Assembly: GCF_000519325.1 (NCBI RefSeq)
Contig: NZ_KI912613.1
Span: 145,631 to 209,630, forward strand
Source: Patulibacter minatonensis DSM 18081
Lineage (GTDB): Bacteria; Actinomycetota; Thermoleophilia; Solirubrobacterales; Solirubrobacteraceae
Length of the DNA: 64,000 nucleotides
Direction of reading: 5' to 3'
Made by a program: the position numbers and the translations under genes. Below the pieces are notes generated by a model. That model made no database searches, was not told the DNA's origin, and saw nothing but the letters and a program-made list of their open reading frames with translations. Below are positions 1-64,000 of this stretch, piece after piece (within the stretch, counting starts at the first letter, position 1; every line of letters starts with the position of its first letter).

Positions 1-786
1 ATCATGGGCGTCGTCCCGGCCGAGAAGGCGGGCGTCGGCTCGGCCGTCAACGACGCGACGCGCGAGCTCGGCGGGACGCTCGGCGTCGCCGTGATCGGCA
101 GCGTCTCGCTGTCGCTCTACCGCGAGGCGTTCGAGGGCGACCGGCTCCCCGCGGCGGTCCTCGAGCCCGCCCGCGAGTCGATCGGCTCGGCGCTCGGGGC
201 GGCCGCGCGGCTCGCGGCGAGCGGGGACGGCGGGGCCGCCTCCGCGCTCGTCGCGACGGCGCGCGGCGGCTACCTCGACGGCCTGCAGGCCGGGTGCCTG
301 GTGGCCGCCGGCGTCGTGCTGGTCGGGGCGGTGCTCGTGCTGCTGTGGCTGCCGGCGCACCCGGGGGCGGGGCGCGAGGACGCCGACGGCCGGACGTCCG
401 GGGTCCCCGACCTCGACGACGCGGTCACCGACCCCCCGACGCCCGCACCCGCTCCTCCGGCGCCGGGCCCGGCACCCGTCGTCACCGGCGACCTCGCCGT
501 CGGCACCTCGGCCGCCGTCCACCGGATCGTCGCCGCGGCCGAGGCCTCCGCCGCGGAGATCGAGGCCGAGGCCCGGAGCCGCGCGTGGGCCACGGCGCAG
601 GCGGCCGATGCGGACGCCGCCGCCGTCCGCGCGGCCGCGGTCGCCGACGCCGTCGAGCTGCGCGACGCCACCCACGACGCGATGACCCGGGCGATCGCGC
701 GACTGACCGCCGTCGAGGAGGCGTCCGCGAGAACGCTCGCACCGCTCGGGATCGACCCGCGCACCGACGACGCGCTCACCCGCTGA
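1..786 (+). CDS. MFS multidrug exporter, C-terminal part (5' end outside window)
   Basis: The reading frame is open from the first base, so the start lies outside the window. The visible first 60 residues (PAEKAGVGSAVNDATRELGG) match the conserved segment before the last helices of DHA2/EmrB-QacA type drug:proton antiporters. A final transmembrane helix lies near visible residues 97-117. It is followed by an unusual cytoplasmic tail of about 140 residues: a Pro-rich linker, then an Ala/Glu-rich stretch with coiled-coil character. The TetR gene 111 bp downstream is its probable regulator. Substrate unknown. Confidence 0.85.
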   Translation: MMGVVPAEKAGVGSAVNDATRELGGTLGVAVIGSVSLSLYREAFEGDRLPAAVLEPARESIGSALGAAARLAASGDGGAASALVATARGGYLDGLQAGCLVAAGVVLVGAVLVLLWLPAHPGAGREDADGRTSGVPDLDDAVTDPPTPAPAPPAPGPAPVVTGDLAVGTSAAVHRIVAAAEASAAEIEAEARSRAWATAQAADADAAAVRAAAVADAVELRDATHDAMTRAIARLTAVEEASARTLAPLGIDPRTDDALTR

Positions 787-897
787 CGCGGTCGACGCCG
801 TACGACCGCGTCCCACCGCTCCGGCCCACCCCCGCCCAAGGTGGGGCATGCCCCCGGATCCGGGCCGGACGCCGACGCACTGTCGTACCCTTGACCG

Positions 898-1467
898 GTG
901 CCCGTCGTCCTCAGCGAGCGTCACGAGGAGCTCGCGGACCAGCTCGTCGAGCTCTTCCTCGCGGAGGGCTTCCGCGGCCTCACGCTCGGCGACCTGACGC
1001 AGCGGCTGCGGTGCTCGAAGACGACGCTCTACGCGCTGGGCGAGAGCAAGGAGCAGCTCGTCGGCAACGCCGTCGTCCGCTTCTTCCGCGCAGCGACCGG
1101 CGAGGTCGAGGCCGCCACCGCCGCCGCCGACGGGGCCGAGGCGAAGATCGCCGCCTACCTCTCGGCCGTCGCCGACGCCCTGCGCCCCGCGTCGGCCGAC
1201 TTCATCGCCGACGTCGCCGCGCACCCGACCGCCCGCCGGGCCTACGCGAGGAACACGAAGATCGCCGCCGGCCGCGTCCGCGACCTGGTCAACGAGGGCG
1301 TCGCGTCGGGCGACTTCCGCGAGGTCCACGCGGCCTTCGTCGCGGACACGATCGCGGCGACGATGCAGCGGATCCAGTCCGGCGACGTGCTGCGCACCAC
1401 GGGCCTGCACGACGCGGAGGCGTACGAGGAGCTCGCGCGCCTCGTGCTCCGCGGCATCCGGTCGTAA
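898..1467 (+). CDS. TetR/AcrR family transcriptional regulator
   Basis: A 189-residue protein with the usual TetR layout. The N-terminal helix-turn-helix occupies about residues 8-50 (ELFLAEGFRGLTLGDL, then a recognition helix around CSKTTLYALGESKEQL), followed by an all-helical ligand-binding domain. The GTG start is the first in frame and gives the normal N-terminus. It follows the MFS exporter on the same strand and probably represses it in the manner of QacR/TetR. The tyrosine-phenylalanine usually seen after the recognition helix is replaced by ALGES, a small departure from the family consensus. Ligand unknown. Confidence 0.85.
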   Translation: MPVVLSERHEELADQLVELFLAEGFRGLTLGDLTQRLRCSKTTLYALGESKEQLVGNAVVRFFRAATGEVEAATAAADGAEAKIAAYLSAVADALRPASADFIADVAAHPTARRAYARNTKIAAGRVRDLVNEGVASGDFREVHAAFVADTIAATMQRIQSGDVLRTTGLHDAEAYEELARLVLRGIRS

Positions 1468-1613
1468 CCCCGCCGCCGACGGCGCCTCCGCCGACGGCAC
1501 GCCGCGCCTCCCCGGCGCGCCACCCCTGACGCGACCCCTCGCGCGCCGCCCGTGTGCGGTGTACAGTCCGCGCCGTCCCCCGCTTCCGAGTCCCCACGAC
1601 GAAAGCGGTCCCC

Positions 1614-2216
1614 ATGCGTACGCGACTGACCCTCGCGACCCTCGCCCTGACCCTCGCCGCCGCAGGCTGCGGCGGCGACGACGGCGATTCCTCCGACGGC
1701 CCTTCGACGCCCGAGCAGGCGATCGAGGCGTCCCTCCGCACCCTCTTCACCACCGACGACGACGAGAACTGCACCCGGCTGGCGACCGCCGGGCTGGTCC
1801 GGAGGACCTACGGGTCGGTGGAGAAGTGCCGGGGGGCCGGGCGGCGCAGCGCGAACGCGAGGTCGATCGACGTCGAGCGCGTCCGGGCGTCGAGTGCGCG
1901 TGCGTCGGCGCGGGTGACGCCGACCGGGAGCGATCTCGACGGCCAGGACTTCGACGTCCGCCTGCGGCGCGTCGGCGGCGACTGGCGCTTGGACGCGATC
2001 GGTCTGCCGAAGAACCAACGGGCCGAGCTGCGCCAGGGTCTGACCGCCGGCCTGCGGTCCGAGCGGTACTCGGCGCGGGTGCAGCGCTGCACGCTCCGGA
2101 GGCTCACGGGCGCGGTCCGCCGCCTCGACGTCGTGGACTACGCGAGCGACGAGAGCGACCTCCCGAAGCCGTTCCAGCGCCGCCTCGAGAAGACGCTCAT
2201 CGCCTGCAACCGCTGA
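1614..2216 (+). CDS. putative lipoprotein, NTF2-like fold suspected
   Basis: A 200-residue protein starting at the ATG that yields a clean lipoprotein signal: basic MRTR, a hydrophobic stretch, then the lipobox LAAAGC. Upstream in-frame codons would only add a charged extension. The mature part starts with an acidic linker and the phrase STPEQAIEASLRTLFTT, and ends with a GGDWRLDAI strand. That start-and-end pattern resembles small NTF2/SnoaL-like lipoproteins and recurs in the gene at 12194-12670. It is probably anchored to the outer face of the cytoplasmic membrane. Function unknown. Confidence 0.7.
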   Translation: MRTRLTLATLALTLAAAGCGGDDGDSSDGPSTPEQAIEASLRTLFTTDDDENCTRLATAGLVRRTYGSVEKCRGAGRRSANARSIDVERVRASSARASARVTPTGSDLDGQDFDVRLRRVGGDWRLDAIGLPKNQRAELRQGLTAGLRSERYSARVQRCTLRRLTGAVRRLDVVDYASDESDLPKPFQRRLEKTLIACNR

Positions 2217-2273
2217 TCGTCCGGCCGGGCCCACACCCTCCCGCGATCGGTCAGGAGCTGCGCACCCCTCCGC

Positions 2274-2299
2274 GGCGGCAGGGCACCCCGGGTGCCGCC
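2274..2299. terminator. bidirectional terminator-like hairpin
   Basis: GGCGGCA and TGCCGCC form a 7-bp stem around a loop that can itself pair as GGCACCC/GGGTGCC. It lies between the lipoprotein gene and the convergent MFS gene. No U-tract is present, as is usual in such GC-rich genomes. Confidence 0.5.
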
Positions 2300-2380
2300 T
2301 CCGCCGGCCGTGTGCATCGGGCGCGCCGGGCCACGTCCGGGAGTCCGGGACCCGCCTCGGGCGGCCGTCCGCGACGTCCT

Positions 2381-3850
2381 CTACGACGGCCGCGTCCTGA
2401 GCGCCGCCGCGGCGCGCTCGGCGGTCCCCCGCGCCCACGCGCCGGTGGACGCGAACGCCAGGACGACGATCGCCACCGCGCAGCCGGCGACGATCCACCA
2501 GCCCGGGTGGCTGCTCTCTGCGACCGCCGCGCCGCTCGTCGCCGTGCCGACCGCGACGGCGCCGACGATCGCGACGCCCAGCGACGACCCGACCTGCCGG
2601 CTCGTCGACGCGACCGCCGAGGCGACGCCCGCCTGCTCGGCGGGCATGCCCGAGACCGCGGTGTTCGTGATCGGCGGGTTGACCGAGCCGAAGCCGACCC
2701 CGAACAGCACGTAGCTCGCGAACAGCCACGCCACCGACGTGTCGCGCCCCAGTCCGGTGAGCATGATCGCGCTGACCACGATCGCGGCGCCCCCGGCTGC
2801 CAGCGACCAGCGCGTCCCGAAGCGCCCGACGATCCTGCCCGTGACCGGCGCGACGACGACCGTGGTCACCGCCATCGGCAGCGTGTAGAGCCCGGCGTGC
2901 AGCGGCGACAGCCCGCGCGCCTCCTGCAGGTACAGCGTGTTCAGGAAGAGGAAGCCGCCGAGCGACACGAACGCGAGCACGGCGATCAGCGACGCCCCCG
3001 CGAACGGTGCGGAGCGGAAGAACCGCGGGTCGATCAGGGGTTCGTGGCACCGCGACTCGTAGACGACGAGCAGGACGAGGCTCACCGCCGACACCGCCAG
3101 CAGGCCGAGGGTCTGCAGCGACGCCCAGCCGGCGTCGGGCGCCTGGATGATCGCGAAGACGACGGTGGCCAGGAACACGATGACGAGGACCTGCCCGACC
3201 GGGTCGATCCGGCGGGCGGTCGGAGCCCGCGACTCCGGGACGAACCGGTGGGTCAGGACCATCGCCGCGACGCCCACCGGCACGTTGATCCAGAAGATCG
3301 CGCGCCACGACTCGAGCTCCACGAGGCCGCCGCCGACGACCGGCCCGAACGCCATCGACAGGCCGATCATCGCGCCCCAGACGCCGATCGCCTGGGCGCG
3401 CTCGCGCGGGTCGTCGAACGTGTTGCGGATGATCGACATCGCGACGGGGTTCAGCATCGACCCGCCGACGCCCTGGAGCATCCGGAAGACGATCAGGAGC
3501 TCGATGTTCGGCGCGAGGCTGCAGAGGAGCGACCCGGTCGAGAACACCGCCAGCCCGATCTGGAACATGCGGACGCGACCGATCCGGTCGCCGGTGGATC
3601 CCGACAGCATGAGCAGGCTCGCGAGCACGAGCGTGTAGGCCGACACCGCCCACTGCAGCCCCGCGGTCGAGGCGCCGAGGTCCGCGCGCATGTTCGGGAG
3701 CGCGACGTTCACCGCGGTGCTGTCGAGCACGACGACGAAGAGGCTCGAGCAGCAGATGGCGAGGATGAACCACCGGCGCGGATCCCGGACGACGTCGGCG
3801 GCGGTGGCCGAGCCGGTCGGGGCGGGCTGCTCGGCGGGGGTCACGGCCAT
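2381..3850 (-). CDS. DHA2 family MFS drug exporter
   Basis: A 489-residue membrane protein of the EmrB/QacA (14-helix) family. The N-terminus has FVVVLDSTAVNVALPNM, the family motif D1 in helix 1. Motif A-like GSTGDRIGRVRMF follows, then motif C in helix 5 (AFGPVVGGGL) and the late segment MPAEQAGVASAVASTSRQVG. The ATG at 3850 sits two bases after a GGAGG; the GTG two codons later has better spacing and is an equally possible start. It is divergent from the GGDEF gene and convergent with the lipoprotein. It exports an unknown cation or drug using the proton gradient. Confidence 0.88.
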   Translation of the reverse strand: MAVTPAEQPAPTGSATAADVVRDPRRWFILAICCSSLFVVVLDSTAVNVALPNMRADLGASTAGLQWAVSAYTLVLASLLMLSGSTGDRIGRVRMFQIGLAVFSTGSLLCSLAPNIELLIVFRMLQGVGGSMLNPVAMSIIRNTFDDPRERAQAIGVWGAMIGLSMAFGPVVGGGLVELESWRAIFWINVPVGVAAMVLTHRFVPESRAPTARRIDPVGQVLVIVFLATVVFAIIQAPDAGWASLQTLGLLAVSAVSLVLLVVYESRCHEPLIDPRFFRSAPFAGASLIAVLAFVSLGGFLFLNTLYLQEARGLSPLHAGLYTLPMAVTTVVVAPVTGRIVGRFGTRWSLAAGGAAIVVSAIMLTGLGRDTSVAWLFASYVLFGVGFGSVNPPITNTAVSGMPAEQAGVASAVASTSRQVGSSLGVAIVGAVAVGTATSGAAVAESSHPGWWIVAGCAVAIVVLAFASTGAWARGTAERAAAALRTRPS

Positions 3851-4099
3851 CCCCTCCAGTAGACCACCGCGGGCGACCGGACCACCTGGTGACGCGGATC
3901 GCGACCCGTGACGCGTGGGCCGTCCGACCGCACCCGACCACCTCGTGCGCACGGAGGAGGCACGGAACGGCCGTCGCCCCTCCGACGTCCGTCGAGTCCG
4001 GAGGCCGGAACGTGGCCGGTGCCGGTCAGCGCGGTACCCGTCCGGTATCAGCGCGGCCGACCCCTCCCGACGGCCGACCGGGACGCCGATGATGGGACG

Positions 4100-5857
4100 G
4101 TGAGGGACGATCCGGGGCAGACGCAGGAGCGGGGCGGGACGACGGTCCCGGCCCTCGCGACCACGCCCGAGACCCTGCCCGACGGGCTCTACCGCGAGGT
4201 CTTCGAGGGCGCCGCCGCGGGATTCGCGATCACCGCGCTCGACGGACGGGTGATGCGGGTCAACGCGGCGTTCGCGGCGCTCGTCGGTCGGGCCGCCGGC
4301 GACGTCCGGGGCCGGCTCGTGCCCGAGCTCGTCCACCCCGCGGACGCTGCGTGGTGGGAGGCCGCCGCGGGCGCGGCGCTGGACGGCTTCCGGGAGCGCT
4401 CGGAGTTCGAGTCGCGCTTCCCCCGACCGGACGGGCGCGTCGTCACGGCGTGGCTGGCCATCGCGCTGATCCGCGACGACCGTCGCCGGCCCGTCTGCTT
4501 CACCGTCCAGCTCGTCGACGTCACCGCGCGGCGGGTCGCGGAGTCCGAGGCGGTCCTCGGTCGCGCGCGGCAGCGCCTGATCCTCGGGAACCTGCCGGGC
4601 ACGATGGTCGTGCTCTACGACCCCGACCTGCGCGTCGTCGAGGCGGACGGGCTGACCGGCGACGCGTCGGGCGTCACGCGCGAGGGCGTGCAGGGCCACC
4701 ACGTCCGCGAGTTCTTCTCCACCGACGACGCGACGCCGATCATCGAGGCCCTGGAGGCCGCCCTGGAGGGGACCCCCGGATCGCTCGAGTACGACACCGC
4801 GGACGGCCGGCACTTCCACGTCGAGACGACGCCCTTCGTCGAGGACGACCGCGTCGCCGGGGTCCTCACCGTCTGGCACGACGTGACCGCGCGCCGCGAC
4901 GAGGAGCGCGCACGACGCGACGCCGACCGCCAGTTCCTGACCCTCTTCGAGCACGCGCCGATCGGGATGGTGCTCGTCGGGCTCGACGGCACGTTCGAGC
5001 GCGCGAACGCCGCGGTCAACACGATCACCGGGTTCGACGAGCCGACGCTCCGGGACCTGCCGCCGTTCTCGTTCGTGCACTCCGACGACGTCCCGCTCGT
5101 CCAGGAGGCGTTCTCGGCGGTCGGGATCACGAGCGACACGGCGTCGTTCGAGCACCGCATCGTGCGGGCCGACGGCGAGATCCGCTGGGTCCAGGCGCAG
5201 GTCACGATCATGCGGACCGACGCCGGCGTGCCGCGCAACATGCTCGCGCAGGTCATGGACGTCACGGACCGCAAGGCCACCGAGGACCGGTGGATCCAGC
5301 GCGCCACCCACGACCCGCTGACGGGGCTCCTGAACCGCACCCGGTTCGACGAGGAGCTCGGCGCCCACCTGACGCGGTGCCGGCGGTACGGCGCGACCGG
5401 TGCGGCCCTGTTCCTCGACGTCGACCGCTTCAAGGCGATCAACGACACCCACGGGCACGACGTCGGCGACCGCGTGATCGACGTCGTCGCCCGCACCCTG
5501 AGCAGCACGCTCCGCGAGTCGGACGTCGTCGCCCGGCTCGGCGGCGACGAGTTCGCCGTCCTCCTGCCCGCGGCCGACCGCGAGCAGGCCGTCCGGGTCG
5601 CCGTGAAGGTCGGTGCCGCGATCGCGGGCCTGCGGATCCCGGCGGGGAACGAGCCGACCACGACCCCCGACCGGTCGTCGATCCCGGCGATCACCGCCAG
5701 CATCGGGATCCGCGTGCTCGGCGACCCTCTGCCCCTCTCCGCCGCCGACGCGCTGCGCGACGCGGACCGGGCGATGTACGCCGCGAAGGCCGGCGGGCGA
5801 GGGCGCTGGGCCGTCCACGCGGCCGACACCCCGGCGGCGCGGCGCGACCGCTGCTGA
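4100..5857 (+). CDS. diguanylate cyclase with three PAS domains
   Basis: A 585-residue signalling protein. I placed the start at GTG 4100, because longer in-frame starts add only a low-complexity Arg/Pro extension. Three PAS-like modules occupy about residues 30-135, 150-265 and 275-395, each ending in a V.DVT.R type linker. A GGDEF domain follows at about 405-575. The active-site motif is intact (RLGGDEFAVLL), and an RESD sequence five residues upstream matches the allosteric I-site RxxD, so it should make c-di-GMP and be product-inhibited. No transmembrane segment is visible, so it is a cytosolic sensor of unknown ligand. Nothing nearby hints at the target process. Confidence 0.9.
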   Translation: MRDDPGQTQERGGTTVPALATTPETLPDGLYREVFEGAAAGFAITALDGRVMRVNAAFAALVGRAAGDVRGRLVPELVHPADAAWWEAAAGAALDGFRERSEFESRFPRPDGRVVTAWLAIALIRDDRRRPVCFTVQLVDVTARRVAESEAVLGRARQRLILGNLPGTMVVLYDPDLRVVEADGLTGDASGVTREGVQGHHVREFFSTDDATPIIEALEAALEGTPGSLEYDTADGRHFHVETTPFVEDDRVAGVLTVWHDVTARRDEERARRDADRQFLTLFEHAPIGMVLVGLDGTFERANAAVNTITGFDEPTLRDLPPFSFVHSDDVPLVQEAFSAVGITSDTASFEHRIVRADGEIRWVQAQVTIMRTDAGVPRNMLAQVMDVTDRKATEDRWIQRATHDPLTGLLNRTRFDEELGAHLTRCRRYGATGAALFLDVDRFKAINDTHGHDVGDRVIDVVARTLSSTLRESDVVARLGGDEFAVLLPAADREQAVRVAVKVGAAIAGLRIPAGNEPTTTPDRSSIPAITASIGIRVLGDPLPLSAADALRDADRAMYAAKAGGRGRWAVHAADTPAARRDRC

Positions 5858-5975
5858 CGACGCCGCGTTCCGGAGGCAGGGCGCGGCGAGGAGGAGGTGA
5901 GGCACGGCGCGCGGGAGCCGCGCACGGGAGGCCGGGCGCGGCGCGCCGGACCGCACGGGGATGCCGGGACGCGCC

Positions 5976-6536
5976 TCAGCCCGGGCAGCCCGCGCCCCAG
6001 AGCCCCAGGCGAGCGGCCCGGGCGTGGCGCTCGGCGTGCTCCAGCGCGGGGAGCAACGTGAGGTCCTGCCCGCGGGCGTCGACGCGGGCGAGTCCGGCCT
6101 CGACCTGCACGAACGCGAGGTCGCGGGAGCCGTCGGACGGCTGGACGTAGCGCAGCAGTCGGCCCGCGCCGTCGCGGTCCGGCGCGGGCGGGTCGCGGAT
6201 CAGGTGCACCAGGCGATGGTCCGCAGCCCACCGCGTCGCGTTCGCGGCCGCCTCGTGCCCGCACGGCTGCGCCGACGTGCCCGCGCCGACGTCCGCCGGG
6301 GCGGCGATCCCGAGGACGCCCACGCGCTCCGCCCGCCCTTCGGCACGGACGATCAGCGTGTCGCCGTCGACGGCCCGGACGACGTGGTCGTCCCCGGTGA
6401 TCGAGCGGAACGAGCGGTCGCGGTCCCTGCGGTCTCCGGTGGAGAGCACGACCGCCGCCACGACGCCGCACACGGTCGCGAGGCCGAGGAGGACGCGGAG
6501 GAGGGTGCCGGAGGTCGAGCCGCGGAGGGGACGCAT
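5976..6536 (-). CDS. SNase-like (thermonuclease fold) protein with degraded active site, membrane-anchored
   Basis: A 186-residue protein with one N-terminal transmembrane or uncleaved signal segment (residues 13-35), then a TNase-like domain. Fold landmarks are clear: VDGDTLIV, GRLLRYVQ, FVQVEAGLARV and LEHAERHARAARLGLWG. The catalytic loop normally reads R-L-L-L-V-D-T-P-E; here it reads G-V-L-G-I-A-A-P-A. The positions of Arg35, Asp40 and Glu43 of staphylococcal nuclease therefore appear lost, while the DGD and the Arg87 equivalent remain. It is probably not a nuclease and may bind a ligand outside the membrane. It is divergent from the LexA-boxed gene at 6649. Confidence 0.75.
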   Translation of the reverse strand: MRPLRGSTSGTLLRVLLGLATVCGVVAAVVLSTGDRRDRDRSFRSITGDDHVVRAVDGDTLIVRAEGRAERVGVLGIAAPADVGAGTSAQPCGHEAAANATRWAADHRLVHLIRDPPAPDRDGAGRLLRYVQPSDGSRDLAFVQVEAGLARVDARGQDLTLLPALEHAERHARAARLGLWGAGCPG

Positions 6537-6576
6537 GGGACGGACCCGCAGGCTAGTGGGCTCACGACGCACGAAC

Positions 6577-6595
6577 TTCCCGCAACGTGCGGGAA
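6577..6595. promoter_or_regulatory. perfect inverted repeat in divergent promoter region
   Basis: TTCCCGCA and TGCGGGAA are perfect 8-base arms around ACG, 41 bp upstream of the SNase-like gene and 54 bp upstream of the small gene at 6649. The symmetry and position suggest a regulator binding site. No regulator gene is adjacent. Confidence 0.5.
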
Positions 6596-6633
6596 ACCGC
6601 TGGTCCGCACGTCCGATTCCGCCGCCCGTCGTG

Positions 6634-6647
6634 CGAACGTGTGTTCG
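6634..6647. promoter_or_regulatory. LexA (SOS/Cheo-type) box
   Basis: CGAACgtgtGTTCG matches the Gram-positive LexA consensus GAAC-N4-GTTC exactly, with symmetry extending to TGCGAAC/GTTCGCA. It ends one base before the ATG of the 6649 gene, so a bound repressor would cover the start of that transcript. Confidence 0.65.
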
Positions 6648-6648
6648 C

Positions 6649-6975
6649 ATGAGGCCGTCCGGCAACCGCACTCCCGACCCCGGCCAGGACCGCCTGCAGA
6701 TGGCCCTCCGCGCCCGCAATCCCGACCGCGCGCTCGAGGCCGCGCGACTGATGGGCGACGTCCCCCTGAGCGCCGCCGCGCAGATCACGTCGCTCCTGGC
6801 CGAGCGCGACGACCCGCGCTACGACGTCGCCGCCGCGCGACTGGCCGCCCGCCTGACGCTCGAGCGCCGGCTCGGCCTCGAGGACGCCGACACCGTCCTG
6901 ACGAGCGTCGCCCGGCTCCCGGACGAGGAGGCCCTCGCCCAGCTGCTCGGGTACTGCCGGCGCGCAACCCCGTGA
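6649..6975 (+). CDS. small helical protein of unknown function behind an SOS box
   Basis: A 108-residue hypothetical protein, soluble, Ala/Leu/Arg-rich and predicted to be almost all helix. It contains two blocks that read like short helical repeats (LQMALRARNPDRALEAARLM and LTLERRLGLEDADTVLTSVA). No family recognised. The ATG begins one base after the LexA-type box, leaving no room for a Shine-Dalgarno sequence, so a leaderless transcript is likely. If the box is functional the gene is DNA-damage inducible. It is transcribed away from the SNase-like gene. An upstream in-frame extension is open but would cross the palindromes. Confidence 0.6.
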   Translation: MRPSGNRTPDPGQDRLQMALRARNPDRALEAARLMGDVPLSAAAQITSLLAERDDPRYDVAAARLAARLTLERRLGLEDADTVLTSVARLPDEEALAQLLGYCRRATP

Positions 6976-7049
6976 CAGCCGTGGACCGAGGACGACGCGA
7001 CGGGCGACCCGTCACACCACCTCGCGACAGGTAGTTGTACGGTGAAAGA

Positions 7050-8309
7050 GTGTCGTCGTCGAGTCCAGCACCAGCGGAGCCCGGCGAGGACCTCCGGCTC
7101 CGGCGCGGGTCCGACGACTACCGGCGGCTGTCGATCGCGATGTTCGCCGCGGGCCTGGCGACGTTCGCGCTGCTCTACACGACCCAGCCGCTGCTGCCGC
7201 TGCTCTCGCGCGAGCTGCACGTCAGCTCCGCCACCTCCAGCCTGACGCTCGCCGCGACGAGCCTCGGCGTCACGGTCTCGCTGCTGCCGGCCGGGTGGCT
7301 GTCGGACGCGTGGGGCCGGACCCGCGTGATGAAGCTGTCGCTGATCGGGTCGGCGGTCCTGATCATCCTCGCGGCGGCGTCGCCGAACTTCGAGGTCCTC
7401 GTCGGCATCCGCTTCCTCCAGGGCGTCGCGCTCGCCGGGCTCCCCGCGGTGGCGATGGCGTACCTCGTCGAGGAGGTCCACCCCTCGTCGCTCGGCAGCT
7501 CGATCGGGCTCTACATCGGCGGCAACGCGATCGGCGGGATGGCCGGCCGGCTCGTCGGCGGCGCGTTCGCGGACCTCGGCGGCTGGCGCGTGTCGCTCCT
7601 GGGCGTCGGGCTGATCAGCCTCGCCTGCACCGCGGTCTTCCTGAAGCTCGCTCCCGCGTCGCAGCACTTCACGCGCAAGGCGTTCGCGATGCGGCCGACG
7701 CTCACGAGCCTGCGCGACCACCTGCGCGACCCCGGCCAGCTGCGCCTCGACGCGATGGCCGCGCTCCTCATGGGGACGTTCGTCGCGGTCTTCAACGGCC
7801 TGAGCTTCCGGCTGGAGGACGCGCCCTACGGCCTCGGCGAGACCGCGATCGCCGCCGTCTTCCTGGTCTACCCGCTCGGGTCGCTGAGCTCCGCGGTCGC
7901 CGGCCGGCTGGCCGACCGCATCGGCCGCCGCGCCGTGCTCCCCGTCGGCGTCCTGATCGCGGGGGCCGGGCTCGCCCTGACCCTGCTGCACCCGCTCCCC
8001 CTCGTGATCCTCGGCATCGCCGTCCTCACCATCGGCTTCTTCGCCGCGCACTCCGTCGCCTCGAGCTGGGTCGGCCGCCGCGCCGCGCACGCGCCGGCGC
8101 AGGCCTCGGCCCTCTACCTCCTCGCGTACTACCTCGGGGCGTCGATCGCCGGACCGCTCGGCGGCACCGCGTGGGACAGCGGCGGCTGGAACGAGGTCGT
8201 CCTCGTCGGCGCGGTCCTCCTCGTCCTGGCGTTCGTCGTCTCGCTCCGCCTGCGCGGCACCCCGCCGCTGCGGCAGCCGGGCGAGCCGGAAGCGCCGGTC
8301 GTCGTCTAG
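7050..8309 (+). CDS. MFS transporter, YnfM-like
   Basis: A 419-residue, 12-helix major facilitator protein. Motif A is visible after helix 2 (GWLSDAWGRTRVM) and its mirror after helix 8 (GRLADRIGRRAVL). The phrase TTQPLLPLLSRELHVS in helix 1 and YLVEEVHPSSLGSSIGLYIGGN are typical of the YnfM/arabinose-efflux-like subgroup. I chose GTG 7050, preceded by a GAAAG-type ribosome site, over TTG 7035. It stands alone between the small SOS-boxed gene and cbiQ. Substrate unknown; drug or sugar efflux is usual for this group. Confidence 0.85.
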   Translation: MSSSSPAPAEPGEDLRLRRGSDDYRRLSIAMFAAGLATFALLYTTQPLLPLLSRELHVSSATSSLTLAATSLGVTVSLLPAGWLSDAWGRTRVMKLSLIGSAVLIILAAASPNFEVLVGIRFLQGVALAGLPAVAMAYLVEEVHPSSLGSSIGLYIGGNAIGGMAGRLVGGAFADLGGWRVSLLGVGLISLACTAVFLKLAPASQHFTRKAFAMRPTLTSLRDHLRDPGQLRLDAMAALLMGTFVAVFNGLSFRLEDAPYGLGETAIAAVFLVYPLGSLSSAVAGRLADRIGRRAVLPVGVLIAGAGLALTLLHPLPLVILGIAVLTIGFFAAHSVASSWVGRRAAHAPAQASALYLLAYYLGASIAGPLGGTAWDSGGWNEVVLVGAVLLVLAFVVSLRLRGTPPLRQPGEPEAPVVV

Positions 8310-8430
8310 GGGATGAGGGCCGGGCCCCGACCCGAGCGACGCGGGTCCGGGACGCGCCGGACCGCGGCGGGGCCCGGGCCACCCGGAGGGGATACCGTCC
8401 ACGACCGATGCCCGCGACCCGTCAGCGCCC

Positions 8431-9207
8431 GTGAGCGGCGCCGCGCACGGCGGCAACGAGGAGCTGCTCGGCCTCGACACGCCGCTGCACCGCCTGCCGC
8501 CGCAGACGAAGGTCGCGGCGCTCGGGCTGTTCGCGATCGCGGTCGCCCTGACGCCGACCCACGCGGTGTGGGCGTTCGGGCTGCACCTCGTGCTCGTGCT
8601 CGCCGCGGCGACGGTCGCGCAGATCCCGCCCGGCGACCTGCTCCGGCGGCTCGTGATCGAGGTCCCGTTCGTGCTCTTCGTCGTCGTGCTGCCGTTCGTG
8701 GCGACCGGCGACCGCGTCCACGTCCTCGGGATCCCGCTCGCGACCGACGGCCTGTGGCTGGCGTTCGGGATCGTCGCGAAGGCGTCGCTCGTGCTGCTGG
8801 GCACCGCGGTGCTGGCGGCCTGCACGCCGCCGGCGTCGATCCTCGCCGGCGCCGAGCGACTCCACGCCCCGCGGGTGATGACCGCGATCGCCGGGTTCGC
8901 GATCCGCTACGTCGAGGTGATCCTCGCCGAGCTCGCCCGCATGCGGACCGCCCGGATCGCGCGCGGGGACGACCCGCGGTTCATCTGGCAGGCCCGGGCG
9001 ACCATCCGGTCGGCGGGCACGCTGCTCGTCCGCTGCTTCGAACGCGGCGAGCGCGTCCAGCTGGCGATGGTCAGCCGCGGCTGGGACGGCGGCATCCCCG
9101 CCGGGCTCCTCACCGCCCCCGCGAAGCCCGCCGAGTGGGCCGGCGCCCTGTCGCTGCCGCTGCTCGCCGCCGCGACGGTGATCGCCGCGCGGCTCGTCGG
9201 CGGCTGA
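8431..9207 (+). CDS. cbiQ: CbiQ/EcfT-type transmembrane protein of a cobalt (ECF) transporter
   Basis: A 258-residue membrane protein with four to five transmembrane helices between residues 28 and 135 and one at the C-terminus. The cytoplasmic coupling helices carry the two Ala-Arg-Gly type signatures of EcfT proteins: MRTARIARGDDP and MVSRGWDG, which contact the ATPases. It begins LLGLDTPLHRLPPQTKVAAL, the standard CbiQ opening. The family's partners are an ATPase (CbiO) and the substrate-binding CbiM/CbiN. No CbiM or CbiN is in the window, and the only CbiO is the fused one at 37720-39510, 28 kb away. Substrate cobalt is inferred from that partner. Confidence 0.85.
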   Translation: MSGAAHGGNEELLGLDTPLHRLPPQTKVAALGLFAIAVALTPTHAVWAFGLHLVLVLAAATVAQIPPGDLLRRLVIEVPFVLFVVVLPFVATGDRVHVLGIPLATDGLWLAFGIVAKASLVLLGTAVLAACTPPASILAGAERLHAPRVMTAIAGFAIRYVEVILAELARMRTARIARGDDPRFIWQARATIRSAGTLLVRCFERGERVQLAMVSRGWDGGIPAGLLTAPAKPAEWAGALSLPLLAAATVIAARLVGG

Positions 9208-9252
9208 CGGACGGCGGCGGGGCGGGCGGCCGGGCGGGCCGGGCGAGCCGGG

Positions 9253-9447
9253 CGGTGCTCGTCGGGTTCGGTACCCCCGCGGTACGCAACCCGACACGAA
9301 GCGCCCTGCCGTCTGCGGCCCGCGGTGCTCGTCGGGTTCGGTACCCCCGCGGTACGCAACCCGACACGAGGCGCCCTGCCGTCTGCGGCCCGCGGTGCTC
9401 GTCGGACTCGGTACCCCCGCGGTACGCAACCCGACACGAAGTGCCCC
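9253..9447. repeat. 70-bp tandem repeat (2.8 copies), each with a 35-nt nested palindrome
   Basis: Units start at 9253, 9323 and 9393 with period exactly 70. Each contains a 35-nt dyad (9261-9295, 9331-9365, 9401-9435): outer arms GTCGGGTT/AACCCGAC, a 2x2 mismatch, inner arms GTACC/GGTAC and a 5-nt loop. The third copy has two changes in the left outer arm. The array fills most of the 399-bp gap between cbiQ and the DGPF gene; the rest (9448-9606) shows nothing recognisable apart from the DGPF ribosome site. It is not a CRISPR: spacers are repeated too. Confidence 0.9.
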
Positions 9448-9606
9448 ACGTCCGCCGCCCGCCGGCGCGCACGTCCGACCGCCGCCTTCCGCCCACGCCC
9501 CGCGTCCCACGCCCGCCGTCCGACGGCCCGCACCCCCACGACCCGCCACCCCCGCGGGTACGATCGCGCGGTCCGGCGAGCACCACGGCGAGGGAGACGG
9601 TCCGCG

Positions 9607-9969
9607 ATGAGGTACCTGGCGTTGATCTACGGGAACGCGGAGATCTGGAGCGGCGACCCCGAGCGGTTCCGGGCGATGGTGGCCGAGGTCGACCGCTTCA
9701 ACAGCGAGCTGACGGCATCCGGGGAGATGGCCGCCGTCGAGGGTCTCGGGCACGGGGTCGTCGCGATCCGTGGTGGCGGCGACGGTCCGGTCGTCACCGA
9801 CGGCCCCTACCTCGAGGCCAAGGAGCACGTCGGCAGCTACTTCCTGCTCGACGTCGCGTCGCCCGAGCGCGCGCTGGAGATCGCGTCGTCCTACCCGGCG
9901 CTGACCCACTGCGACGGCGGTGGCCTGGAGCTCTGGCCGCTGATGCAGCCCGGCGGCCCCACGGAGTGA
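9607..9969 (+). CDS. DGPF/YCII-related domain protein
   Basis: A 120-residue single-domain protein of the YCII-related (DGPF) family: MRYLALIYGN start, VTDGPYLEAKEHVGSYFLLD core and a C-terminal LEIWP-like ending (LELWPLMQPGG). The motif DGPY replaces the eponymous DGPF, a common variant. GAGGGAGA precedes the ATG. It overlaps the next gene by four bases (GTGA), so the two are co-translated. DGPF proteins are the hallmark partners of ECF42 sigma factors. Their biochemical role is unclear; they are small, ferredoxin-like-fold cytosolic proteins. Confidence 0.88.
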   Translation: MRYLALIYGNAEIWSGDPERFRAMVAEVDRFNSELTASGEMAAVEGLGHGVVAIRGGGDGPVVTDGPYLEAKEHVGSYFLLDVASPERALEIASSYPALTHCDGGGLELWPLMQPGGPTE

Positions 9970-11207
9970 GCGTCGGCGGTCCCGTCGAGGCCGTCCTCCG
10001 GGACCTCACCCCGCAGGTCCTCGGGCTGCTCGTCCGCCGCCACGGCGACTTCGCCGCGTGCGAGGACGCGGTCCAGGAGGCGCTGATCGACGCCGCCCGC
10101 CAGTGGGACGAGGTCCCCGAGCACCCGCGCGGGTGGCTGATCACGGTCGCGACGCGCCGGCTGATCGACCGGCGGCGGGCGGACGACGCGCGGGACCGGC
10201 GCGAGGAGCGGGCGTTCCTCCTCGAGCCCGCCCCCACGACCGACGTGCTCGACCCGGACCGGGGCGACCCGTCCGCGGAGGAGGACGACACCCTCGGCCT
10301 GCTGTTCCTCTGCTGCCACCCGGACCTGTCGGCACCGTCGCAGCTCGCGCTGACGCTGCGGTCGCTCGGCGGCCTCGGCACCGACGAGATCGCCCGCACG
10401 TTCCTCGTCCCGGAGGCGACGATGGCGCAGCGGATCTCGCGCGCGAAGCAGAAGCTCCGGGGCGCGGCGTTCGGCGTCCCGCCCGCACCCGAGCGTGGCC
10501 CCCGACTGGCCGTGGTGCTGCAGGTGATCTACCTCCTCCACACCGAGGGCCACACCGCCGGTGCGGGGCCCGACCTGCGGCGTCCCGACCTCGAGGCCGA
10601 GGCGCTCCGGCTGGCCCGCCTGCTGCACGCGGAGCTGCCGGAGGAGGGCGAGACCGCGGGCCTGCTCGCCCTGCTCCTCTTCTCCCACGCCCGCCGCGAC
10701 GGCCGGACGGACGACGGCGAGCTCGTCGCGCTCGCCGACCAGGACCGGTCGACCTGGGACCACGAGGTGATCGCCGAGGGGGTGGCGCTGATCACCGGCG
10801 CGCTGGCGCACCGGGAGCTCGGGCCCTACCAGCTGCAGGCCGCGATCGCCGCCGTCCACGCCGAGGCCCCGACCGCCGAGGAGACGGACTGGCCGCAGAT
10901 CGTCGCGCTGTACGACCTGCTGCTCCGGATCGCGCCGAACCCGGTGACCGCGCTGAACCGGGCCGTCGCGGTCGGCGAGGCCGACGGACCGCGGGCCGGG
11001 CTCGCGGCGCTCGACGCATCAGCGGACGACCCCCGGCTCACCGACCACCACCGCACCTGGGCCGTCCGCGCGCACCTCCTCGACCGCGCCGGCGACCACG
11101 ACGCGGCGGCCGCGGCGTTCGACGAGGCCGCACGGCGCACCGACAGCCTCCCCGAGCGCCGGCACCTCGAGCACCGGGCGGCGGCGCTCAGGGCCGGACG
11201 GGGCTGA
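9966..11207 (+). CDS. ECF42-type RNA polymerase sigma factor with long C-terminal domain
   Basis: A 413-residue sigma factor. Region 2 lies at about residues 10-75 (EDAVQEALIDAARQW, PRGWLITVATRRLIDRRR) and region 4 at about 105-165 (LGGLGTDEIARTFLVPEATMAQRISRAKQKLR). A 240-residue C-terminal domain follows, containing LLHTEGHTAG and NPVTALNRAVAVGEADGP, diagnostic of ECF42 (DUF6596 plus TPR-like helices). In this group the C-terminal domain controls activity in place of an anti-sigma factor, and the gene sits with a DGPF gene as here. The GTG start overlaps the DGPF stop codon. It probably activates its own operon. Confidence 0.9.
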   Translation: MSVGGPVEAVLRDLTPQVLGLLVRRHGDFAACEDAVQEALIDAARQWDEVPEHPRGWLITVATRRLIDRRRADDARDRREERAFLLEPAPTTDVLDPDRGDPSAEEDDTLGLLFLCCHPDLSAPSQLALTLRSLGGLGTDEIARTFLVPEATMAQRISRAKQKLRGAAFGVPPAPERGPRLAVVLQVIYLLHTEGHTAGAGPDLRRPDLEAEALRLARLLHAELPEEGETAGLLALLLFSHARRDGRTDDGELVALADQDRSTWDHEVIAEGVALITGALAHRELGPYQLQAAIAAVHAEAPTAEETDWPQIVALYDLLLRIAPNPVTALNRAVAVGEADGPRAGLAALDASADDPRLTDHHRTWAVRAHLLDRAGDHDAAAAAFDEAARRTDSLPERRHLEHRAAALRAGRG

Positions 11208-11260
11208 CCTCCCGGGCCGGTCTCCGCGTGCCCGGCCCCCGTTCGGGGCATCATCCAGCC

Positions 11261-11836
11261 ATGAGCCTCGCCACCCGTCTGCAGGAGCGTCTGAGGAGCA
11301 CCCTGGGCGGTGGGGCTCCGGGCGTCGCGCTGCCGGTCCCGCCGGTCGGATTCACCGACGGCACGGTCGCGCTGCGGCCCTGGCGCCCGTCGGACGGCCT
11401 CGACCTCTCCGCGCTCTGCGACGACCCGGAGATCCACCGGTTCACCGCCGTCCCCCGCGACTACCCGGCGCGCGAGGCGGCCGGCAATGCCGCGTTCGCC
11501 GAGGAGCAGCGGCTCGAGGGCCGCGGCGTGCACCTGGCGATCACCGACGCCCACGACGCGGTGCTGCTCGGGGCGATCGACCTGGCCGTCAGCGGGCCGG
11601 ACCGCGACGTCGGCCGGGTGTCGTTCCTCCTCGGCGCCGCCGCACGGGGCGAGGGCCACGCGACGCGGGCCGTGCGGCTGCTCGAGGGGTGGGCGTTCCG
11701 GACTGTCGGGGTCGGCGGTCTGGAGCTGCGGCCGCAGCGCGAGAACGCGGCGGCGATCGCGGTCGCCGATCGCTGCGGGTTCGTCCGCGGGACGGACGGG
11801 GGCGACGGCCGGGTGACGTTCACCCGGCCGGCGTAG
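11261..11836 (+). CDS. GNAT family N-acetyltransferase
   Basis: A 191-residue protein. An N-terminal 30-residue extension precedes the domain, which begins GTVALRPWRPSDGLDLSAL, as in RimJ/RimL-type acetyltransferases. The acetyl-CoA pyrophosphate loop is recognisable as LLGAAARGEGHATRAV, followed by ELRPQRENAAAIAVADRCGF, the usual EN-x-x-S-x-x-V-x-x-x-x-G-F block with alanine replacing serine. It lies downstream of the sigma factor on the same strand with a 53-bp gap, so it may or may not be in that operon. The substrate could be a protein N-terminus or a small amine. Confidence 0.85.
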   Translation: MSLATRLQERLRSTLGGGAPGVALPVPPVGFTDGTVALRPWRPSDGLDLSALCDDPEIHRFTAVPRDYPAREAAGNAAFAEEQRLEGRGVHLAITDAHDAVLLGAIDLAVSGPDRDVGRVSFLLGAAARGEGHATRAVRLLEGWAFRTVGVGGLELRPQRENAAAIAVADRCGFVRGTDGGDGRVTFTRPA

Positions 11837-12193
11837 CCGGACCCGCGGCGCGCCGGACGGGCGCCACGGTCGCGGCGGGGTGGCGGGCGACGGGCGCCCG
11901 CGCGATCAGGACCAGGGGCCCGACGGCACCGACGGCGGCACGCGCAGCGGGGTCGTCGGAGGCTGTCCCGGACGCGGGGGCTTCACTCGGGCTGATTTTC
12001 GCGGCATGAGCAGGCGAAACACGCTCCGCAGGCGTTGCATGACGCGACCGTACACATCAGGGCCGCCGAAGGCAACATAACTCTGCAACCCGACCGGCGT
12101 CTCGGGCGGAGCCGACCGTCGCGACCCGTCGGCGCACCCCGACGTCCGTCCGTGCGACCCGTCGATCCGCCCCCGCACGCGTACGGTGCTCCG
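11837..12193. other. intergenic region, 357 bp, one doubtful small ORF
   Basis: Part of this gap (about 11995-12080) is clearly less GC-rich than its flanks. On the minus strand an ORF at 11906-12040 could encode 44 residues (starting MQRLRSVFRLLMPRKSARVK), basic and proline-rich at its end. I cannot recognise it and there is no convincing ribosome site. No strong hairpin was seen. Confidence 0.3.
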
Positions 12194-12670
12194 GTGCACG
12201 TGGCCCGGCTCGTTGTCCTCGCGATCTGCTGCTCGCTCGCCGCGGCGGGGTGCGGCGGGTCCGCGGCGTCCGGCGACGAGACTCCGGAGCAGGTCCGGGC
12301 GACGCTCCACCGCTACTTCGTCGCGCTCCGGGACGGCGACGGCGCGGCGACGTGCGGTGCGCTGACCGCGACCGGGCGACGCTGGCTGACGTCGGCGTTC
12401 GCGCGGAGCGCCGGCGGCGGTGCTCCGGTCTGCGAGGAGGCGATCGTGCTCTTCGCCGGCGCGCGGAAGCAGCTCGAGGCAGCCGGGGATCGCGAGGGGA
12501 CCGTGCAGCGCCTCGGCCTGGAGCTCGGCGTGAACGCCACCAGCACCGTCGACGGCATGTCGGTCGAACGCACCGGCGACCGTGCCACGGTGACGATCGA
12601 CGTGCTGCCCGAGCACCCGACCATGCGCCGGGTGGACGGTCGCTGGCTGATCGACGGCTTCGGCGACTGA
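12194..12670 (+). CDS. putative lipoprotein, NTF2/SnoaL-like
   Basis: A 158-residue protein starting at GTG 12194. The signal peptide VHVARLVVLAICCSL ends in the lipobox LAAAGC followed by GGS. After a short linker the domain runs from TPEQVRATLHRYFVALRDGD to RVDGRWLIDGFGD, the layout of NTF2-like small lipoproteins whose last strand carries a G-x-W motif. It shares this arrangement with the lipoprotein at 1614-2216, so the two are probably distant paralogues. It would be tethered outside the membrane. Ligand unknown. Confidence 0.7.
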   Translation: MHVARLVVLAICCSLAAAGCGGSAASGDETPEQVRATLHRYFVALRDGDGAATCGALTATGRRWLTSAFARSAGGGAPVCEEAIVLFAGARKQLEAAGDREGTVQRLGLELGVNATSTVDGMSVERTGDRATVTIDVLPEHPTMRRVDGRWLIDGFGD

Positions 12671-12693
12671 CGACGCCCGGGATCCGGCACCGG

Positions 12694-12789
12694 GGTCGCA
12701 CCTGGTCGGCATCCGACCGTCGCCGACCGTGCCTCCCGCGGCCGGGCACGCCGGGGTCGCACCTGGTCGCTCTCCGACCATCGCCGACC
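12694..12789. repeat. pair of 35-nt nested palindromes, 61 bp apart
   Basis: Copies at 12694-12728 and 12755-12789. Each has outer arms GGTCG/CGACC and inner arms GGTCGG/CCGACC (first copy) or TGGTCG/CGACCA (second). Both share the direct repeat GGGGTCGCACCTGGTCG. They lie in the 326-bp gap between the lipoprotein and the DoxX-like gene; the rest of the gap (12790-12996) shows only the ribosome site of the next gene. Same element class as 19749-19844 and 37508-37615. Confidence 0.85.
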
Positions 12790-12996
12790 GCGGTGCCCGC
12801 GGCTGCCGTCCGTCCGCCGGCGCAGGCCCGATTCCCCGACCGTCCGCGGCCCGACGGACCTCGACGCCGGAGCGGGAGCGCGACAGAACGGGGGCCGGGT
12901 GCATCCGCCGGGCCGTCGACGCCGTTCCCAGTGCATCGGAGTCCGGCGCCCCCGCCGGGTCCCCACTCCCCCATCCGCCGACCTGGAGCTCGCACC

Positions 12997-13914
12997 GTGC
13001 GACCCATGCATGTCCCCGTCCCGGGCGCCGCCCAGCGCCTGCTCCGACCCGTGCTCGACCGGGTCCCCGCCGTGGTCGACCGCGCCGTCCGCGTCGAGAC
13101 CGCCGTGCACGACTTCAGCGTCCGGCGGAGCGTCCTGATGCTGCGGATCTCGCTCGGCTTCGTCTTCATCGTGTTCGGCGTCCTGAAGTTCTTCCCCGGC
13201 CTCTCGCCGGCGCAGCAGATCGCCGAGCAGACGACCGCCGTCCTGACCTTCCACCTCGTGCCGGTCAGCGGCCTGCTGTTCGTCGTCGCGTTCGTGGAGG
13301 TCCTCGCCGGGATCCTCCTGATCCAGGGGCGGTACATGCGCGCGGTCGTCTGGCTGCTCCTGTTCGAGATGGTCGCGATCCTGTCGCCGCTCGTGACCCT
13401 CCCGGGCGAGCTCTTCAACGGCCCGCACCACCTGCCGAGCCTGCTCGGGCAGTACATCCTCAAGGACGTCGTGCTCTTCTCGGGCGTCCTCGTCCTCGCG
13501 GCCCACACCCGCCGGGGGAGCATCGTCGTACCGCAGGACGACGAGCGCACGGACGTCGCCGCCGCGGCATCCCCGGTGCCGGCGGGCTCGGCACCGATCG
13601 CCGTCGCCGGACCGGCCGGGACGCCCGTCGCCGCGCTCGCCCCGGTGTTCGTCGCGGCCGCCGACGACACCGCCTCGGCCGGACGCCCGCCGGCGACGCC
13701 GGTCCCGGCGTCCGTCCCGGCTGCCCGCTCCCGTGCCCGCCGAGCGCGAGGTCCGCAGCCGACGTTCGCCCGTGCGTGGCCCACGCCGACCGCGACGGCC
13801 GTACCCGGCGCGCGCCCCGGCCGGACCTCCCCGGTCCTCACCGCGTCGGCCTTCGTCGCCGTCGGGCTCCTGGCGCTGACGAGCCGGAGCATCGCGCCGA
13901 CGCCGTCGCGCTGA
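12997..13914 (+). CDS. DoxX/DUF417-like membrane protein with low-complexity C-terminal tail
   Basis: A 305-residue protein. GTG 12997 is preferred because GGAG lies eight bases before it; ATG 13006 is the alternative. Four transmembrane helices occupy about residues 50-170 (LRISLGFVFIVFGVLKFFPG opens the domain). The segment FPGLSPAQQIAEQTT and the GQYILKDVVLFSG helix resemble the DoxX-like/YkgB (DUF417) family, implicated in respiratory or thiol stress. After residue 178 an Ala/Pro-rich disordered tail of about 100 residues leads to a fifth hydrophobic segment (PVLTASAFVAVGLLALTSRS), unusual for the family. Function is not settled. Confidence 0.7.
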   Translation: MRPMHVPVPGAAQRLLRPVLDRVPAVVDRAVRVETAVHDFSVRRSVLMLRISLGFVFIVFGVLKFFPGLSPAQQIAEQTTAVLTFHLVPVSGLLFVVAFVEVLAGILLIQGRYMRAVVWLLLFEMVAILSPLVTLPGELFNGPHHLPSLLGQYILKDVVLFSGVLVLAAHTRRGSIVVPQDDERTDVAAAASPVPAGSAPIAVAGPAGTPVAALAPVFVAAADDTASAGRPPATPVPASVPAARSRARRARGPQPTFARAWPTPTATAVPGARPGRTSPVLTASAFVAVGLLALTSRSIAPTPSR

Positions 13915-13946
13915 CGGGCGTCCAGCGGCCGGCGCCGGCTCGACCG

Positions 13947-15299
13947 TCAGAACCGGCGGATCGCCACCCGGATCCGCTGCTGCTTCCCCGACCCGGACGG
14001 CCAGGCGGTCAGCGCCCAGCGCCCGGCCGACCGCACCACCCCGGAGGCGCCGCCCTGCGAGCCCGCGCGGGCGGGGGCGGACAGCGGCGAGATCCGGCCG
14101 GTCGGCCCGACGATCCGGGCGTGCCAGGTCGAGCGCGATCCCGTCGCGCCGAGCTGCTCCCATGCGACCAGCGCCCGCCCGCCGCTGAGCGGGGTGATCG
14201 CCGGTGCCTGCACCCCGGCGCGGGCCAGGCGCGCGGCCGGTCGCAGACCGGAGGGCGCGAGGACCCGGGACACCAGGCCACCCCCGCGGCCCTTGCACGC
14301 GCGACCACTCGCTCCGCAGTCGTCCTCGCGGTCCGTCGTCCAGACCGAGGCGGCCAGGTCCGTGCCGACCGGCGCACCGTCGAAGACCCCGACGAAGTTC
14401 CCGTCGACGGCCGTCACCGCCGTCCCCGGGTCCGCACCGGCGAGCCCGGACGCCACGGCGCCCGTCCCGTCCCCCGTGTCCCCGGCGACGACCGTCCGTC
14501 CCGCCGAGCTCGTGCGGACGCCGAAGTCGCGGAAGAAGGTCTTCGCCGGACCGAACGGGAGCGGCGGCCCGAACGTGCCGCCGTGCGGCCGCACGTGGAC
14601 GTTCGAGCGCTGGTCGGGGGTGTCCTCCGCCGTCGCGAGGACGGCGCGACCCGTGGCGTCGACCTGCAGCGTCCGGTCGGTCAGCGGGCCGACGTTGCCG
14701 CGCCCGAGGTCCTGCTCCGGCGCGTCGGGGTTGCCGGCGGCGTCGAGGTGCTGCGTGACGACGTGGACCGGGTCGCCCCCGAGCTTCCCGGGCAGGCGCT
14801 CGTAGGCGAGCTGCCAGCCGCCCGTCGGGTCGAAAGCGGCCGCCACCCCCTCGGAATAGAACTGCGGCGCGGGGATCGAGAGGTGCTTCCAGGGGCCGTC
14901 GGCGGTGGCACGGACGTCGACCTCGACCGTCTTCGCGGTCGCGGTGTTGCCGTCGGCGTCCACGCCGCTGACCGCGGCCGGCCGGATCACGAGGACGGCC
15001 CCGCCCGGCCCCACGGCGAGATCGCCGCCGAACTGCGGCGTGCTCCTGCCGGGGATGCGGTGGACCTTCCACGCGCCGCCGGACCCGGCGCGCGTCCGGA
15101 CGACGATGCCGCTCTCGGCGTTCGTGACGATCGTCGCGGTGCCGTCGTCGGCGACCGCGGCGGCGCCGAGACGGACGGTCGAGGCGTCGACCGACGGCGC
15201 GGCGGACCACCCGGCCGCCGTGGCGCCCGGCGCGGACGCCCCGGCGACGGCGAGACCACCGGCGGCGAGGAGGGTGAGTGGGATGCGGGGGGAGCGCAT
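13947..15299 (-). CDS. secreted protein of unknown function, propeller-like repeats
   Basis: A 450-residue protein with a Sec signal peptide (MRSPRIPLTLLAAGGLAVAG, cleavage near ATAAG). The mature region is beta-rich, with repeated short units of the kind GPGGAVLVI, DDGTATIVT, SGGRALVAWEQ and SAGRWALTAW. These suggest a six- or seven-bladed propeller of exo-alpha-sialidase-like topology, but no catalytic or Asp-box motif is clear. Two cysteines (CGASGRAC) may form a disulfide. It is the last gene of a minus-strand run of three. I do not recognise a family. Confidence 0.65.
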   Translation of the reverse strand: MRSPRIPLTLLAAGGLAVAGASAPGATAAGWSAAPSVDASTVRLGAAAVADDGTATIVTNAESGIVVRTRAGSGGAWKVHRIPGRSTPQFGGDLAVGPGGAVLVIRPAAVSGVDADGNTATAKTVEVDVRATADGPWKHLSIPAPQFYSEGVAAAFDPTGGWQLAYERLPGKLGGDPVHVVTQHLDAAGNPDAPEQDLGRGNVGPLTDRTLQVDATGRAVLATAEDTPDQRSNVHVRPHGGTFGPPLPFGPAKTFFRDFGVRTSSAGRTVVAGDTGDGTGAVASGLAGADPGTAVTAVDGNFVGVFDGAPVGTDLAASVWTTDREDDCGASGRACKGRGGGLVSRVLAPSGLRPAARLARAGVQAPAITPLSGGRALVAWEQLGATGSRSTWHARIVGPTGRISPLSAPARAGSQGGASGVVRSAGRWALTAWPSGSGKQQRIRVAIRRF

Positions 15300-15359
15300 A
15301 CGGAGTAGAACGCGCCGGTGACCCCGGAGTTGTGGTGCGCGAGCAGCCGCGGCGCCGGA

Positions 15360-15740
15360 TCAGGCCTGGAGGCCGGCGACCGCCGCGCCGACCGTGCCCG
15401 CGCTCATCGCCGAGAACGACAGCACCGTGACGACGCGGTAGCCGAGGGTGCCGGACGCCGACTCGCGCCACGCCATCGGGAGGAACAGGAGCGGGTTGAC
15501 GACCGCCCCGGCGATCAGGACGACGCGGTTCCACGTCGCCAGGTCGGGCAGGACCGCGCCGACCGCGATCAGGATCACGCCCATCACGATCAGGTCGATG
15601 TGGGCCTGCAGGAGCCTGCCCGGGCTGGTGATCCCGGCTCTGCGCAGGACCTCGGGGTAGGCGACCTTCAGCATCACGACCCAGCCCGACAACGCACCGA
15701 CGGCGAGCTCGATCAGACCCGCCTGGACGACGACGTTCAC
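15360..15740 (-). CDS. four-helix integral membrane protein of unknown function
   Basis: A 126-residue protein with four predicted transmembrane helices (about residues 5-25, 45-65, 70-90 and 98-120). It contains LLQAHIDLIVMGVILIAVG, with a conserved-looking histidine and aspartate at the membrane edge, and a MAWRESASGTLGYR loop. The size and the helix-2 histidine resemble small membrane proteins with a heme or hydroxylase-like fold, but I cannot assign a family. It lies between the phosphodiesterase and the secreted protein, all on the minus strand, possibly co-transcribed. Confidence 0.6.
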   Translation of the reverse strand: MNVVVQAGLIELAVGALSGWVVMLKVAYPEVLRRAGITSPGRLLQAHIDLIVMGVILIAVGAVLPDLATWNRVVLIAGAVVNPLLFLPMAWRESASGTLGYRVVTVLSFSAMSAGTVGAAVAGLQA

Positions 15741-15800
15741 GACGCGGGCGGCCGCGCGGCCCGCTCGCCGTGCACGGCCCGGTCGATCGGGGGCCGCATC

Positions 15801-16628
15801 TCAGCGGTCCCCGGCCTCGAGCTCGTCCAGCCACTGCAGCCGGCCGGCGACCGGGACGTCGTAGACGGCGGTCGGTGCCGACGAGAGCGGGATCACGGTC
15901 GCCACGACGTCGTCGTCGAACAGGTCGATCCGGCTGAGGCCACCGATGTCGTCCCACGCGCGCATCTGGCCTTCGGGCGGCAGCGGGTCGCTCGTCACGC
16001 CCAGGGCCGGGGCCGACCAGACCGGGATCCGCGCGAGCGTGCCCGCGGACACCGCGTGGGCATGGCCGCAGACCATCATCCGGACGTCCGTGCCCTTCAC
16101 GACGCGCCGTAGGCGGTCGGGGTCCCGCAGGCCGATCCGCCCGAGCATCGGGTGCACGGTCGGGATCGGCGGGTGGTGCAGCGCCAAGAGGGTGCCGTGC
16201 TTCGCGTCCTTCGCCAGCACGTCCTCGAGCCACTCGAGCTGTCCGGCCCCGAGCTCGCCGTGTGGGCGCCCCGGGACCGTCGTGTCGAGCCCGACGATGC
16301 GCAGCCCGTCTACCGTGATCGCGCGGTGCAGCGGCTCGCCGTCGAGCATGCCCTCGCGGAACGGGCCGGCGAGGTCGTGGTTGCCGGGGATCGCCAGGAC
16401 CGCCGCGCCGAGCTCCGCCGCGACGGGGTCGACCGCCGCCCGGACCCGCGCGTAGGACTCGGGGCTCCCGTCGTCGCTGAGGTCGCCCGTGAGGAGCAGC
16501 GCCAGTGGCCGGACCTTCGAGAGCAGGATCGTCTCGAGGGCGAGCGCGAGCCGGACGTCGGCGCCGGACTCCTCCGCCACCAGGTGGGGATCGGAGAGCT
16601 GCAGGACCGTGCGTTCCGGGTGGCGCAT
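15801..16628 (-). CDS. calcineurin-like metallophosphoesterase, CpdA-type (class III cyclic nucleotide phosphodiesterase)
   Basis: A 275-residue enzyme with all five metal-binding blocks in order: LSDPHL (D-x-H), LTGDLSDDG (G-D), IPGNHD, LLALHHPP and VCGHAHA. The order and spacing match CpdA/Rv0805-type cyclic-nucleotide phosphodiesterases, which use two divalent metals to cleave cAMP or related phosphodiesters in the cytosol. The start MRHPERTVLQLSDPHL places the first metal ligand near residue 12, as usual. Substrate preference cannot be read from sequence; many family members act better on other phosphodiesters. Confidence 0.85.
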   Translation of the reverse strand: MRHPERTVLQLSDPHLVAEESGADVRLALALETILLSKVRPLALLLTGDLSDDGSPESYARVRAAVDPVAAELGAAVLAIPGNHDLAGPFREGMLDGEPLHRAITVDGLRIVGLDTTVPGRPHGELGAGQLEWLEDVLAKDAKHGTLLALHHPPIPTVHPMLGRIGLRDPDRLRRVVKGTDVRMMVCGHAHAVSAGTLARIPVWSAPALGVTSDPLPPEGQMRAWDDIGGLSRIDLFDDDVVATVIPLSSAPTAVYDVPVAGRLQWLDELEAGDR

Positions 16629-16913
16629 GGATGGACCGTACGAGGCGCGGGGGCGGATCGGTCGTGCGCGGTCGCGGCGACCCGTTCGCGGGGCGCCTCG
16701 CGGGGCCTCCGGGGCCGGTCGCGGCCCCGTCCGTCCACCACCTGTCGCGCTCGTCGCAGCGATCGGGTATCGTCGTTAACCAGTGAGGGTCCTTGATCGG
16801 GGGATTCGGGGTCCTCACGTGACGCGCGGCACCGCGCCCGATCCATGAGGCACCGCGAGGTGGGATCGGTCGGCGCGGGAACGCCGGCAGGAGCTTCGCT
16901 CGGCCGAGAACCA

Positions 16914-16943
16914 GTGCCGGTGGCCCTTCGGGACCACCGGCAC
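16914..16943. promoter_or_regulatory. stable hairpin with UUCG tetraloop upstream of rpiA
   Basis: GTGCCGGTGG and CCACCGGCAC pair perfectly; inside, one C/A mismatch and two more G-C pairs close a cUUCGg tetraloop. Weak outer pairing AGAAC/GTTCT may extend it. It ends 42 nt before the rpiA ATG. No gene ends just upstream, so it is not an ordinary terminator. It could be a 5'UTR structure or an intergenic repeat unit. The remaining 16629-16985 gap shows nothing else I can name. Confidence 0.5.
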
Positions 16944-16985
16944 CGCGTCGTTCTGCGGGACGCGTCGACCGCCTAAGGTGCGGCC

Positions 16986-17633
16986 ATGGGCGCACGCGAG
17001 GAGGACCGGGAGAAGGCCGCGGCCGCCGATGCCGCCGCCGGGCTGGTCGACGACGGGATGCTCGTCGCCCTGGGTTCGGGGTCGACCGTGGCCCTGGTCG
17101 CCGCCGCGCTGGGCGCCCGCGGATCGAGGGCCCGCTTCGCGGCGGCCTCCCCCGCCACCGCGACCGCCGCGACCACGGCCGGCCTGTCGCTCGTCGACGC
17201 CGCCTCCACCGGCCGCTACGACCTGGCGCTCGACGGGGCGGACCAGGTCGCCGCCGACGGCTGGGCGATCAAGGGCGGCGGCGGGGCCCACACCCGTGAG
17301 CGGATCCTGATCGCGGCGGCGGACCGCTTCGTCTGCGTGGTCGGGTCGTCGAAGCTCGTCGACCGCCTCTCGTGGCCGGTGCCGCTGGAGCTCCAGCCCT
17401 TCGCCCTCGCCGCGACGCTGGAGCGCCTGCCGCGCGCGACGCTCCGGGACGCCCCGCCGACCGCGGACGGCGGCGTCCTCGCCGACCTCGACGCCGACCT
17501 CACCGACCCCGGCGCTCTCGCCGCCCGCCTCGACGCGACGCCGGGCGTGATCGACCACGGCCTCTTCGCCCCCGACGTCGTCCGTGAGCTGCTCGTCGCC
17601 CACGGGGACGAGGTCGAGCTGCTGGCGCGGTGA
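16986..17633 (+). CDS. rpiA: ribose-5-phosphate isomerase A
   Basis: A 215-residue enzyme interconverting ribose 5-phosphate and ribulose 5-phosphate in the pentose phosphate pathway. The family blocks are all present: substrate loop ALGSGSTVALV, DLALDGADQVAADGW with the catalytic aspartates, and the lysine-glycine block IKGGGGAHTRERIL. A C-terminal PGVIDHGLFA also matches (family: P-G-V-V-x-x-G-L-F). Length is at the short end of the family (usually 220-235). It stands alone on the plus strand between two metallophosphoesterases. No paralogous RpiB is visible. Confidence 0.92.
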   Translation: MGAREEDREKAAAADAAAGLVDDGMLVALGSGSTVALVAAALGARGSRARFAAASPATATAATTAGLSLVDAASTGRYDLALDGADQVAADGWAIKGGGGAHTRERILIAAADRFVCVVGSSKLVDRLSWPVPLELQPFALAATLERLPRATLRDAPPTADGGVLADLDADLTDPGALAARLDATPGVIDHGLFAPDVVRELLVAHGDEVELLAR

Positions 17634-17653
17634 GTGCGGCGCCGGCCCGGCGC

Positions 17654-18313
17654 TCAGCCGGCGGCCGCCACGTCCAGCACCACCGCGGCGTCCGCCACCG
17701 GCGCCCGGTCCGCGTCGACCGCGGCCACGTTCAGCAGCCTCGTGGTGCCTCGGGTCCATGCGCCGCGATCCTCGTGGATGTGGCCGAAGATGCAGGCCTT
17801 CGGCGCGACGCGGTCGATGCAGTCCAGCTGGGCGGTGCTGCCGACGCGGTCGCCGCCCGTCGTCCGGTCGCCGTAGCCGCGCGGCGGGCCGTGGACGACG
17901 AGGACGTCGGTGTCGTCGGGGACCCGGGCGAAGCGCTCGGTCAGGAACGCCTCGTCGGCGTCGCCGCGGGGCGCGTTGAACGCCCAGTCGAAGAACCACG
18001 GCGTCCACGGCACGCCCCAGAACCGGACGCCGTCGATCGCGCAGCCGGAGTCCTGCAGGTAGGTCCAGGGCAGCTCGGGCGGGCGGACCGGGCCGTCCTC
18101 GAACACGTCGTCGTGGTTGCCCGCGATGCCGACGATCCGTCCTGCCGGGCGCTCGGCCAGCCACGGGCGGAACGTCGCGTGGAGCCAGGCGGCCTGTCCG
18201 GGCGGGTCGTGCACGAGGGGGAACGGCACGAGGTCGCCGGCGATCACGAGGACGTCGCACTCCGGGGTCTCCGGCAGGTGCCCGTGGAGGTCGGCGATCG
18301 CGGCGATGCGCAC
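17654..18313 (-). CDS. calcineurin-like metallophosphoesterase, MPPED-type
   Basis: A 219-residue phosphoesterase. Metal-binding blocks: ADLHGHLPE, VIAGDLVPF, GIAGNHDDVFED, VVHGPPRGYGD and FGHIHEDRGA. The HGPPRGYGD block and the FGHIHE ending are typical of the MPPED1/MPPED2-like branch, which hydrolyses phosphodiesters such as 2',3'-cAMP. The start is GTG 18313 (VRIAAIADLHGH), the only one that gives the standard short lead-in before the first Asp. Its 3' end lies 20 bp from the convergent rpiA. Distinct from the CpdA-type enzyme at 15801. Confidence 0.82.
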   Translation of the reverse strand: MRIAAIADLHGHLPETPECDVLVIAGDLVPFPLVHDPPGQAAWLHATFRPWLAERPAGRIVGIAGNHDDVFEDGPVRPPELPWTYLQDSGCAIDGVRFWGVPWTPWFFDWAFNAPRGDADEAFLTERFARVPDDTDVLVVHGPPRGYGDRTTGGDRVGSTAQLDCIDRVAPKACIFGHIHEDRGAWTRGTTRLLNVAAVDADRAPVADAAVVLDVAAAG

Positions 18314-18588
18314 GGGCCGATCGTCGCACCTCGGACGGCGGGCGTCGCCCGCGGCCGTTCCCGCGCGCACCGGCACCCGCCGCCGCAGCGTTCCGCCCGC
18401 GCGGTCGCAGACCACGCCCGGCGAGGGCACGTCACCGCAGCCTTCGGCCCGCGCGGTCGCAGGCAGCAGGGGCACCGTGGGCACCGCGCGATCCGCACCT
18501 TCGCCGTCGCGCGCGGCCAGGCAGCGGCGGAGGGTCCCGACCGGCGCGCGCCGGCCGGGGCCCCGCCGTCACCGCCCGAGGTCCCGCC

Positions 18589-18786
18589 TCACGGTGCGGA
18601 CGACGGCAGGACCGTGATCGTCGTCGTGCCGCGCGGGCCGTCGGACCCGGACTCCGCGGCCAGGACGACGAACGTCACGATCGTCGCCGTCAGCATCAGC
18701 GCGAAGAGGGCGGTGACGACCTGCAGCGAGGTGATCCTCCGCCCCGTCGTGGGTGATGCGCCGGTCGACCGATCCATGGTGGTCAT
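18589..18786 (-). CDS. small single-pass membrane protein
   Basis: A 65-residue protein: a hydrophilic Thr/Arg-rich N-terminus, one transmembrane helix (about residues 21-43, VVTALFALMLTATIVTFVVLAA) and a short Ser/Thr-rich external tail. The start at ATG 18786 was chosen because it precedes the hydrophilic lead; ATG at codon 4 is an alternative. Hypothetical. It is divergent from the ABC exporter operon with a 170-bp spacer. The 275-bp gap on its other side (18314-18588) contains a short direct repeat CCCGCGCGGTCGCA twice and no gene. Confidence 0.5.
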   Translation of the reverse strand: MTTMDRSTGASPTTGRRITSLQVVTALFALMLTATIVTFVVLAAESGSDGPRGTTTITVLPSSAP

Positions 18787-18956
18787 GGTGGCGTACCCGA
18801 GCGATCTGGCGCTTCGGCGTTCACGGGTCGACCGATCGGCTGATCCGCAGCTCATCCGGCGCAGCACCGGATCCACCCGGCAGGTCGATGTGCTCCCGGC
18901 CCCGCGGCAGCAAGGTGGATGTCGCACCGCACGACGACCCCGGAAGGACGGACCCG

Positions 18957-19727
18957 ATGCCGATCATCGAGGTGGACCAGTTGCACAAGCGCTACGGGAG
19001 CACCGTGGCCGTGCAGGACGTGAGCTTCAGCGTCGAGGAGGGCGAGATCTTCGGGATCCTCGGCCGCAACGGCGCGGGCAAGACGACGACGGTGGAGTGC
19101 CTCGCCGGGCTCCGTGCCCCCGACGGCGGTCGCGTCCGCGTCGCGGGCCACGACCCGCTGACCGACACGGCACCCGTCCGCCGGATCGTCGGCGTCCAGC
19201 TCCAGGACGCCGCGCTCCCGGACAAGCTGCGGGCCGGGGAGGCGGTCGACCTCTACGCCTCGTTCTACGACGAGCCCGCCGACCCGCGGGCCGTGCTCGG
19301 CGCGCTCGGGCTGGCCGACAAGGCCGACACCCGGTTCAAGGACCTCTCGGGCGGCCAGCGGCAGCGGCTGTCGATCGCGCTCGCGCTCGTGGGCCGGCCT
19401 CGCGTCGCGATCCTCGACGAGCTGACGACCGGCCTCGATCCGCACGCCCGGCGCGAGACCTGGGCGCTCGTCCGGCAGATCCGCGAGATGGGTGTGACCG
19501 TCGTCCTCGTCACCCACGTGATGGAGGAGGCCGAGCGGCTTTGCGACCGCGTCGCCGTCATCCACGACGGCCGCGTCGCCGCCCTCGACACGCCCGCCGG
19601 CCTGATCGCCACGGCCACCGACGGCGGGCCCCGCGCGTCGCTCGAGGACGCGTTCGTCGCGCTCACCGCGCCGGCGGACGCGGACGGCGCGCGGCCCTGG
19701 CCGTTCCCGTTCCCGGTCGCCCGCTGA
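18957..19727 (+). CDS. ABC transporter ATP-binding protein (DrrA/CcmA-like exporter)
   Basis: A 256-residue nucleotide-binding domain. Walker A GRNGAGKTTT, Q-loop VGVQLQDAALPDKL, signature LSGGQRQRLSIALAL, Walker B VAILDELTTGLD (with Leu-Thr in place of the common Glu-Pro) and switch histidine VLVTHVMEEAERL are all visible. The LQD-x-x-LP Q-loop and DELTTGLDP reading are typical of ABC-2 drug or polyketide exporter ATPases. GGAAGGA precedes the ATG. The permease follows after a 151-bp spacer that contains the paired palindromes, and a histidine kinase and regulator complete the operon. Confidence 0.9.
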   Translation: MPIIEVDQLHKRYGSTVAVQDVSFSVEEGEIFGILGRNGAGKTTTVECLAGLRAPDGGRVRVAGHDPLTDTAPVRRIVGVQLQDAALPDKLRAGEAVDLYASFYDEPADPRAVLGALGLADKADTRFKDLSGGQRQRLSIALALVGRPRVAILDELTTGLDPHARRETWALVRQIREMGVTVVLVTHVMEEAERLCDRVAVIHDGRVAALDTPAGLIATATDGGPRASLEDAFVALTAPADADGARPWPFPFPVAR

Positions 19728-19748
19728 CCGGCCGACCGCGTCGGCCGG

Positions 19749-19844
19749 GGTCACGAACGGTCGCCCAGCGACCACGAGTGACCTCCACCCACCGACCACC
19801 GACGACCGCGGTCCCGAATGGTCGCCCACCGACCACCCGTGACC
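19749..19844. repeat. pair of 35-nt nested palindromes, 61 bp apart, inside an operon
   Basis: Copies at 19749-19783 and 19810-19844. The first has perfect outer arms GGTCAC/GTGACC and inner arms GGTCGC/GCGACC around CCA. The second has inner arms TGGTCG/CGACCA and an outer arm with one mismatch (GGTCCC/GTGACC). They occupy the spacer between the ATPase and permease genes of the ABC operon, so they would be transcribed. Inverted relative to the copies at 37508, the sequence reads almost the same. Confidence 0.85.
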
Positions 19845-19878
19845 TCCGAACCGCCCACCACCCCCGAAGGAGTCCCCC

Positions 19879-20685
19879 ATGTCCACCACCGCCACCCCCG
19901 ACGCCCTCTCCCCCACCACCGCGCGCGGCCCGTCCCCCGGCCGACGCCGCCGGCCGTCGCAGCTCCTGCGCACCCAGGCGCGGCTGTTCCTCCGCGAGCC
20001 CGTGACGCTGCTCTGGACGCTCGCGGTGCCGCTGATCATCCTCGTGGCGATCGGCGCGGCCGCCGGCGGGAAGCACGAGCAGGACCTCGGCGGCCTGCGG
20101 GTGATCGACACGTACGTCCCGACGCTGGCCGTGTTCTCCCTGGCGATGCTGGCGGTCAACGTGCTCCCGCCGACGCTGGCGACCGACCGCGAGCGCGGGA
20201 TCCTCCGGCGGCTGGCGACGACCCCCGTCCGCCCGAGCCGGCTGCTCGCCGTCCAACTCGTCATCCACGCGGCGGTCGCCGTGGTGTCGCTGCTCGCCGT
20301 CGTCGCGGTCGGTCGCCTCGCGTTCGACGTCGCGCTCCCCGACCCGTTCCCCGCGTTCCTCGTGATCCTCGTCCTGACCGGCGCGTCGCTCCTGGCGATC
20401 GGCGTGCTGATCGCCGCGATCGCCCCCACCGTCCGCGCCGCCAACGGCCTGGGCGCCCTCGCGTTCTTCCCGCTGATGTTCTTCGGCGGCCTCTGGATCC
20501 CCCGCGAGACGATGTCCGACACCCTGCGGCACGTCAGCGACGCGACCCCCGTCGGCGCCGCGGTCGGCGCGTTGCAGGACGTCACGACCGGCGGCACGTG
20601 GCCGTCGGTCGGGGCGCTCGGGGTCATCGCCGCGTGGGGGATCGTCGTCGGCGTCCTCGCCACCCGCCACTTCCGCTGGCAGTAG
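19879..20685 (+). CDS. ABC-2 type permease
   Basis: A 268-residue membrane protein with six predicted helices. A basic N-terminus (GRRRRPSQLLRTQARLFLREP) precedes helix 1 (VTLLWTLAVPLIILVAIGAA). A large loop contains TDRERGILRRLATTPVRPSR, the ABC-2 permease motif (E-R-G-x-L-R-R-L-x-x-T-P), and the last third has FFPLMFFGGLWIPRETM, equally diagnostic. It forms the membrane part of the exporter with the upstream ATPase. The histidine kinase begins 20 bp downstream. Substrate is unknown; kinase-linked exporters of this type often confer drug or peptide resistance. Confidence 0.9.
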   Translation: MSTTATPDALSPTTARGPSPGRRRRPSQLLRTQARLFLREPVTLLWTLAVPLIILVAIGAAAGGKHEQDLGGLRVIDTYVPTLAVFSLAMLAVNVLPPTLATDRERGILRRLATTPVRPSRLLAVQLVIHAAVAVVSLLAVVAVGRLAFDVALPDPFPAFLVILVLTGASLLAIGVLIAAIAPTVRAANGLGALAFFPLMFFGGLWIPRETMSDTLRHVSDATPVGAAVGALQDVTTGGTWPSVGALGVIAAWGIVVGVLATRHFRWQ

Positions 20686-20705
20686 GGTCGCGGCCAGGAT
20701 CCCCC

Positions 20706-22193
20706 GTGCTGCAGGACGACGCGACCCCTCCCCCGCTCGCCGACCGGCTGCGCCACGTCGAGCCGCCGGCGTTCGGCGCGATCCAACTGGCGCTGCTCCT
20801 GATCTCGACGGTGCTGGCCGCCGCCACGGACGACCCGTCCGACGGCCGGCTCGCCGCCGAGCTCGGGCTGAGCGCTCTCGCCGCCGTCTGGGTCCTCGTC
20901 GGTTGGCGGTGGCGGCGGCCGCAGTGGTCGGTCGCGACGCCCGCCGGCACCGCGCACTTCGTCGTGCTGCTCGTGCTGACCGGGGCGCTCGTCGCCCTCT
21001 CGCCGCTCTACGGCTTCTTCGCGTGGACCGGCTACCTGTTCGTCGTCCGGGCGGCGAAGCGCCGCCGGTTCCTCCTGGCGGTCGCGCCGGTGGCGATGAT
21101 CTCGGCCTGGTCGCAGACGGGCGGGACCGCGGGCGACTCGGCCGGCGACCTCGCCGTCTGGGTGCTCCTGGCGGTCGTCAACACGGCGGTGGCGGGGACC
21201 GTCATCTGGTTCTCGTGGGTCGGCAAGGAGCAGGACGAGCACCGCCGGCGGGCACTCGCGGACCTGACGGTCGCGCACGCCGAGCTCGAGCGCTCCGCGG
21301 CGGAGAACGCGGCGCTGCAGCAGCGGCTCGTCGAGCAGGCCCGCGAGGCCGGGATCCAGGACGAGCGCGGCCGGATGGCGCGCGAGATCCACGACACGCT
21401 GGCCCAGGGCCTCGTCGGGATCGTCACGCAGCTGGAGGCCGCCGAGCAGGCCGACGAGCGCGGCGGCGACTGGCGCCGGCACCACCGCACCGCGGTCGCG
21501 ATGGCGCGCGAGGGCCTGACCGAGGCCCGGCGCTCCGTCGACGCGCTGCGTCCCGAGGCCCTGCAGGACGCCCGGCTGCCCGACGCGCTCGCCGACGTCG
21601 CACGCGAGTGGTCGGCGCGGCACGAGGTCCGGGTCGAGGTCACGACGACCGGCGACGCCCGCCCGCTGCGCCCCGAGGTCGAGGTGACGCTGCTGCGCAC
21701 GGCGCAGGAGGCCCTCGCGAACGTCGCGCGCCACGCGTCGGCGGACCGCGTCGGCCTGACGCTCTCGTACATGGGCGACCAGGTCACGCTCGACGTCCGC
21801 GACGACGGCGTGGGGTTCGACCCGGAGGCGTGCGCGCGGGAGCTCGCAGCGCGCGACGGTCGAAGGGCGGACGGGCGTAACGGCGACGGATCGCACGGCC
21901 CGACGGCGACCGAAGACACGGACGGACCGCACCGCCCGACAACGGCGACCGGCGACACGGCCGGACCGCACGGCCCGACGACGGGCGCCGCAGACCCGGA
22001 CGCCCGGAGGACGGCGGACGGTGACCCGCCTCGCGACCGCGCCGCCCCCGGCCACGAGGGCGGCTACGGCCTGATCGCGATGCGCGAGCGCGTCGCCGGC
22101 CTCGACGGGACGCTGGAGATCGAGTCGGAGCCCGGAGGGGGCGTCGCGCTGTCGGCGACGGTCCCGGCGCGGTTCCCGGAGGAGACCGCATGA
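20706..22193 (+). CDS. NarL-family sensor histidine kinase with repeat insertion in the ATP lid
   Basis: A 495-residue kinase. Five to six transmembrane helices lie within residues 20-170, without a large external domain. A coiled coil leads to the HisKA_3 box ARMAREIHDTLAQGLVGI-like (His near residue 229). The HATPase_c domain has the N box TAQEALANVARHASA, G1 DDGVGFDP (about residue 366) and G2 GGYGLIAMRERV (about 453). Between G1 and G2, where the ATP lid normally spans 10-20 residues, about 75 residues are inserted, including three copies of a 13-residue repeat of the type DGPHGPTTATGDT. GTG start; the stop overlaps the regulator start (ATGA). Confidence 0.9.
   Translation: MLQDDATPPPLADRLRHVEPPAFGAIQLALLLISTVLAAATDDPSDGRLAAELGLSALAAVWVLVGWRWRRPQWSVATPAGTAHFVVLLVLTGALVALSPLYGFFAWTGYLFVVRAAKRRRFLLAVAPVAMISAWSQTGGTAGDSAGDLAVWVLLAVVNTAVAGTVIWFSWVGKEQDEHRRRALADLTVAHAELERSAAENAALQQRLVEQAREAGIQDERGRMAREIHDTLAQGLVGIVTQLEAAEQADERGGDWRRHHRTAVAMAREGLTEARRSVDALRPEALQDARLPDALADVAREWSARHEVRVEVTTTGDARPLRPEVEVTLLRTAQEALANVARHASADRVGLTLSYMGDQVTLDVRDDGVGFDPEACARELAARDGRRADGRNGDGSHGPTATEDTDGPHRPTTATGDTAGPHGPTTGAADPDARRTADGDPPRDRAAPGHEGGYGLIAMRERVAGLDGTLEIESEPGGGVALSATVPARFPEETA
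21882..21997 (+). repeat. 39-bp in-frame tandem repeat (three copies) in the kinase gene
   Basis: Three units of 38-39 bp (21882-21919, 21920-21958, 21959-21997) encode successive 13-residue blocks: GDGSHGPTATEDT, DGPHRPTTATGDT and AGPHGPTTGAADP. A decayed fourth unit follows to about 22027. The units differ at several third positions, so the array is not very recent. It lies between the G1 and G2 ATP-binding motifs. Confidence 0.85.
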
Positions 22194-22852
22194 CCGACGA
22201 CGTCCCCGCGCCCGTCAGCCTCCTGATCGTCGACGACCACCCCGTCGTCCGCGACGGGCTCGGCGGGATGTTCCGCGGGGCCGACGGGTTCGAGGTGCTC
22301 GGCACGGCGTCCGACGGCGCCGAGGGCGTCGAGCTGGCGCTGCGGCGGAAGCCCGACGTCGTGCTGATGGACCTGCGGATGCCGGGCACCGACGGCGTGA
22401 CGGCGATCGGCGAGCTCCGCCGACGCGGGTCGACCGCGCACGTCCTGGTCCTGACGACGTTCGACACCGACCGTGACGTGCTCCCCGCGATCGAGGCCGG
22501 CGCGACCGGCTACCTGCTCAAGGACGCACCGCGCGAGGACCTCTTCCGCGGCGTCCGGGCCGCCGCGCGCGGCGAGTCGGTGCTCGCCCCGTCGGTCGCG
22601 GCGCGCCTGCTCGGCCGGGTGCGAACGCCGGAGCGCGACCCGCTCACCGACCGCGAGCTCGAGGTCCTGAAGCTCGTCGCCCGCGGCACGACGAACCGCG
22701 AGGCCGCCAAGACGTTGTTCGTCTCCGAGGCGACGATCAAGACCCACCTCCTGCACCTCTACGCGAAGCTCGACGTCGGCGACCGGGCGGCCGCGGTCGC
22801 CGCCGCCTACGAGCGCGGACTGCTGACGCCGGGGCAGCTCGGCGAGCCGTGA
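22190..22852 (+). CDS. NarL/FixJ-family response regulator
   Basis: A 220-residue regulator. The receiver domain has the acidic pair LLIVDDHPVV, phosphoacceptor Asp near residue 60 in VVLMDLRMPG, the switch threonine in VLVLTTFD and lysine in GYLLKDAP. The LuxR-type helix-turn-helix (about residues 148-200) reads LTDRELEVLKLVARG and SEATIKTHLLHLYAKL. It overlaps the kinase gene by four bases and is its cognate partner. It probably controls the ABC exporter operon. A non-coding 130 bp follows. Confidence 0.93.
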   Translation: MTDDVPAPVSLLIVDDHPVVRDGLGGMFRGADGFEVLGTASDGAEGVELALRRKPDVVLMDLRMPGTDGVTAIGELRRRGSTAHVLVLTTFDTDRDVLPAIEAGATGYLLKDAPREDLFRGVRAAARGESVLAPSVAARLLGRVRTPERDPLTDRELEVLKLVARGTTNREAAKTLFVSEATIKTHLLHLYAKLDVGDRAAAVAAAYERGLLTPGQLGEP

Positions 22853-22982
22853 GCCGCACACGGCCGGGCCGCGCGCCGGGACGTCTCGTGCTCCGCCACC
22901 AGCGACCGTCCTGAAGCGCCTCCGCCGACCTTCGCGGAAATCGGGTGTCACAGCTTTCGGGTGCTCGACACTCCCCGGGCAG

Positions 22983-23528
22983 ATGGCCAGTTCGTCCCTC
23001 GCCCGGTCGCGCACCGAGCCCGTGCAGTTCACCGCCTTCTACGAGGCCGAGGCCTCGCGGGTGCTGCGGTTCTTCGCGCGTCGCGTGCTCGACGGGGAGG
23101 TGGCGCTCGATCTGACCGCGGAGACGTTCGCGCAGGCGTTCGCCGCCCGTGGGCGGTTCCGTGGCGCGGACGACGAGGACGGGCGCGCGTGGTTGTTCGC
23201 GATCGCCCGCGCGCAGCTGGCGGCCTTCCTCCGTCGCGGGTACGCGGACCGCGCGGCGCAGGCGCGGCTCGGGCTGGAGCGGCCACCGGTCACCGAACAG
23301 GACCTGCTCCGCGTCGACGAGCTGGCCGGGCTGGCGGAGCTCCGCGAGGCGGTCACCCGAGCGCTCGCGCGGCTGCCCGCCCGCCAGCGCGACGCGGTCC
23401 GGCTGCGCATCGTCGACGAGCTCGACTACCCCGAGGTCGCCCAACGACTGAACGTCAGCGAGCAGACCGCACGCGCCCGCGTCTCGCGGGCCCTGCGGCG
23501 GCTGGCAGAGGAGGTGTCGCCCGCATGA
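22983..23528 (+). CDS. ECF-type RNA polymerase sigma factor
   Basis: A 181-residue ECF sigma factor. Region 2: FTAFYEAEASRVLRFFARRV, VALDLTAETFAQAFAARGRF and AWLFAIARAQLAAFLRRG. Region 4: LPARQRDAVRLRIVDELDYP with the recognition helix SEQTARARVSRALRRL. It resembles the sigma factor at 47154 in length and in gene context. The stop overlaps the next ATG (ATGA), so it is translationally coupled to its presumed membrane anti-sigma factor. Two similar runs, TCGGGTGTC and TTCGGGTGC, lie upstream and might be part of an autoregulated promoter; this is only a guess. Confidence 0.9.
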   Translation: MASSSLARSRTEPVQFTAFYEAEASRVLRFFARRVLDGEVALDLTAETFAQAFAARGRFRGADDEDGRAWLFAIARAQLAAFLRRGYADRAAQARLGLERPPVTEQDLLRVDELAGLAELREAVTRALARLPARQRDAVRLRIVDELDYPEVAQRLNVSEQTARARVSRALRRLAEEVSPA

Positions 23529-24718
23529 GCGACCTGCACGACGTCCCGTTCCTCGTCGCGTTCGGCGAGGAGCTCGATCGGATCGCGACTGCGACGCCGC
23601 CCCCGGTCGCGCCGGGGCGACGCCGGTGGCGCCTGCCGATGCTGGTGCTCCCGGTGGCGATGCTGGCCGTGGGCGGCACGTCCGCGGCCGGGACGCTGCT
23701 GGTCCTGGACGGCTCCCCGATCCCCGGGTTCGCGCGCTCCGACGACGCCGCCCAGATCCGCCCGACCCTGGGGACCGCCCGGATCGCCGCGCTGCGGGCC
23801 CCGGATCCCGATCGGACCGCGGCCCCGTGGACGCTGCGTCTGTCGACGTCGGGGGACCTCAGCTGCGTCGCGGTCGGCCAGGTCGAGGGCGACCGCTTCG
23901 GCCTCGTCGGGCTCGACGGGCGCTTCCGCGGACTGCCGGTCCGCGGCGGCGACTCGTGCGCGACCGCCCCGCGCCCGGGGGCGCCGATCGCCGGAGCGCG
24001 GACCCTCGCCGGGAGCGACCGCGACGAGGTCCGCACGGTGCTCTACGCGGACGGGGGCGCCGACCTGACGGCGGCCCGCGTCCGCCTGCCAGGCGGCGAG
24101 AAACGCGACGTGCCGGTGTCCGACGGCGCGACCGTCGCGGTCCTGCGCGGCTATCCCGAGGACGCCCGCCCCACGCTGGAGCTCGAGTGGCGCGACGGGA
24201 AGCGCTTCCGCCAGACGTACGGTGCCAGCGACCTCGTGATCCCCGACCCGTACGGCGGCCCGGCGTGGAAGACCGAGGCCGGGGTCTTCGATCGCGGCGT
24301 GGGGCGCACCATGCCGTTCTGCTTCCGCGTGCTCCCGGCACGCGAACCGGTGCCCTACTGGGGCGGTCCGGCGATCTGCGCCGGCGGCAAGCGCCGCGTG
24401 CTGTTCGACGTGCTCACCCTGCGGCCGGGGCAGGGCGGTCCGGCCCGCGGCTTCGCCACGCGCTGGCGCTGGCGCGGCCCGGCCCGCACGTTCATCGCCG
24501 GTGCCAACCTGCCGGTCCGGTCCCTCACGCTCACCCTGCCGGACGGCACCCGACGACCGCTCGGGACCAACCGCGTGGGGCGGATCCTCGAGGTCCTGCC
24601 GGCCACCCCGACCGGGGACGTCTCACGGGTCCGCATCGACGCCGTCCTGAAGGACGGCACCACCACGACCTATCGCCCGGGGCAAGGCGTGACCCGGCGC
24701 TCCGGAGGACTGCGATGA
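23525..24718 (+). CDS. membrane anti-sigma-like protein with beta-rich ectodomain
   Basis: A 397-residue type II membrane protein: about 38 cytoplasmic residues (FLVAFGEELDRIATATPPP), one transmembrane helix (residues 39-62) and a large external domain. The short cytoplasmic helix is where an anti-sigma factor would hold its sigma partner; there is no zinc-finger HxxxCxxC. The ectodomain has CVAVGQVEGDRFGLVG and, near the end, SLTLTLPDGTRRPLGTNRVG. Both blocks recur in the next gene and, for the second, in the 47693 protein. It is coupled on both sides by ATGA overlaps. The anti-sigma role is inferred from position. Confidence 0.65.
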   Translation: MSDLHDVPFLVAFGEELDRIATATPPPVAPGRRRWRLPMLVLPVAMLAVGGTSAAGTLLVLDGSPIPGFARSDDAAQIRPTLGTARIAALRAPDPDRTAAPWTLRLSTSGDLSCVAVGQVEGDRFGLVGLDGRFRGLPVRGGDSCATAPRPGAPIAGARTLAGSDRDEVRTVLYADGGADLTAARVRLPGGEKRDVPVSDGATVAVLRGYPEDARPTLELEWRDGKRFRQTYGASDLVIPDPYGGPAWKTEAGVFDRGVGRTMPFCFRVLPAREPVPYWGGPAICAGGKRRVLFDVLTLRPGQGGPARGFATRWRWRGPARTFIAGANLPVRSLTLTLPDGTRRPLGTNRVGRILEVLPATPTGDVSRVRIDAVLKDGTTTTYRPGQGVTRRSGGLR

Positions 24719-25917
24719 CCACCCGCCCCCTGCTGGTCCTTCCCGCGATCGCCGTCGCCGTCGGTGTCGCGGCAGGCGTCCTCAGCAGTCGCGACGACGG
24801 TCCCCGACCGACGGTCCCCGTCGCGCTCGCCGCGGCATCGGGCATCGCCGACGGGCCGACCCGTCTGCCGCGCATCAGCCCGCTGCAGGCGCCTTCGACG
24901 CCGAGGATCGTGCTCCGGCGGCGGGACCCCGGCGGCGGGGCGGACTGGGCGGTCCGCAGCTTCACCGCGAAGGCGTACGGCGGAGCGGGGCGGATGCCGT
25001 GCCTGCAGCTCGGGCGGATCCGCGGCGGTCGGTTCGGCTGGATCGTCCCGGGCCAGACCCGGCTGCTCGCGCAACCCCTGACGGGCTACGGCGACGTCAC
25101 GACCTGTCAGCAGCGGGGCCGGGACGACCCGAGCGTCCGGCTGATCACGCTCGCCGCCTATCCGATCGCGGGCCGCCCGCGCATCACGGGCACGCTCGTC
25201 TGGGGCACCGCGGGCCGCACGCGGTCCCGGCTGCGGGTGCGTTTCGGCGGCGCGCGCCTCACCGCGCGCGGCACCGCTCCCTTCCTGCTCTTCGGTACCC
25301 GCACGGCCCGAGCCGACGACCTCGGCTACACGGGGGCCGACGGCGCCGGCCGGCGCGTCCACGTGGCCGACTACGCCGCCGCGAGCGGGCCGGCGGGAGG
25401 CCACGACCTCCGGATCGTCGCCCGGGCGGCCGACCCCCGCGGGGGCCTGCCGTTCGGCATCGCCGCGGGGAAGGCCGACGACGGACGGCCGTGCGTCACC
25501 CACACCGACCAGGTCCTCGAGGGTCGGCTCGGGTTCCCGGACCTGGACTACGGGACCTGGCACGACACGGCCTACTGCTCGGTCGAGCGGGCGATCCCGC
25601 GGTCGAAGCCGATGCAGTTCGGCACCGCCGGGGGCGTCGTCGAGGCTCCGCACACCGAAGCCGCGCGCCGCGCCCGGCTGATCGCCGACGCCCTCCGGCT
25701 CCCCGCCGGCCGCGTCCTCGTCTACGGACGGGTCCACCCCGACGTCGTCCGCGTCGAGATCCGCTCCCCCGACGACACCCGGACCCTGCTCCCCGGCAAG
25801 GACCACGTGATCATCACCGTCTTCGCCGACCAGTTCCCGGCCGGCGGATCGAGCACCGCGACCGCCGTGTTCCGCGACGGGACGAGGAGGACCATGCCGC
25901 TCGGGCTGTCGCTCTGA
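24715..25917 (+). CDS. membrane-anchored or secreted paralogue of the preceding ectodomain
   Basis: A 400-residue protein with an N-terminal hydrophobic segment (residues 6-24, LLVLPAIAVAVGVAAGVLS) but no cytoplasmic sigma-binding stretch. The rest is extracytoplasmic and parallels the upstream protein: CLQLGRIRGGRFGWIV matches its CVAVGQVEGDRFGLVG, and VVRVEIRSPDDTRTLLPGK matches its SLTLTLPDGTRRPLGTN. Several cysteines could form disulfides. It probably arose by tandem duplication and may form a sensory pair with the anti-sigma protein. Its ATG overlaps the upstream stop. Function unknown. Confidence 0.6.
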   Translation: MTTRPLLVLPAIAVAVGVAAGVLSSRDDGPRPTVPVALAAASGIADGPTRLPRISPLQAPSTPRIVLRRRDPGGGADWAVRSFTAKAYGGAGRMPCLQLGRIRGGRFGWIVPGQTRLLAQPLTGYGDVTTCQQRGRDDPSVRLITLAAYPIAGRPRITGTLVWGTAGRTRSRLRVRFGGARLTARGTAPFLLFGTRTARADDLGYTGADGAGRRVHVADYAAASGPAGGHDLRIVARAADPRGGLPFGIAAGKADDGRPCVTHTDQVLEGRLGFPDLDYGTWHDTAYCSVERAIPRSKPMQFGTAGGVVEAPHTEAARRARLIADALRLPAGRVLVYGRVHPDVVRVEIRSPDDTRTLLPGKDHVIITVFADQFPAGGSSTATAVFRDGTRRTMPLGLSL

Positions 25918-25928
25918 GGCGTCCTGCG

Positions 25929-26513
25929 TCACCCCGCGCCGAGGAACGCCCGCAGCACCGACTCCTCCGCGAGCCCGTAGACGATCTGCCCGTCGCGCCG
26001 GATGAGCTGCGGCACGCCCGGGCGGCCCGTCCGCTGCCAGGCCCGCCACCACCCGTCCGTGGTCGCGGCCTGGGCGTCCGGGGTCAGCTCGCCGAATCCG
26101 TGGCGGGCGGCGAGGTCCGCCAGGATCGCCGGGTCGGAGAGGTCGGCGCCTGCGGTCCAGAGGGCGCGGTAGACGTCGAACACGAACGCACGCCCGGCGA
26201 CGGGGTCGGCCTCCAGGGCCGCGGCGCCCCAGCGGATGGCGAGCGCCGTGTTCGGCTTCCCCGGCGGGACGACGATCGGCAGCTCGGGGGCGAGCGACCG
26301 GATCGACGCGACCTCCCCCGCGAGGTCCTCGCCGCCAGGACGGCCGGTGGCGACCATCGGGACCGGCAGCTCGGGCGCGTGCTGCACGCCGAGCCAGCGC
26401 ACGTGGCCGGCGAGCCCGAGCGCGTGCAGGCGCTCCTCGGTCGCCCAGCAGAACGGGCAGTTGGGGTCCGAGAAGACGACCGCGGACTGCGGCGTCGGCG
26501 TCCCGGAGCTCAC
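25929..26513 (-). CDS. DsbA-family (FrnE-like) thioredoxin-fold oxidoreductase
   Basis: A 194-residue cytosolic protein (no signal peptide) with the thioredoxin-fold start VVFSDPNCPFCWATEERLHA. The C-P-F-C redox pair near residues 18-21 is followed by an aromatic, as in 2-hydroxychromene-isomerase/DsbA-like proteins. The inserted helical domain ends with the cis-proline region GRPGVPQLI (family: G-V-P-x-x). It probably reduces or isomerises disulfides or acts on small thiol substrates. It lies 34 bp downstream of the MarR gene on the same strand and may share its transcript. Confidence 0.85.
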   Translation of the reverse strand: MSSGTPTPQSAVVFSDPNCPFCWATEERLHALGLAGHVRWLGVQHAPELPVPMVATGRPGGEDLAGEVASIRSLAPELPIVVPPGKPNTALAIRWGAAALEADPVAGRAFVFDVYRALWTAGADLSDPAILADLAARHGFGELTPDAQAATTDGWWRAWQRTGRPGVPQLIRRDGQIVYGLAEESVLRAFLGAG

Positions 26514-26547
26514 GCCGGGCCCCGCCGACGGGCGCCGCCCGCACGAT

Positions 26548-27216
26548 TCAAGCGGCCACCGGCTCGTGCTCGAGGCAGTCCACCCGCAGGTCCGAGGGCG
26601 GCAGCGGCGCGTCGAGCAGCGCGCAGCGGTGGACGGCGCCCGGCCCCTCGTCGCCCGAGCGGCGGAAGAAGCGGCACGTCGTGCAGGTCCGGGCGACGGA
26701 CAGCACCCCGCGCTCGTGCAGGCCGCGGATGACGTCGAGCAGGAGCCCGAGCGCGTCGACCTTCACCGGGGTACCGATGCGGGCGAGCTCGGCGCCGACG
26801 TCGTCCGCCCACGCCGCCGAGGCGCGCGCGATGTCGCGGCCGCGGTCCGTCAGGTCGAGGAGCTGCACGCGGGCGTCGCCCGGCGACGGCGACGAGGTCA
26901 CGAGCGCCTTGCGGCGGAGCGCGGCGACCGCGTCGCTGATCGTCGGCTGCGTGACGTCGAGCTCCGCCGCGAGCTGCCCGACGCGCCGGCGCTCGGGCGG
27001 ATCCGTCGACAGCCGTTGCAGCAACTGGACCTGCACCGGGCTCAGCCCATGCTCCTTCGCCTGCTGCCAGAGCGCGACCCGGATCGCGTGCCCGACGCGC
27101 TCCAGGGCACCGGTCAGCCGGGTGTCGAGATCGACGCCGCCGGCCCCGTGACCCGGCGCGGCCTCGGCCGCCGCGTGCCGTTCCGCGGGACGCTCACCCG
27201 CTCCGGAGGACTCCAT
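26548..27216 (-). CDS. MarR family regulator with C-terminal four-cysteine motif
   Basis: A 222-residue regulator. The winged helix (about residues 60-130) reads LSPVQVQLLQRLST, VGQLAAELDVTQPTISDAVA and GDARVQLLDLTDRG. The C-terminal 50 residues carry CTTCRFF, HRCALL and RVDCLEHE, a C-x2-C...C...C arrangement that could bind zinc or an iron-sulfur cluster and act as a redox or metal sensor. It is divergent from an AhpD-like gene; the shared 117-bp region contains inverted and direct repeats. The ATG at 27216 overlaps one of those repeats, consistent with autoregulation. Confidence 0.85.
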   Translation of the reverse strand: MESSGAGERPAERHAAAEAAPGHGAGGVDLDTRLTGALERVGHAIRVALWQQAKEHGLSPVQVQLLQRLSTDPPERRRVGQLAAELDVTQPTISDAVAALRRKALVTSSPSPGDARVQLLDLTDRGRDIARASAAWADDVGAELARIGTPVKVDALGLLLDVIRGLHERGVLSVARTCTTCRFFRRSGDEGPGAVHRCALLDAPLPPSDLRVDCLEHEPVAA

Positions 27217-27270
27217 AGGACTCCGAACATACAGCACCACGTCATGTCGGAGTGCATTACATAGGACTCC
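27215..27270. promoter_or_regulatory. operator-like repeats between marR-like and ahpD-like genes
   Basis: Direct repeats ATAGGACTCC occur at 27215-27224 and 27261-27270. Between them an inverted repeat pairs ACTCCGAACAT (27220-27230) with ATGTCGGAGT (27244-27253), with one extra A in the left arm. The right-hand direct repeat would overlap the spacer before a possible -10 TACCTT at 27282 of the AhpD-like gene. The divergent MarR protein is the likely binder. Confidence 0.55.
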
Positions 27271-27333
27271 TTTCTTTCTGCTACCTTGGCGCCGTGGCCG
27301 GGCATCGGGTCCGGCCGGAACGAGGAGCACGAG

Positions 27334-27876
27334 ATGCCGCGTCTGACCGTCGTCGACCCCGCCCAGGCCGAGGGCCGGGCGAAGAAGCTGCTGGACCAGG
27401 TCCAGCGGGCCCTGGGGGTCACCCCGAACATGATGCGGGCGATGGCCGAGAGCCCGGCCGTCCTCGACGCCTACCTGTCGTTCAGCGGCGCGCTCGGCCG
27501 TGGGTCGCTGTCCGGCGCCGCCCGCGAGCAGATCGCGCTCCTCACCGCCGCCGAGAACTCCTGCGGCTACTGCGCCGCGGCGCACACCGTGCTGGGCGGT
27601 CGCGCCGGCGTCTCCGACGAGGACCTCGCCGCCGCGATCCACGGCGACGCGTCCGACCCGAGGACGGCCGCCGCACTGCGCCTGGCGCGGGCGATCGTGG
27701 CCGAGCGCGGGTTCGTCTCCGACGAGGACCTCGCCGACGCCCGCGCCGCCGGGCTCACCGACGGCGAGGTCGGAGAGGTCGTGGGCAACGTCGCTCTGAA
27801 CGTCTTCACGAACTACTTCAACTCCGTGGGGCAGACGGAGCTCGACTTCCCGTCCGTCGCGCTGCCCACCGCCTGA
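27334..27876 (+). CDS. AhpD-like carboxymuconolactone decarboxylase family protein
   Basis: A 180-residue helical protein of the CMD/AhpD family. The redox centre ENSCGYCAAAHTVLG has the C-x2-C-x3-H pattern of AhpD peroxidase-reductase proteins. Flanking REQIALLTAAE and VVGNVALNVFTNYFN are also family blocks. It probably reduces a peroxiredoxin or scavenges peroxides; the CMD reaction itself is unlikely because that branch lacks the CxxC. GAGGAG precedes the ATG. The divergent cysteine-rich MarR protein probably regulates it in response to oxidants. Confidence 0.88.
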   Translation: MPRLTVVDPAQAEGRAKKLLDQVQRALGVTPNMMRAMAESPAVLDAYLSFSGALGRGSLSGAAREQIALLTAAENSCGYCAAAHTVLGGRAGVSDEDLAAAIHGDASDPRTAAALRLARAIVAERGFVSDEDLADARAAGLTDGEVGEVVGNVALNVFTNYFNSVGQTELDFPSVALPTA

Positions 27877-27929
27877 CCGAGCCCGCCCGGCCGCACGGGC
27901 CGGGCGAGCCGCCCGGCTACCGTGTCCCC

Positions 27930-28781
27930 ATGTCGTCCCCGCCCGCCCGCAGCCGCGCCGCCCGGGTCCCGGCCGTCGTGCTGGACGCGGACGGCGGGGA
28001 GCGCCGGGGGCCCGAGCGGCTGGCGGGCGAGGAGCCGCTCGAGATCCGGGTCGCCGGTCCCGACGGGGCGGTGGTCGGGACGACGGCGACGATGCGGACG
28101 CCGGGCGACGACTTCGAGCTCGCCGCCGGCCTGCTGCGCGCCGAGGGCGTGATCGCCGCCCGCGAGGACGTCGCCGAGATCCGGTACTGCACCGACGTCG
28201 ACGTGCAGCGCTACAACGTCGTCACCGCCCACCTGCGCCGGGCACCGCGGCGCGACCTGGCCGCGCGGACGCTGATGGCCACGGCGAGCTGCGGGGTCTG
28301 CGGGACGGCGTCGATCGACGAGCTGTGCGAGCGCGTCCCGCCGGTCGGGGGCACCGCGGTCGTCGACGCGGCGGTCCTGGCGACGTTGCCGGACGCGCTG
28401 CGGGAGGCCCAGCCGCTCTTCCATCGCACCGGAGGCACGCACGGCGCCGGCGTCTTCGCGCTCGACGGCACGCCGCTGGTGGTCCGCGAGGACGTCGGCC
28501 GGCACAACGCCCTGGACAAGGCCCTCGGCGCGCGGTTCCTCGCCGGCGCCGACGACCGGGACGCGATCGTCGTCCTCTCCGGCCGCGTCTCGTTCGAGCT
28601 CGTGCAGAAGACCGCCGCGGCGGGCATCCCCGTGATCGCCGCCGTCTCGGCACCGTCGAGCCTGGCGGTCCAGACGGCCGGCCGCCTGGGGGTCACCCTC
28701 GCGGCGTTCGTGCGCGACGGCCGCGCGACGGTCTACGCCCACCCGCAGCGCGTGCGGGCGGCGTCGGGCGTCGCGGGCTGA
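27930..28781 (+). CDS. fdhD: formate dehydrogenase accessory sulfurtransferase FdhD
   Basis: A 283-residue FdhD protein, which moves sulfur from IscS to the molybdenum cofactor of formate dehydrogenase. Diagnostic blocks: EEPLEIRVAG, MRTPGDDFELAAGLLRAEG, the mobile-loop cysteines in ASCGVCGTASID, FHRTGGTHGAGVF, VREDVGRHNALDKALG and LSGRVSFELVQKTAAAGIPV. ATG 27930 gives a short disordered lead. No formate dehydrogenase or Mo-cofactor gene is in the window. It follows the AhpD-like gene by 53 bp. Confidence 0.95.
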   Translation: MSSPPARSRAARVPAVVLDADGGERRGPERLAGEEPLEIRVAGPDGAVVGTTATMRTPGDDFELAAGLLRAEGVIAAREDVAEIRYCTDVDVQRYNVVTAHLRRAPRRDLAARTLMATASCGVCGTASIDELCERVPPVGGTAVVDAAVLATLPDALREAQPLFHRTGGTHGAGVFALDGTPLVVREDVGRHNALDKALGARFLAGADDRDAIVVLSGRVSFELVQKTAAAGIPVIAAVSAPSSLAVQTAGRLGVTLAAFVRDGRATVYAHPQRVRAASGVAG

Positions 28782-28810
28782 GGCCGGGCCCGCACGCCGC
28801 CGGGCATCCG

Positions 28811-28850
28811 GCGCACCGTCCGGCGGTCGCGGCCGGATGGCCCGGTGCGC
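28811..28850. terminator. bidirectional terminator-like hairpin
   Basis: GCGCACCG (28811-28818) and CGGTGCGC (28843-28850) pair perfectly around a GC-rich loop with extra internal pairing. It lies between the convergent fdhD and beta-propeller genes. Confidence 0.5.
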
Positions 28851-28898
28851 GGGCGGGCCGACGGCCGAGCCGACCGGCCGACCCGGACGGGCGACCGA

Positions 28899-29915
28899 TC
28901 AGCGCCAGGCGAAGTCCTCGGCGGTGCCGGAGCCCGCGCGACGCAGCGTCCGGGTCGCGCCCGACGCCCGGTCGACGGCGACGATCCGGTAGCCGCTCCG
29001 CAGGCGGACCCCGAGGTCCCGGGCGCGGGCGAGGAACCGGGTGGCGACGATCGTCCGGCCGTCGGGGGAGAACGCCGGCGACCCGAACGTCCCGCGCGAG
29101 ACGACGAGGAGCCGCCGCAGGCCGCGACCGTCGGGCCGGACGACGTAGAGGCCGGACCGCCCGTCCCGCGTCACCCCCACGAACACCACCGTGCGGCCGT
29201 CCGGCGCGATGTCCGCGTCGCCCGTGAAGGCGAACCTGCGCGCGAGGCCGGGGATCGTCCGCCCCGCTCGCCCACCCCTGGGGTCGAACAGGACCAGCTG
29301 CCCGCGACCGTCGTCCGGCCGGTAGGCCGAGAACACGATCGTCCGCCCGTCGGGCGACCACGCGGGGTCCGCGAGCCGCGTGCCCCGCGGCGCGCGTCCG
29401 ATCGTCCGCCGGCCCTGACCGTCCGCGCCCACCAGCTCGACCGTGCCCGCCGGCCGCTGCGCCAGGTGGTTGCGCGCGACGACCACCGTCCGGCCGTCGG
29501 GCGAGATCGCCGGTCCGGTCACGTCGTCCAGCGTCTTTCGCACGACCCGGCGTCGCGAGGACCCGTCGGTCGCCTCGACCACCACCCCGTCGCCGTCGCG
29601 GTACGCGATCACGCGGCCGTCGGCCGACACCGCGGGTGCCGTCGCGTCCGCGATCACCCGCCGTCCGCCGGACCCGTCGGGGGCGACGCTGACGATCCGC
29701 GGACGGTCGAGGTACCCCGTCGAGCTCCGGAGCTCGTCGAAGGTCCAGGCCGCGAAGACGATGCGCCCGCGGACGGGCTGGGGCCGGTCGTCGTGGTGCG
29801 TCACGAGGATGACCGCCCCGATCGCCGTCCCCACGAGCACCGGGAGGCCCACGAGCAGCGGACGACGGCGGGCTCCCACGGATCGGAACCTACCGGCGGC
29901 GGGCAGGCGTGGCAC
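28899..29915 (-). CDS. membrane-anchored TolB-like (PD40) beta-propeller protein
   Basis: A 338-residue protein with an N-terminal transmembrane anchor (residues 18-40, RRPLLVGLPVLVGTAIGAVI) and at least six PD40-type blades. The repeated blade signature is S/A-P-D-G-R-T-I/V-V: AVSADGRVIAY, AISPDGRTVVVA, AWSPDGRTIVFSA, DIAPDGRTVVFVG and AFSPDGRTIVATR. It should form a six-bladed TolB-like propeller on the outer face of the membrane. No enzyme domain is fused. It is divergent from the protease gene with a 47-bp gap. Role in protein-protein contacts is inferred. Confidence 0.8.
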   Translation of the reverse strand: MPRLPAAGRFRSVGARRRPLLVGLPVLVGTAIGAVILVTHHDDRPQPVRGRIVFAAWTFDELRSSTGYLDRPRIVSVAPDGSGGRRVIADATAPAVSADGRVIAYRDGDGVVVEATDGSSRRRVVRKTLDDVTGPAISPDGRTVVVARNHLAQRPAGTVELVGADGQGRRTIGRAPRGTRLADPAWSPDGRTIVFSAYRPDDGRGQLVLFDPRGGRAGRTIPGLARRFAFTGDADIAPDGRTVVFVGVTRDGRSGLYVVRPDGRGLRRLLVVSRGTFGSPAFSPDGRTIVATRFLARARDLGVRLRSGYRIVAVDRASGATRTLRRAGSGTAEDFAWR

Positions 29916-29962
29916 GAAACCGAAGCGGCGAGCTCGCGACCCCGCCGCTGTAGGCTGCCGCG

Positions 29963-31552
29963 ATGCCCGGGCTCCCCGACCCCGTCCGCCCTCGATCAGC
30001 CGGGAGCGCCGGACCGCGCCGCGACCGATCGCCCCGGGGCGCCGGACCGCGGCGTCGGCGCGCCGCCGCGTCGGCCCTGGTGGTCGCCGGCGCGATCGCG
30101 ACGGGAGCCCCCGCCGCCCGGGCCGCCGGTTCGTCGCCCGCGAGCGCGACGTCGCCGGCGGCCGGCCGCGTCGCCACGTCGGCGGCCGGGACCACTGCCG
30201 GCGGTGCCGCGACCCCGCGCGTCGTCGGCGGCCGCCCGTCGGTGGCCGGGGCGCACCCGGCCCAGGCGTTCCTGACGATCGGCACCGGGACGGTCCGGAC
30301 GATCTGCGGCGGCACGCTGGTCAGCGCCCGGTACGTGCTCACGGCCGCGCACTGCGTCTTCGGCGCCGGTGGCACGACGGCGACGGCGCGCCTGGGCAGC
30401 CTGCAGTCGGGGTCCGGCGGCGCGACGTTCCCGTCCGACGCGATCACCGTCCACCAGGGCTGGAACTCGCAGACCGTCGAGAACGACGTCGCCCTCGTCC
30501 ACCTGGCGCAGCCCGCGCCGCAGGAGCCCGCGCGGCTCGTGTCCGAGGCCGAGCGCGCCCGGTGGAACCCCGGGGTCACCGGGACGCTCGTGGGCTGGGG
30601 GAAGACGGGGAGCTTCGCCGACGGGTCGCCCGACCTCCGCGAGGCCCAGGTGACGATCGTCCCCGACGACGCGTGCGCCCGGAACCTCGGCTCCACGTTC
30701 AGGGCCGCGACCCAGGTCTGCGCCGGTGGCGCCGGCACGACCGCCAGCTGCCAGGGCGACTCCGGCGGCCCGCTGTACGCCCCCGGCTCCACCGTCCCGC
30801 TGCTCGTCGGCGTGGTCTCCGCGGGTCCGGCCAGCGGCTGCGGCTCCGCCGGGACGCCCGACATCTACGCGCGCATCGGCGGACCGGCGCTGAACGCCTG
30901 GATCCGCGCGCGGATCCCCACCGTCGCGATCACCGGCTCCGGCATCGCCGGCCGGCCCGCGACGTTGACCGCCGTCCCGAAGGCCGCGCCCGGCGGGTCG
31001 CCGACCCCGTCCGTCACCTGGGACCTCGACGGCGACGGCGCCTACGACGACGCGTCCGGAACCACGATCACCACCACGTTCCCGGCGGCGGGGAACGTCA
31101 CGGTCGGCGCCCAGGCCGCCTACCCCGACGGCGACCGCGCCACGATGCGGGACCTCGTCGCGGTCGCCGCCCCCGTCCCCGGTGCGGGCTGCACCGCCGA
31201 CGGCGCGGCGTCCGCCGCACTGCTCAGGCCGACCGGCAGCGTGCGGGTCGCCACCGTCCGCGGCGGGCGGCTCCGCCAGCCGTTCGTCTGCCAGTACGCG
31301 GCCCGGGTCACGACGACGGCGACCGTCGACGCCCGCACGGCGAAGGCGCTGGAGCTCCGCTCCCGCACGATCGGCACCGGCACCGCCCGCCTCGCCGCCG
31401 CCGGGAAGGGCAGCGTCGCCGTCCGCCCGACCGCCGCCGTGAAGCGCGCGCTCGCCGGCCGCCGCGCGGCCGTCCGGATCACGCTGCGCACGACGGTGAA
31501 GACGGCCTACGGCTCGTCGAAGCGGACGACGAGGGTGAGGGCGCGGCGGTAG
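29963..31552 (+). CDS. secreted trypsin-like (S1) serine protease with C-terminal PKD-like domain
   Basis: A 529-residue protein. A basic N-terminus and hydrophobic stretch (ASALVVAGAIATGAPAARA) give a signal peptide, perhaps twin-arginine-like (RRRRAA). After a low-complexity propeptide the mature protease starts at RVVGGRPSVAG. The catalytic triad is intact: His in LTAAHCV, Asp in ENDVALVHL and Ser in CQGDSGGPLY. A PKD-like segment follows (VTWDLDGDGAYDDASG, TTTFPAAGNVTVG), then a basic beta-rich C-terminal domain. It probably degrades extracellular protein. Confidence 0.9.
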   Translation: MPGLPDPVRPRSAGSAGPRRDRSPRGAGPRRRRAAASALVVAGAIATGAPAARAAGSSPASATSPAAGRVATSAAGTTAGGAATPRVVGGRPSVAGAHPAQAFLTIGTGTVRTICGGTLVSARYVLTAAHCVFGAGGTTATARLGSLQSGSGGATFPSDAITVHQGWNSQTVENDVALVHLAQPAPQEPARLVSEAERARWNPGVTGTLVGWGKTGSFADGSPDLREAQVTIVPDDACARNLGSTFRAATQVCAGGAGTTASCQGDSGGPLYAPGSTVPLLVGVVSAGPASGCGSAGTPDIYARIGGPALNAWIRARIPTVAITGSGIAGRPATLTAVPKAAPGGSPTPSVTWDLDGDGAYDDASGTTITTTFPAAGNVTVGAQAAYPDGDRATMRDLVAVAAPVPGAGCTADGAASAALLRPTGSVRVATVRGGRLRQPFVCQYAARVTTTATVDARTAKALELRSRTIGTGTARLAAAGKGSVAVRPTAAVKRALAGRRAAVRITLRTTVKTAYGSSKRTTRVRARR

Positions 31553-31558
31553 GTCGCG

Positions 31559-31594
31559 GCGCCGCCGCCGTGGGCGAACGCACGGCGGCGGCGC
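31559..31594. terminator. strong bidirectional terminator hairpin
   Basis: GCGCCGCCGCCGTG (31559-31572) and its exact complement CACGGCGGCGGCGC (31581-31594) form a 14-bp stem with an 8-nt loop, just after the protease stop and before the convergent penicillin-binding protein gene ends. Confidence 0.75.
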
Positions 31595-31663
31595 GCACGA
31601 CGCGGCCGCCGCGCCGTCGCGCGCGTCCCGCGAGGGGACCTGCCCCGCGACGCGACCGTCCTC

Positions 31664-33496
31664 CTACCCGCCGCCGGCCTGCAGCGCCACGGTCAGGACG
31701 GCCTTCGCCACCGGGGCGGCGGTCGCGCCGCCCTGGAAGTTCTTCGCGCGCAGCACGCCGATCGCGATCGGGTCCTGGCCCCCGCGGCGCGTGACGGGCG
31801 CGAAGGCCGACATCCAGGCGGTCGTCGACTTGCCGTCGGCGTTGCCGCACGGGGACGGCGGCTCCGGGGCCTGCGTGACGTCGTCCGGCTGCGCCTCCGC
31901 GGCCTTCGCGGCGGCCTCCGCGTCGCACTGCGGACCCTGGGTCGACGCGAGCTCCGCGGTGCCGGTCTTGCCGGCCGTCGTGATCCCCGGCAGGGCCACC
32001 TTGGCGTCCTTGCCCGTGCCCTCGCTGATCACGGCCGACATGAGGGTCCGCATCGCCGCGGCGGTCGCGGAGCGGACGACCCGGCGGGTGGGCGCCGGGG
32101 CGTCGGTGCGCAGGAACGTCGGACGCGGCTGCATCCCGCCGTTGGCGATCGTGGCCGAGAGGAGCGCGACCTGCAGCGCGGTGGCCTCGACCGCCGCCTG
32201 CCCGATCGCGGACGTCGGGGCATCGGTGTCCGGCAGGGGATCGGGGATGCGCGCGGGCGTGTCCCCGATGACGCCGGGCGTGTCGCGGTTGAAGCCGTAC
32301 GCCTCCGCCATCTGCACGAGCCGCTTCCCGCCGAGCTTGGCGCCCAGCGGGACGAAGACCGAGTTGCACGAGTCGGCGAACGACTCCACGAGCGTGCCGC
32401 CGCACAGCTCCCCGTCGGAGTTCTGGACCCCGAAGCCCTTGGCCTCCGTCTCCCGCGGGTAGACCGTGGACGTGGTCGCCAGGCGGTCCTCGATCGCGGC
32501 CGACGCGGTGACGATCTTCATCGTCGAGCCCGGCGGCTGCAGGTCCGTCCACGCCCCGCCCTGGAACGCGAGGACCTCGCCGGTGCGGGCGTTCAGGACC
32601 ACGGTGCCGGTGGCGTCCGGCGCGTTCGCCTGCGCCTCGGCCGCGGCCTTGACGACGTTGGGGTCGATCGAGCTGCGGACCGGCGCGGCCTTCTTCGCGT
32701 CCGCGCGGGCGATCACGCGGTCGCCCGCCTCCAGGGTGCCGCCCGGGGTCCCGACGAGCTGCGCGTTGAGCTGCCGCTCGAGACCGGAGACGCCGACGGT
32801 GGCGTCGGCCGGCACCCCGAGGCGCCGGAGCGCCGGGAGGTCGTCGGCGCTCGGCGTGCCCAGGGAGCCGACGATCTGCCCCGCGATCCCGGGGACGTCG
32901 GACCGCCGGTCGGGCCCGGACGCCAGCACGGTGCCGTCACGGGCGAGCAGGTCGGCGCGGGCGGGCATCGTCGTCGTCCGGGTCAGGCGCTCCCCCGCCC
33001 GCAGGCCGGGCAGCGCCATGCGGCGGGTCCAGTCGATCCGCGCGTCGTCGCCGGAGCCCTGCAGCGGGACGTCGACCGTGCCCCGCAGGACGCCGAAGAC
33101 GCGGGTCCGCACGGTGACCGGGACCGCGTAGCCGTCGCCGTCGCGGCGGGGCTCGCCCGTGGTCAGGGACGTCGCGGTCGCGGTGCTGAGCGTCCCGCGC
33201 ATCAGCTCGACGAAGCGGTCGGGTCGGATCCGCAGGCGGCTGTCGCTGCCGAGGTCCTTCCACATCCCGGCGAAGTCCTGGGCGCCCCACTGGCGGACGT
33301 ACCGCTCGACGACGTCCTTCTCGGCGTTGCGCGCCGCTCGGGCGTCGAGCAGCAGGAAGATCACCGCGGCCGCGACGACCGCGACGACGGCCCCCGACCC
33401 GCGTGCGAGCAGCCTGCGGCGGCGCGCCCGGAGGCGACGGGCCTCGGCGAACTCCGCCGCGGACGGGCGGCGGGGACGTGCGGGTGCCCCGGACAC
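31664..33496 (-). CDS. class B penicillin-binding protein (MecA_N-type D,D-transpeptidase)
   Basis: A 610-residue cell-wall transpeptidase. A cytoplasmic basic lead and one membrane helix (about residues 36-55) are followed by an NTF2-like MecA_N domain (ERYVRQWGAQDFAGMWKDLG), a dimerisation segment (RADLLARDGTVLASGP, GVSGLERQLNAQLVG) and the transpeptidase. Active-site motifs: S-x-x-K in PPGSTMKIV (about residue 322), S-x-N as DSCNSVF, and K-T-G in TAGKTGTAE. I chose GTG 33496 since longer versions overlap the next gene. It resembles PbpA/Rv2864c-type penicillin-binding lipoproteins of actinobacteria but has a helix, not a lipobox. Confidence 0.9.
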   Translation of the reverse strand: MSGAPARPRRPSAAEFAEARRLRARRRRLLARGSGAVVAVVAAAVIFLLLDARAARNAEKDVVERYVRQWGAQDFAGMWKDLGSDSRLRIRPDRFVELMRGTLSTATATSLTTGEPRRDGDGYAVPVTVRTRVFGVLRGTVDVPLQGSGDDARIDWTRRMALPGLRAGERLTRTTTMPARADLLARDGTVLASGPDRRSDVPGIAGQIVGSLGTPSADDLPALRRLGVPADATVGVSGLERQLNAQLVGTPGGTLEAGDRVIARADAKKAAPVRSSIDPNVVKAAAEAQANAPDATGTVVLNARTGEVLAFQGGAWTDLQPPGSTMKIVTASAAIEDRLATTSTVYPRETEAKGFGVQNSDGELCGGTLVESFADSCNSVFVPLGAKLGGKRLVQMAEAYGFNRDTPGVIGDTPARIPDPLPDTDAPTSAIGQAAVEATALQVALLSATIANGGMQPRPTFLRTDAPAPTRRVVRSATAAAMRTLMSAVISEGTGKDAKVALPGITTAGKTGTAELASTQGPQCDAEAAAKAAEAQPDDVTQAPEPPSPCGNADGKSTTAWMSAFAPVTRRGGQDPIAIGVLRAKNFQGGATAAPVAKAVLTVALQAGGG

Positions 33497-33543
33497 CGCG
33501 TCAGTGTTGCGTATACGGCGCCCATCGGCGCCCGGACGGGCCG

Positions 33544-34020
33544 TCAGTGGGCCAGCGCTGCGAGCGTCGCGGAGGGCGCCGCGGCCGGGACCTCCGGCGC
33601 GATCGGATCGTGCCGGCGGATCCAGAGCGCGGTGAGCCACCGCTCGAAGCGGACGCTGTCGAGCGCCCACGGCACCGTCGCGGGGCCGTCGAACCAGCGG
33701 CCCGTCGCGAGGAACGCCGTCCATGCCAGGACCTCGAGCTGGTCCGGGCCCCACGCCTCGGTCGCGCGGATCGCGGGGTCCTTCCGGCGACCGTAGTCGT
33801 ACCCGTAGGCCGCGAGCGCCTCGATCGTGACGGCCGTCAGGCTCTGCTCGCGCAGCGCGACCGGGCCGAAGCGCCGCCACAGCCGCTCGTCGGAGCTGAG
33901 CAGGTAGACCGCCGCCTGCCACGCGGTGTCGTCCGGATCACGCAGCCTCGAGGCCTCGGCGAACACCGCGTCGGCGGTGCGTAGATCGTCGATCCAGCGG
34001 GTGAGGTGCTCTGCGGGCAT
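33544..34020 (-). CDS. hypothetical soluble helical protein
   Basis: A 158-residue protein without signal peptide. It has repeated aromatic/hydrophobic helices (TAWQAAVYLLSSDERLWRRF, WFDGPATVPWALDSVRFERW) and a conserved-looking AYGYDYGRRKDPA. I do not recognise a family. The start at ATG 34020 is preferred; GTG 34074 would add 18 residues. It lies 47 bp upstream of the penicillin-binding protein gene on the same strand and may be in its operon. Confidence 0.55.
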   Translation of the reverse strand: MPAEHLTRWIDDLRTADAVFAEASRLRDPDDTAWQAAVYLLSSDERLWRRFGPVALREQSLTAVTIEALAAYGYDYGRRKDPAIRATEAWGPDQLEVLAWTAFLATGRWFDGPATVPWALDSVRFERWLTALWIRRHDPIAPEVPAAAPSATLAALAH

Positions 34021-34140
34021 GGTCGTCGGGCTCTCCTGGAGGAGTCTCGGCCCGGGGGACTCGGCCGGCGACACGGGGTGGTCACCGGATGGTAACGCGC
34101 TGGGTTACGACGTCAACCTGTGTGGACCCAACGCACGCTG

Positions 34141-34344
34141 TCACCCCAGCGCGGTGAGCAGCGTCACCAGACCGGCCACGACCAGCAGCGCGCCGATGAA
34201 GACCCGCGTCGGCAGCGTGGCGGGCGCGACCTCACGGCGGCCCGGGTCCGACGGGGTCGCATCGCGCGTCAGCAGCCGCTCGCCGCGCGGCGAGAGGACG
34301 AAGACGCCCAGCGCGAGCAGGACGAGCGAGAGCACGATTCCCAT
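34141..34344 (-). CDS. small two-helix membrane protein
   Basis: A 67-residue protein with two transmembrane helices (residues 1-18, MGIVLSLVLLALGVFVLS; and 47-66, RVFIGALLVVAGLVTLLTAL) joined by a hydrophilic loop. Hypothetical. Codon use and hydrophobic pattern argue that it is real. It is 120 bp upstream of the 33544 gene and downstream of the collagen-like gene. Confidence 0.55.
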   Translation of the reverse strand: MGIVLSLVLLALGVFVLSPRGERLLTRDATPSDPGRREVAPATLPTRVFIGALLVVAGLVTLLTALG

Positions 34345-34462
34345 GGGTGCACGCTACCCGGGCGGGGACCGTGTACGCGACGGCGTCCCGGCGCCGCGAC
34401 GAGGACCGGCCCATGTGCGGCCCACCCGGATCGTCCGCAGGGCGCGGCGGCCCCGGAACGCG

Positions 34463-34490
34463 CGACGGCGGGCCCGGAGGCCCGCCGTCG
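34463..34490. terminator. 12-bp stem hairpin
   Basis: CGACGGCGGGCC and GGCCCGCCGTCG pair perfectly around CGGA. Second of two hairpins downstream of the collagen-like gene; it may serve as a back-up terminator or protect the 3' end. Confidence 0.5.
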
Positions 34491-34548
34491 TGGGGGTGTC
34501 GTCGTCCCTCGGCGCCGGGAGCGGCCCGGCCGGAGGGTGGTGGTCCGA

Positions 34549-34575
34549 CACGCCCGGGCTCGTGGCCCGGGCGTG
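34549..34575 (-). terminator. terminator of the collagen-like gene
   Basis: CACGCCCGGG and CCCGGGCGTG form a perfect 10-bp stem with a 7-nt loop, 18 nt after the stop codon of the collagen-like gene. Confidence 0.65.
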
Positions 34576-34593
34576 GCGAGGGAGCAGCGTGGG

Positions 34594-35364
34594 TCAGCCC
34601 TGGACCTGCATGACCGAGAGCGTGGCGTCGTCGAAGCGGTGCGACGTGGCGGCGTTGTTGCCGTAGTGCTCGACGGTGACCGTGTGGGCGCCCGGCGCCA
34701 GAACGCCGCTGTAGCGCTGGACGGTGACCGACTCGTACTCGTCGCCACCGACGCTATCGACCGCGAAGTCGTCGCCCTGGGCGGGGGTCAGCTCGGTCCC
34801 GTCGACGAGGATGCGGACCGTGCACCAGTCGCCCCCGCTGTAGCACTTCGACTCGCCCTGGACGGTCGCCAGGACGCGACGCGGGGCGCCGTCCGGGATC
34901 GTGATGTTCTGCGTCAGCGGTGCCATCAGCGTCGGGGTCGTGCCGGTCGACGTCAGCGGGTTCGCCATCGACGACAGCCCGACGTTCGGGATCGCGTCGG
35001 AGCCCGCGTTCCCGGTGTCGCCCTTCGCGCCCGTGTCACCCTTCGCCCCCGTGTCGCCCTTGGCGCCGGTGTCGCCCTTCGCGCCCGCGTCGCCCTTCGC
35101 ACCGGCCGCGCCGGCCGGCAGCTGGCCCGCCTTGAAGTCCTTCGCCTGCAGCGACGCGTCCCTGATGTCGCTGGAGGTCAGCGAGTTGTTCTTCACCTGC
35201 TTGGAGGCGACGGAGTTCGACGGCAGGCTGACCGCCGCGTAGCTCGTGCCGCCGAGCGCGACGAACAGCGCGGCGCCGGCGAGGACGTGGGCGGAGGTGA
35301 TGCGTCGACGGCGGGGCGTCTCGGTCTCGGTGGCGGCGTCGGCGTTGCGGGTGGTGCGGAACAT
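34594..35364 (-). CDS. secreted collagen-like (G-x-y) repeat protein
   Basis: A 256-residue protein. The N-terminus RRRRITSAHVLAGAALF is followed by VALGGTSYAAVSLPSNSVAS, an N-terminal signature common in proteins of Thermoleophilia. A stretch of about 12 Gly-x-y triplets follows (GAKGDAG, then GAKGDTG four times), and the C-terminal 110 residues form a beta-rich domain (ITIPDGAPRRVLATVQGESK, two cysteines). GAGGAGA precedes the ATG at 35364. Such proteins are thought to trimerise through the collagen-like segment and sit at the cell surface. A role in adhesion or envelope structure is inference. Confidence 0.8.
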   Translation of the reverse strand: MFRTTRNADAATETETPRRRRITSAHVLAGAALFVALGGTSYAAVSLPSNSVASKQVKNNSLTSSDIRDASLQAKDFKAGQLPAGAAGAKGDAGAKGDTGAKGDTGAKGDTGAKGDTGNAGSDAIPNVGLSSMANPLTSTGTTPTLMAPLTQNITIPDGAPRRVLATVQGESKCYSGGDWCTVRILVDGTELTPAQGDDFAVDSVGGDEYESVTVQRYSGVLAPGAHTVTVEHYGNNAATSHRFDDATLSVMQVQG

Positions 35365-35619
35365 GGTCGGTCTCCTCGGTGGGTGGCGGTGGGCGGGTGC
35401 CCCTCGCTCGATGGATGGAGATTCGCCGAGGTCCGGCGGCGCGTCGCAGGCCTCGGTCACGCCGCGAACGGGTCGTCCGTCACGTTCGGCGGCAGGGTGC
35501 GTCGGGCGTCACCTCCGGGCGACGCGGTGGCGCACCGGCGCGCGGTCGGCGATGATCCGCGTCCCTCCCGCGGCACCATCCGTCCCGCCGCGGCCGCCGT
35601 CCCAGGACCCGGAATCCCG

Positions 35620-36822
35620 ATGAGCGCACCAGACCACCGGACCGCCACCGGCGACGACGCCGGCCGGACCTGTCCCTACTGCCGCTTCCCCGTGAAGTCC
35701 GGCTCGGCCGTCGTCGGGTGCGGGGACTGCTCCACCGTCCATCACGACGACTGCTGGGTCGAGGGCGAGGGCTGTGCCGTGACCGGGTGCGCGTCGGGTC
35801 CGGCGGGTTCGGTCGCGGGCCTGGCCGGCGGTCCCGGTGTCGCGGCCGATCCGGTCACCGGTCCCGCCCCGAGCAGCGCCGACCGCCTGTCCGGACCGGG
35901 CGCGGACGTGGCGGCGGCCGGCGCCGCCGACCAGGCCTGGGGCTCACCCGACCACCGCGCCGACGCGCTCGACGCCCCGACGCTCGCGCACCACGCCCCG
36001 AGCGCCACCTCGTCCTCGTGGGGCGCTCCCCCTCCCCCGCCGTCGCCGCCCGCGGGGCGCGACCGCCACGGGCTGCTCGTGGCGTCGATCCTCGTGCTCG
36101 CGGTCGCGATCGCCGGCAGCGCCGCGGCCGTGCTGCTGCTCTCGGGAGGCGGGGACGACGGTCGCCCGGTCGCGGCCACGACCACGGGACGGGGCGCCCC
36201 GAAGGCCGATCGCCCGGTGACGACGGGCGCGCAGACCTCGACGGGCCCCGCGCGGACGACGACGCAGGGCGCGTCGACCGGCGGCCCGGACCCCGGCGGC
36301 ACCGGGAGCCCGGGGGCGGCCACGACGTCCGTCCCGGGCACGGGCCCGGGCGGCGGCTCGGGGTCCGGGTCCGCGGGCGGGCTCCTCGCGAGCACCCCGT
36401 TCCGCGGCGGCGGGTTCCTCATCAACCCGCCGGCCGGGCGCTGGGTCCGCGACAGCACCGAGAAGCTCAAGGGCGACCTTGCCGTCGACGGCTTCTACGA
36501 GACCCGCTGGCACCTCAGCGGTCGCCCCGACGTCTCCGTCCTGGTCGACCGGCGCCCCGGCGCGACCGACTCGCCGCGGTCCGGGGCCGAGAAGGGTCGT
36601 CGCAGCCGCATGGGCCGCGCCGACTACGTCGAGCACGCGTTCCGGGCCGTCGGCGGCGACTTCCTCTGGGAGTTCACGACCGAGGACCGCCGCAAGTACG
36701 ACCGCTTCTCGCGCTCGTGCGGCAACGGCTACGCCACGCTCGGCGCCGCCCCGGAGGACGAGGCCGACCGCTGGCGCCCGACCTTCGAGGCGTTCGCGGC
36801 GTCGCTGCGCCCGACCTGCTGA
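35620..36822 (+). CDS. membrane protein with N-terminal prokaryotic RING-finger domain
   Basis: A 400-residue protein. Residues 17-58 carry CPYCRFPVKSG, GCGDCSTVHHDDCW and GCAVTGC, the cysteine/histidine pattern of prokaryotic RING-finger family 1, which binds two zinc ions. A low-complexity linker leads to a transmembrane helix (about residues 148-170, LLVASILVLAVAIAGSAAAV). A Gly/Thr/Ser/Pro-rich spacer follows, then an external domain of about 150 residues (FLINPPAGRWVRDSTEKL, RADYVEHAFRAVGGDFLWEF) ending in a cysteine. The zinc domain is cytoplasmic. Bacterial RING proteins have been linked to ubiquitin-like systems, but no E1/E2-like gene is nearby. Confidence 0.75.
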   Translation: MSAPDHRTATGDDAGRTCPYCRFPVKSGSAVVGCGDCSTVHHDDCWVEGEGCAVTGCASGPAGSVAGLAGGPGVAADPVTGPAPSSADRLSGPGADVAAAGAADQAWGSPDHRADALDAPTLAHHAPSATSSSWGAPPPPPSPPAGRDRHGLLVASILVLAVAIAGSAAAVLLLSGGGDDGRPVAATTTGRGAPKADRPVTTGAQTSTGPARTTTQGASTGGPDPGGTGSPGAATTSVPGTGPGGGSGSGSAGGLLASTPFRGGGFLINPPAGRWVRDSTEKLKGDLAVDGFYETRWHLSGRPDVSVLVDRRPGATDSPRSGAEKGRRSRMGRADYVEHAFRAVGGDFLWEFTTEDRRKYDRFSRSCGNGYATLGAAPEDEADRWRPTFEAFAASLRPTC

Positions 36823-36859
36823 GGCCGCGCCGACGACCGGGCGAGCGGCGCGGTGCTCG

Positions 36860-37411
36860 TCACCGCTTCGGCACGAACACCTGCCCGTGCGAGCCGGTGG
36901 GGAAGCGCTGCTCCTCCACCAGCTCGAGCTTCAGGTGCTCCTCCAGGTCGGCGAACGGTCCGCGGCCGGCGCCGATCACGATCGGCACCGTGGTGAACTG
37001 GTACTCGTCGACGAGGCCCAGCCGGGTCAGCGCGGCGGCGAGGGTCGGGCCGCCGTGGACGAGGATCGTGCCCTCGTCGTCGCGGGCCTTGAGCTCCGCG
37101 ACGGCGGCGCCGAGATCGCCGAAGACCTCGACGGGCCCCCAGTCGGCGTGCTCCATCCCGTGCGAGAAGACCGCCTTGGGCTTCTCGTTCATGGACGTCG
37201 CGATCGGTCCCTCGGAGGCCTGCCAGTGCGGGGCCATGATCTCGTAGCTCCGGCGACCCATCGCGTGGGTGCCGGCCGCGTCGAGCGCGCGCTGTCCCCA
37301 CCCGTGGTCGTCGCCGAAGAACTCGAACATCCAGTCGTGCGTGCCGTCCAGGCTCGTCGCGAAGCCGTCGAGCGAGAGCACCATCTTGAGGACCACGGTT
37401 CTGTTCGTCAT
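36860..37411 (-). CDS. dihydrofolate reductase family protein (RibD C-terminal domain)
   Basis: A 183-residue reductase-like protein: MTNRTVVLKMVLSLDGFAT is the usual start, THAMGRRSYEIMAPHW the cofactor region and ILVHGGPTLAAALTRLGLVDEYQ the nucleotide-binding GG motif. These proteins share the RibD C-terminal/DHFR fold and probably use NADPH, but few have known substrates. It is convergent with the RING-finger gene and divergent from the CbiX-CbiO gene across the palindrome pair. A second member lies at 48704. Confidence 0.85.
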   Translation of the reverse strand: MTNRTVVLKMVLSLDGFATSLDGTHDWMFEFFGDDHGWGQRALDAAGTHAMGRRSYEIMAPHWQASEGPIATSMNEKPKAVFSHGMEHADWGPVEVFGDLGAAVAELKARDDEGTILVHGGPTLAAALTRLGLVDEYQFTTVPIVIGAGRGPFADLEEHLKLELVEEQRFPTGSHGQVFVPKR

Positions 37412-37507
37412 GGAACCCAGGACGCCCCGAACTCCTCGCGTTCATCGGTGGCGACGACGAGTCGGCGGGACGGCAGTCGTCCGTGGTCGCCCTGCAGCGG
37501 GTCGCGA

Positions 37508-37615
37508 GGTCAGGCGTGGTCGGTATCCGACCATCCGTGGCCGTGGCCCCACCTTTCTCCCCTCGCCGACCGGACACGAAGGTCACACGTGGTCGGTATC
37601 CGACCATCGGTGACC
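37508..37615. repeat. pair of 35-nt nested palindromes, 73 bp apart
   Basis: Copies at 37508-37542 and 37581-37615. Both contain inner arms TGGTCGG/CCGACCA around TAT. The second also has perfect outer arms GGTCAC/GTGACC; the first has GGTCA/TGGCC with a G-T wobble. They fill the middle of the 308-bp divergent region before the CbiX-CbiO gene. No cobalamin riboswitch was recognised there. Confidence 0.85.
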
Positions 37616-37719
37616 ACGACCCCGACCCGCGGCGCCCGGCCGCCCTCGACCCGACCCCGACGACCGGCCCGCCCCCCGGCCACCCGCCCCGCCCGTCGGG
37701 CGCCCTTTACCCTCCCGTT

Positions 37720-39510
37720 GTGGCCCTCCGTCCGTCCGACGCCCGCGCCGGCACGGCCGGGACGCCCTCGCCCGACCGCCCGTCGCTCGTCCTCGTCGGC
37801 CACGGGTCCCGCGACGCCGACCACGTCGAGGAGTTCTGGGACCTCGTCCGCCACGTCGGCGAGATCGATCCCGACCTGCACCACGCCGGCGGGTTCATCG
37901 AGCTCGCCGAGCCCTCGGCGGACCAGGCGATCGACAAGCTCGTCGCCGACGGCGCCACCGACATCGTCTCCGTCCCGATCGTCCTGCTGGCCGCCGGGCA
38001 CCTGAAGAACGACGGTCCCGCGACGCTCGCCCGCGCCCGGATCCGGCACCCCGGCGTGCGGTTCCGCTTCGGCCGCGACCTCTCGCTGGACCCGCGCGTC
38101 CTCGAGGTCGCCGAGGACCGCATCTCCTCCACGCTCGCCGACGCGCCGGCCGAGACGTCGGGCGTCGTCCTCGTCGGCCGCGGATCGAGCGACCCCGACG
38201 CTTCGGGCGATCTCGCGAAGGCCTGCCGCCTGCTGTCGGACCGCCGCGGCCTGCCGATCGTCGAGCCCGCCTGGATCTCCGTCGCCGAGCCGCGCGTGCC
38301 CGACGCCCTGGAGCGCTGCCGGAGGCTCGGCGCGACGACGATCGCGGTCGTCCCGTTCTTCCTCTTCACCGGCGTCCTGCTCGGGCGGATCTACGAGCAG
38401 GCCGCGGCCTGGGCGCAGCAGCACCCGGAGCTGACCGTCCGCGGCGGCCCGCACCTCGGCGCCGACCGCCGGCTGGCCCGCGTCGCGCTGGACCGCTACC
38501 GCGAGGGCTTCGAGGGCGACGTCCGCATGAACTGCGACCTCTGCGTCTACCGCGTGACGCTGCCGGGCTACGAGGAGAAGGTCGGCCTGCCGATCTCCCT
38601 GACCCCGCACGGCGACGGCCCCGCGGGCGGCCGGCGCCGCAACCGCCGGACGACCCGCGCGCCGCAGAAGGCCCCGGAGCTCGTGCTCGCCCAGGCCGAG
38701 GAGGGCCGCGGCGGGACGCGCTCCCGCGTCCGGACCGGCGCGATCGGCGGGCCCGGCGGCGTCGCCGAGGACGCCCCGGTCGCGGTCGGGATCGACGACC
38801 TGCACTTCGCCTACCCCGACGGCTCCGAGGCCCTGGGAGGCGTCCACCTGACGATCCGCGAGGGCGAGCGCGTCGCGCTGCTCGGCCCCAACGGCGCGGG
38901 CAAGACGACGCTGCTCCTGCACCTCAACGGCGTGCTGCAGCCGCAGCAGGGCTCGGTGCGGATCGGCGGGACGGAGCTGACGAAGAAGACCGCGCGGGAG
39001 CTCCGCCGCAAGGTCGGCGTCGTCTTCCAGGACCCCGACGACCAGCTGTTCATGCCGTCGATCGGGACCGACGTCGCGTTCGGCCCCGCGAACCTCGGCC
39101 TGAAGGGCGACGAGCTCGAGCAGCGCGTCCTCGCGTCGCTGCGCACGTTCGGCCTGGAGGAGCTGCGCGAGATCGCCCCGCACCAGCTGTCGCTCGGCCA
39201 GCGCCGCCGCGCCGCCGTCGCGGGCGTGCTGGCGATGGAGCCCGAGCTGATGGTGCTCGACGAGCCCTCGTCGAACCTCGACCCCGCCGCCCGCCGCGAG
39301 CTCGCCGACGTGATCCGTCGCCTGCCGACGACCACCATCCTGGTCACGCACGACCTGCCCTACGCGCTCGAGCTCTGCCCGCGCGCCGTCGTGATCGACC
39401 AGGGCCAGATCGTCGCCGACGGCCCGACGCGCCAGATCCTGGCCGACGAGAACTTCATGCGCGCGCACCGCCTGGAGCTCCCGGCGGGCTTCAACCCGCT
39501 CGCCGCGTAG
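37720..39510 (+). CDS. fusion of CbiX-type chelatase and CbiO-type cobalt transporter ATPase
   Basis: A 596-residue protein from GTG 37720. Residues 25-285 are a two-lobed CbiX: lobe 1 LVLVGHGSRDADHVEEFWDL with the catalytic His, lobe 2 GVVLVGRGSSDPDASGDLA with Arg in place of His, and MNCDLCVYRVTLPGYEEKVG at the end. After a basic linker (290-345) comes a complete CbiO ABC ATPase: HFAYPDGSEAL, Walker A GPNGAGKTT (about residue 389), VFQDPDDQLFMPS, HQLSLGQRRRAAVAGVLAM, VLDEPSSNLDP and ILVTHDLPYAL. CbiX inserts cobalt into sirohydrochlorin; CbiO powers cobalt uptake. The fusion joins metal import to metal insertion. Its membrane partner is probably CbiQ at 8431. Confidence 0.88.
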   Translation: MALRPSDARAGTAGTPSPDRPSLVLVGHGSRDADHVEEFWDLVRHVGEIDPDLHHAGGFIELAEPSADQAIDKLVADGATDIVSVPIVLLAAGHLKNDGPATLARARIRHPGVRFRFGRDLSLDPRVLEVAEDRISSTLADAPAETSGVVLVGRGSSDPDASGDLAKACRLLSDRRGLPIVEPAWISVAEPRVPDALERCRRLGATTIAVVPFFLFTGVLLGRIYEQAAAWAQQHPELTVRGGPHLGADRRLARVALDRYREGFEGDVRMNCDLCVYRVTLPGYEEKVGLPISLTPHGDGPAGGRRRNRRTTRAPQKAPELVLAQAEEGRGGTRSRVRTGAIGGPGGVAEDAPVAVGIDDLHFAYPDGSEALGGVHLTIREGERVALLGPNGAGKTTLLLHLNGVLQPQQGSVRIGGTELTKKTARELRRKVGVVFQDPDDQLFMPSIGTDVAFGPANLGLKGDELEQRVLASLRTFGLEELREIAPHQLSLGQRRRAAVAGVLAMEPELMVLDEPSSNLDPAARRELADVIRRLPTTTILVTHDLPYALELCPRAVVIDQGQIVADGPTRQILADENFMRAHRLELPAGFNPLAA

Positions 39511-39526
39511 CCCGCGGAGGACGGTC

Positions 39527-40804
39527 GTGGCGCGGTTCCTGGCGTTCACGTCGCCGGCGGCGGGTCACCTCTTCCCGCTGATCCCCGGCCTGCTGGAGCT
39601 GCAGGCCCGCGGACACGACGTCCACGTCCGGACCGGCGAGCGCCTCATCGGGGTGGTGCGGGACGCCGGGCTGCGGGCGGAGGCGGCGGGAGCGGGCAGC
39701 GCCGGCCCGACGGCGGAGGCGCCCGCGAAGGCCGCCGGGCCGGGTGCAGGCTCCGCGAGGCGCATGCGTCGTCGGGACCGCGAGGCCGGGACCGCCCGCG
39801 GCGAGCTGCGCCGGCAGGCCGCGCGCGCCGCAGGTGACGCCGCGGACCTCCGCCGCGCGATCGCCGAGGTCGACCCCGACGTCCTGCTCGTCGACCTCGC
39901 CGCCTGGGGTGCCGCTGCCGCCGCCGAGGCGTCGGGGCTGCCGTGGGCGATCTGCAACCCGTACCTCTGCCCCCTGCCCGGCCGGGGCGTCCCGCCGTTC
40001 GGGCTGGGGCTGCAGCCGCGCTCCGACGCCGCCGGCCGGCTCCGCGACGCGGTCGGCTGGTGGCTCGTCCGCCGCACCGTCTCGCGCGCCGTGCTGCCCC
40101 ATCTCGACCCCGTCCGCGCGGGGCTCGGCCTGCCCCCGCTGACGGGCGCGCTCGACCAGCTCGCGCGGCCGGACGCCCTGCTGCAGCTCAGCGGCGGCGC
40201 GCTCGAGCACCCCCGCGCCGATCCGCCGGCGAACCTGCGCGTCGTCGGCCCGCAGCGCTGGGACCCGTCCGCGCACACCGCGGTCCCCGCGTGGCTCACG
40301 GCGCCCGGCGACCCGTGGGTCCTCGTCACCTGCTCGACCGACGGCCAGGACGACGCGCCCCTGGCGGCCGCGGCGATCGAGGCGCTGCGCGACGAGCCCG
40401 TCCGCGTCGTCGTCACCCTCGGGGCCGCCGACCCGGGCGGCCTGCCGGCGGCGCCGAACGCGCGCGTCGAGGCGTTCGTCCCCCACGGCCCGGTCCTCGA
40501 CCGCGCCGCCGCCGTCGTCTGCCACGGCGGGATGGGGATCGTCGGCGGGGCGCTGCGGGCGGGGACGGCGCTCGTCGTCGTCCCCTACGGTCGCGACCAG
40601 CCGGAGGTCGCGGGCCGGGTGGCGCACGCCGAGCTCGGGACGCGGGTCGCACCGCGTCGCCTGACCGCGGAGACGCTGCGGGCGGCATACCGCGAGGCCG
40701 AGGCGCGCAGACCGGCCGTGCGGGCCGAAGCCGAAGCGCTCGCCGCGCAGGACCCCGCCGGGGCGTTCGCGGACGCGGCGGCGGCACTGGTCGGCGGATC
40801 CTGA
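39527..40804 (+). CDS. UGT/MGT-family (GT1) glycosyltransferase
   Basis: A 425-residue GT-B enzyme. The N-terminal domain opens ARFLAFTSPAAGHLFPLIPG, the GT1 start with G-H-x-x-P. The C-terminal domain has WVLVTCSTDGQDD and the donor-binding signature FVPHGPVLDRAAAVVCHGGMG followed by GTALVVVPYGRDQPEVAGRV, as in macrolide, sterol or carotenoid glycosyltransferases. The N-terminal half contains an Ala/Arg-rich insertion (about residues 55-100). The GTG start follows GCGGAGG, 17 bp after the CbiX-CbiO stop, so the two are probably co-transcribed although no functional link is evident. Acceptor unknown. Confidence 0.85.
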   Translation: MARFLAFTSPAAGHLFPLIPGLLELQARGHDVHVRTGERLIGVVRDAGLRAEAAGAGSAGPTAEAPAKAAGPGAGSARRMRRRDREAGTARGELRRQAARAAGDAADLRRAIAEVDPDVLLVDLAAWGAAAAAEASGLPWAICNPYLCPLPGRGVPPFGLGLQPRSDAAGRLRDAVGWWLVRRTVSRAVLPHLDPVRAGLGLPPLTGALDQLARPDALLQLSGGALEHPRADPPANLRVVGPQRWDPSAHTAVPAWLTAPGDPWVLVTCSTDGQDDAPLAAAAIEALRDEPVRVVVTLGAADPGGLPAAPNARVEAFVPHGPVLDRAAAVVCHGGMGIVGGALRAGTALVVVPYGRDQPEVAGRVAHAELGTRVAPRRLTAETLRAAYREAEARRPAVRAEAEALAAQDPAGAFADAAAALVGGS

Positions 40805-40899
40805 ACCCGGAGGGACGGGGACGGGCCGGCGCGTCGGGTGGCGTCGGCCGTTGCACGCCGGAGGAGAGGAGCAGCCACTCCAGGTGCGACGGGAACGGG

Positions 40900-40925
40900 C
40901 GAGGGCCCCGTCTCCGGGGCCCTCG
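40900..40925. terminator. bidirectional terminator hairpin
   Basis: CGAGGGCCCCG and CGGGGCCCTCG form a perfect 11-bp stem with a TCTC loop between the convergent glycosyltransferase and glycine-rich protein genes. Confidence 0.75.
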
Positions 40926-40992
40926 GTCCTGCGTCCTCGGCGTGGCGCCAGGTTCCGGGCAGCCCTCCCGGCTTCCCGGCGCACGGCCACGG

Positions 40993-42282
40993 TCACTTGA
41001 TCGTGATCGAGATCGTCCGCGCCTCCCCCACGAAGTCCGGGGTGCTGGGCAGGGCCTCGAGCTTGTACGAGCCCTTGGCCAGCTTCTTGCCCTTCAGGCG
41101 CCCGGAGAACCGGACGGTGTTCTCGCCCTTGGTGTCCTGGTGGTTGAACGAGCCGTACTCGACGGGGCGGGTGCAGCGGTCCTTCTTCGCCACGGCCTTG
41201 CCCTTCTTCGGCGCGAGGCAGTCGTCGCCGACCTTGCGGCCCGGCTTCGGCTGGTAGACGGTGAACGTCGTCAGGGACGGCGCGCTGACGTCCCACGAGA
41301 GCGTCGTGCCGGTCTTCTTCGACCCCGAGGCCGGGTTCGTGCCGCCGCTCGTGGCCGCCTTGAACGACCGCGGGGTCGCGGCGAGGTCGTCGAGGATCAC
41401 GCCGTCCGAGCTGCCGTCGTCGAAGGTCAGCGTGACGCTCGGGTCGTCGGTCGACGAGACGATCTGCGTGTCCGTCGCCGTGGCGATCGTGCCGGAGGAG
41501 CCGGCCCCGCCGCCGCCACCGGCGACGCCGCCACCACTGCCGTTCAGGCCGCCGGCACCGCCGAAGAGGCCCGCCCCGCCGCCGCCACCGGCGCCCGAGT
41601 CGACCTTCAGCGCCGTGTCGTTCGCGGCGCCGCCGAGTCCGAGCGCGCCGACCGGGGCGCCGACGCCGCCGGGAGCGGTCGGCGTGGCGCCGAACCCGCC
41701 GGAGCCGCCGGTCGCCCCGACGCCCGCCAGCCCGTTGCCGCCGGTCGCGGCGGAGGCGTCGCCGCCGGACCCGCCGGCGTTGCCCCCGCCGGACCCGCCG
41801 CCGCCCGCGGCGACCACGATCCGGGAGCCGAGCGACCCGGCCGCGGCCCGCTCGACGGTCCGCAGGTCGGAGGCGCCGCCGCCCCCGCCGCCCGCGCCGC
41901 CCGCGTTCGAGTCGACGCCGAGGACGTTCCCGCCCTTCGCGCCGCCGTTGAAGCCGCCCGCGCCGCCGGTCGACCGCGCGCCGTCGCCGCCGCGCCCGCC
42001 GACCTCGACGAACAACTGCTGCCCCGGGACCACCAGGACGTCGGAGGTGACCTGGGCGGCCGCGCTGCCGAGCGTGCCGGCGACGATGCCCCGGGCGCCG
42101 GCGCCGCCGCGGCCGCCGATCGCGACGACATGGAGTGAGGTGACGCCCTCGGGGACGACGAACGTCTGCTCAGCACCGGTCGAGGTGAACGTGGCCGAAG
42201 CCGCATCGGCGGACGGGACGGCCACGGCGGCGGCGAGCGCGGCGGCAGCGAGGGTGGAGGTGAGGATCGTGCGGTGCGACAT
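40993..42282 (-). CDS. secreted glycine-rich protein
   Basis: A 429-residue protein with a Sec signal peptide (ILTSTLAAAALAAAVAVPSA, cleavage near SADAA). The mature part begins with a beta segment FTSTGAEQTFVVPEGVTSLH, typical of glycine-rich surface proteins. About 200 residues follow in which glycine runs dominate (GGAGGGGGGAS, GGGGSGGGNAGGSGG and similar). A Lys-rich beta C-terminal domain (VYQPKPGRKVGDDC, RFSGRLKGKKLAKGSYKLE) ends the protein. It may be a cell-surface or matrix protein. A matching plus-strand ORF of 344 codons is a shadow rich in proline and alanine. Confidence 0.75.
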   Translation of the reverse strand: MSHRTILTSTLAAAALAAAVAVPSADAASATFTSTGAEQTFVVPEGVTSLHVVAIGGRGGAGARGIVAGTLGSAAAQVTSDVLVVPGQQLFVEVGGRGGDGARSTGGAGGFNGGAKGGNVLGVDSNAGGAGGGGGGASDLRTVERAAAGSLGSRIVVAAGGGGSGGGNAGGSGGDASAATGGNGLAGVGATGGSGGFGATPTAPGGVGAPVGALGLGGAANDTALKVDSGAGGGGGAGLFGGAGGLNGSGGGVAGGGGGAGSSGTIATATDTQIVSSTDDPSVTLTFDDGSSDGVILDDLAATPRSFKAATSGGTNPASGSKKTGTTLSWDVSAPSLTTFTVYQPKPGRKVGDDCLAPKKGKAVAKKDRCTRPVEYGSFNHQDTKGENTVRFSGRLKGKKLAKGSYKLEALPSTPDFVGEARTISITIK

Positions 42283-42488
42283 GGTGGGCTCCTGAGGGGC
42301 TCGGTGGGTTGGTGGAACGCACCCTGCTGGGGAGCCCATGAAGCGGACGTGAAGTGGAGGGAGGACCTTCGCGGAGCCGGGACGGTGGCCCGCGATGGGG
42401 CCGCGACCGCGGACGGCCTCGCCGGTACGCGTCACCGATCACCCACCTGCCGGGTCCCGTTTCGGGAACGCGACGCCCTGCTGCGCCC

Positions 42489-42911
42489 TCAGGCGGCCGG
42501 CGTGACGTCCGTGAACGTCGCCACGACCGTGCACGGCACGTCGTGGGTACCCGGCATCCGCCGGGTGGTGATCCGCAGCCACCGGACGTCGCCGAGGATG
42601 CCCGCGAACCCGACCAGGGCGTCGCGCACCGGGATGCCGGTGGTGCGGGTCACCTCGACGGGGAGCTCGTGGGCCTCCAGAGGGGTGCCGTCCTCCCGGA
42701 TGGCGCCCCACTGGACGGCGCCGACGGGTCGCTCCTCGGTCATCAGCTCCGCCAGGTCGGCGAGGAGCTTCCGGGACAGGCGGTTGGCGTAGACGAGCTC
42801 GCCGGCGACGCCATGGACGCTGACCGCGACGCCGAGCGCGTCGAGGACCGCGAGCGCCTCGTGGTGCTCGAGCGGCGGTCGCGCGTCGGTGGTGTCGGTC
42901 GCGGGTCCCAT
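42489..42911 (-). CDS. PAS domain protein
   Basis: A 140-residue protein that is a single PAS domain: HHEALAVLDALGVAVSVHGV, then a YANRLSRKLL helix, and the terminal strands VRWLRITTRRMPGTHDVPCT and VVATFTDVTPAA. The last words VVATFTDVT match the usual end of a PAS domain before an output module, but the protein stops there. It could act through a partner, or be what is left of a longer sensor. ATG 42911 is the assumed start; GTG 42971 would add 20 residues. Confidence 0.7.
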   Translation of the reverse strand: MGPATDTTDARPPLEHHEALAVLDALGVAVSVHGVAGELVYANRLSRKLLADLAELMTEERPVGAVQWGAIREDGTPLEAHELPVEVTRTTGIPVRDALVGFAGILGDVRWLRITTRRMPGTHDVPCTVVATFTDVTPAA

Positions 42912-43124
42912 GTCGCGTCGGAGGATCGACGACGGAGCACGGGCGGTCAAGCCGATGCGACGGGTGGACACCTGGGAGCTGCGTGGCCGGCTTCCGGAGG
43001 ACTCACGGGCGGCGGGGGTACGGCGGGCGGAACGGGCCGGCCGGCGGTGTGGCGAGCGGCGCGGCGCGGTGGACGCGGCGCGGTGGACGCGGCGCGGCGG
43101 CAGGCGGTGCCTGCGGGGTGGTCG

Positions 43125-43313
43125 CTAGTGCGCGACGACGAAGACCGGGGCGCTGCGGCGGGCGGCCTTCGGGGCGGCCGGAGCGGCGGCGCGGACCTGG
43201 CCGCGGTGGTTCGCGTAGGCCACGGCGCCGAGGAGCGCGACGTTGAGGACGACCCAGGCGGCGAGGAGTACGAGTGCGATGAACATGGGATTGATCCTGC
43301 GCTCCACGCCCAT
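43125..43313 (-). CDS. small single-pass membrane protein
   Basis: A 62-residue protein with one transmembrane helix (about residues 11-33, FIALVLLAAWVVLNVALLGAV) and a basic Ala/Pro-rich C-terminal tail. The start at 43313 follows CGGAGG at good spacing; an internal ATG at codon 10 is possible. Hypothetical. The 213-bp gap on its downstream side (42912-43124) contains a short 14-bp tandem duplication (GCGGCGCGGTGGAC) and nothing else. Confidence 0.55.
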   Translation of the reverse strand: MGVERRINPMFIALVLLAAWVVLNVALLGAVAYANHRGQVRAAAPAAPKAARRSAPVFVVAH

Positions 43314-43530
43314 CGAAACCGCCTCCGAAAGGTGTCATTTGCCTATCCGTCCAGACACTCTTGACAACAGGCGGATCTATGCATCCCCCTATTGGTGAAC
43401 GCTGTCTCCCCCACCTCCGCACCGATCGGTGGAGGGCGCCGCTCATCCCCCACGAAACGGTGGATTCTCGCGACCGCGACGGCCCGTCCGGCGCGGTGGT
43501 TCCGGGGGTCCGGCGGGCGCCCGGCCACGG

Positions 43531-43608
43531 CACGTGGTCGCGATTCGGACGCCCCCGGAGGCCAAAGGCCGACCACGTCCCCGGCCCGCCACACGTGGTC
43601 GCGATTCG
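43531..43608. repeat. direct repeat pair, 61 bp apart, related to the palindromic elements
   Basis: CACGTGGTCGCGATTCG occurs at 43531-43547 and again at 43592-43608, an offset of 61 as in two of the palindrome pairs, and shares their CACGTGGTCG core. An inverted copy GACCACGT (43571-43578) lies between. They sit in the 394-bp gap between the small membrane protein and the sigma factor gene (43314-43707), in which I see no gene. Confidence 0.75.
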
Positions 43609-43707
43609 TGCGCGCCCACCGGTCCGGGTCCCGTGGGAGCATCGCCCGGCAGGCGGTCGTCCCGGTCCGCCTGATGACTTTCCGGCCGCCCCGCCGTCAC
43701 ACCGACC

Positions 43708-44661
43708 ATGACCCCCTCCACCGACACCGACCACGACGCCTTCGAGGCGCAGGTGCGCCGCCACACCCGCGAGCTGCGCGTCCACTGCTACCGGATGACG
43801 GGCTCCCTCGAGGAGTCCGAGGACCTCGTCCAGGAGACGTTCCTGCGCGCCTGGCGCAAGCGGGAGCAGTACGCGGGACGCGCGTCGCTCCGGGCGTGGC
43901 TCTACCGGATCGCGACGAACGCGTGCCTCGACGCGCTCGACAAGCGCCCGCGGACCCCGACGGCGTCGGGCGAGGTCCTGTGGCTGCAGCCGTTCCCGGA
44001 CGCGCTGCTCGCCGAGCTGCCGTCGGACGACGAGGGCCCGGAGGCCGCGGTCGTCGCGAAGGAGACGTTCGAGCTGACGTTCCTGGTCGCGATCCAGCGC
44101 CTCGCGCCCCTGCCGCGCGCCGTCCTGATCCTGCGCGACGTCCTCGATCTCTCCGCCCGCGAGACCGCCGAGGTGCTCGAGACGACGGTCGCGTCGGTGA
44201 ACTCCGCCCTGCAGCGCGCGCGGGCCGGCCTGCGGGAGCACCTGCCCGAGCCCCGCGCCGCGTGGCGTCCCGACCAGGACCCCGACGCCGCCCAGCGCGA
44301 CCTCCTCGCGCGCTACGTCGAGGCGTCCGAGCGCGGCGACGTCGAGGCCCTCGCGGCGCTCTCCCACGAGGACCTGCGCTTCTCGATGCCGCCGCAGCCC
44401 GACGTCTTCGAGGGCCGCGACGCCGTCATCGGCTGCTGGGTCGACGGCGGCTTCGGCTCCGAGTCCTTCGGCGAGACGCGCTGCGTGCTCACCGGCGCCA
44501 ACGGCCAGCCGGCGGTCGCCTGCTACGTCCGGACGCCAGGGGCCGACGCGTTCCGCCCGCTGGCCGTCGACGTCCTGCGCTTCGAGGACGGCCTGGTCCG
44601 CGAGGTCGTCACGTTCGACGGGTCCCTCTTCCCGAACTTCGGGCTGCCGGCGACGGTGTAG
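43708..44661 (+). CDS. SigG-like ECF sigma factor with SnoaL-like C-terminal domain
   Basis: A 317-residue sigma factor. Region 2: TRELRVHCYRMTGSLEESED, LVQETFLRAWRKREQY and LRAWLYRIATNACLDALDKR. Region 4: LPRAVLILRDVLDLSARETA and TTVASVNSALQRARAGLREH. A C-terminal NTF2/SnoaL-like domain (ARYVEASERGDVEALAALSH to LFPNFGLPATV, about residues 195-317) is characteristic of the SigJ/SigG-type ECF groups, in which it regulates the sigma factor in place of an anti-sigma protein. It has no operon partner. WLQPFPDALLAEL is conserved in the SigG group. Confidence 0.9.
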   Translation: MTPSTDTDHDAFEAQVRRHTRELRVHCYRMTGSLEESEDLVQETFLRAWRKREQYAGRASLRAWLYRIATNACLDALDKRPRTPTASGEVLWLQPFPDALLAELPSDDEGPEAAVVAKETFELTFLVAIQRLAPLPRAVLILRDVLDLSARETAEVLETTVASVNSALQRARAGLREHLPEPRAAWRPDQDPDAAQRDLLARYVEASERGDVEALAALSHEDLRFSMPPQPDVFEGRDAVIGCWVDGGFGSESFGETRCVLTGANGQPAVACYVRTPGADAFRPLAVDVLRFEDGLVREVVTFDGSLFPNFGLPATV

Positions 44662-44700
44662 GGCGCGGCGCTGCCGGCGGGGCCGGGCGCGTCCGGCGGA

Positions 44701-44724
44701 CGCCGGGCCGTCGTCGGCCCGGCG
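44701..44724. terminator. bidirectional terminator hairpin
   Basis: CGCCGGGCC and GGCCCGGCG form a 9-bp stem with a 6-nt loop between the sigma factor and the convergent secreted protein gene. Confidence 0.65.
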
Positions 44725-44735
44725 CGTCGTCGCCC

Positions 44736-46805
44736 CTACCGCTTGCCGTTGTGCGCCTTGTAGGTGACGCGCTTCCACTTCGACGCGTTGCCGGCCAGGT
44801 CGATCGCCCGGACCCACTTCGCGGCGGACGGCTCGACCCGGAACGAGCGGCTGTTCCTCAGCTTCAGCACCTTGGCCTTCTTGGCGCTCTTCTTCGCCGA
44901 GTACTGGATGCGCTGGACGCCGGAGCCCGTGTCCTTCGCCGCGACGCGGGCGGTCGCGACCTTCGTCGCGGCGCGCGAGTTGACCGTCGCCGCCGTCACG
45001 GTCGGGGCGGTCGTGTCGAGGAGGATGTCGTCGGAGTACGTCTGGTCCGCGTCGATCCCGGGACCGACGAACCGGACGTAGACGACGCGGGCGCGCCGCT
45101 GGCTGCCGCGCGCGTCGAGCGTCCACGCGTACGTGTCGTTCGCGGCGACCGGGACCTGCGTCGGCGCGTCGAACGAGCCGTCGTTGCTGATGAGGACCGC
45201 GGTGGCGCCCGAGGGCTTGCGGATCCTGAGCGACACGGCCGTGGTGTTCGTGGCCTCGGCGCCGTTGTTGATCGTCACGCCGGTGCGGGTGCCGGTCGGC
45301 GGGGTCGTCGTTCCGGACGGGGTGACCGCGGTGCTCTGCGCGGTCGCGCCGCCGGCGGGGTTGCTCGCCGTCACCGCGCAGGTGATGGAGCGGCCGGCGT
45401 CGGCGGCGACCAGCGGGTACGTGTCGCCGGTCGCGACCTGGCTGCCGTCGCGCCGCCAGCTGTAGGCGTAGGTCGTCGGGAACCAGGCCCAGTCGCCGCG
45501 GGTGCAGGTCAGGGTCTGGCCGATCTGGGCGGTGCCCTGGATCTGCGGGACGCCCGTGTTGACCGGGGTGTTCCAGGTCGACGAGGCCGGCGCGCTCGAG
45601 GCGACGGTGGAGCCGGACGCGTTGACCGCCGTGACCTCGCAGACGAGCTGGCTCCCGACGTCCGCGCCGGAGATCCCGTAGACGTCGCCCGTCCCGACGA
45701 CCGTGCCGTTGCGGAGCCAGCGCTTGTCGTAGCGCGTCGGGGAGTTCGTCCACGTGCCCGGGGTGCACGTCACGACGGCGCCGGGGTTGCGGTCGCCCAC
45801 GATCGTCGGCGCGGCGGTGTTCGCCGGGGTCTGACCGGCCGGCGGACCGCCGGTGGTCCCGTTCGCCGTCGCGGTCCAGAACGTGTAGCCGTACGGGTTC
45901 CAGCGCTGGACGCGCTCGTTGCCGCTGTCGGCGATGAACAGGTTGCCCGCCTTCTCCGTCCCGTCCTGGCCGGCGATGTCGAACGCCTGCGGGGTGTTCA
46001 GCTGCCCGGCCGCGGTGCCGGTGCTGCCCAGCACGCGGAACTCGCCGCCGGCCGAGTCGTAGAGGTGGATCTTGCTGTCCGTCACGTCCCCGACGGTGAG
46101 GACGCCGAACTCGTCGACGAAGAGGTCCGACGGCGTGTAGCCGTACGTGCGGGTCGCGTCGGGGCCGGCGGCGAGGTTCGTGGGCGCGAACGAGGCGACG
46201 GCCTTCGCGTCGGGCAGCCCGACGTAGACGGCGCGCGTGTTCGCGGGGCCCGTGAGGTAGCGCGGCGACGTGATGCGGCCCGGGCGGGACGTCGTCGTCG
46301 TGGTCTCCGCGACCGCCAGCGTCGCGGACGCCGGATCCAGCTTCAGCACCTGGTTGGCGCACGGATGGGCGACGTAGAGCGCGACCGGGGTGGTCGACGC
46401 GCCGTCGACGCGGACGTCGAGCCCGCCGTACTTCGTGGCGTCGGGCGTGCCGTTGGTGCAGGCCGAGAGCTGGGTGCCCTTGACGAACGTGCCGCCCTTC
46501 GTGAACTCCTGGACCCGGCGGTTCGTGTCGAGGACGAAGACGTGGCCGTCGGTCCCGGGCGCGACGCCGATCGCGACGATGCCGCCGAGCTGGCCCGCGC
46601 CGCTGCCGGGCGTCCCCCAGGCCGGCAGGCCCGTGGTCGTCCCGTCGACGGCGATGCGCTGGATCCCCCCGGTGGCCGCGTAACCGACGTACGAGGTGCC
46701 GTCCGAGCCGGTGCCGATGGCGGACGGACCGACCGCCATGGCTGAAGCGGCGGTGAGGAGCAGACCCGCTGCGGCGAGCGAGAGCGTCAGGAGGCGACGG
46801 GACAT
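44736..46805 (-). CDS. large secreted protein: NHL-like propeller plus Ig-like repeats
   Basis: A 689-residue protein with a signal peptide (RRLLTLSLAAAGLLLTAASA). Residues 30-340 read as an NHL-type propeller: GTPGSGAGQLGGIVAIGVAP, VFVLDTNRRVQEFT, GTAAGQLNTPQAFDIAG and LFIADSGNERVQRW. Then come two Ig-like units of about 85 residues with the shared pattern T-C-T-x-G-x-W...Y...W-x-R-x-G/D (CTPGTWTNSP, CTRGDWAWFP). A C-terminal Lys-rich domain includes LLDTTAPTVTAATVNSRAAT. Probably displayed at the surface. Two overlapping palindromes lie upstream at 46926-46955. Confidence 0.8.
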   Translation of the reverse strand: MSRRLLTLSLAAAGLLLTAASAMAVGPSAIGTGSDGTSYVGYAATGGIQRIAVDGTTTGLPAWGTPGSGAGQLGGIVAIGVAPGTDGHVFVLDTNRRVQEFTKGGTFVKGTQLSACTNGTPDATKYGGLDVRVDGASTTPVALYVAHPCANQVLKLDPASATLAVAETTTTTSRPGRITSPRYLTGPANTRAVYVGLPDAKAVASFAPTNLAAGPDATRTYGYTPSDLFVDEFGVLTVGDVTDSKIHLYDSAGGEFRVLGSTGTAAGQLNTPQAFDIAGQDGTEKAGNLFIADSGNERVQRWNPYGYTFWTATANGTTGGPPAGQTPANTAAPTIVGDRNPGAVVTCTPGTWTNSPTRYDKRWLRNGTVVGTGDVYGISGADVGSQLVCEVTAVNASGSTVASSAPASSTWNTPVNTGVPQIQGTAQIGQTLTCTRGDWAWFPTTYAYSWRRDGSQVATGDTYPLVAADAGRSITCAVTASNPAGGATAQSTAVTPSGTTTPPTGTRTGVTINNGAEATNTTAVSLRIRKPSGATAVLISNDGSFDAPTQVPVAANDTYAWTLDARGSQRRARVVYVRFVGPGIDADQTYSDDILLDTTAPTVTAATVNSRAATKVATARVAAKDTGSGVQRIQYSAKKSAKKAKVLKLRNSRSFRVEPSAAKWVRAIDLAGNASKWKRVTYKAHNGKR

Positions 46806-46925
46806 GGGGATCCTTGGGCGATGGGAACGTCGACGCACGGTGCGCGGGCGCCGGGGGGAAGCGCGGCGAAGGCCTCGGCCGCCTGAGACTACGCACCGAA
46901 ACACCCACCCGGCAACGACGAACCA

Positions 46926-46955
46926 GGGTGATCTCGCATCACCCGTGTGGTGATG
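46926..46955. promoter_or_regulatory. alternating operator-like array (GGTGAT/ATCACC, 11-bp period)
   Basis: GGTGAT at 46927, ATCACC at 46938 and GGTGAT at 46949 alternate in orientation with an 11-bp step, about one helical turn. They give two overlapping perfect palindromes (GGGTGAT-n5-ATCACCC and CATCACC-n5-GGTGATG), and a third overlapping dyad GTGTGG/CCACAC extends to 46963. The array is in the 348-bp divergent gap between the secreted protein and the sigma factor; the rest of that gap shows no gene. Confidence 0.6.
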
Positions 46956-47153
46956 TTCCACACGTCCTGTGCACACCTCCACCAATTGCCGGATGGAGGA
47001 CTCCACCGATGGTGGGAGGCAGGTGGCCCCTGGCGTCCCGGGTCGTGGGACCGACGTCCTCGAACGCCGCCCGCGACGCGCCGGATCCGCGACGCGCGGC
47101 CGGGTGCGGGATCATCGGGTCACACGTCGGCCGCTGCTACGTAGAACAGGGAG

Positions 47154-47696
47154 ATGCCGGACGACACCCCCGACGCCGTGCTGCTGGCCAGCCGCGTCCC
47201 CGACGACTTCGGGCGCTTCTACCGGCGGCACGTCGGCGCCGTGACGAGCTACGTCGGTCGGCGGACCGAACGGGCGGACGTGGCGTTCGACGTCGTCGCG
47301 GAGACCTTCGCCCGCGCGCTCGCCCGGCGCGACCACTTCGACCCGGCGCGCGGGCCGGCGATCGCCTGGCTGCTCACGATCGCCCGGAACCTGATGATCG
47401 ACGCCGCCCGCCGCGGCCGGGTCGCCGACGAGACCCGCCGGCGCCTGCGGCACGAGCCCGTCGCGCTCGACGACGACGACCTGGCGGCGATCGACCGACG
47501 CCGGGACGTCGACCTCGCCGCCGCGCTCGGCGCGCTTCCGGAGGACCAGCGGACCCTGGTGCTGCAACGCGTCCTCGAGGAGCGGTCCTACCCGTCGCTG
47601 GCCGCCGACGTCGGCTGCTCGGAGCAGGTCGTCCGCAAGCGGGTCAGCCGGGCGCTCGCCTCGCTGCGCCACCTCGTGAAGGAGCAGCAGTCGTGA
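47154..47696 (+). CDS. ECF-type RNA polymerase sigma factor
   Basis: A 180-residue ECF sigma factor. Region 2: FGRFYRRHVGAVTSYVGRRT, VAFDVVAETFARALARRDHF and AIAWLLTIARNLMIDAARRG. Region 4: LPEDQRTLVLQRVLEERSYP with the recognition helix SEQVVRKRVSRALASLRHL. It is similar in architecture to the sigma factor at 22983 (both have V-A-E-T-F-A-x-A-hydrophobic and SEQ-x-x-R-x-RVSRAL). Its stop overlaps the GTG of the next gene. The alternating operator array lies about 200 bp upstream. Confidence 0.9.
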   Translation: MPDDTPDAVLLASRVPDDFGRFYRRHVGAVTSYVGRRTERADVAFDVVAETFARALARRDHFDPARGPAIAWLLTIARNLMIDAARRGRVADETRRRLRHEPVALDDDDLAAIDRRRDVDLAAALGALPEDQRTLVLQRVLEERSYPSLAADVGCSEQVVRKRVSRALASLRHLVKEQQS

Positions 47697-48577
47697 CCAC
47701 GGAGCCGGATCCGTTCGACCGCCTCCACGACGCGCTCGTCGCCTCTGCCGCCGCGGCCCCCGGCGCCGAGGTGTCCACCGCGCGGCGTCCGCGGCGCCGG
47801 CTGCCCCGGCGGGCGGGCCTCCTCGCGATCGCGGGCGTCCTGGTCGCCGGCAGCGCCGTGGCGGCCACGACGCCGTGGAACCCGGAGGTCGGGTCGAAGG
47901 GCGGCGGACCGGAGGGCCGGCGGACGCTGTCGAGGACCCACGTGCCAGCGGCGCAGGTCGCCGCGCTCGGCGTGCTCCGGCGCGGGCAGACCGACCGCGA
48001 CCGCTCGACGCCGACCGAGGACCTCCTGGCCGCGCTCGGGAGCCCCGGGCGCGGTCTGCGTCTCGGGTCCGTCCGCCTCCTGCGCGCCGACGACGGGTCC
48101 GCGACGGTCCTGACCTCGGTCGCCCGACTCGGGGACGCCCGGTACGCGCCCCTCATCCGGGATGCGCTGTGCGTCTCGCAGACGACCGGCTTCACGGAGC
48201 GCGAGCGGGCGTCGCGGGCCACGGTGACCTCGGCCGGCCGGAAGATCCCCGCACCCGTCCCGATCGGCGGATCGGGCTGCGGCTCGTTCGAGGACCTCCT
48301 CCGCGGACGACTGCGCACGGTGACCACCGGGCTCGTGCCCGACGGGGTCGCCCGCGTCGAGGTGAAGCTCACGACCGGCAGGGTCATCTCGGCCCCGGTC
48401 GTCGACAACTACTACGTCCTCCCCATCGACGCCTCGAACCCGGGGATGCCCGGCTCGGCGCAGGAGCGCCGCTTCCGGTCGGTCAACGGCCGGCGGATCG
48501 ACTGGGTCGCCCCCGACGGGGAGGTCGTCCGGAAGAACGACATCGCGCGGACGCTGCGCCTCGCCCGCGGCAGCTGA
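47693..48577 (+). CDS. membrane anti-sigma-like protein
   Basis: A 294-residue type II membrane protein: a 40-residue cytoplasmic stretch (FDRLHDALVASAAAAPG), one transmembrane helix (about residues 42-62, GLLAIAGVLVAGSAVAATTP) and an external domain with three cysteines. It has no zinc-binding motif. ARVEVKLTTGRVISAPVVDN near the C-terminus parallels the SLTLTLPDGTRRPLGTNRVG block of the 23525 protein, so both probably descend from one sigma/anti-sigma operon. The GTG start overlaps the sigma stop (GTGA). Anti-sigma function is inferred from coupling and topology. Confidence 0.65.
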   Translation: MTTEPDPFDRLHDALVASAAAAPGAEVSTARRPRRRLPRRAGLLAIAGVLVAGSAVAATTPWNPEVGSKGGGPEGRRTLSRTHVPAAQVAALGVLRRGQTDRDRSTPTEDLLAALGSPGRGLRLGSVRLLRADDGSATVLTSVARLGDARYAPLIRDALCVSQTTGFTERERASRATVTSAGRKIPAPVPIGGSGCGSFEDLLRGRLRTVTTGLVPDGVARVEVKLTTGRVISAPVVDNYYVLPIDASNPGMPGSAQERRFRSVNGRRIDWVAPDGEVVRKNDIARTLRLARGS

Positions 48578-48703
48578 CCCGCGCCGCGTGCGCCGGGTCG
48601 GGGCGCGTGGGAGCGCGTCACGGGACGCCCGAGCCTCCATGTCCCCAGCGTCACGGCCCGGTCGTCGCCCGTCGTGCGGGTCCCGTGGTGGTCCGGCGCG
48701 CGG

Positions 48704-49267
48704 TCAGCCCGCGTCGGTGCGGTACCGCGACAGCACCACCCCGGAGCGGAACGTCCGGACCTCGACCGGGCGGAGCTCCGGCACGGTCGTCCGGTCCTCG
48801 AACAGGCGGCGGCCGCGGCCCTCGACGTGGGGGTACGTGAAGAGGCGGTACTCGTCGACGAGCCCGGAGTCGATCAGCGCGTGCGCCAGCCGGACGCTGC
48901 CGGTCAGCACGATGTCCCGGCCCGCGGCGGCCTTCAGCGCCCGGACCTCCTCCTCGACCGGCCCGCGGAGGATCGTGGTGCCGTCCCATCCGGGATCGTC
49001 GAGGGTGCCCGACACGACGTACTTCGCCACGCGGTCCAGGTGGTCGGTGACGCCGGTGGCGTCGTCCTGCTGCTTCGGCCAGAAGCCGCGCATCTCCTCG
49101 AACGTGACGCGCCCCACGAGGAACGCGTCGGAGGCGTCGGCCTGCGCCATCAGCGCCGCGTTGAGGTCCTCGTGGTCGTCGCCCGGTCCGGCCGGCCCGA
49201 ACCAGCCCGTGTCGTTGGAGACGACGCCGTCGAGGGTGATGTTCTGGGTGATGATGAGATCGCGCAC
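48704..49267 (-). CDS. dihydrofolate reductase family protein (RibD C-terminal domain)
   Basis: A 187-residue member of the same fold as the 36860 protein. VRDLIITQNITLDGVVSNDT is the start, FLVGRVTFEEMRGFWP the cofactor site, VAKYVVSGTLDDPGWDGTTI the middle strand, and IVLTGSVRLAHALIDSGLVD the nucleotide-binding motif with Gly-Ser in place of Gly-Gly. The GTG start is supported by GGGAGGA nine bases upstream. Probably NADPH-dependent; substrate unknown. It lies downstream of the GMC oxidoreductase on the same strand with a 68-bp gap. Confidence 0.85.
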   Translation of the reverse strand: MRDLIITQNITLDGVVSNDTGWFGPAGPGDDHEDLNAALMAQADASDAFLVGRVTFEEMRGFWPKQQDDATGVTDHLDRVAKYVVSGTLDDPGWDGTTILRGPVEEEVRALKAAAGRDIVLTGSVRLAHALIDSGLVDEYRLFTYPHVEGRGRRLFEDRTTVPELRPVEVRTFRSGVVLSRYRTDAG

Positions 49268-49335
49268 GGTTTGTCCTCCCGTCTCGTTTCCCCTGCGACC
49301 CGCCGGGGGCGGCAGACTCATCGGTCTCGGACGGC

Positions 49336-50787
49336 TCAGGCCGGAACGTCCGCGCCGCGGATGTCCCGCGCGATCCGCTCGGCGATCGCGACGGTGGTGA
49401 GGTGCGTGTTGGCGCGGGGCACGTCGGGCATGACCGAGGCGTCGGCGACGCGCAGCCCGGTGGTCCCGAGGACCCGGCCGCGAACGTCGACGACCGCGCG
49501 GGGATCGTCCGGCGCGCCCATGCGGCAGGTCCCGACCGGGTGCACGTAGTTCGTGACCGCGGCGCGGAGGAAGCCGTCGACGTCGGTGAGCGACGCGAGC
49601 GGCTCCTCCCCGGCGAGGGCGACGTCGCAGATGGCGCTGATGGCCGGCTGCTGCACGAGGTCGCGCGCGCGGAGGACGCCGTCGCGGAGCCGCTCCAGGT
49701 CGCGCGGGTCCGACAGCATGCGGAGCTCGACGACGGGGTCCGCGTGCGGGTCGTCGGAGGTCAGCGACACCCGACCGCGCGAGAAGACCTGGGTGGCGGC
49801 GACGTAGAGGCCGCCGACGCCGGCGGTCTCGGGCTCCAGGCCGACCATCCCGAGCGGCAGCATCTGCATGTCGGCCTCGCCGGCCCCGGCGAGGCCCGAG
49901 CTGTAGCGCAGGAGCCCGCCCACGACCGGCCCCGTGGGATCGGCGCGACCGGCGTCGTTCAGCACCAGGACGATCGGCGCGGCCGGGTGGTCGATCAGGT
50001 TCTCGCCGACGGGGAGGTGCTCGCCAAGGCCCGATCGCAGCAGGATCGCGGGCGTGTGCATCGTGCCGGCGCAGACGACGACCTCGTCGGCGTGGAGCTC
50101 CTCGCCGTCGGCGAGTCGGACGCCGAGCGCCCGTCCGTCGTCGAGCAGGATCCGGTCGACGGGCGCCTCCCCGCGGATCTCGAGGTTCGGGCGTGTGCGC
50201 GCAGGGTCCAGGTAGACGTCGTTGGTGCTCCGCCGCCCGTGGTCGTCGATCGTCAGCGCCGCGGGACTGAAGCCGATCGCGCCCGGGGCGTCGTGGTCGG
50301 GCGCGAAGCCGTACCCGAGGGCGGCCGAGGCGTCCCGCACGGCGCGGTCCAGCGGGTGCCACCGGTCGTCCGGGAGCCGCGTCTTCGGCACCGTGACGTC
50401 CTCGACGGCGTCGAACTCCCGCGCCATCGACTCCGGTCCCCACCCCTGGCACCCGAGCTCGGACTCCCACCGCGCGTAGTCCTCCGGCAGCCCGCGGATC
50501 GCGACCAGCGCGTTGACCGCGGAGCTCCCGCCGACGCCGCGGCCGCGCAGGTACGGCATCGGCTCCTGGCCGTCGGCGTGCACGGCCGTGAGCGTCGGCC
50601 ACACCCGGCCGGGCTCGCCGCACGCCGCCCAGAAGTTCACGCCGGCGACCCCGGCGGGCGTCCCGGCCCCGTCGTGGTCGGGCCCGGCCTCGAGCAGCAG
50701 GACCGAGGCGTCCGGATCCTCCGAGAGCCGCGCCGCGACGGCGGCGCCCCCGGATCCGGCACCGACGACGATGAAGTGACGACCCAT
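49336..50787 (-). CDS. GMC-family FAD-dependent oxidoreductase
   Basis: A 483-residue flavoenzyme. The Rossmann FAD loop FIVVGAGSGGAAVAARLSED begins at residue 4 and GMC signature 1 is YLRGRGVGGSSAVNALVAIR. Signature 2 reads CAGTMHTPAILLRSGLG (usual G-A-x-x-S-P-x-L-L). The catalytic region is YVHPVGTCRMG with His, ending in DVPRANTHLTTVAIAERIA. The Asn-Thr-His of that last motif replaces the common Asn-Pro. Family members oxidise alcohols such as choline, glucose or aromatic alcohols; the substrate here is unknown. Not glycosylated or secreted: no signal peptide is seen. Confidence 0.88.
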   Translation of the reverse strand: MGRHFIVVGAGSGGAAVAARLSEDPDASVLLLEAGPDHDGAGTPAGVAGVNFWAACGEPGRVWPTLTAVHADGQEPMPYLRGRGVGGSSAVNALVAIRGLPEDYARWESELGCQGWGPESMAREFDAVEDVTVPKTRLPDDRWHPLDRAVRDASAALGYGFAPDHDAPGAIGFSPAALTIDDHGRRSTNDVYLDPARTRPNLEIRGEAPVDRILLDDGRALGVRLADGEELHADEVVVCAGTMHTPAILLRSGLGEHLPVGENLIDHPAAPIVLVLNDAGRADPTGPVVGGLLRYSSGLAGAGEADMQMLPLGMVGLEPETAGVGGLYVAATQVFSRGRVSLTSDDPHADPVVELRMLSDPRDLERLRDGVLRARDLVQQPAISAICDVALAGEEPLASLTDVDGFLRAAVTNYVHPVGTCRMGAPDDPRAVVDVRGRVLGTTGLRVADASVMPDVPRANTHLTTVAIAERIARDIRGADVPA

Positions 50788-50978
50788 GACCCAGCCTAGT
50801 TCGGTGGCGGCGACGGGCGCCATCGTCCGGGCGGCGGGGATCCGTCTCCCGGTCGGGCAGGACGTCGACGTCGCCACCATCGTTCTCCGGCAGGAGCCGC
50901 CGGGACGATCGGACGGGCCGAGGCGAGCAGGCCGTGGCCCGATGCCGAGACGTCCTCGAAGGGCGTTACGGTCGTCGC

Positions 50979-51496
50979 ATGTCATCCACGAGCGCGCGTC
51001 GCGCCCTTCCCGCTCTCCTCATCACCGCCGGACTGGCCGTCGCCGGCTGCGGCAGCGACAGCGGCGGGGTGACGAGGCGACGTACGTGAAGACGTACGAG
51101 GCGTCCTGCAAGAAGATCGTCGACGCCACGAAGGAGCTCACGACCTCGTCGTCGAGCCTGGCCGCGCAGGCCGGCAGCGATCCCGAGAAGGCGGTCACGG
51201 CGTTCAAGGACGCGGCCACCAAGCTGTTCGACACGTTCGGTTCGGAGCTGAAGACGCTCGCCGACGCGAAGGCACCGGACAAGTTCGCCGACTTCCAGGA
51301 CTCGATCAAGGACTCGAGCGACAAGACCGACGACGCGATCGCGAAGGCCAAGAGCGAGGTCTCGAACATCAAGTCGCTGCAGGACATCTCGGGCCTCGGC
51401 GAGAAGCTCGACGGGATCAACATCGACGGCGGCAAGGATCTGCCGAAGGAGCTCGCCGAGAAGGCGCCGTCGTGCGCCACGCTGGACCGCCAGTAG
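50979..51496 (+). pseudogene. lipoprotein gene with a frameshift after the signal peptide
   Basis: From ATG 50979 one frame encodes a complete lipoprotein signal (RRALPALLITAGLAVAGCGS) but stops after about 33 codons. The frame two bases on starts exactly there with DEATYVKTYEASCKKIVDAT and continues to 51496. The body is a soluble helical domain of about 140 residues ending in CATLDRQ. Inserting one G in the GGGG run at 51066-51069 would join the two parts. It could be a real mutation, a sequencing error in a homopolymer, or (less likely) recoding. The body resembles no family I can name. Confidence 0.7.
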
Positions 51497-51545
51497 ACGC
51501 GCACTCCGAGGTCCCGGCAGTCGATCGGTATGCCGGACGCCGTCC

Positions 51546-51893
51546 CTAGAGGGCGAGGTGGAGGCGGAGGGCCTCGTCGATCTCGCCCATCACGTCTGCC
51601 GGGAGGTGGGCCAACGTCGGCCCGAGACGGTCGACGGAGATCGAACGGACCTGCTCGGCCTGCGCCTTCGAGTCCACTCGGAGGCCCGAGCGCTCTACAG
51701 GAAGCAGCACCTGGAACGGGTAGATCCGGCGGACGTTGCTCGTGACCGGCACGACCGTCACCACCCCGCGCCCCAGTCGGGCAGCGGTCGCGTTCGCGCG
51801 GTCGTTGCTGACGAGGACGACGGGGCGACGCTTGTCCGCCTCGCTGGATCGAGCCGGATCGAGGTTCGCGAGTCGGACCTCACCCCGCCGCAT
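51546..51893 (-). CDS. MazF/PemK-family toxin (endoribonuclease)
   Basis: A 115-residue toxin starting [20 protein letters not shown] and continuing [13 protein letters not shown], the standard MazF opening in which the R-P-x-x-x-V/I strand carries the catalytic Arg. [19 protein letters not shown] holds the T-S pair (family: P-x-T-S) and [13 protein letters not shown] the next conserved block. MazF toxins cleave mRNA at short sequences. Its start overlaps the antitoxin stop by 14 bases, the classic antitoxin-first order. Confidence 0.9.
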
Positions 51894-52110
51894 CGCCGAC
51901 CCCGTCACCGGTGGACGATTCCCAGACCGCGCGCTCGCCGGAGGACTCCCAGTCGTCCCACGCGTCCGCGTAGTCCTGCTCGAGCTCCGCCGTTCGGAGG
52001 AGCCGGATCGCGTGCTGGACCGCAGCGGAGCGTGAAGGCAACCCTGAGGTCCGGGCGAACCGATCGAGCTCGGCGACGTCGTCGGCGGAGAGGCTGACAC
52101 TGACCTTCAT
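51880..52110 (-). CDS. ribbon-helix-helix antitoxin of the MazF toxin
   Basis: A 76-residue antitoxin. Residues 1-40 form a ribbon-helix-helix DNA-binding domain ([20 protein letters not shown], then [13 protein letters not shown]). The acidic C-terminal half ([20 protein letters not shown]) is the toxin-binding tail. A perfect 16-bp palindrome lies eight bases upstream of the ATG and is probably its own operator. The gene overlaps the downstream toxin. Confidence 0.85.
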
Positions 52111-52118
52111 ACCGTCGA

Positions 52119-52134
52119 TGCTACTCGAGTAGCA
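52119..52134. promoter_or_regulatory. perfect 16-bp palindrome, probable antitoxin operator
   Basis: TGCTACTCGAGTAGCA is fully symmetric and sits just before the antitoxin start. Ribbon-helix-helix antitoxins typically autoregulate through such sites. Confidence 0.7.
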
Positions 52135-52349
52135 ACGGCTGACAGCCCCGTCCGCAAGCCCTCGTCGGTGGAGTCCGACACGAGCTCGACCGCGAACGCG
52201 TTCCGTCCCGCAACGGAATGCTGGCCGGACGCCGCGAGGCCGCGGCCGGCCCACGCTCCCGGCCAGCCGATGCGTCCGGATTCGATCGTCTATCGGGCAG
52301 CCGGCGGACGAGCCGTGGTTCCAGCGGAACAGGCGTTCGAGGTGAACAC

Positions 52350-52751
52350 TCAATCCTGGTAGTCCTCGAACTCCCAGGCCGCGAAGCGCCCGACGCGCTC
52401 CGCGACCGCCTGCCACGTCCCGGCGGTACAGGCATTGACGCGTGTCTCGAGGTACTGCCGGACGTCACCGAAGGACGTTCCCGGTGACACCAGCACGTGA
52501 TGCCGCAAGCCGATCGGGCGATCGTCGGCCCGATCGGCCAGCCACGCCAGATTGCAGACAGTGACGGCGAACAGGTCCGCGCCATCTTCGTCATCCGCGG
52601 GTCCTACGGACAGCTCCAGCAAGATCGAAGTCGGCTCCGACGGGCACAGCCAGCAGTCGAGATCCTCGACGTCCGGGCTATCGACGGCCGAGCTCCGGGG
52701 AGCGATAGGCACCGACCAACTATCTCGCTTCTCGCCGTCACGCCGGTCCAT
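52350..52751 (-). CDS. Imm8-like immunity protein
   Basis: A 133-residue protein. [20 protein letters not shown] opens the domain, [20 protein letters not shown] is the central strand and [20 protein letters not shown] the end. This order, with V-C-x-x-x-W-L and the terminal W-E-F-E-D-Y, matches the Imm8 family of immunity proteins to contact-dependent or polymorphic toxins. No polymorphic toxin is adjacent; the gene is flanked by two MazEF-type modules. The start at ATG 52751 is provisional. The 215-bp gap to the palindrome holds no convincing gene. Confidence 0.65.
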
Positions 52752-52822
52752 CGTCGTCTCAGCGACGATCGTCTGCGGGGACCCCGGCCGCCAGGTGCAT
52801 CCCACTGCGGTACCGTTTTGGG

Positions 52823-53056
52823 ATGAGCAAGCAGGTCGCGGTCCGCCTTCCCGACGAGCTCGTCGCATTCGTCGATGGCCTGATCGCCGACGGCGACGCC
52901 CCGAGCCGCGCGTTCGTCGTCACCCGTGCCCTGGAGCGCGAACGGCGGCGGGCTGTCGCCGCCCGGGACGCCGAAATCCTCGCCCGCGCTGAGCCCGACA
53001 CCGACATGGACGCCCTCGCCGAACATGCGTCGTCGATCGGGATCGACCTCGAGTAG
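52823..53056 (+). CDS. ribbon-helix-helix antitoxin
   Basis: A 77-residue antitoxin: RHH domain MSKQVAVRLPDELVAFVDGL with the second helix SRAFVVTRALERERRRA, then an acidic tail (DTDMDALAEHASSIGIDLE). It overlaps the next gene by one base. This second module is on the opposite strand from the first and has an unrelated sequence, so it is not a simple duplicate. Confidence 0.85.
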   Translation: MSKQVAVRLPDELVAFVDGLIADGDAPSRAFVVTRALERERRRAVAARDAEILARAEPDTDMDALAEHASSIGIDLE

Positions 53057-53355
53057 TGCGGCCGATCCACCTCGCTGATCTCGACCGGACCCGGCCGGTC
53101 CTTGTCCTCACCCGGGAGCTCGTCCGCCCGCACCTCACACGAGTGACCGTCGCGCCGATCACCACCACCATCCGCGGCCTGTCCACCGAGCTCCCGGTCG
53201 GCCCCGCCAACGGTCTCGACACCGCGAGCGTCGTCAACTGCGACAACATCGCGACGATCCCGGCCGCAACACTGGGCCGCCAGATCGGCCTCCTCCTCGC
53301 CGACCAAGAGCTCGAGCTCACGGCAGCGATCCGAGCAGCCTTCGATCTCGACTGA
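53056..53355 (+). CDS. MazF/PemK-family toxin, second module
   Basis: A 99-residue toxin from GTG 53056, one base overlapping the antitoxin stop. VRPIHLADLDRTRPVLVLTR contains the R-P-x-L-V-L-T strand; VTVAPITTTIRGLSTELPVG has the P-x-T/S region and conserved Arg; VVNCDNIATIPAATLGRQIG the last family block. It resembles the mycobacterial MazF group of short toxins. Its target sequence cannot be predicted. Confidence 0.88.
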   Translation: MRPIHLADLDRTRPVLVLTRELVRPHLTRVTVAPITTTIRGLSTELPVGPANGLDTASVVNCDNIATIPAATLGRQIGLLLADQELELTAAIRAAFDLD

Positions 53356-53449
53356 CGTCGTCCCACAGCCGATCGTCTGGCGGGACGCCGGCGCACGCCG
53401 TGGGCACCGCGACGCCCCGCGAGGTGATCGCTGGGATCCACCGCAGCTA

Positions 53450-53479
53450 TTGACACCAAAGATGTCTACTTGGCATGAT
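53450..53479 (+). promoter_or_regulatory. sigma70-type promoter for a leaderless marR-like transcript, with operator dyad
   Basis: TTGACA (53450-53455) and CATGAT (53474-53479) are 18 bp apart. Transcription would start about seven bases on, at or next to ATG 53487. An imperfect dyad CCAA/TTGG with further symmetric matches (53456-53473) fills the spacer and is a likely binding site for the encoded MarR protein. Confidence 0.55.
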
Positions 53480-53486
53480 TGCTGTC

Positions 53487-53987
53487 ATGTCCAGTGCGGT
53501 TGACCTCTACGCGGTGTTGCGCCTGGTGCGGCCGCTGCACCAGTACGCGGCCAAGGCGGTGGCCGATCAGCTCGCCGACGAGCAGATCACGATGGCGATG
53601 CGGGCGGTCCTCGAGCGTCTGCGGGACGGTGGGCCGCAGCCGGTCCCGCAGCTCGCGCGGTCGTTGTGGCTGGACCGACAGCCCGTCCAGCGCGTCGTCG
53701 ATCTCGCACGGGAGCTGGAACTCGTGGAGACCCGGGAGAACCCGGCCCACCAGCGGTCCCCGCTGATCGTGCTGACCGACGCCGGCCGAGCCGCGTTCGC
53801 GCGGATCCACGATGCCGAGCTGCAGAACCTCACCGCGCTGGCCGACACGCTGGATCCCGCGGAGGTCGCCTCCGCGGTCCGCGTGATCGAAGCGTTGACC
53901 GAGCACCTGCGCGAGGAGGCCTCGCGCGGAGCCCCCGACCACGGCTGGTCCGTCCCCGGACCACGACCCGGCGAGGAGATCCGATGA
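53487..53987 (+). CDS. MarR family transcriptional regulator
   Basis: A 166-residue winged-helix regulator. Domain blocks: LYAVLRLVRPLHQYAAKAVA, ITMAMRAVLERLRDGGPQPV, QLARSLWLDRQPVQRVVDLA and the wing LVETRENPAHQRSPLIVLTD. I chose ATG 53487, which coincides with the predicted transcript start; ATG 53475 lies inside the promoter. The TGA overlaps the ATG of the hydrolase gene, so the two form an operon and the hydrolase substrate may relate to the ligand. Confidence 0.85.
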   Translation: MSSAVDLYAVLRLVRPLHQYAAKAVADQLADEQITMAMRAVLERLRDGGPQPVPQLARSLWLDRQPVQRVVDLARELELVETRENPAHQRSPLIVLTDAGRAAFARIHDAELQNLTALADTLDPAEVASAVRVIEALTEHLREEASRGAPDHGWSVPGPRPGEEIR

Positions 53988-54799
53988 GCACGCACACCCT
54001 GAACGTCCCCGACGGACACCTCGCCTACGCTCGCGAGGGCTCCGGACCGCCGATCGTGCTGCTGCACGGCGGCGCGCTGGACCACCACCTCTGGGACCCG
54101 CAGGTCCCCGCGCTGGCCCCCCGGTTCACGGTCGTGCGTCCCGACCTGCGCGGACACGGACGCTCGTCGACGCCGACCACGCCGTTTCGTCACTGCGACG
54201 ACGTCGCCGCCCTGATCCGGCAGATCGACCTCGGCCCGGCGATCGTCGTCGGGCTCTCGCTCGGCGCCGGGACCGCGACGGACCTCGCCCTCGAGCACCC
54301 CGGGCTGGTCGGCCGGCTGGTCCTCAGCGGCGCCGGCGGCGACAGCGCCCCGCAGTTCCGCGACCCGTGGCTGGTCGCCACCGTCGCCGAGTGGAACCGC
54401 GCCGCGGAGGCCGCGGACGCAGAGGCCTGGGTCGACGTCTTCCTCCGGATCGGCGCCGGACCGCACCGCACGCCCGCCGACCTCGATCCCGCAGTCGTCG
54501 ACTACCTGCGCCGGACCGCGATGCAGACCGTGATCGACCACGTCCGCCCCGACGCCGTGGCCCCCACCGCCCTGCCGGGTGCCATCGACCGGCTCGCCGA
54601 GATCGACGTGCCGGTCCGCTCGATCGACGGGGAACTGGACGCCGCCGACCACCTGCGGCTCCCTCGTGAGGTGACCACCGCCGTCACCGACGGCGCCAGC
54701 ACGACCGTGCCCGACAGCGCGCACTACCCCAACCTCGAACGACCCGACCACTTCAACGAGACGCTCTTGGCCTTCGGGCTCAGCACCGCACCCGAATGA
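53984..54799 (+). CDS. alpha/beta hydrolase
   Basis: A 271-residue alpha/beta-hydrolase. The oxyanion region is IVLLHGGALDHHLWDPQVPA, the nucleophile elbow VVGLSLGAGT (G-L-S-L-G), the acid probably Asp in SIDGELDAAD and the base His in VPDSAHYPNLERPD. The lid is short. It probably cleaves an ester, lactone or similar small molecule in the cytosol. ATGA-coupled to the MarR gene. Confidence 0.88.
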   Translation: MSTHTLNVPDGHLAYAREGSGPPIVLLHGGALDHHLWDPQVPALAPRFTVVRPDLRGHGRSSTPTTPFRHCDDVAALIRQIDLGPAIVVGLSLGAGTATDLALEHPGLVGRLVLSGAGGDSAPQFRDPWLVATVAEWNRAAEAADAEAWVDVFLRIGAGPHRTPADLDPAVVDYLRRTAMQTVIDHVRPDAVAPTALPGAIDRLAEIDVPVRSIDGELDAADHLRLPREVTTAVTDGASTTVPDSAHYPNLERPDHFNETLLAFGLSTAPE

Positions 54800-54902
54800 C
54801 CGGAACGGATCGCTTGGGGTCCTCGGTGCCCGTGCGCAATGCCGTCCTTGTCCCGGTCCGGTGCGATGGAGGGCCGTGGCCGGCGGGCGATAGCGTCGGG
54901 GG

Positions 54903-55919
54903 ATGCCCGAGTTTCAGCGACGGTCGTGTGCGTATGGGGAGAACGCCGTGCAGCGACCGGCGGCGCTGGTCTGGAGTGCGGGTGACGATCCGTTGGCGAT
55001 CGACAGGTTCGAGCTGGTCGACGGGGCGGCGCCCAGCTTCAACAACCTGATCGAGGTCGACCGGCAGCTGCAGACGCTCACCCACATCGCCGCCGCGCGC
55101 GACGTCGCCGGTCTCCCGGTCGGTGCGGTGGCGGTGGGGACCAAGCACGGCAACGCGTGCGGTGTCGGGATCGACGCCTCGCCCGTGCGGGCGGTGCAGC
55201 GGATGCTCGAGGGTGATCCGCGCGCGATCTTCGGCGGCTCGGTGATGCTGAACGTCGTGGTCGACGAGCAGCTCGCCTCGGTCCTCACCGATCACGCGAC
55301 CGAGACCAGGCGCCTGCTGGACGTCGTCGTCGCACCGTCGTTCACGGATAAAGCGGTCGAACTGCTCGCACGCAAGCACGGGAAGTGCCGGCTGCTGGCC
55401 AACCGCGCGCTCGGGTCGCTCGATCGCGGATCGGTGGACGACGCGACCCGGACGCGGTACGTCCGCGGCGGGCACCTCGAGCAGCCCAACTACACGTTCG
55501 TCCTCGATCTCGACGCGCCGGACGTCGAGCGTTCCGGGACGCTCACGGATCAGCACGCCGAGGACCTGTTGCTGGCCTGGGCGATCGGGAGCACCAGCAA
55601 CTCCAACACCGTCACGCTGGTCCGGGACGGTCAGCTGCTGGGCAACGGTGTCGGGCAACAGGACCGGGTCGGCTGCTGCACCCTCGCGGTGCAGCGCGCG
55701 ACGACGGCCGGTCACCGGACGGAGGGGTGCGTCGCGTACTCCGACAGCTACTTCCCGTTCCCCGACGGTCCGGAGGTGTTGATCGACGCGGGGGTCTCTG
55801 TGGTGTTCTCCACCACCGGATCGGTCCGCGACGAGCTCGTCCGCCAGACCTTCGCCGACGCGAACGTCGCGGTCCGCCAGCTCCCCGACGCCCTCGCGCG
55901 GGGATTCTTCGGCCACTGA
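54903..55919 (+). CDS. stand-alone AICAR transformylase-like protein (PurH C-terminal domain)
   Basis: A 338-residue protein corresponding to the formyltransferase half of PurH. Family blocks: ELVDGAAPSFNNLIEVDRQL, VGTKHGNACGVGIDASPVRA (usual K-H-x-N-P-C-G with Pro changed to Ala), FGGSVMLNVVVDEQLAS, AWAIGSTSNSNTVTLV (usual K-x-x-K-S-N-A) and SDSYFPFPDGPEV. The IMP-cyclohydrolase domain is absent and the length suits a single transformylase domain. Substitutions at active-site positions leave the activity open; it may formylate AICAR with formyl-THF or have a related role. Confidence 0.8.
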   Translation: MPEFQRRSCAYGENAVQRPAALVWSAGDDPLAIDRFELVDGAAPSFNNLIEVDRQLQTLTHIAAARDVAGLPVGAVAVGTKHGNACGVGIDASPVRAVQRMLEGDPRAIFGGSVMLNVVVDEQLASVLTDHATETRRLLDVVVAPSFTDKAVELLARKHGKCRLLANRALGSLDRGSVDDATRTRYVRGGHLEQPNYTFVLDLDAPDVERSGTLTDQHAEDLLLAWAIGSTSNSNTVTLVRDGQLLGNGVGQQDRVGCCTLAVQRATTAGHRTEGCVAYSDSYFPFPDGPEVLIDAGVSVVFSTTGSVRDELVRQTFADANVAVRQLPDALARGFFGH

Positions 55920-56036
55920 CTCGGCCGCGCGGCGATCGGCGGGCCCCGACTGACGATCGTCTACTGGTGCACCAGCGTCGTTCCGCGGACGGGTTCGGGC
56001 GGCAACGGCGTCGCGTCGTCTCTATCGGGGGGGTAG

Positions 56037-57461
56037 TCAGTAGGAGATGTCCGGGGCGCGGAGGACAGCGCTCTCGACGGGGTCGTTGGGAACCGGGGTC
56101 ACGGATGCGGTGCGGACGCCACCCGTTCCGGTCCAGGTCACGGTGTCCGCGTTGAGCTCCAGGTGGGCGGGGTCGAGTCCGTAGAGCGCGCCCGTGGGAA
56201 TCGTGTCGAGCACGCGCGCGCCGCGCGAGTCTGCGAGCCAGACGTCGATCGTTGCGGTTCCGCGACCCGTCTGGGGGACCGGGGCGCCGAACCACGCCAC
56301 GGCACCCGGGATCAGCCGGGCGGTGATCTTCGGCGCCGGAGGATCGGGCGTACTGGTGGTCTGCGCCGGGGCGGTGTCGGGTGCACCGAGGGCGATGCCC
56401 GGGGCGTACGAGAGGACGTTGGGGCGACCAGCGGGGTTGACGGCGGTGGTGTAGCTGCGGGCCTGGGGACTCGAACTGGAGGAGGCTTCCTGGAGCACGG
56501 TCGTGCCGGCGGTGCGCGCTGCGAAGTACACGTTGCTCTGGCCGTAGTCGTGCAGCGTCCCGAAGCCGTTCGTCGTCTCGACTGCGGTGTAGTCGCCGAT
56601 CGTCCGGTCGCACACGACCGTCGTGCCGACGTAGTCGGAGGCGAAGGCGTGCTCCGGGTATTCCACGAGTGACAGCGAGGTGACCGTCGCGGACCCGACC
56701 GTTCGCGGAAACGCGCCCTGCGGGGAGGGGCACCGGCCGGGTGTCGGGCGCCCGTGCCGCAGGAAGGTCCGTGCTCCGCCGACCTGCAGGTGCGTGGCGT
56801 CGATGATGCGGAGATCGCGTGCCCGCGTAGTCGCGCTGCGCGAGATCCGCAACAGGCGCTGCGGGGTCTGGGTGCGGGGCCAGAGCCAGACCCCCAGGCG
56901 CCGGCCTTCGCGCGCCATCCACGCGGCGTCGCCGGCGTCCGACACAGCGATTCGACCGGATTCAGAGGCCCGATGGGTGCTCGTCGGCACCCCGGTGCGG
57001 CGCACGCCGATCAGACGGCTTCGACGCTTCTCGCCGACGACGAGCAAGCCGCGGCGTCCGGGTTGCCAGACGCGAAGCGCGATGAACGACCCCGATGCAG
57101 AGAGTCCAACAACCCGAGAGCGACCGGTCGCCCCCGGCACGGCCGCAACGGGTTTGGCGTCGTCGCACACCGTGGCGGTGACGATGCGCCCCGACGAGCT
57201 GCGGCGCGTCACCACTCGCAGCCCGCGCCGTGCCAGCCCGGTCGGGCGCCCCACGTTCCGCGGCGTCGTGTCGTCCCCGTTCTCGTCGGGATCCTCGAAC
57301 CCGCTTGCGTACCCGGAGGTCGCCGGCAGCTGCTCGAGCCGGGGCGCGCACCTCGACGAGACCGGGGACGGCGCCGCAACGACCGCTTCCGGCGTCGCAG
57401 CCACGGACGACACCGTCCCGACGAAGACAACCACAAGGGCCCGCACACGCCGCACGCTCAT
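56037..57461 (-). CDS. secreted protein of unknown function
   Basis: A 474-residue protein with a signal peptide (RRVRALVVVFVGTVSSVAAT, cleavage near VVAAP). The mature region is beta-rich with short repeats of the form SASGSFIALRVWQPGRRGLL and SESGRIAVSDAGDAAWM, suggesting a propeller. Cysteines are few (SSRCAPRLEQ, VVCDRTIGD). No enzyme motif is visible and no family was recognised. It is convergent with the transformylase gene. Confidence 0.6.
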   Translation of the reverse strand: MSVRRVRALVVVFVGTVSSVAATPEAVVAAPSPVSSRCAPRLEQLPATSGYASGFEDPDENGDDTTPRNVGRPTGLARRGLRVVTRRSSSGRIVTATVCDDAKPVAAVPGATGRSRVVGLSASGSFIALRVWQPGRRGLLVVGEKRRSRLIGVRRTGVPTSTHRASESGRIAVSDAGDAAWMAREGRRLGVWLWPRTQTPQRLLRISRSATTRARDLRIIDATHLQVGGARTFLRHGRPTPGRCPSPQGAFPRTVGSATVTSLSLVEYPEHAFASDYVGTTVVCDRTIGDYTAVETTNGFGTLHDYGQSNVYFAARTAGTTVLQEASSSSSPQARSYTTAVNPAGRPNVLSYAPGIALGAPDTAPAQTTSTPDPPAPKITARLIPGAVAWFGAPVPQTGRGTATIDVWLADSRGARVLDTIPTGALYGLDPAHLELNADTVTWTGTGGVRTASVTPVPNDPVESAVLRAPDISY

Positions 57462-57558
57462 CTGGCGACCGTAGCGCGACACACCGCAGCGGGCTCCGAT
57501 TTGCGCGACCGACGCGCGATGCAAGCGTCTCGTTAGAGGAACGGCAGCCGGACGCGAT

Positions 57559-57597
57559 CGGAACGGGGCGGTGAGCGCCCAACGGCCACCCGTTCCG
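57559..57597. promoter_or_regulatory. inverted repeat upstream of the secreted protein gene
   Basis: CGGAACGGG and CCCGTTCCG are perfect 9-base arms with a 21-nt spacer, about 100 bp upstream of the 57461 start. It could be an operator or a terminator for the truncated gene at 57702. Confidence 0.4.
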
Positions 57598-57701
57598 CCC
57601 CGCAGACGATCGGCTATCGGGTCGAGCGTTGCCGCGTGGGGATCGGGGCTGGGAACGTGCCGCCGTCGGGGTCTGCTGAGGACCTTCCGTGGCGCCCGCC
57701 G

Positions 57702-57957
57702 TCAGTCGATCTGCGCGGGCTTCTCGCGCAATAGGGTGTTCTGTCCCGCGGCCAGCCACCAGCGTCCGTCGCGACGGACGAGGACGTAGAGCGCCATCTC
57801 GTCGAAGCCCGGTGCGGCCGACGGGTCGAGCGACACGCGACGAACGAGCCCGACGGCGAGGTCCGCGGCCGGCGCCTGCACCCGTACGACCTCGTAGCGA
57901 GACCGGCCGCCGTGACCCCGGGCCTGCATCTCACGATGGATCGGGTGCACCGTGGCG
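57702..57957 (-). pseudogene. 3' fragment of an SgcJ/EcaC-type (SnoaL/DUF4440-like) gene
   Basis: The reading frame carries the second half of an SgcJ/EcaC-family protein: VEGYATVHPIHREMQARG, LAVGLVRRVSLDPSAAPGFD, and the family end ALYVLVRRDGRWWLAAGQNT. Family members are about 130-145 residues, and the first 40 or so (the helix before V-E-G) are missing. Upstream of the valine-glutamate pair the frame runs into the sequence of the fragment on the opposite strand, so the 5' end is lost by truncation rather than a stop. Confidence 0.6.
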
Positions 57958-57960
57958 TAG

Positions 57961-58530
57961 CCCTCGACGACCGCCGACACGGCCCCCGACCGGATCAACC
58001 TGGCGCAGACCAACCCGAACTACATCACCACCAGCTACGGCGGCACTCCCGGCGCGGTGACATCGATCGCGTTCAACGCCGAGAAGACGGTCTTGACGCT
58101 CACCGCCACCGACCCGGCGCTGAAGGGCTACAAGCCCGACTACGTGCACGTCACGACCGCCGAGCGAGGCGGCGGCACCGAGTACAGCACCGCCGACGCC
58201 TACCTCGGCCCCGTCGCCCCGAAGACGACGATCCCGTCGAAGGCCCGCCAGCTGACCGCCTCCTCCGCCGGCACGATCAAGGTGCCCCTCAGCGCCCTGG
58301 AGGCCAAGGCCGACCGACGGATCATCATCAAGCTCGGCGGCCAGCAGCTGGGACTGAGGTCCCTGCCCGCGAAGTACAGCTCCCGCCGCGAGGCGGTGAT
58401 CCGGCTGTCGAAGACCGGACTGCGGCGCCTCGGTCGCGGGAACCGCACCGTCGTGCTGCAGGTCGAGACCCGCCTGAAGAACCGCTCCAGCGCGTACGTC
58501 CGCAAGACCATCAAGCTCCGGCGACGCTGA
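57961..58530 (+). pseudogene. 5'-truncated C-terminal fragment of a secreted or surface protein
   Basis: The frame has a stop at 57958-57960 and then reads PSTTADTAPDRINLAQTNPN onward through a beta-rich region (KGYKPDYVHVTTAERGGGT) to a basic end (RLKNRSSAYVRKTIKLRRR). No ATG, GTG or TTG is available before GTG 58057, and the sequence before it still looks like protein. I read it as the end of a longer protein whose start was deleted. A 157-residue product from GTG 58057 is possible. A good terminator follows the stop. Confidence 0.55.
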
Positions 58531-58539
58531 GCGACGGGT

Positions 58540-58563
58540 CGGCCGCGCCGCCCGGCGCGGCCG
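58540..58563 (+). terminator. terminator hairpin
   Basis: CGGCCGCGCC and GGCGCGGCCG form a perfect 10-bp stem around GCCC, 10 nt after the stop at 58530. Confidence 0.7.
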
Positions 58564-58656
58564 GCGCTCCGTCGGCTGTCGCGCCTGCGCTGGTGCCGGG
58601 CGTGAGAATCTTTTCGAGAACGTGCGTGCGTTCTGGCGGCCCCGGCCGTCTCACCC

Positions 58657-58683
58657 TCGACGGCGCGAAGAACGCGCCGTCGA
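58657..58683 (+). promoter_or_regulatory. hairpin in the leader of the secreted protein/sigma operon
   Basis: TCGACGGCGCG and CGCGCCGTCGA form a perfect 11-bp stem with loop AAGAA, ending 27 nt before the ATG at 58711 and just before its GAGG ribosome site. It could modulate translation or stabilise the transcript. Confidence 0.5.
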
Positions 58684-58710
58684 ACCGTCCCCCAACACCA
58701 GAGGTTCCCC

Positions 58711-59142
58711 ATGTTCGCCACCCTCCGCTCGACCCGTGCGTCGAGCGTCGTCCTGACCGGCACGATCGCCCTGGCCGGCCTCGCCGGGCCCGCGGTCGCC
58801 GCCGACGCACCCGTCGTCGGGGCCCAGCAGACCTGGACCGGCGCCAAGGCCCCGGTCTCGGTCCCCGGCAACCACCTGCACAAGGGCGACACCATCCCCA
58901 AGGGCGCGGTCCTCATCTACCGCCAAGTCACCGTCGAGGGCGCGACGGCCAAGCGCCGCCTCACCCTCACCCTTCCGCGCGGCAAGGGACTGACGGGCAT
59001 CGCCGTCTCCGAGGGCGGTGCCGTCAGCGTCCAGATCGCCAAGGGCCACGAGCAGTACGAAGGCAAGCGCCGCGCCGTCCTGACCGTCCAGGGACGCACC
59101 GGGCACAGCGGCAGCGTGAAGGTCTACGGGTACGGCCGCTGA
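58711..59142 (+). CDS. small secreted protein of unknown function
   Basis: A 143-residue protein with a signal peptide (MFATLRSTRASSVVLTGTIA, cleavage after VAADA). The mature domain (about 110 residues) is beta-rich and contains KGAVLIYRQVTVEGATAKRR, TLTLPRGKGLTGIAV and VLTVQGRTGHSGSVKVYGYG, without cysteines. No family recognised. It lies seven bases before the sigma/anti-sigma fusion gene, so it is probably co-expressed and may be the exported part of that signalling system. Confidence 0.65.
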   Translation: MFATLRSTRASSVVLTGTIALAGLAGPAVAADAPVVGAQQTWTGAKAPVSVPGNHLHKGDTIPKGAVLIYRQVTVEGATAKRRLTLTLPRGKGLTGIAVSEGGAVSVQIAKGHEQYEGKRRAVLTVQGRTGHSGSVKVYGYGR

Positions 59143-59149
59143 GCTGCCG

Positions 59150-60592
59150 ATGAGTCCCCGCCCCTCGTCCCGCGACGATGCGCTGCTCGCACGCCTCACC
59201 GCGCAGGACGAGGGCGCGTGGGAACAGCTGGACCGTCGGTACCGCCCCGCGCTGCGCCGCTGGGCCGCCTCGTTGTCGCGACCAGGACAGATCGACCCCG
59301 ACGACATCGTCCAGGACGTCCTGCTCCGCGCGCACCATCGACTCTCGAACGGCTTCGCCCCCGACCACCTCTCCGCGTGGCTGCACCGCATGGTCCGCAA
59401 CGCCACGATCGACGCGATCCGCGCCCATGCCCACCGCGCGACCGAACCACTGCGCGACGACACCGCACACGTCGACGGTTCACCCGACGTGTTGATCGTC
59501 CGAAAGGAACGGCTGCGTCGCCTGATCGACGACGTCGCGAAGCTGCCGGACCCGCAGCGCCGCGCGCTGGTCGCTGTCGCCGTCGACGACCGTCCGGTCG
59601 ACGACGTCGCCGACGAGCTGGGCATCAGCGGCCCCGCCGTGCGGATGGCCGTCCGGCGCGCACGCGAGAACCTCGTCAGGACGGAGGAGGCGAGGGACGC
59701 CACGTGCGACCGGATCCGCACGCTCCTGCACGACGCCCACGACCAGGGCCGACGGCCGTCCGAGCACGCCCGTCTGCACCTGCAGCACTGCGCGGAGTGC
59801 CGCGAGTACCGCAAGGCGCTGCGGCGGAGCGATCGGCGCCTGAGGATCCTCGTTCCACCGGTCGTGCCGCTTGCCGGACTGCTCGGCGGTGGAGGTGCCA
59901 CGATCGGCGTGGTCGGCAAGTCGGTCGTCGCCGGTGTGGTGGTGCTCGCCGTCGCGACCGGAGGGGTCGTCGTCGAGCGTGAGCACCACCGCGGCCCGGG
60001 CGACCCGTCACCGGTGACGCTCCCGGCGGGGTTCGTCTCCGACCGCGAGGTCCGTCGTGGAGGGTCGCTTCCTCCCGGGGCGTGGGCCGTCACCGCCCGC
60101 GTCCGACTGCCCGCCGGCAGGCCTCCGCCGGGACAGCCACGTGCCGTCGTGCTGCACTGCCCGCGAGGCACGCGAGCGGCCGGATTCATCAACCCGCCGA
60201 ATCCGAGGTCGTTCACCCTGATGGTCCGCGAGGACCCACGACGCGATCTCGGCGGCCCCGACGTCCGGCTCCGCTTCGAGAACACGCCGCTGCGCCGACC
60301 GCAGACCGCGCGCGTTGGTGTGCTCTGCCGCCGTCCCGACCACCAGGGATCCCTCGAGCTGCACCCCCGACGAACCCGCCATGGGGAGACCGCCATGATC
60401 ACCACGGCGGGCCGTCACTACCTCCACAGCACTCCCGGCGGCGTCTTCAGCGGCACCCTCATGAGCAACCAACCCGTCTCGATGATCCGGACATCGAAGA
60501 GCCGCCTCTGGGCCTACGTCGTCTCCGACGCCGACCACCGAGGATGGGTCCGCCGATCCAATCTCCGGCGACCCGCACCCCAACACCCGTGA
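59150..60592 (+). CDS. ECF sigma factor fused to zinc anti-sigma domain, membrane helix and SH3-like ectodomain
   Basis: A 480-residue protein. Residues 15-190 are an ECF sigma factor: region 2 RYRPALRRWAASLSRPGQID, DDIVQDVLLRAHHRL and HRMVRNATIDAIRAHAHR; region 4 LPDPQRRALVAVAVDDRPVD, GISGPAVRMAVRRARENL. Residues 206-217 contain HLQHCAEC, the H-x3-C-x2-C zinc motif of ZAS anti-sigma factors. A hydrophobic stretch (about 238-275) crosses the membrane. Outside are a 150-residue domain and a C-terminal SH3b-like unit (VSMIRTSKSRLWAYVVSDAD, RGWVRRSNL). The sigma factor would be held at the membrane and need proteolysis or conformational release. Confidence 0.85.
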   Translation: MSPRPSSRDDALLARLTAQDEGAWEQLDRRYRPALRRWAASLSRPGQIDPDDIVQDVLLRAHHRLSNGFAPDHLSAWLHRMVRNATIDAIRAHAHRATEPLRDDTAHVDGSPDVLIVRKERLRRLIDDVAKLPDPQRRALVAVAVDDRPVDDVADELGISGPAVRMAVRRARENLVRTEEARDATCDRIRTLLHDAHDQGRRPSEHARLHLQHCAECREYRKALRRSDRRLRILVPPVVPLAGLLGGGGATIGVVGKSVVAGVVVLAVATGGVVVEREHHRGPGDPSPVTLPAGFVSDREVRRGGSLPPGAWAVTARVRLPAGRPPPGQPRAVVLHCPRGTRAAGFINPPNPRSFTLMVREDPRRDLGGPDVRLRFENTPLRRPQTARVGVLCRRPDHQGSLELHPRRTRHGETAMITTAGRHYLHSTPGGVFSGTLMSNQPVSMIRTSKSRLWAYVVSDADHRGWVRRSNLRRPAPQHP

Positions 60593-61057
60593 GCTCCCCC
60601 GACGGGACCCGGCGACGGTATTCAGCTGCGGCGTCCTTTCTGAGCCGTGGTACCGGTGTCGGAGGATGACTCGGCCCGGGCCCCGGAGTGGTCAGCAGAG
60701 AACGTCGTAGAGGTCGAGGAGTTCGCCCATGCCGCACGTTCGAACACCCTGACGCTGACCGGCTGCGAAGGATACGAGCACTTACCGTTCAGGATCGGAC
60801 GACTGCCTGCACACCTCGGCGCGGGGTCTTGATTGCCACGGCCACCGGGTCCGGCGGGCCCTCGGCACCCCGCATGTCGACGCTCCGACTGCGGTGACCG
60901 GGTTGATCCTTTGCTGGGGCAGGTCCGGGCGGCGGCCTCCTCACGACTCGGCCTCGGCCCGGCGTGCCGAGCCGAGCCGCGACCAATGAACTCGCGGGTG
61001 TCGGCGGGCCGAGGATCGCTGTTGTCTCCCGACCGAGCGTCGGATAGAACGCACGAC
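60593..61057. other. intergenic region, 465 bp, with a doubtful ORF
   Basis: From about 60640 to 60840 the base composition is visibly less GC-rich than its surroundings. A plus-strand ORF at 60647-60832 (GTG start, 61 residues, containing NTLTLTGCEGYEHLPFRIG) has no recognisable family and no good ribosome site; it may be a relic. No hairpin typical of a terminator follows the fusion gene. Confidence 0.3.
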
Positions 61058-61420
61058 GTGGAGATCCGTCGCGCGATGCCGGTCCTCATCACCGACGATC
61101 CGGACGCCGCGCGTGCGTTCTACTGCGGCGTGCTCGGGTTCCGCGTCGCCATGGACGAGGACGGCATGCTCATGCTGGCCTCGACGAGCGCCCCGACGAC
61201 GCAGATGATCATCGCCTGGGAGAGCCCGACAGCGGTCGACCCCGAACTCCTCGGCGTCGACGTGTCGATCGAGGTCGAGGACGTCGACCGCGCCTACGCG
61301 TCCGCCACGTCCGCAGGCCTGGAGATCGTCCGCGAACCACGGGACGAGGTATGGGGCATCCGCCGGTTCTTCGTCCGCGATCCCACCGGGAGCGTCGTCA
61401 ACGTCGCTAGTCACCAGTAG
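61058..61420 (+). CDS. VOC (glyoxalase/bleomycin resistance) family protein
   Basis: A 120-residue single vicinal-oxygen-chelate domain. AMPVLITDDPDAARAFYCGV opens the first beta-alpha-beta-beta-beta unit, LGVDVSIEVEDVDRAYASAT the second, and FFVRDPTGSVVNVASHQ is the usual ending with D-P-x-G-x-x-x-x-V. The start could be GTG 61058 or ATG 61076. Metal-dependent isomerase, dioxygenase or sequestering protein; substrate unknown. Confidence 0.8.
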   Translation: MEIRRAMPVLITDDPDAARAFYCGVLGFRVAMDEDGMLMLASTSAPTTQMIIAWESPTAVDPELLGVDVSIEVEDVDRAYASATSAGLEIVREPRDEVWGIRRFFVRDPTGSVVNVASHQ

Positions 61421-61428
61421 AGGTACCG

Positions 61429-61444
61429 CCCGCCCCGAGGCGGG
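61429..61444. terminator. short terminator-like hairpin
   Basis: CCCGCC and GGCGGG with loop CCGA, nine nt after the VOC stop. Confidence 0.45.
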
Positions 61445-61542
61445 TGTCCGCGAGTCTGCCGGCCACCGTCGCCGAACTACCCAACGACTGGCGGCCCGTT
61501 GCTGAAATGCCATCCCGGTAGCCGATCGGCGGATTCTGGCGG

Positions 61543-62701
61543 TCAGCGCAAGATGAGTGATCCGACCTGCTCGAGGGGCGTCGCGAACGCGAAGCGTTTG
61601 CGAGGCCGGTCGTTGAGCTCGTCGGCAACGAATCGCAGATCGGCGGGGGTATGCAGGGAGAGGTCGGTGCCCTTCGGGAAGTACTGCCGCAGGAGCCCGT
61701 TGGTGTTCTCGTTGGTGCCGCGCTGCCAGGGGCTGTGCGGGTCGCAGAAGTAGATGTCGATGCCCGCGTCGATGGTGATCTGCTGGTGGTCTCGAAGCTC
61801 GGGGCCCTGGTCCCAGGCAAGTGATTTGCGGAGCACCTCGGGGAGGGTTTTGACGCTGTCGATGAGGGCGTCGCAGACCTGTTCGGGCTTGTAGCCATCG
61901 GGGAGGTGGACGAGCATCGTGTAGCCCGTTGTGCCTTCCACGAGCGTGCCGATCGCGCTGAGGTTCCGCTTGCCGATGATGAGGTCGCCCTCCCAGTGGC
62001 CGGGCACCGCGCGGTCGTCGGCCTCGGCCGGCCGGTCGACGATATTGAGCATGTTCCTGGCGCTGTTCTTGCGTTGCCCGGGCTGCCGGCACGGCTTCCG
62101 GAGCGCCCTTCCGGTCCGCAGGCACGTCGTCAGATCGCGTCGAAGAGCACCCCGGGATTGCACGTAGAGGGACTGATAGATCGTCTCGGTCGACACCCAC
62201 ATCTCCTGTCGTGACGGGAACTTCCGTCGCAGTCGTCCGGCGATTTGCTCGGGCGAGAATCGCCGCTTGAGGTCCGCCTCGACGAGGTCGCGGAGCTCGA
62301 GGTTCATCGCGAGCTTCGCCGGTTTGGGTCGCGACGCGGTGAAACGCAGAGGCGTGCGCTGAGGTCGCGCGGTAGGTGCCGTTGGCGGCGGTGTTGCGCT
62401 GCAGCTCGCGGGTGATCGTCGACGGGCTCCGCCCCAGGCGCGCGGCGATCGAGCACTTCGTCTCGTTGGCGGCGATGCCGATCGCGATCTCTTCGCGTTC
62501 CGCGAACGTGAGACAGCGGCCCTTGAGATCGCGCCCGCGCCGGAGCCGCACGCCGCCGGCTTCTTGCACCCATCTGCGCGATCGTCTGCGGTTCGTTCCA
62601 GCGGCCGCGGCGGCGTCGGTGAGGAACGCGCCGGCTTGCAGCGCGTCCCAAAACGGTTGGGTCGTCTCGGCGACCATCTGTGGTGAGAACCCGATGGTCA
62701 T
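61543..62701 (-). mobile_element. IS30-family transposase, frameshifted
   Basis: From ATG 62701 the first frame gives the IS30 DNA-binding part (LTFAEREEIAIGIAANETKC, AARLGRSPSTITRELQRNTA, GTYRATSAHASAFHRV). Near 62332 the homology jumps to the next frame, which reads RPKPAKLAMNLELRDLVEAD and continues to the stop with the catalytic DDE: HWEGDLIIG, SLAWDQGPELRDH and PHSPWQRGTNENTNGLL. One extra base explains the shift. Product would be about 385 residues, normal for IS30. I could not find matching terminal inverted repeats, so element ends are undefined. Probably inactive unless translated by frameshifting. Confidence 0.8.
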
Positions 62702-62901
62702 GCGCGCCTGCTCGGTCGGTCCTATGGGCCCCGCGGCGACCGGGACGACGGTGTGGGGGTCGTCGCTCCGGCTCGCCCTACGGGCAAGCCTCCACGACGA
62801 CCACCACACCGAGCCGCCAAGCGCCTGGCCGCACCCTCGCAGACCTTAGCGTTGCGATCACCGCGAGAACCCAAGGAACGTTCAGCGGGTGCCGTGGCTG
62901 G

Positions 62902-63567
62902 CTATGCGGTTGCGGCTGCGAACGCCAGCTCGAGAATGATGCTCCGCCGAAACGATGCGTCGTCGGACGCCGTCTCGTGAGCGAAGTCAGCGACGTCCTC
63001 ATCGATCGAGGCAGCTACGAGGACGTCCGCGTTGGTCAGATCACCGCGGATCTGCGACATCAGCAGTCTTCGCGCCGCGAGCAGCCTCGGGTCTGCGTCG
63101 TCCGGGACGATGGTGCGAATGTCACCGGCCAGGCTCGCGGGGAAGTACGTCGCGGCGGCAAGAGCCGCTGCCCTCACCGCCGGCTCCGGGGTGCTTCGCG
63201 CCCATTGCTCGAGTTTGGGGACGATCGCTTCAACCGCGGCACTGCAGCGCTCGACGGTCTCCCAGGACACGTGGCCTTCCCAGGCCGTGTCGTCGCCGCG
63301 GCCGATGTAGACGACGAGCATGAGAAGCGAGGTCCGGTCGGTGACCGACAGATCGTGGAGCTGCGCGAGCGAGAAGAGCGTCGGAACGGCGACCGCCGAC
63401 GCCTCGTAGATGGTCTCTTGGTGGCAGAGCGCCGACCACAGATCGTTGATCGCTTCGTCGCGGTCCGCCGGTGCCGTCCGAATAAGGTCGAAGAGCGCGG
63501 GAAGGTCTCCGGCTGGCCCGTACGCGTGCTGCACGTCGGACCAGTCGATCTCTTCGGGGAGTTCCAC
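62902..63567 (-). CDS. HEAT-like helical repeat protein
   Basis: A 221-residue helical protein. VELPEEIDWSDVQHAYGPAG opens it, followed by LPALFDLIRTAPADRDEAIN, LWSALCHQETIYEASAVAVP and TLFSLAQLHDLSVTDRTSLL. The W-x-x-V-x-H-A-Y-G-x-A-x-D-x-P pattern and the H-Q-x-T-x-Y-x-A-S block recur in actinobacterial HEAT-repeat-like proteins of unknown role. GTG 63567 is the chosen start; several upstream GTGs are in frame but lead through a low-complexity stretch. It follows the IS30 element. Confidence 0.6.
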   Translation of the reverse strand: MELPEEIDWSDVQHAYGPAGDLPALFDLIRTAPADRDEAINDLWSALCHQETIYEASAVAVPTLFSLAQLHDLSVTDRTSLLMLVVYIGRGDDTAWEGHVSWETVERCSAAVEAIVPKLEQWARSTPEPAVRAAALAAATYFPASLAGDIRTIVPDDADPRLLAARRLLMSQIRGDLTNADVLVAASIDEDVADFAHETASDDASFRRSIILELAFAAATA

Positions 63568-63691
63568 TCGCTCGACGGTAACGACAGCGACGGCGACGCC
63601 CACGAGATCGCAGCCCGAGCCCACGGCGAAACGACGCCGGTCCGTTGATTGCACCGTCCCGATAGTCAAACGTGTAGCTCTCACGCCCAGC

Positions 63692-63716
63692 GCGACGCCT
63701 CCCGTCCGGGCGTCGC
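63692..63716 (-). terminator. terminator-like hairpin
   Basis: GCGACGCC and GGCGTCGC pair perfectly with a 9-nt loop, about 87 nt downstream of the kinase stop at 63803. Confidence 0.5.
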
Positions 63717-63802
63717 CGACGAGCCGCCGTCCCGAGAGACCCGTCCGAAATGCGTTCCGGGACAGGGGCGTCAGACGGGGCACCGCCGGGACCGCGGCGA
63801 CC

Positions 63803-64000
63803 TCACCCCTCGCCGACCAGTGGCAGCCGCAGGCGGAACCGCGCCCCGGGTTGTCCGTCGATCGGCGGCAACAGCTCCAGCGACCCGTCGTGGGCCTCGG
63901 CGACCAGTCGGGCGATCGGCAGGCCGAGGCCCGAGCCGCCCGCGGCGCCGCTGGCGCGGTGGAAGCGGTCGAAGACGGCGCCGTGCTGCGCCGGCGGGAC
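63803..64000 (-). CDS. sensor histidine kinase, C-terminal end (5' part outside window)
   Basis: The last 65 residues of an OmpR-partner type kinase, open through the window edge. VFDRFHRASGAAGGSGLGLP contains the F box (F-x-R-F) and the G2 box (G-S-G-L-G-L), followed by IARLVAEAHDGSLELLPPID and a terminal strand FRLRLPL. This is the end of the HATPase_c domain. Confidence 0.88.
   Translation of the reverse strand, partial: VPPAQHGAVFDRFHRASGAAGGSGLGLPIARLVAEAHDGSLELLPPIDGQPGARFRLRLPLVGEG

Follow-up and report, generated by a model that had tools for sequence, protein, structure and literature searches.

The locus

The window, that is, the whole stretch of 64,000 nucleotides analyzed here, corresponds to positions 145631-209630 of the one-contig genome of Patulibacter minatonensis DSM 18081 (5,521,807 bp, a 5.52-Mb chromosome). 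It contains three arrays of a 35-nt palindromic unit, which we refer to as the GGTC family, and one array of a family with a different sequence, which we refer to as family B (Table 1). A sequence-only reading had listed six GGTC units in three pairs, and we have reproduced all their positions and their offsets of 61, 61, and 73 bp. The same nested 35-nt design with another sequence, which that reading placed in a 70-bp array, is also seen, as a threefold repeat. The gene on the right side of the third GGTC array (37720-39510) has a predicted 596-aa product combining CbiX domains with an ABC ATPase domain, which would be an uncommon fusion, provided that the gene has been called correctly.

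Table 1. Coordinates of the palindromic arrays and units in the window
Feature	Position	Structure or context
Family B array	9252-9446	Period 70, ~2.8 copies; 45 bp past the stop of 8431-9207
Family B units	9261-9295, 9331-9365, 9401-9435	GTCGGGTT-NN-GTACC-N5-GGTAC-NN-AACCCGAC
GGTC array 1, unit 1	12694-12728	Intergenic (++), 24 bp past the stop of 12194-12670
GGTC array 1, unit 2	12755-12789	Offset 61
GGTC array 2, unit 1	19749-19783	++; 22 bp past the stop of the ABC ATPase gene 18957-19727
GGTC array 2, unit 2	19810-19844	Offset 61; 35 bp before the ABC-2 permease gene 19879-20685
GGTC array 3, unit 1	37508-37542	Divergent interval: RibD_C gene 36860-37411 (minus), CbiX/ABC gene 37720-39510 (plus)
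GGTC array 3, unit 2	37581-37615	Offset 73

As for the unit itself, the GGTC-family consensus GGTCR-N4-YGGTCG-N5-CGACCR-N4-YGACC consists of a single half-site (YGGTCR) used four times, twice on each strand. With center-to-center distances of 10, 11, and 10 bp, or one helical turn each, the four half-sites are all turned toward one side of the helix. The uniform stem geometry described earlier holds in its nested 35-nt design but not in its details, because the inner stem has six rather than seven pairs in four of the six units and the outer stem varies from four to six pairs. That description, in terms of outer stem, gap, inner stem, and loop, is a view of the four half-sites as a fold.

Copy number and distribution

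The sequence-only reading had staked the element on the presence of further copies in the genome, about one quarter of which we have read directly, and these exist. Once lone and coding matches are dropped, the GGTC family amounts to ~135 units in 42 arrays of one to seven units, with single-unit arrays being rare (2 of 42). While the core GGTCGN5CGACC occurs 187 times in the genome, a number that includes chance matches, the longer pattern GGTCN6GGTCGN5CGACC occurs 206 times with both strands counted, versus 0 times for its reversed control. Together with the result of a scan with a covariance model of 69 units, which has matches in only 1 of 61 genomes, namely the source genome, this indicates that the family is not a product of chance. 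The same scan finds the family in none of the 60 relatives, which include seven congeners. In GTDB genomes, a set that may omit the source genome, an exact pattern scan returned a single match, a perfect 35-nt palindrome in a contig of an uncultured actinobacterium (L058:3020-3054). We judged it to be unrelated and probably an ordinary simple hairpin, since it is not part of an array. A seven-unit array of P. minatonensis (L034:6448-6911, genome 2098786-2099249), in which two types of unit and linker alternate with a period of 143, lies in an interval of 1.38 kb in which no gene was called.

Half-sites are conserved while gaps and linkers are not

Comparison of units from different arrays reveals an identity of 94.1% at half-site positions versus 32.8% at gap positions, the latter being close to the 31.2% of random bases. 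Linkers and flanks have no sequence in common between arrays, apart from a symmetric G(-2)/C(+36), that is, a G placed two bases to the left of the unit and a C two bases to its right. Within many arrays, neighboring linkers are near-identical, and local duplication thus does occur. Other arrays have unlike linkers, with spacings of 72, 62, 71, and 72 and with intact units. Additional GGTC/GACC half-sites on the same lattice within the linkers are scattered only; a certain preference for 37-39 and 44-46 bp from the unit start is not convincing.

Compensatory stem changes had been taken earlier as a sign of selection on structure, which our counts do not bear out. Counted over 118 unique units, Watson-Crick pairing at the variable positions of the stems is about as frequent as expected under independence (61 vs. 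63.1 at 5/31, 76 vs. 77.4 at 10/26, and 78 vs. 73.7 at 16/20), and the gap pairs 8/28 and 9/27 match below the chance level. A pair counter run on 69 units finds 28% of cells unpaired at four variable stem pairs and a marginal excess of covariation, which is reached by 13 of 500 shuffles and which relatedness alone can give. Stem pairs close to independence, with half-sites conserved while gaps are random, favor DNA recognition over folding.

Units are mostly spaced by whole helical turns

Most of the pair offsets, which the sequence-only reading had proposed to count, have one of a few fixed values (61-62, 70-73, or 80-82 bp). Taking the mode of each array, we obtain 61 (15 arrays), 62 (6), 71 (2), 72 (14), 73 (1), 81 (1), and 132 (1). 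These values are coherent in phase at ~10.2 bp with R = 0.95 (0.96 without the 132), a level reached in none of 5000 null draws of spacings picked at random from the range of 58-84 bp. Where spacing changes within a single array, it mostly does so by 9-11 or 18-21 bp. There are a few off-lattice spacings (75, 77, and 125), and the off-lattice steps of 5 and 6 in the array at 5382978 adjoin degenerate units. The periodicity and location tests, which were many, were picked after the data had been seen, with family B and congener G003 serving as replication.

Family B comprises ~10 arrays in the source genome, with spacings of 61, 69-71, and 80-81 (plus one of 73 in L175), and 8 of the 10 lie in the dnaA-proximal half of the chromosome. 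In congener G003, it occurs at six places, all past the stop codons of script-called genes, with pair spacings of 60, 71, 60, and 70. Quantized spacing hence recurs in two families unrelated in sequence and in two species. Other intergenic tandem arrays, again of unrelated sequence, have a period of 60-63 bp or double in 12 of ~27 cases, and several exhibit an odd-centered nested design in which the bases 8-12 bp from the center are unpaired, many of the single tests being weak alone. Congeners G001, G004, and G007 have intergenic arrays of their own, with periods of 59 and 73-74.

Three further groups of repeats were seen along the way. In congener G001, 59-bp palindromic repeats with a sequence unrelated to GGTC form arrays of up to 13 copies (L120:8002-8761 and L119:18266-18693). 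A tandem repeat family of 73-74 bp (L036:18644-18895, L131:16504-16649, L110:162-389, L118:8780-8944, and L100:13956-14192) seems, by eye, to be common to the source genome and G001, G004, and G007. The origin segment of the source genome (L069-L078) harbors four arrays within 175 kb (genome 1314869, 1324302, 1467124, and 1489302), with a period of 61-63 bp or double and a GGGGCNTGACG-type core.

Arrays lie mostly at gene 3' ends in the origin half

Using genes called by a codon-composition script rather than taken from annotation, we find all true GGTC units to be intergenic, the few coding matches being weak and isolated, which settles the count of intergenic versus coding copies suggested earlier. 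The nearest stop codon is 8-131 bp away for 39 of the 42 arrays, while the remaining three arrays have none. Intervals between convergent genes are strongly preferred (22 of 42 arrays, OR 7.4, p = 1e-7) and divergent ones avoided (3 of 42, including the third array of the window; OR 0.19, p = 0.003). For 16 of the 17 arrays between tandem genes, the upstream stop is closer than the next start. Genes flanking the arrays have no common function that we could find. Operators of a regulon were considered and ruled out, as the neighboring genes are functionally unrelated and the arrays avoid intervals with divergent promoters.

Gene strand bias flips at dnaA (1.253 Mb) and again near 4.0-4.1 Mb, which supports an origin near the former and a terminus near the latter. 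Within a quarter chromosome of dnaA, i.e., in the dnaA-proximal half, we find 34 of the 42 arrays (p = 7e-5).

Stems of at least 10 bp are present at 12% of ordinary 3' ends vs. 1% of 5' ends. Another strong hairpin between stop and array is found at only 1 of 61 array-bearing 3' ends vs. 41 of 339 others (p = 0.011), and this scarcity suggests that the arrays occupy the niche of terminators. At the Tim44 junction, a 284-bp interval contains three GGTC units in P. minatonensis, the orthologous interval of ~115 bp in G004 contains two unrelated hairpins, and that of G001 is shorter. Since these intervals are shorter and no GGTC array was found at this junction in the relatives, the array is probably a lineage-specific gain. 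A comparison by way of the GATase neighbor was uninformative, since this gene is not syntenic.

Alternative explanations

Palindromes between bacterial genes are usually explained as REPs mobilized by a RAYT or as hairpins, and both possibilities have to be weighed here. The arrays might be bidirectional RNA hairpin terminators or 3'-UTR stabilizers, in which tandem hairpins end or protect transcripts and would be most useful between convergent genes. Their distance to stop codons, their enrichment at convergent junctions, and the scarcity of other long hairpins beside them all fit this explanation, as do the two ordinary hairpins at the Tim44 junction of G004 and the predicted folding of the units as RNA at a mean of -17.9 kcal/mol. 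High-GC genomes may manage termination without a U-tract. Like bidirectional intrinsic terminators, the arrays are palindromic and located past stop codons. They differ from them in that the half-site sequence is kept across 42 loci, the spacing corresponds to whole turns, no T-run follows (TTT is found within 8 nt after 0 of 135 units), and the stems show neither compensatory change nor, in 28% of the cells mentioned above, pairing. Terminators need neither a conserved half-site nor whole-turn spacing. The window has no Rfam match at gathering scores. The structured RNA motif that had been offered as one reading of the units finds no support in covariation beyond independence, though the units sit where ordinary terminators do, and we regard a terminator or stabilizer role as rather unlikely.

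REP/BIMEs are families of GTAG and CGTC palindromic repeats, for which roles in chromosome organization and termination have been suggested (PMC3733652, PMC2817692). The GGTC family could likewise be selfish or once mobile, spread by some enzyme and tolerated only at gene ends, with its spacing a by-product of copying. Species-restricted palindromes of 20-40 bp (35 bp here), extragenic, clustered, and present in more than 100 copies, are typical of REP/BIMEs, and both the 3' niche and the lineage-specific gain at the Tim44 junction agree with such an origin. In its niche and copy number, then, the REP/BIME-like label given earlier is apt. It does not extend to the other hallmarks: the source genome has no match to the RAYT/IS200-type Y1 transposase (PF01797), for which 5 of 14 control genomes were positive; the unit flanks contain no conserved GTAG/CGTC tag, their information being ~0 except for G(-2)/C(+36); units within an array, regularly spaced, point one way rather than alternating (loop orientations were uniform among those listed); and complementary stem mutations are missing. 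The family therefore does not belong to REP/BIMEs in the strict sense, even if a dedicated transposase has also been described as missing for CGTC REPs (PMC3733652). It differs from them further in its whole-turn spacing, its non-homologous linkers, and its four repeated half-sites per unit. Copies of an element dispersed in the recent past would resemble each other along their full length, whereas GGTC units do so at their half-sites only, and single-unit arrays are few. By analogy, the resemblance to BIMEs may lie in how the family works, i.e., as clustered palindromic arrays of putative protein sites at gene ends, more than in what it is, and a selfish or formerly mobile origin appears rather improbable to us. 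Two ancestral repeat lengths might also have been duplicated passively in tandem, in the manner of minisatellites and without function, which would account for the near-identical neighboring linkers in many arrays. Such a process does not sit well with linkers unrelated between arrays or with unlike linkers next to intact units, nor with the return of the same lengths in unrelated families and in another species or the retention of nothing but half-sites between arrays. We give such duplication very little credence.

Arrays as proposed helix-phased operators

The explanation that we favor, with a probability of about one half, is that GGTC arrays are cooperative, helix-phased, operator-like arrays for a putative DNA-binding protein. 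A site for such a protein was one of three readings proposed earlier and is the best supported of them: units are spaced by helical turns, half-sites are conserved independently, and linkers are not homologous. Whole-turn spacing is what the cooperative loading of a protein on one face requires, and it is not required of RNA hairpins or transposon ends. A putative dimeric or tetrameric protein would read the GGTC half-sites in each unit, and two to seven units placed at six, seven, or eight turns (~10.2-10.5 bp each) would allow it to load cooperatively along one face of the DNA. The loaded units might then form a multi-protein bundle, which would serve gene ends as a roadblock or insulator working in both directions, the origin half of the chromosome as an organizing site, or both. 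Insulation of converging transcription is suggested by the position of the arrays and the terminator niche, and chromosome organization by their distribution, as for SlmA sites. Protein binding and cooperativity, like the roadblock, insulator, or organizing role, are features that we infer from patterns in the DNA. The half-site TGGTC/GACCA presumably resembles GntR-type operators, which the 7-nt center does not fit.

Among known systems, the site sets for nucleoid occlusion (SBS for SlmA and NBS for Noc) are similarly scattered around the chromosome (PMC4117426, PMC4331003). SlmA sites have been reported to be more abundant near the origin (PMC4117426), and GGTC arrays are likewise enriched there and sparse towards the terminus. 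The GGTC sites differ from both sets in being grouped into arrays, in their location at gene 3' ends, and in the existence of several sequence families.

None of the congeners has the GGTC family, a surprising absence if the arrays serve a core function of the chromosome, except under rapid turnover of specificity. On a tentative note, the families described here could represent a new class of chromosomal element, in which several palindromes of 35-39 nt, unrelated in sequence, have four half-sites in one geometry, follow one spacing rule (six, seven, or eight turns), are located at gene 3' ends, and undergo turnover among the species of a genus. Each family would presumably be recognized by a DNA-binding protein whose specificity has changed, and this protein would insulate convergent transcription or organize the origin half.

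Whole-turn spacing over unrelated linkers, together with independent half-site conservation, represents direct sequence evidence for one-face protein binding at gene 3' ends, and a cognate DNA-binding protein should therefore exist. If the families of the congeners are read by related proteins, they would offer a case in which the rapid turnover of operators across a whole chromosome can be tested.

Follow-up and report, generated by a model that had tools for sequence, protein, structure and literature searches.

The operon and its fusion protein

The window, a stretch of 64,000 nucleotides of the Patulibacter minatonensis DSM 18081 genome, carries a forward-strand operon in which a candidate promoter/operator element, GAACGTGCGTGCGTTC (58618..58633), precedes the gene of a small secreted protein, sec143 (58711..59142), and, 7 nt further downstream, the gene of a 480-aa fusion protein that starts at an ATG codon (59150..60592). 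From its N-terminus, the fusion protein comprises an ECF sigma domain with regions 2 and 4 (aa 1-178; 59150..59683), a zinc anti-sigma (ZAS) domain (aa 183-232; 59696..59845), a membrane region (aa 233-282; 59846..59995), and an ectodomain of two modules, D1 (aa 283-398; 59996..60343) and D2, a bacterial SH3 domain (aa 399-480; 60344..60589). An earlier note had already read a sigma factor, a ZAS domain, a membrane segment and an ectodomain in one protein, and the Pfam and NCBIfam domain searches together with the alignment of relatives bear this out. The orthologous fusions that it had proposed to look for exist: full-length relatives with all parts are found in several genera, and the architecture is therefore not a chance reading.

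The Pfam search placed Sigma70_r2 at aa 29-94 (6e-11) and Sigma70_r4_2 at aa 129-175 (2e-8), the NCBIfam model of the sigma70-ECF superfamily (TIGR02937) scored 73 bits at a cut-off of 42.9, and a fold search with the structure model matched the sigma domains to PDB structures of ECF region 2 and region 4. The protein has regions 2 and 4 and lacks regions 1 and 3, the layout of an ECF sigma factor. The earlier reading had been made to depend on a working region 4 and a conserved membrane segment; region 4 looks functional, showing no sign of loss and matching a solved ECF region 4, and the membrane segment is kept in 17 relatives. The HLQHCAEC stretch (aa 210-217), previously proposed as an H-x3-C-x2-C zinc motif, is indeed part of such a site, and a fourth ligand that had been overlooked, C186, completes it (C186-x23-H210-x3-C214-x2-C217). 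All four ligands are invariant in the full-length alignment of 17 relatives and follow the class I (ZAS) pattern, C/H followed by H-x3-C-x2-C. The Pfam model zf-HC2 matched 1 of 17 family members (E 0.044) and is insensitive here, as an ECF52-type control (L162) also scored slightly below its cut-off (20.4 versus 22.2 bits). Within the membrane region, Kyte-Doolittle analysis revealed two hydrophobic segments, aa 238-256 (1.64) and the main one at aa 258-276 (2.15), with a positively charged N-side flank in all relatives examined.

D1 contains two cysteines, C337 and C393, that are invariant in the 17 relatives, and the Pfam search of the fusion protein and its relatives returned no family match for this module; judged by its sequence, D1 is a new ectodomain family with no Pfam entry. 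The SH3 domain is weak in the window protein alone, where SH3_6 covers aa 435-468 with 18 bits, below the cut-off of 27. The relatives identify it: 8 of 14 matched SH3_3 (PF08239; best 2.9e-8), with SH3_6 and SH3_4 matches also among them, and the earlier description of an SH3b-like C-terminal unit holds. A structure model of the fusion protein built on four sequences (pTM 0.31) resolved the sigma domains and the ZAS helices, and did not resolve the ectodomain or the packing of the ZAS domain on sigma. The sigma factor is probably held in cis by the ZAS domain.

Orientation of the ectodomain

The two hydrophobic segments are compatible with one or two membrane crossings, and the cysteines bear on the side at which the ectodomain lies. 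In the receptor SH3, the first and last cysteines are both present in 14 proteins and both missing in 7, the window protein included, and the one discordant protein is frameshifted at its end. In the type A partners (secreted D1-like proteins, see below), the cysteines equivalent to C337 and C393 are both present in 12 and both missing in 8, with no mixed case; owing to shared ancestry, the counts in both sets are not independent events. This paired gain and loss points to disulfides and therefore to an oxidising compartment, that is, an extracytoplasmic location. Together with the homologues that bear signal peptides, the paired cysteines are supporting, if indirect, evidence that D1-SH3 lies outside the membrane, and they disfavour a two-helix topology with a cytoplasmic C-terminus.

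Duplication of the operon as a unit

The genome (one contig, 5.5 Mb) contains three full-length copies of the fusion gene: the window copy, a 70% paralogue (L024) and a 44% paralogue (L025). DNA homology between the window and L024 spans 58618-60576; it begins at GAACGTGCGTGCGTTC, 93 bp before the start of sec143, and stops where the sigma gene ends, and the duplicated segment consists of the element, sec143 and the ECF gene, and nothing else. The exact 16-mer occurs just twice in the genome, upstream of these two paralogous operons. From the bounds of the homology and the two exact matches, it follows that the element and the genes of partner and receptor were duplicated together and retained. 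The ratio dN/dS between the window copy and its own-genome paralogue is ~0.33 (0.26 for sigma and ZAS), therefore indicating purifying selection. The position of GAACGTGCGTGCGTTC suggests a promoter or operator; its remaining matches in the genome carry 1-2 mismatches, and because of this no regulon can be named.

L024 and L026, a locus of another species of the genus, have long flanking homology in common on both sides, and the window copy is without it. Judged by these homologies, the window operon is a displaced copy of the second operon in the same genome. No neighbours beyond partner and sigma are conserved across genera. An IS30-like transposase split by frame lies ~1 kb downstream of the operon (61543-62651, minus strand; rve domain, 1.2e-10), and may be related to the displacement. 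Just before the operon, a 157-aa ORF (58057-58530, plus strand) without Pfam match or relatives in the compared loci looks like an N-terminally cut gene fragment.

A secreted relative of the ectodomain encoded upstream

Sec143 has a signal-peptide-like N-terminus and a profile match to D1, and appears to be a secreted stand-alone relative of that module. Homologues of sec143 were located by tblastn directly upstream of other family members, and reading of the upstream ORFs distinguished two kinds of small secreted protein: type A, which is like sec143 and D1, and type B, a lone SH3. In profile-profile comparison, type A matched D1 (probability 98, P 1.9e-13) and type B matched D2 (probability 98.7, P 2.1e-16), and the crossed pairs (type A with D2, type B with D1), which served as the negative control, gave nothing. 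HMM searches of genomes agreed in both directions, the ectodomain model retrieving partners of both types and the type A model retrieving D1 within the sigma proteins.

A partner gene lies directly upstream on the same strand in 24 of the 29 D1-type loci (nine type A, thirteen type B and two both), and the spacing to the sigma gene, among the loci measured, ranges between a 37-nt gap and a 31-nt overlap. No partner was present at any of 23 scanned loci with a fused sigma that lacks D1 (L040-L043; L162-L180). In four cases (L038, L039, L114, L115), a D1 protein without SH3 in cis is accompanied by an SH3 partner in trans. The D1-type loci without a partner are L025 (the third own-genome paralogue), L037, L116, L113 and a fragmentary locus, L105. 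At L113, the partner position is taken by a longer secreted protein (~200 aa) of a different kind, and at L037 and L116 the D1-type sigma has neither SH3 nor partner and adjoins a conserved opposite-strand gene that by eye encodes a PLP-dependent decarboxylase.

Partner-family genes were also found away from any D1-type sigma (L122-L127, L130); these encode stand-alone type A proteins, several of which share the motif PGVKAIRRGKPIP, and they may form a separate subfamily. In a genome of the same genus (L117, G001; 2450-2923), a sec143-like gene directly precedes a 23-aa remnant of the sigma C-terminus (65% to L027), apparently a natural deletion of the sigma gene in which the partner was kept.

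Modelled from its single sequence, sec143 comes out as all-beta (pLDDT 64), and a fold search with this model yielded nothing significant; the ectodomain and partner profiles likewise found no convincing relative among the sequences of solved structures, and no Pfam match to the MucB/RseB family was detected among nine partner proteins. In E. coli, RseB, an envelope protein of the sigmaE operon, attaches to the external portion of the anti-sigma protein and shields it from cleavage. The resemblance is one of function alone, since the sec143-type partner is related to a domain of the receptor itself and has no MucB/RseB match, and an RseB-like guard role for the partner may serve as a working analogy. 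The conserved adjacency, the co-duplication and the homology to the ectodomain lend strong support to the suggestion of the earlier note that the secreted protein encoded upstream is part of the sensor.

Distribution and relation to known fused sigma factors

Of 232 genomes of the order, 24 matched the D1-SH3 ectodomain model, and every one of them belongs to the window's own family; when 297 genomes sampled evenly across the phylum were searched, no match came from outside that family. Fusions of sigma, ZAS and membrane segment that carry other outside parts, for the most part alanine/proline-rich tails, are common in the order and present across the phylum; one of them, L162, is laid out like ECF52 and carries an NPCBM domain (2.3e-29). 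In a sigma-ZAS tree, the 27 D1-type proteins cluster in a single group (SH-aLRT 98), at a great distance from the ECF52-type protein, the tree being made by a quick method and having long branches elsewhere. A scan of genome contigs with the fusion protein retrieved just distant, separate sigma factors. One further D1-type fusion (L104 in G112) is intact except for an in-frame TAG within D1 (3253-3255), and its first zinc ligand is H instead of C.

The earlier note presented ECF sigma factors and ZAS proteins as usually separate. The fusion that it described is real, and its novelty did not stand: ECF48, ECF52 and ECF53 of Actinobacteria and IutY of Pseudomonas are known fused classes for which proteolytic release has been proposed (PMC8999054, PMC5826349), and a sigma-ZAS-membrane fusion is not new as such. 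ECF52 has been reported solely from Actinobacteria (PMC5826349), and its member SCO4117 of Streptomyces coelicolor, for which proteolytic release is proposed, likewise unites in a single chain sigma regions 2 and 4, a zinc finger anti-sigma domain, a membrane helix and a domain on the outside (PMC5826349, PMC8999054). ECF52 proteins, however, continue beyond the membrane helix with a proline-rich stretch and a domain that binds carbohydrate (NPCBM in L162), whereas the window protein has D1 and SH3 in their place and a secreted partner encoded upstream. ECF48 and ECF53 are also actinobacterial ECFs with a C-terminal ZAS domain and one to two membrane helices, but the passages describing them mention neither a D1-SH3 ectodomain nor a secreted partner (PMC8999054). 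IutY (ECF243) of Pseudomonas putida resembles the window protein in fusing sigma to a membrane anti-sigma and is released by Prc and RseP; it differs in belonging to iron cell-surface signalling, where it responds to aerobactin, and no D1-SH3 or secreted self-module is described for it in the same passages (PMC8999054). As far as our searches reach, the novelty lies in the D1-SH3 ectodomain, which is confined to a single family, and in its secreted partner; a literature search on SH3-bearing fusions and on the ECFs of the lineage, covering mostly non-subscription papers, found no description.

What is known of fused sigma/anti-sigma receptors comes mostly from sequence, and in the parts of the literature covered neither the signal nor a sensor partner is established for the actinobacterial ones. 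A conserved operon in which such a receptor stands beside a secreted protein related to its own ectodomain points to a candidate for the sensor component that is missing. Moreover, the conserved pairing predicts direct binding between partner and ectodomain, and two genes would be a simple system in which to study the control of sigma release by a self-module.

Proposed mechanism and alternatives

We consider it probable that the fusion protein is a one-protein ECF receptor of the known fused type, in which the ZAS domain holds sigma in cis, D1-SH3 lies outside and a secreted partner is supplied from the same operon. The individual steps, namely ZAS inhibition, partner-ectodomain contact, proteolysis, a wall signal and autoregulation, are ones that we infer. 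The ZAS domain would block sigma at the membrane, and outside, at the cell wall, D1-SH3 and the secreted module would form a sensor complex. A change in this complex would expose the stalk to a site-1 protease, after which a site-2 protease would cut the membrane segment; the leftover ZAS tail would be trimmed or would lose its zinc, and the freed sigma might reactivate its own operon. SH3b domains suggest a cell-wall ligand, and the SH3 of the receptor suggests the same here. Homologues of site-2 proteases are present in the genome, but they prove little because they are near universal, occurring in 14 of 14 control genomes as well. The D1-type loci L025, L037 and L116 with no partner, the partner-family genes remote from a D1-type sigma, and the second hydrophobic segment count against the scheme. 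More tentatively, and with rather less confidence, we propose a class of membrane-tethered sigma receptors whose operons encode, next to the receptor, a secreted, free-standing relative of its sensor module; this soluble relative would control the receptor as competitor, guard or co-sensor, and lineages would swap the module, D1 or SH3, that is supplied in trans.

The partner might instead be the main target of the sigma factor and not its regulator, an envelope protein of an autoregulated operon, its homology to D1 going back to a common wall-binding ancestor module. Autoregulation is frequent among ECF operons, the gene that comes first after the candidate promoter element is that of the partner, and partner-family genes stand alone elsewhere, all of which would suit such a target. 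Yet the two partner types, unrelated to each other, each correspond to one of the receptor's own modules, and SH3 is supplied in trans at four loci that lack it in cis, so that a shared sensor fits better than an arbitrary target, and we regard this alternative as unlikely. A further alternative is that sigma is never cut free, with ligand binding or zinc loss altering the ZAS domain and the membrane-bound sigma working while tethered. A conserved cleavage-site region, which the earlier note had suggested seeking, was looked for in the relatives between the membrane segment and D1, and none was seen; moreover, intramembrane cleavage alone would leave the covalently attached ZAS domain on sigma, and extensions of the ECF41/ECF42 type are considered to act through a change in conformation or through contact with proteins (PMC8999054). 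However, the fused relative that has been studied most closely, IutY, is set free by Prc and RseP, and a truncated form of it is active (PMC8999054); tethered action seems doubtful to us. That the window copy is a decaying transposed duplicate without a function of its own, as its place outside the neighbourhood common to L024 and L026, the broken transposase nearby and the absence of a conserved flanking gene might suggest, is improbable in view of its intact reading frame, motifs, partner gene and upstream element and of the dN/dS against the other copy.

Elsewhere in the window (43708-44661, plus strand), a second ECF-like protein of 317 aa is encoded, whose C-terminal extension by eye resembles those of SnoaL-type fused ECFs.
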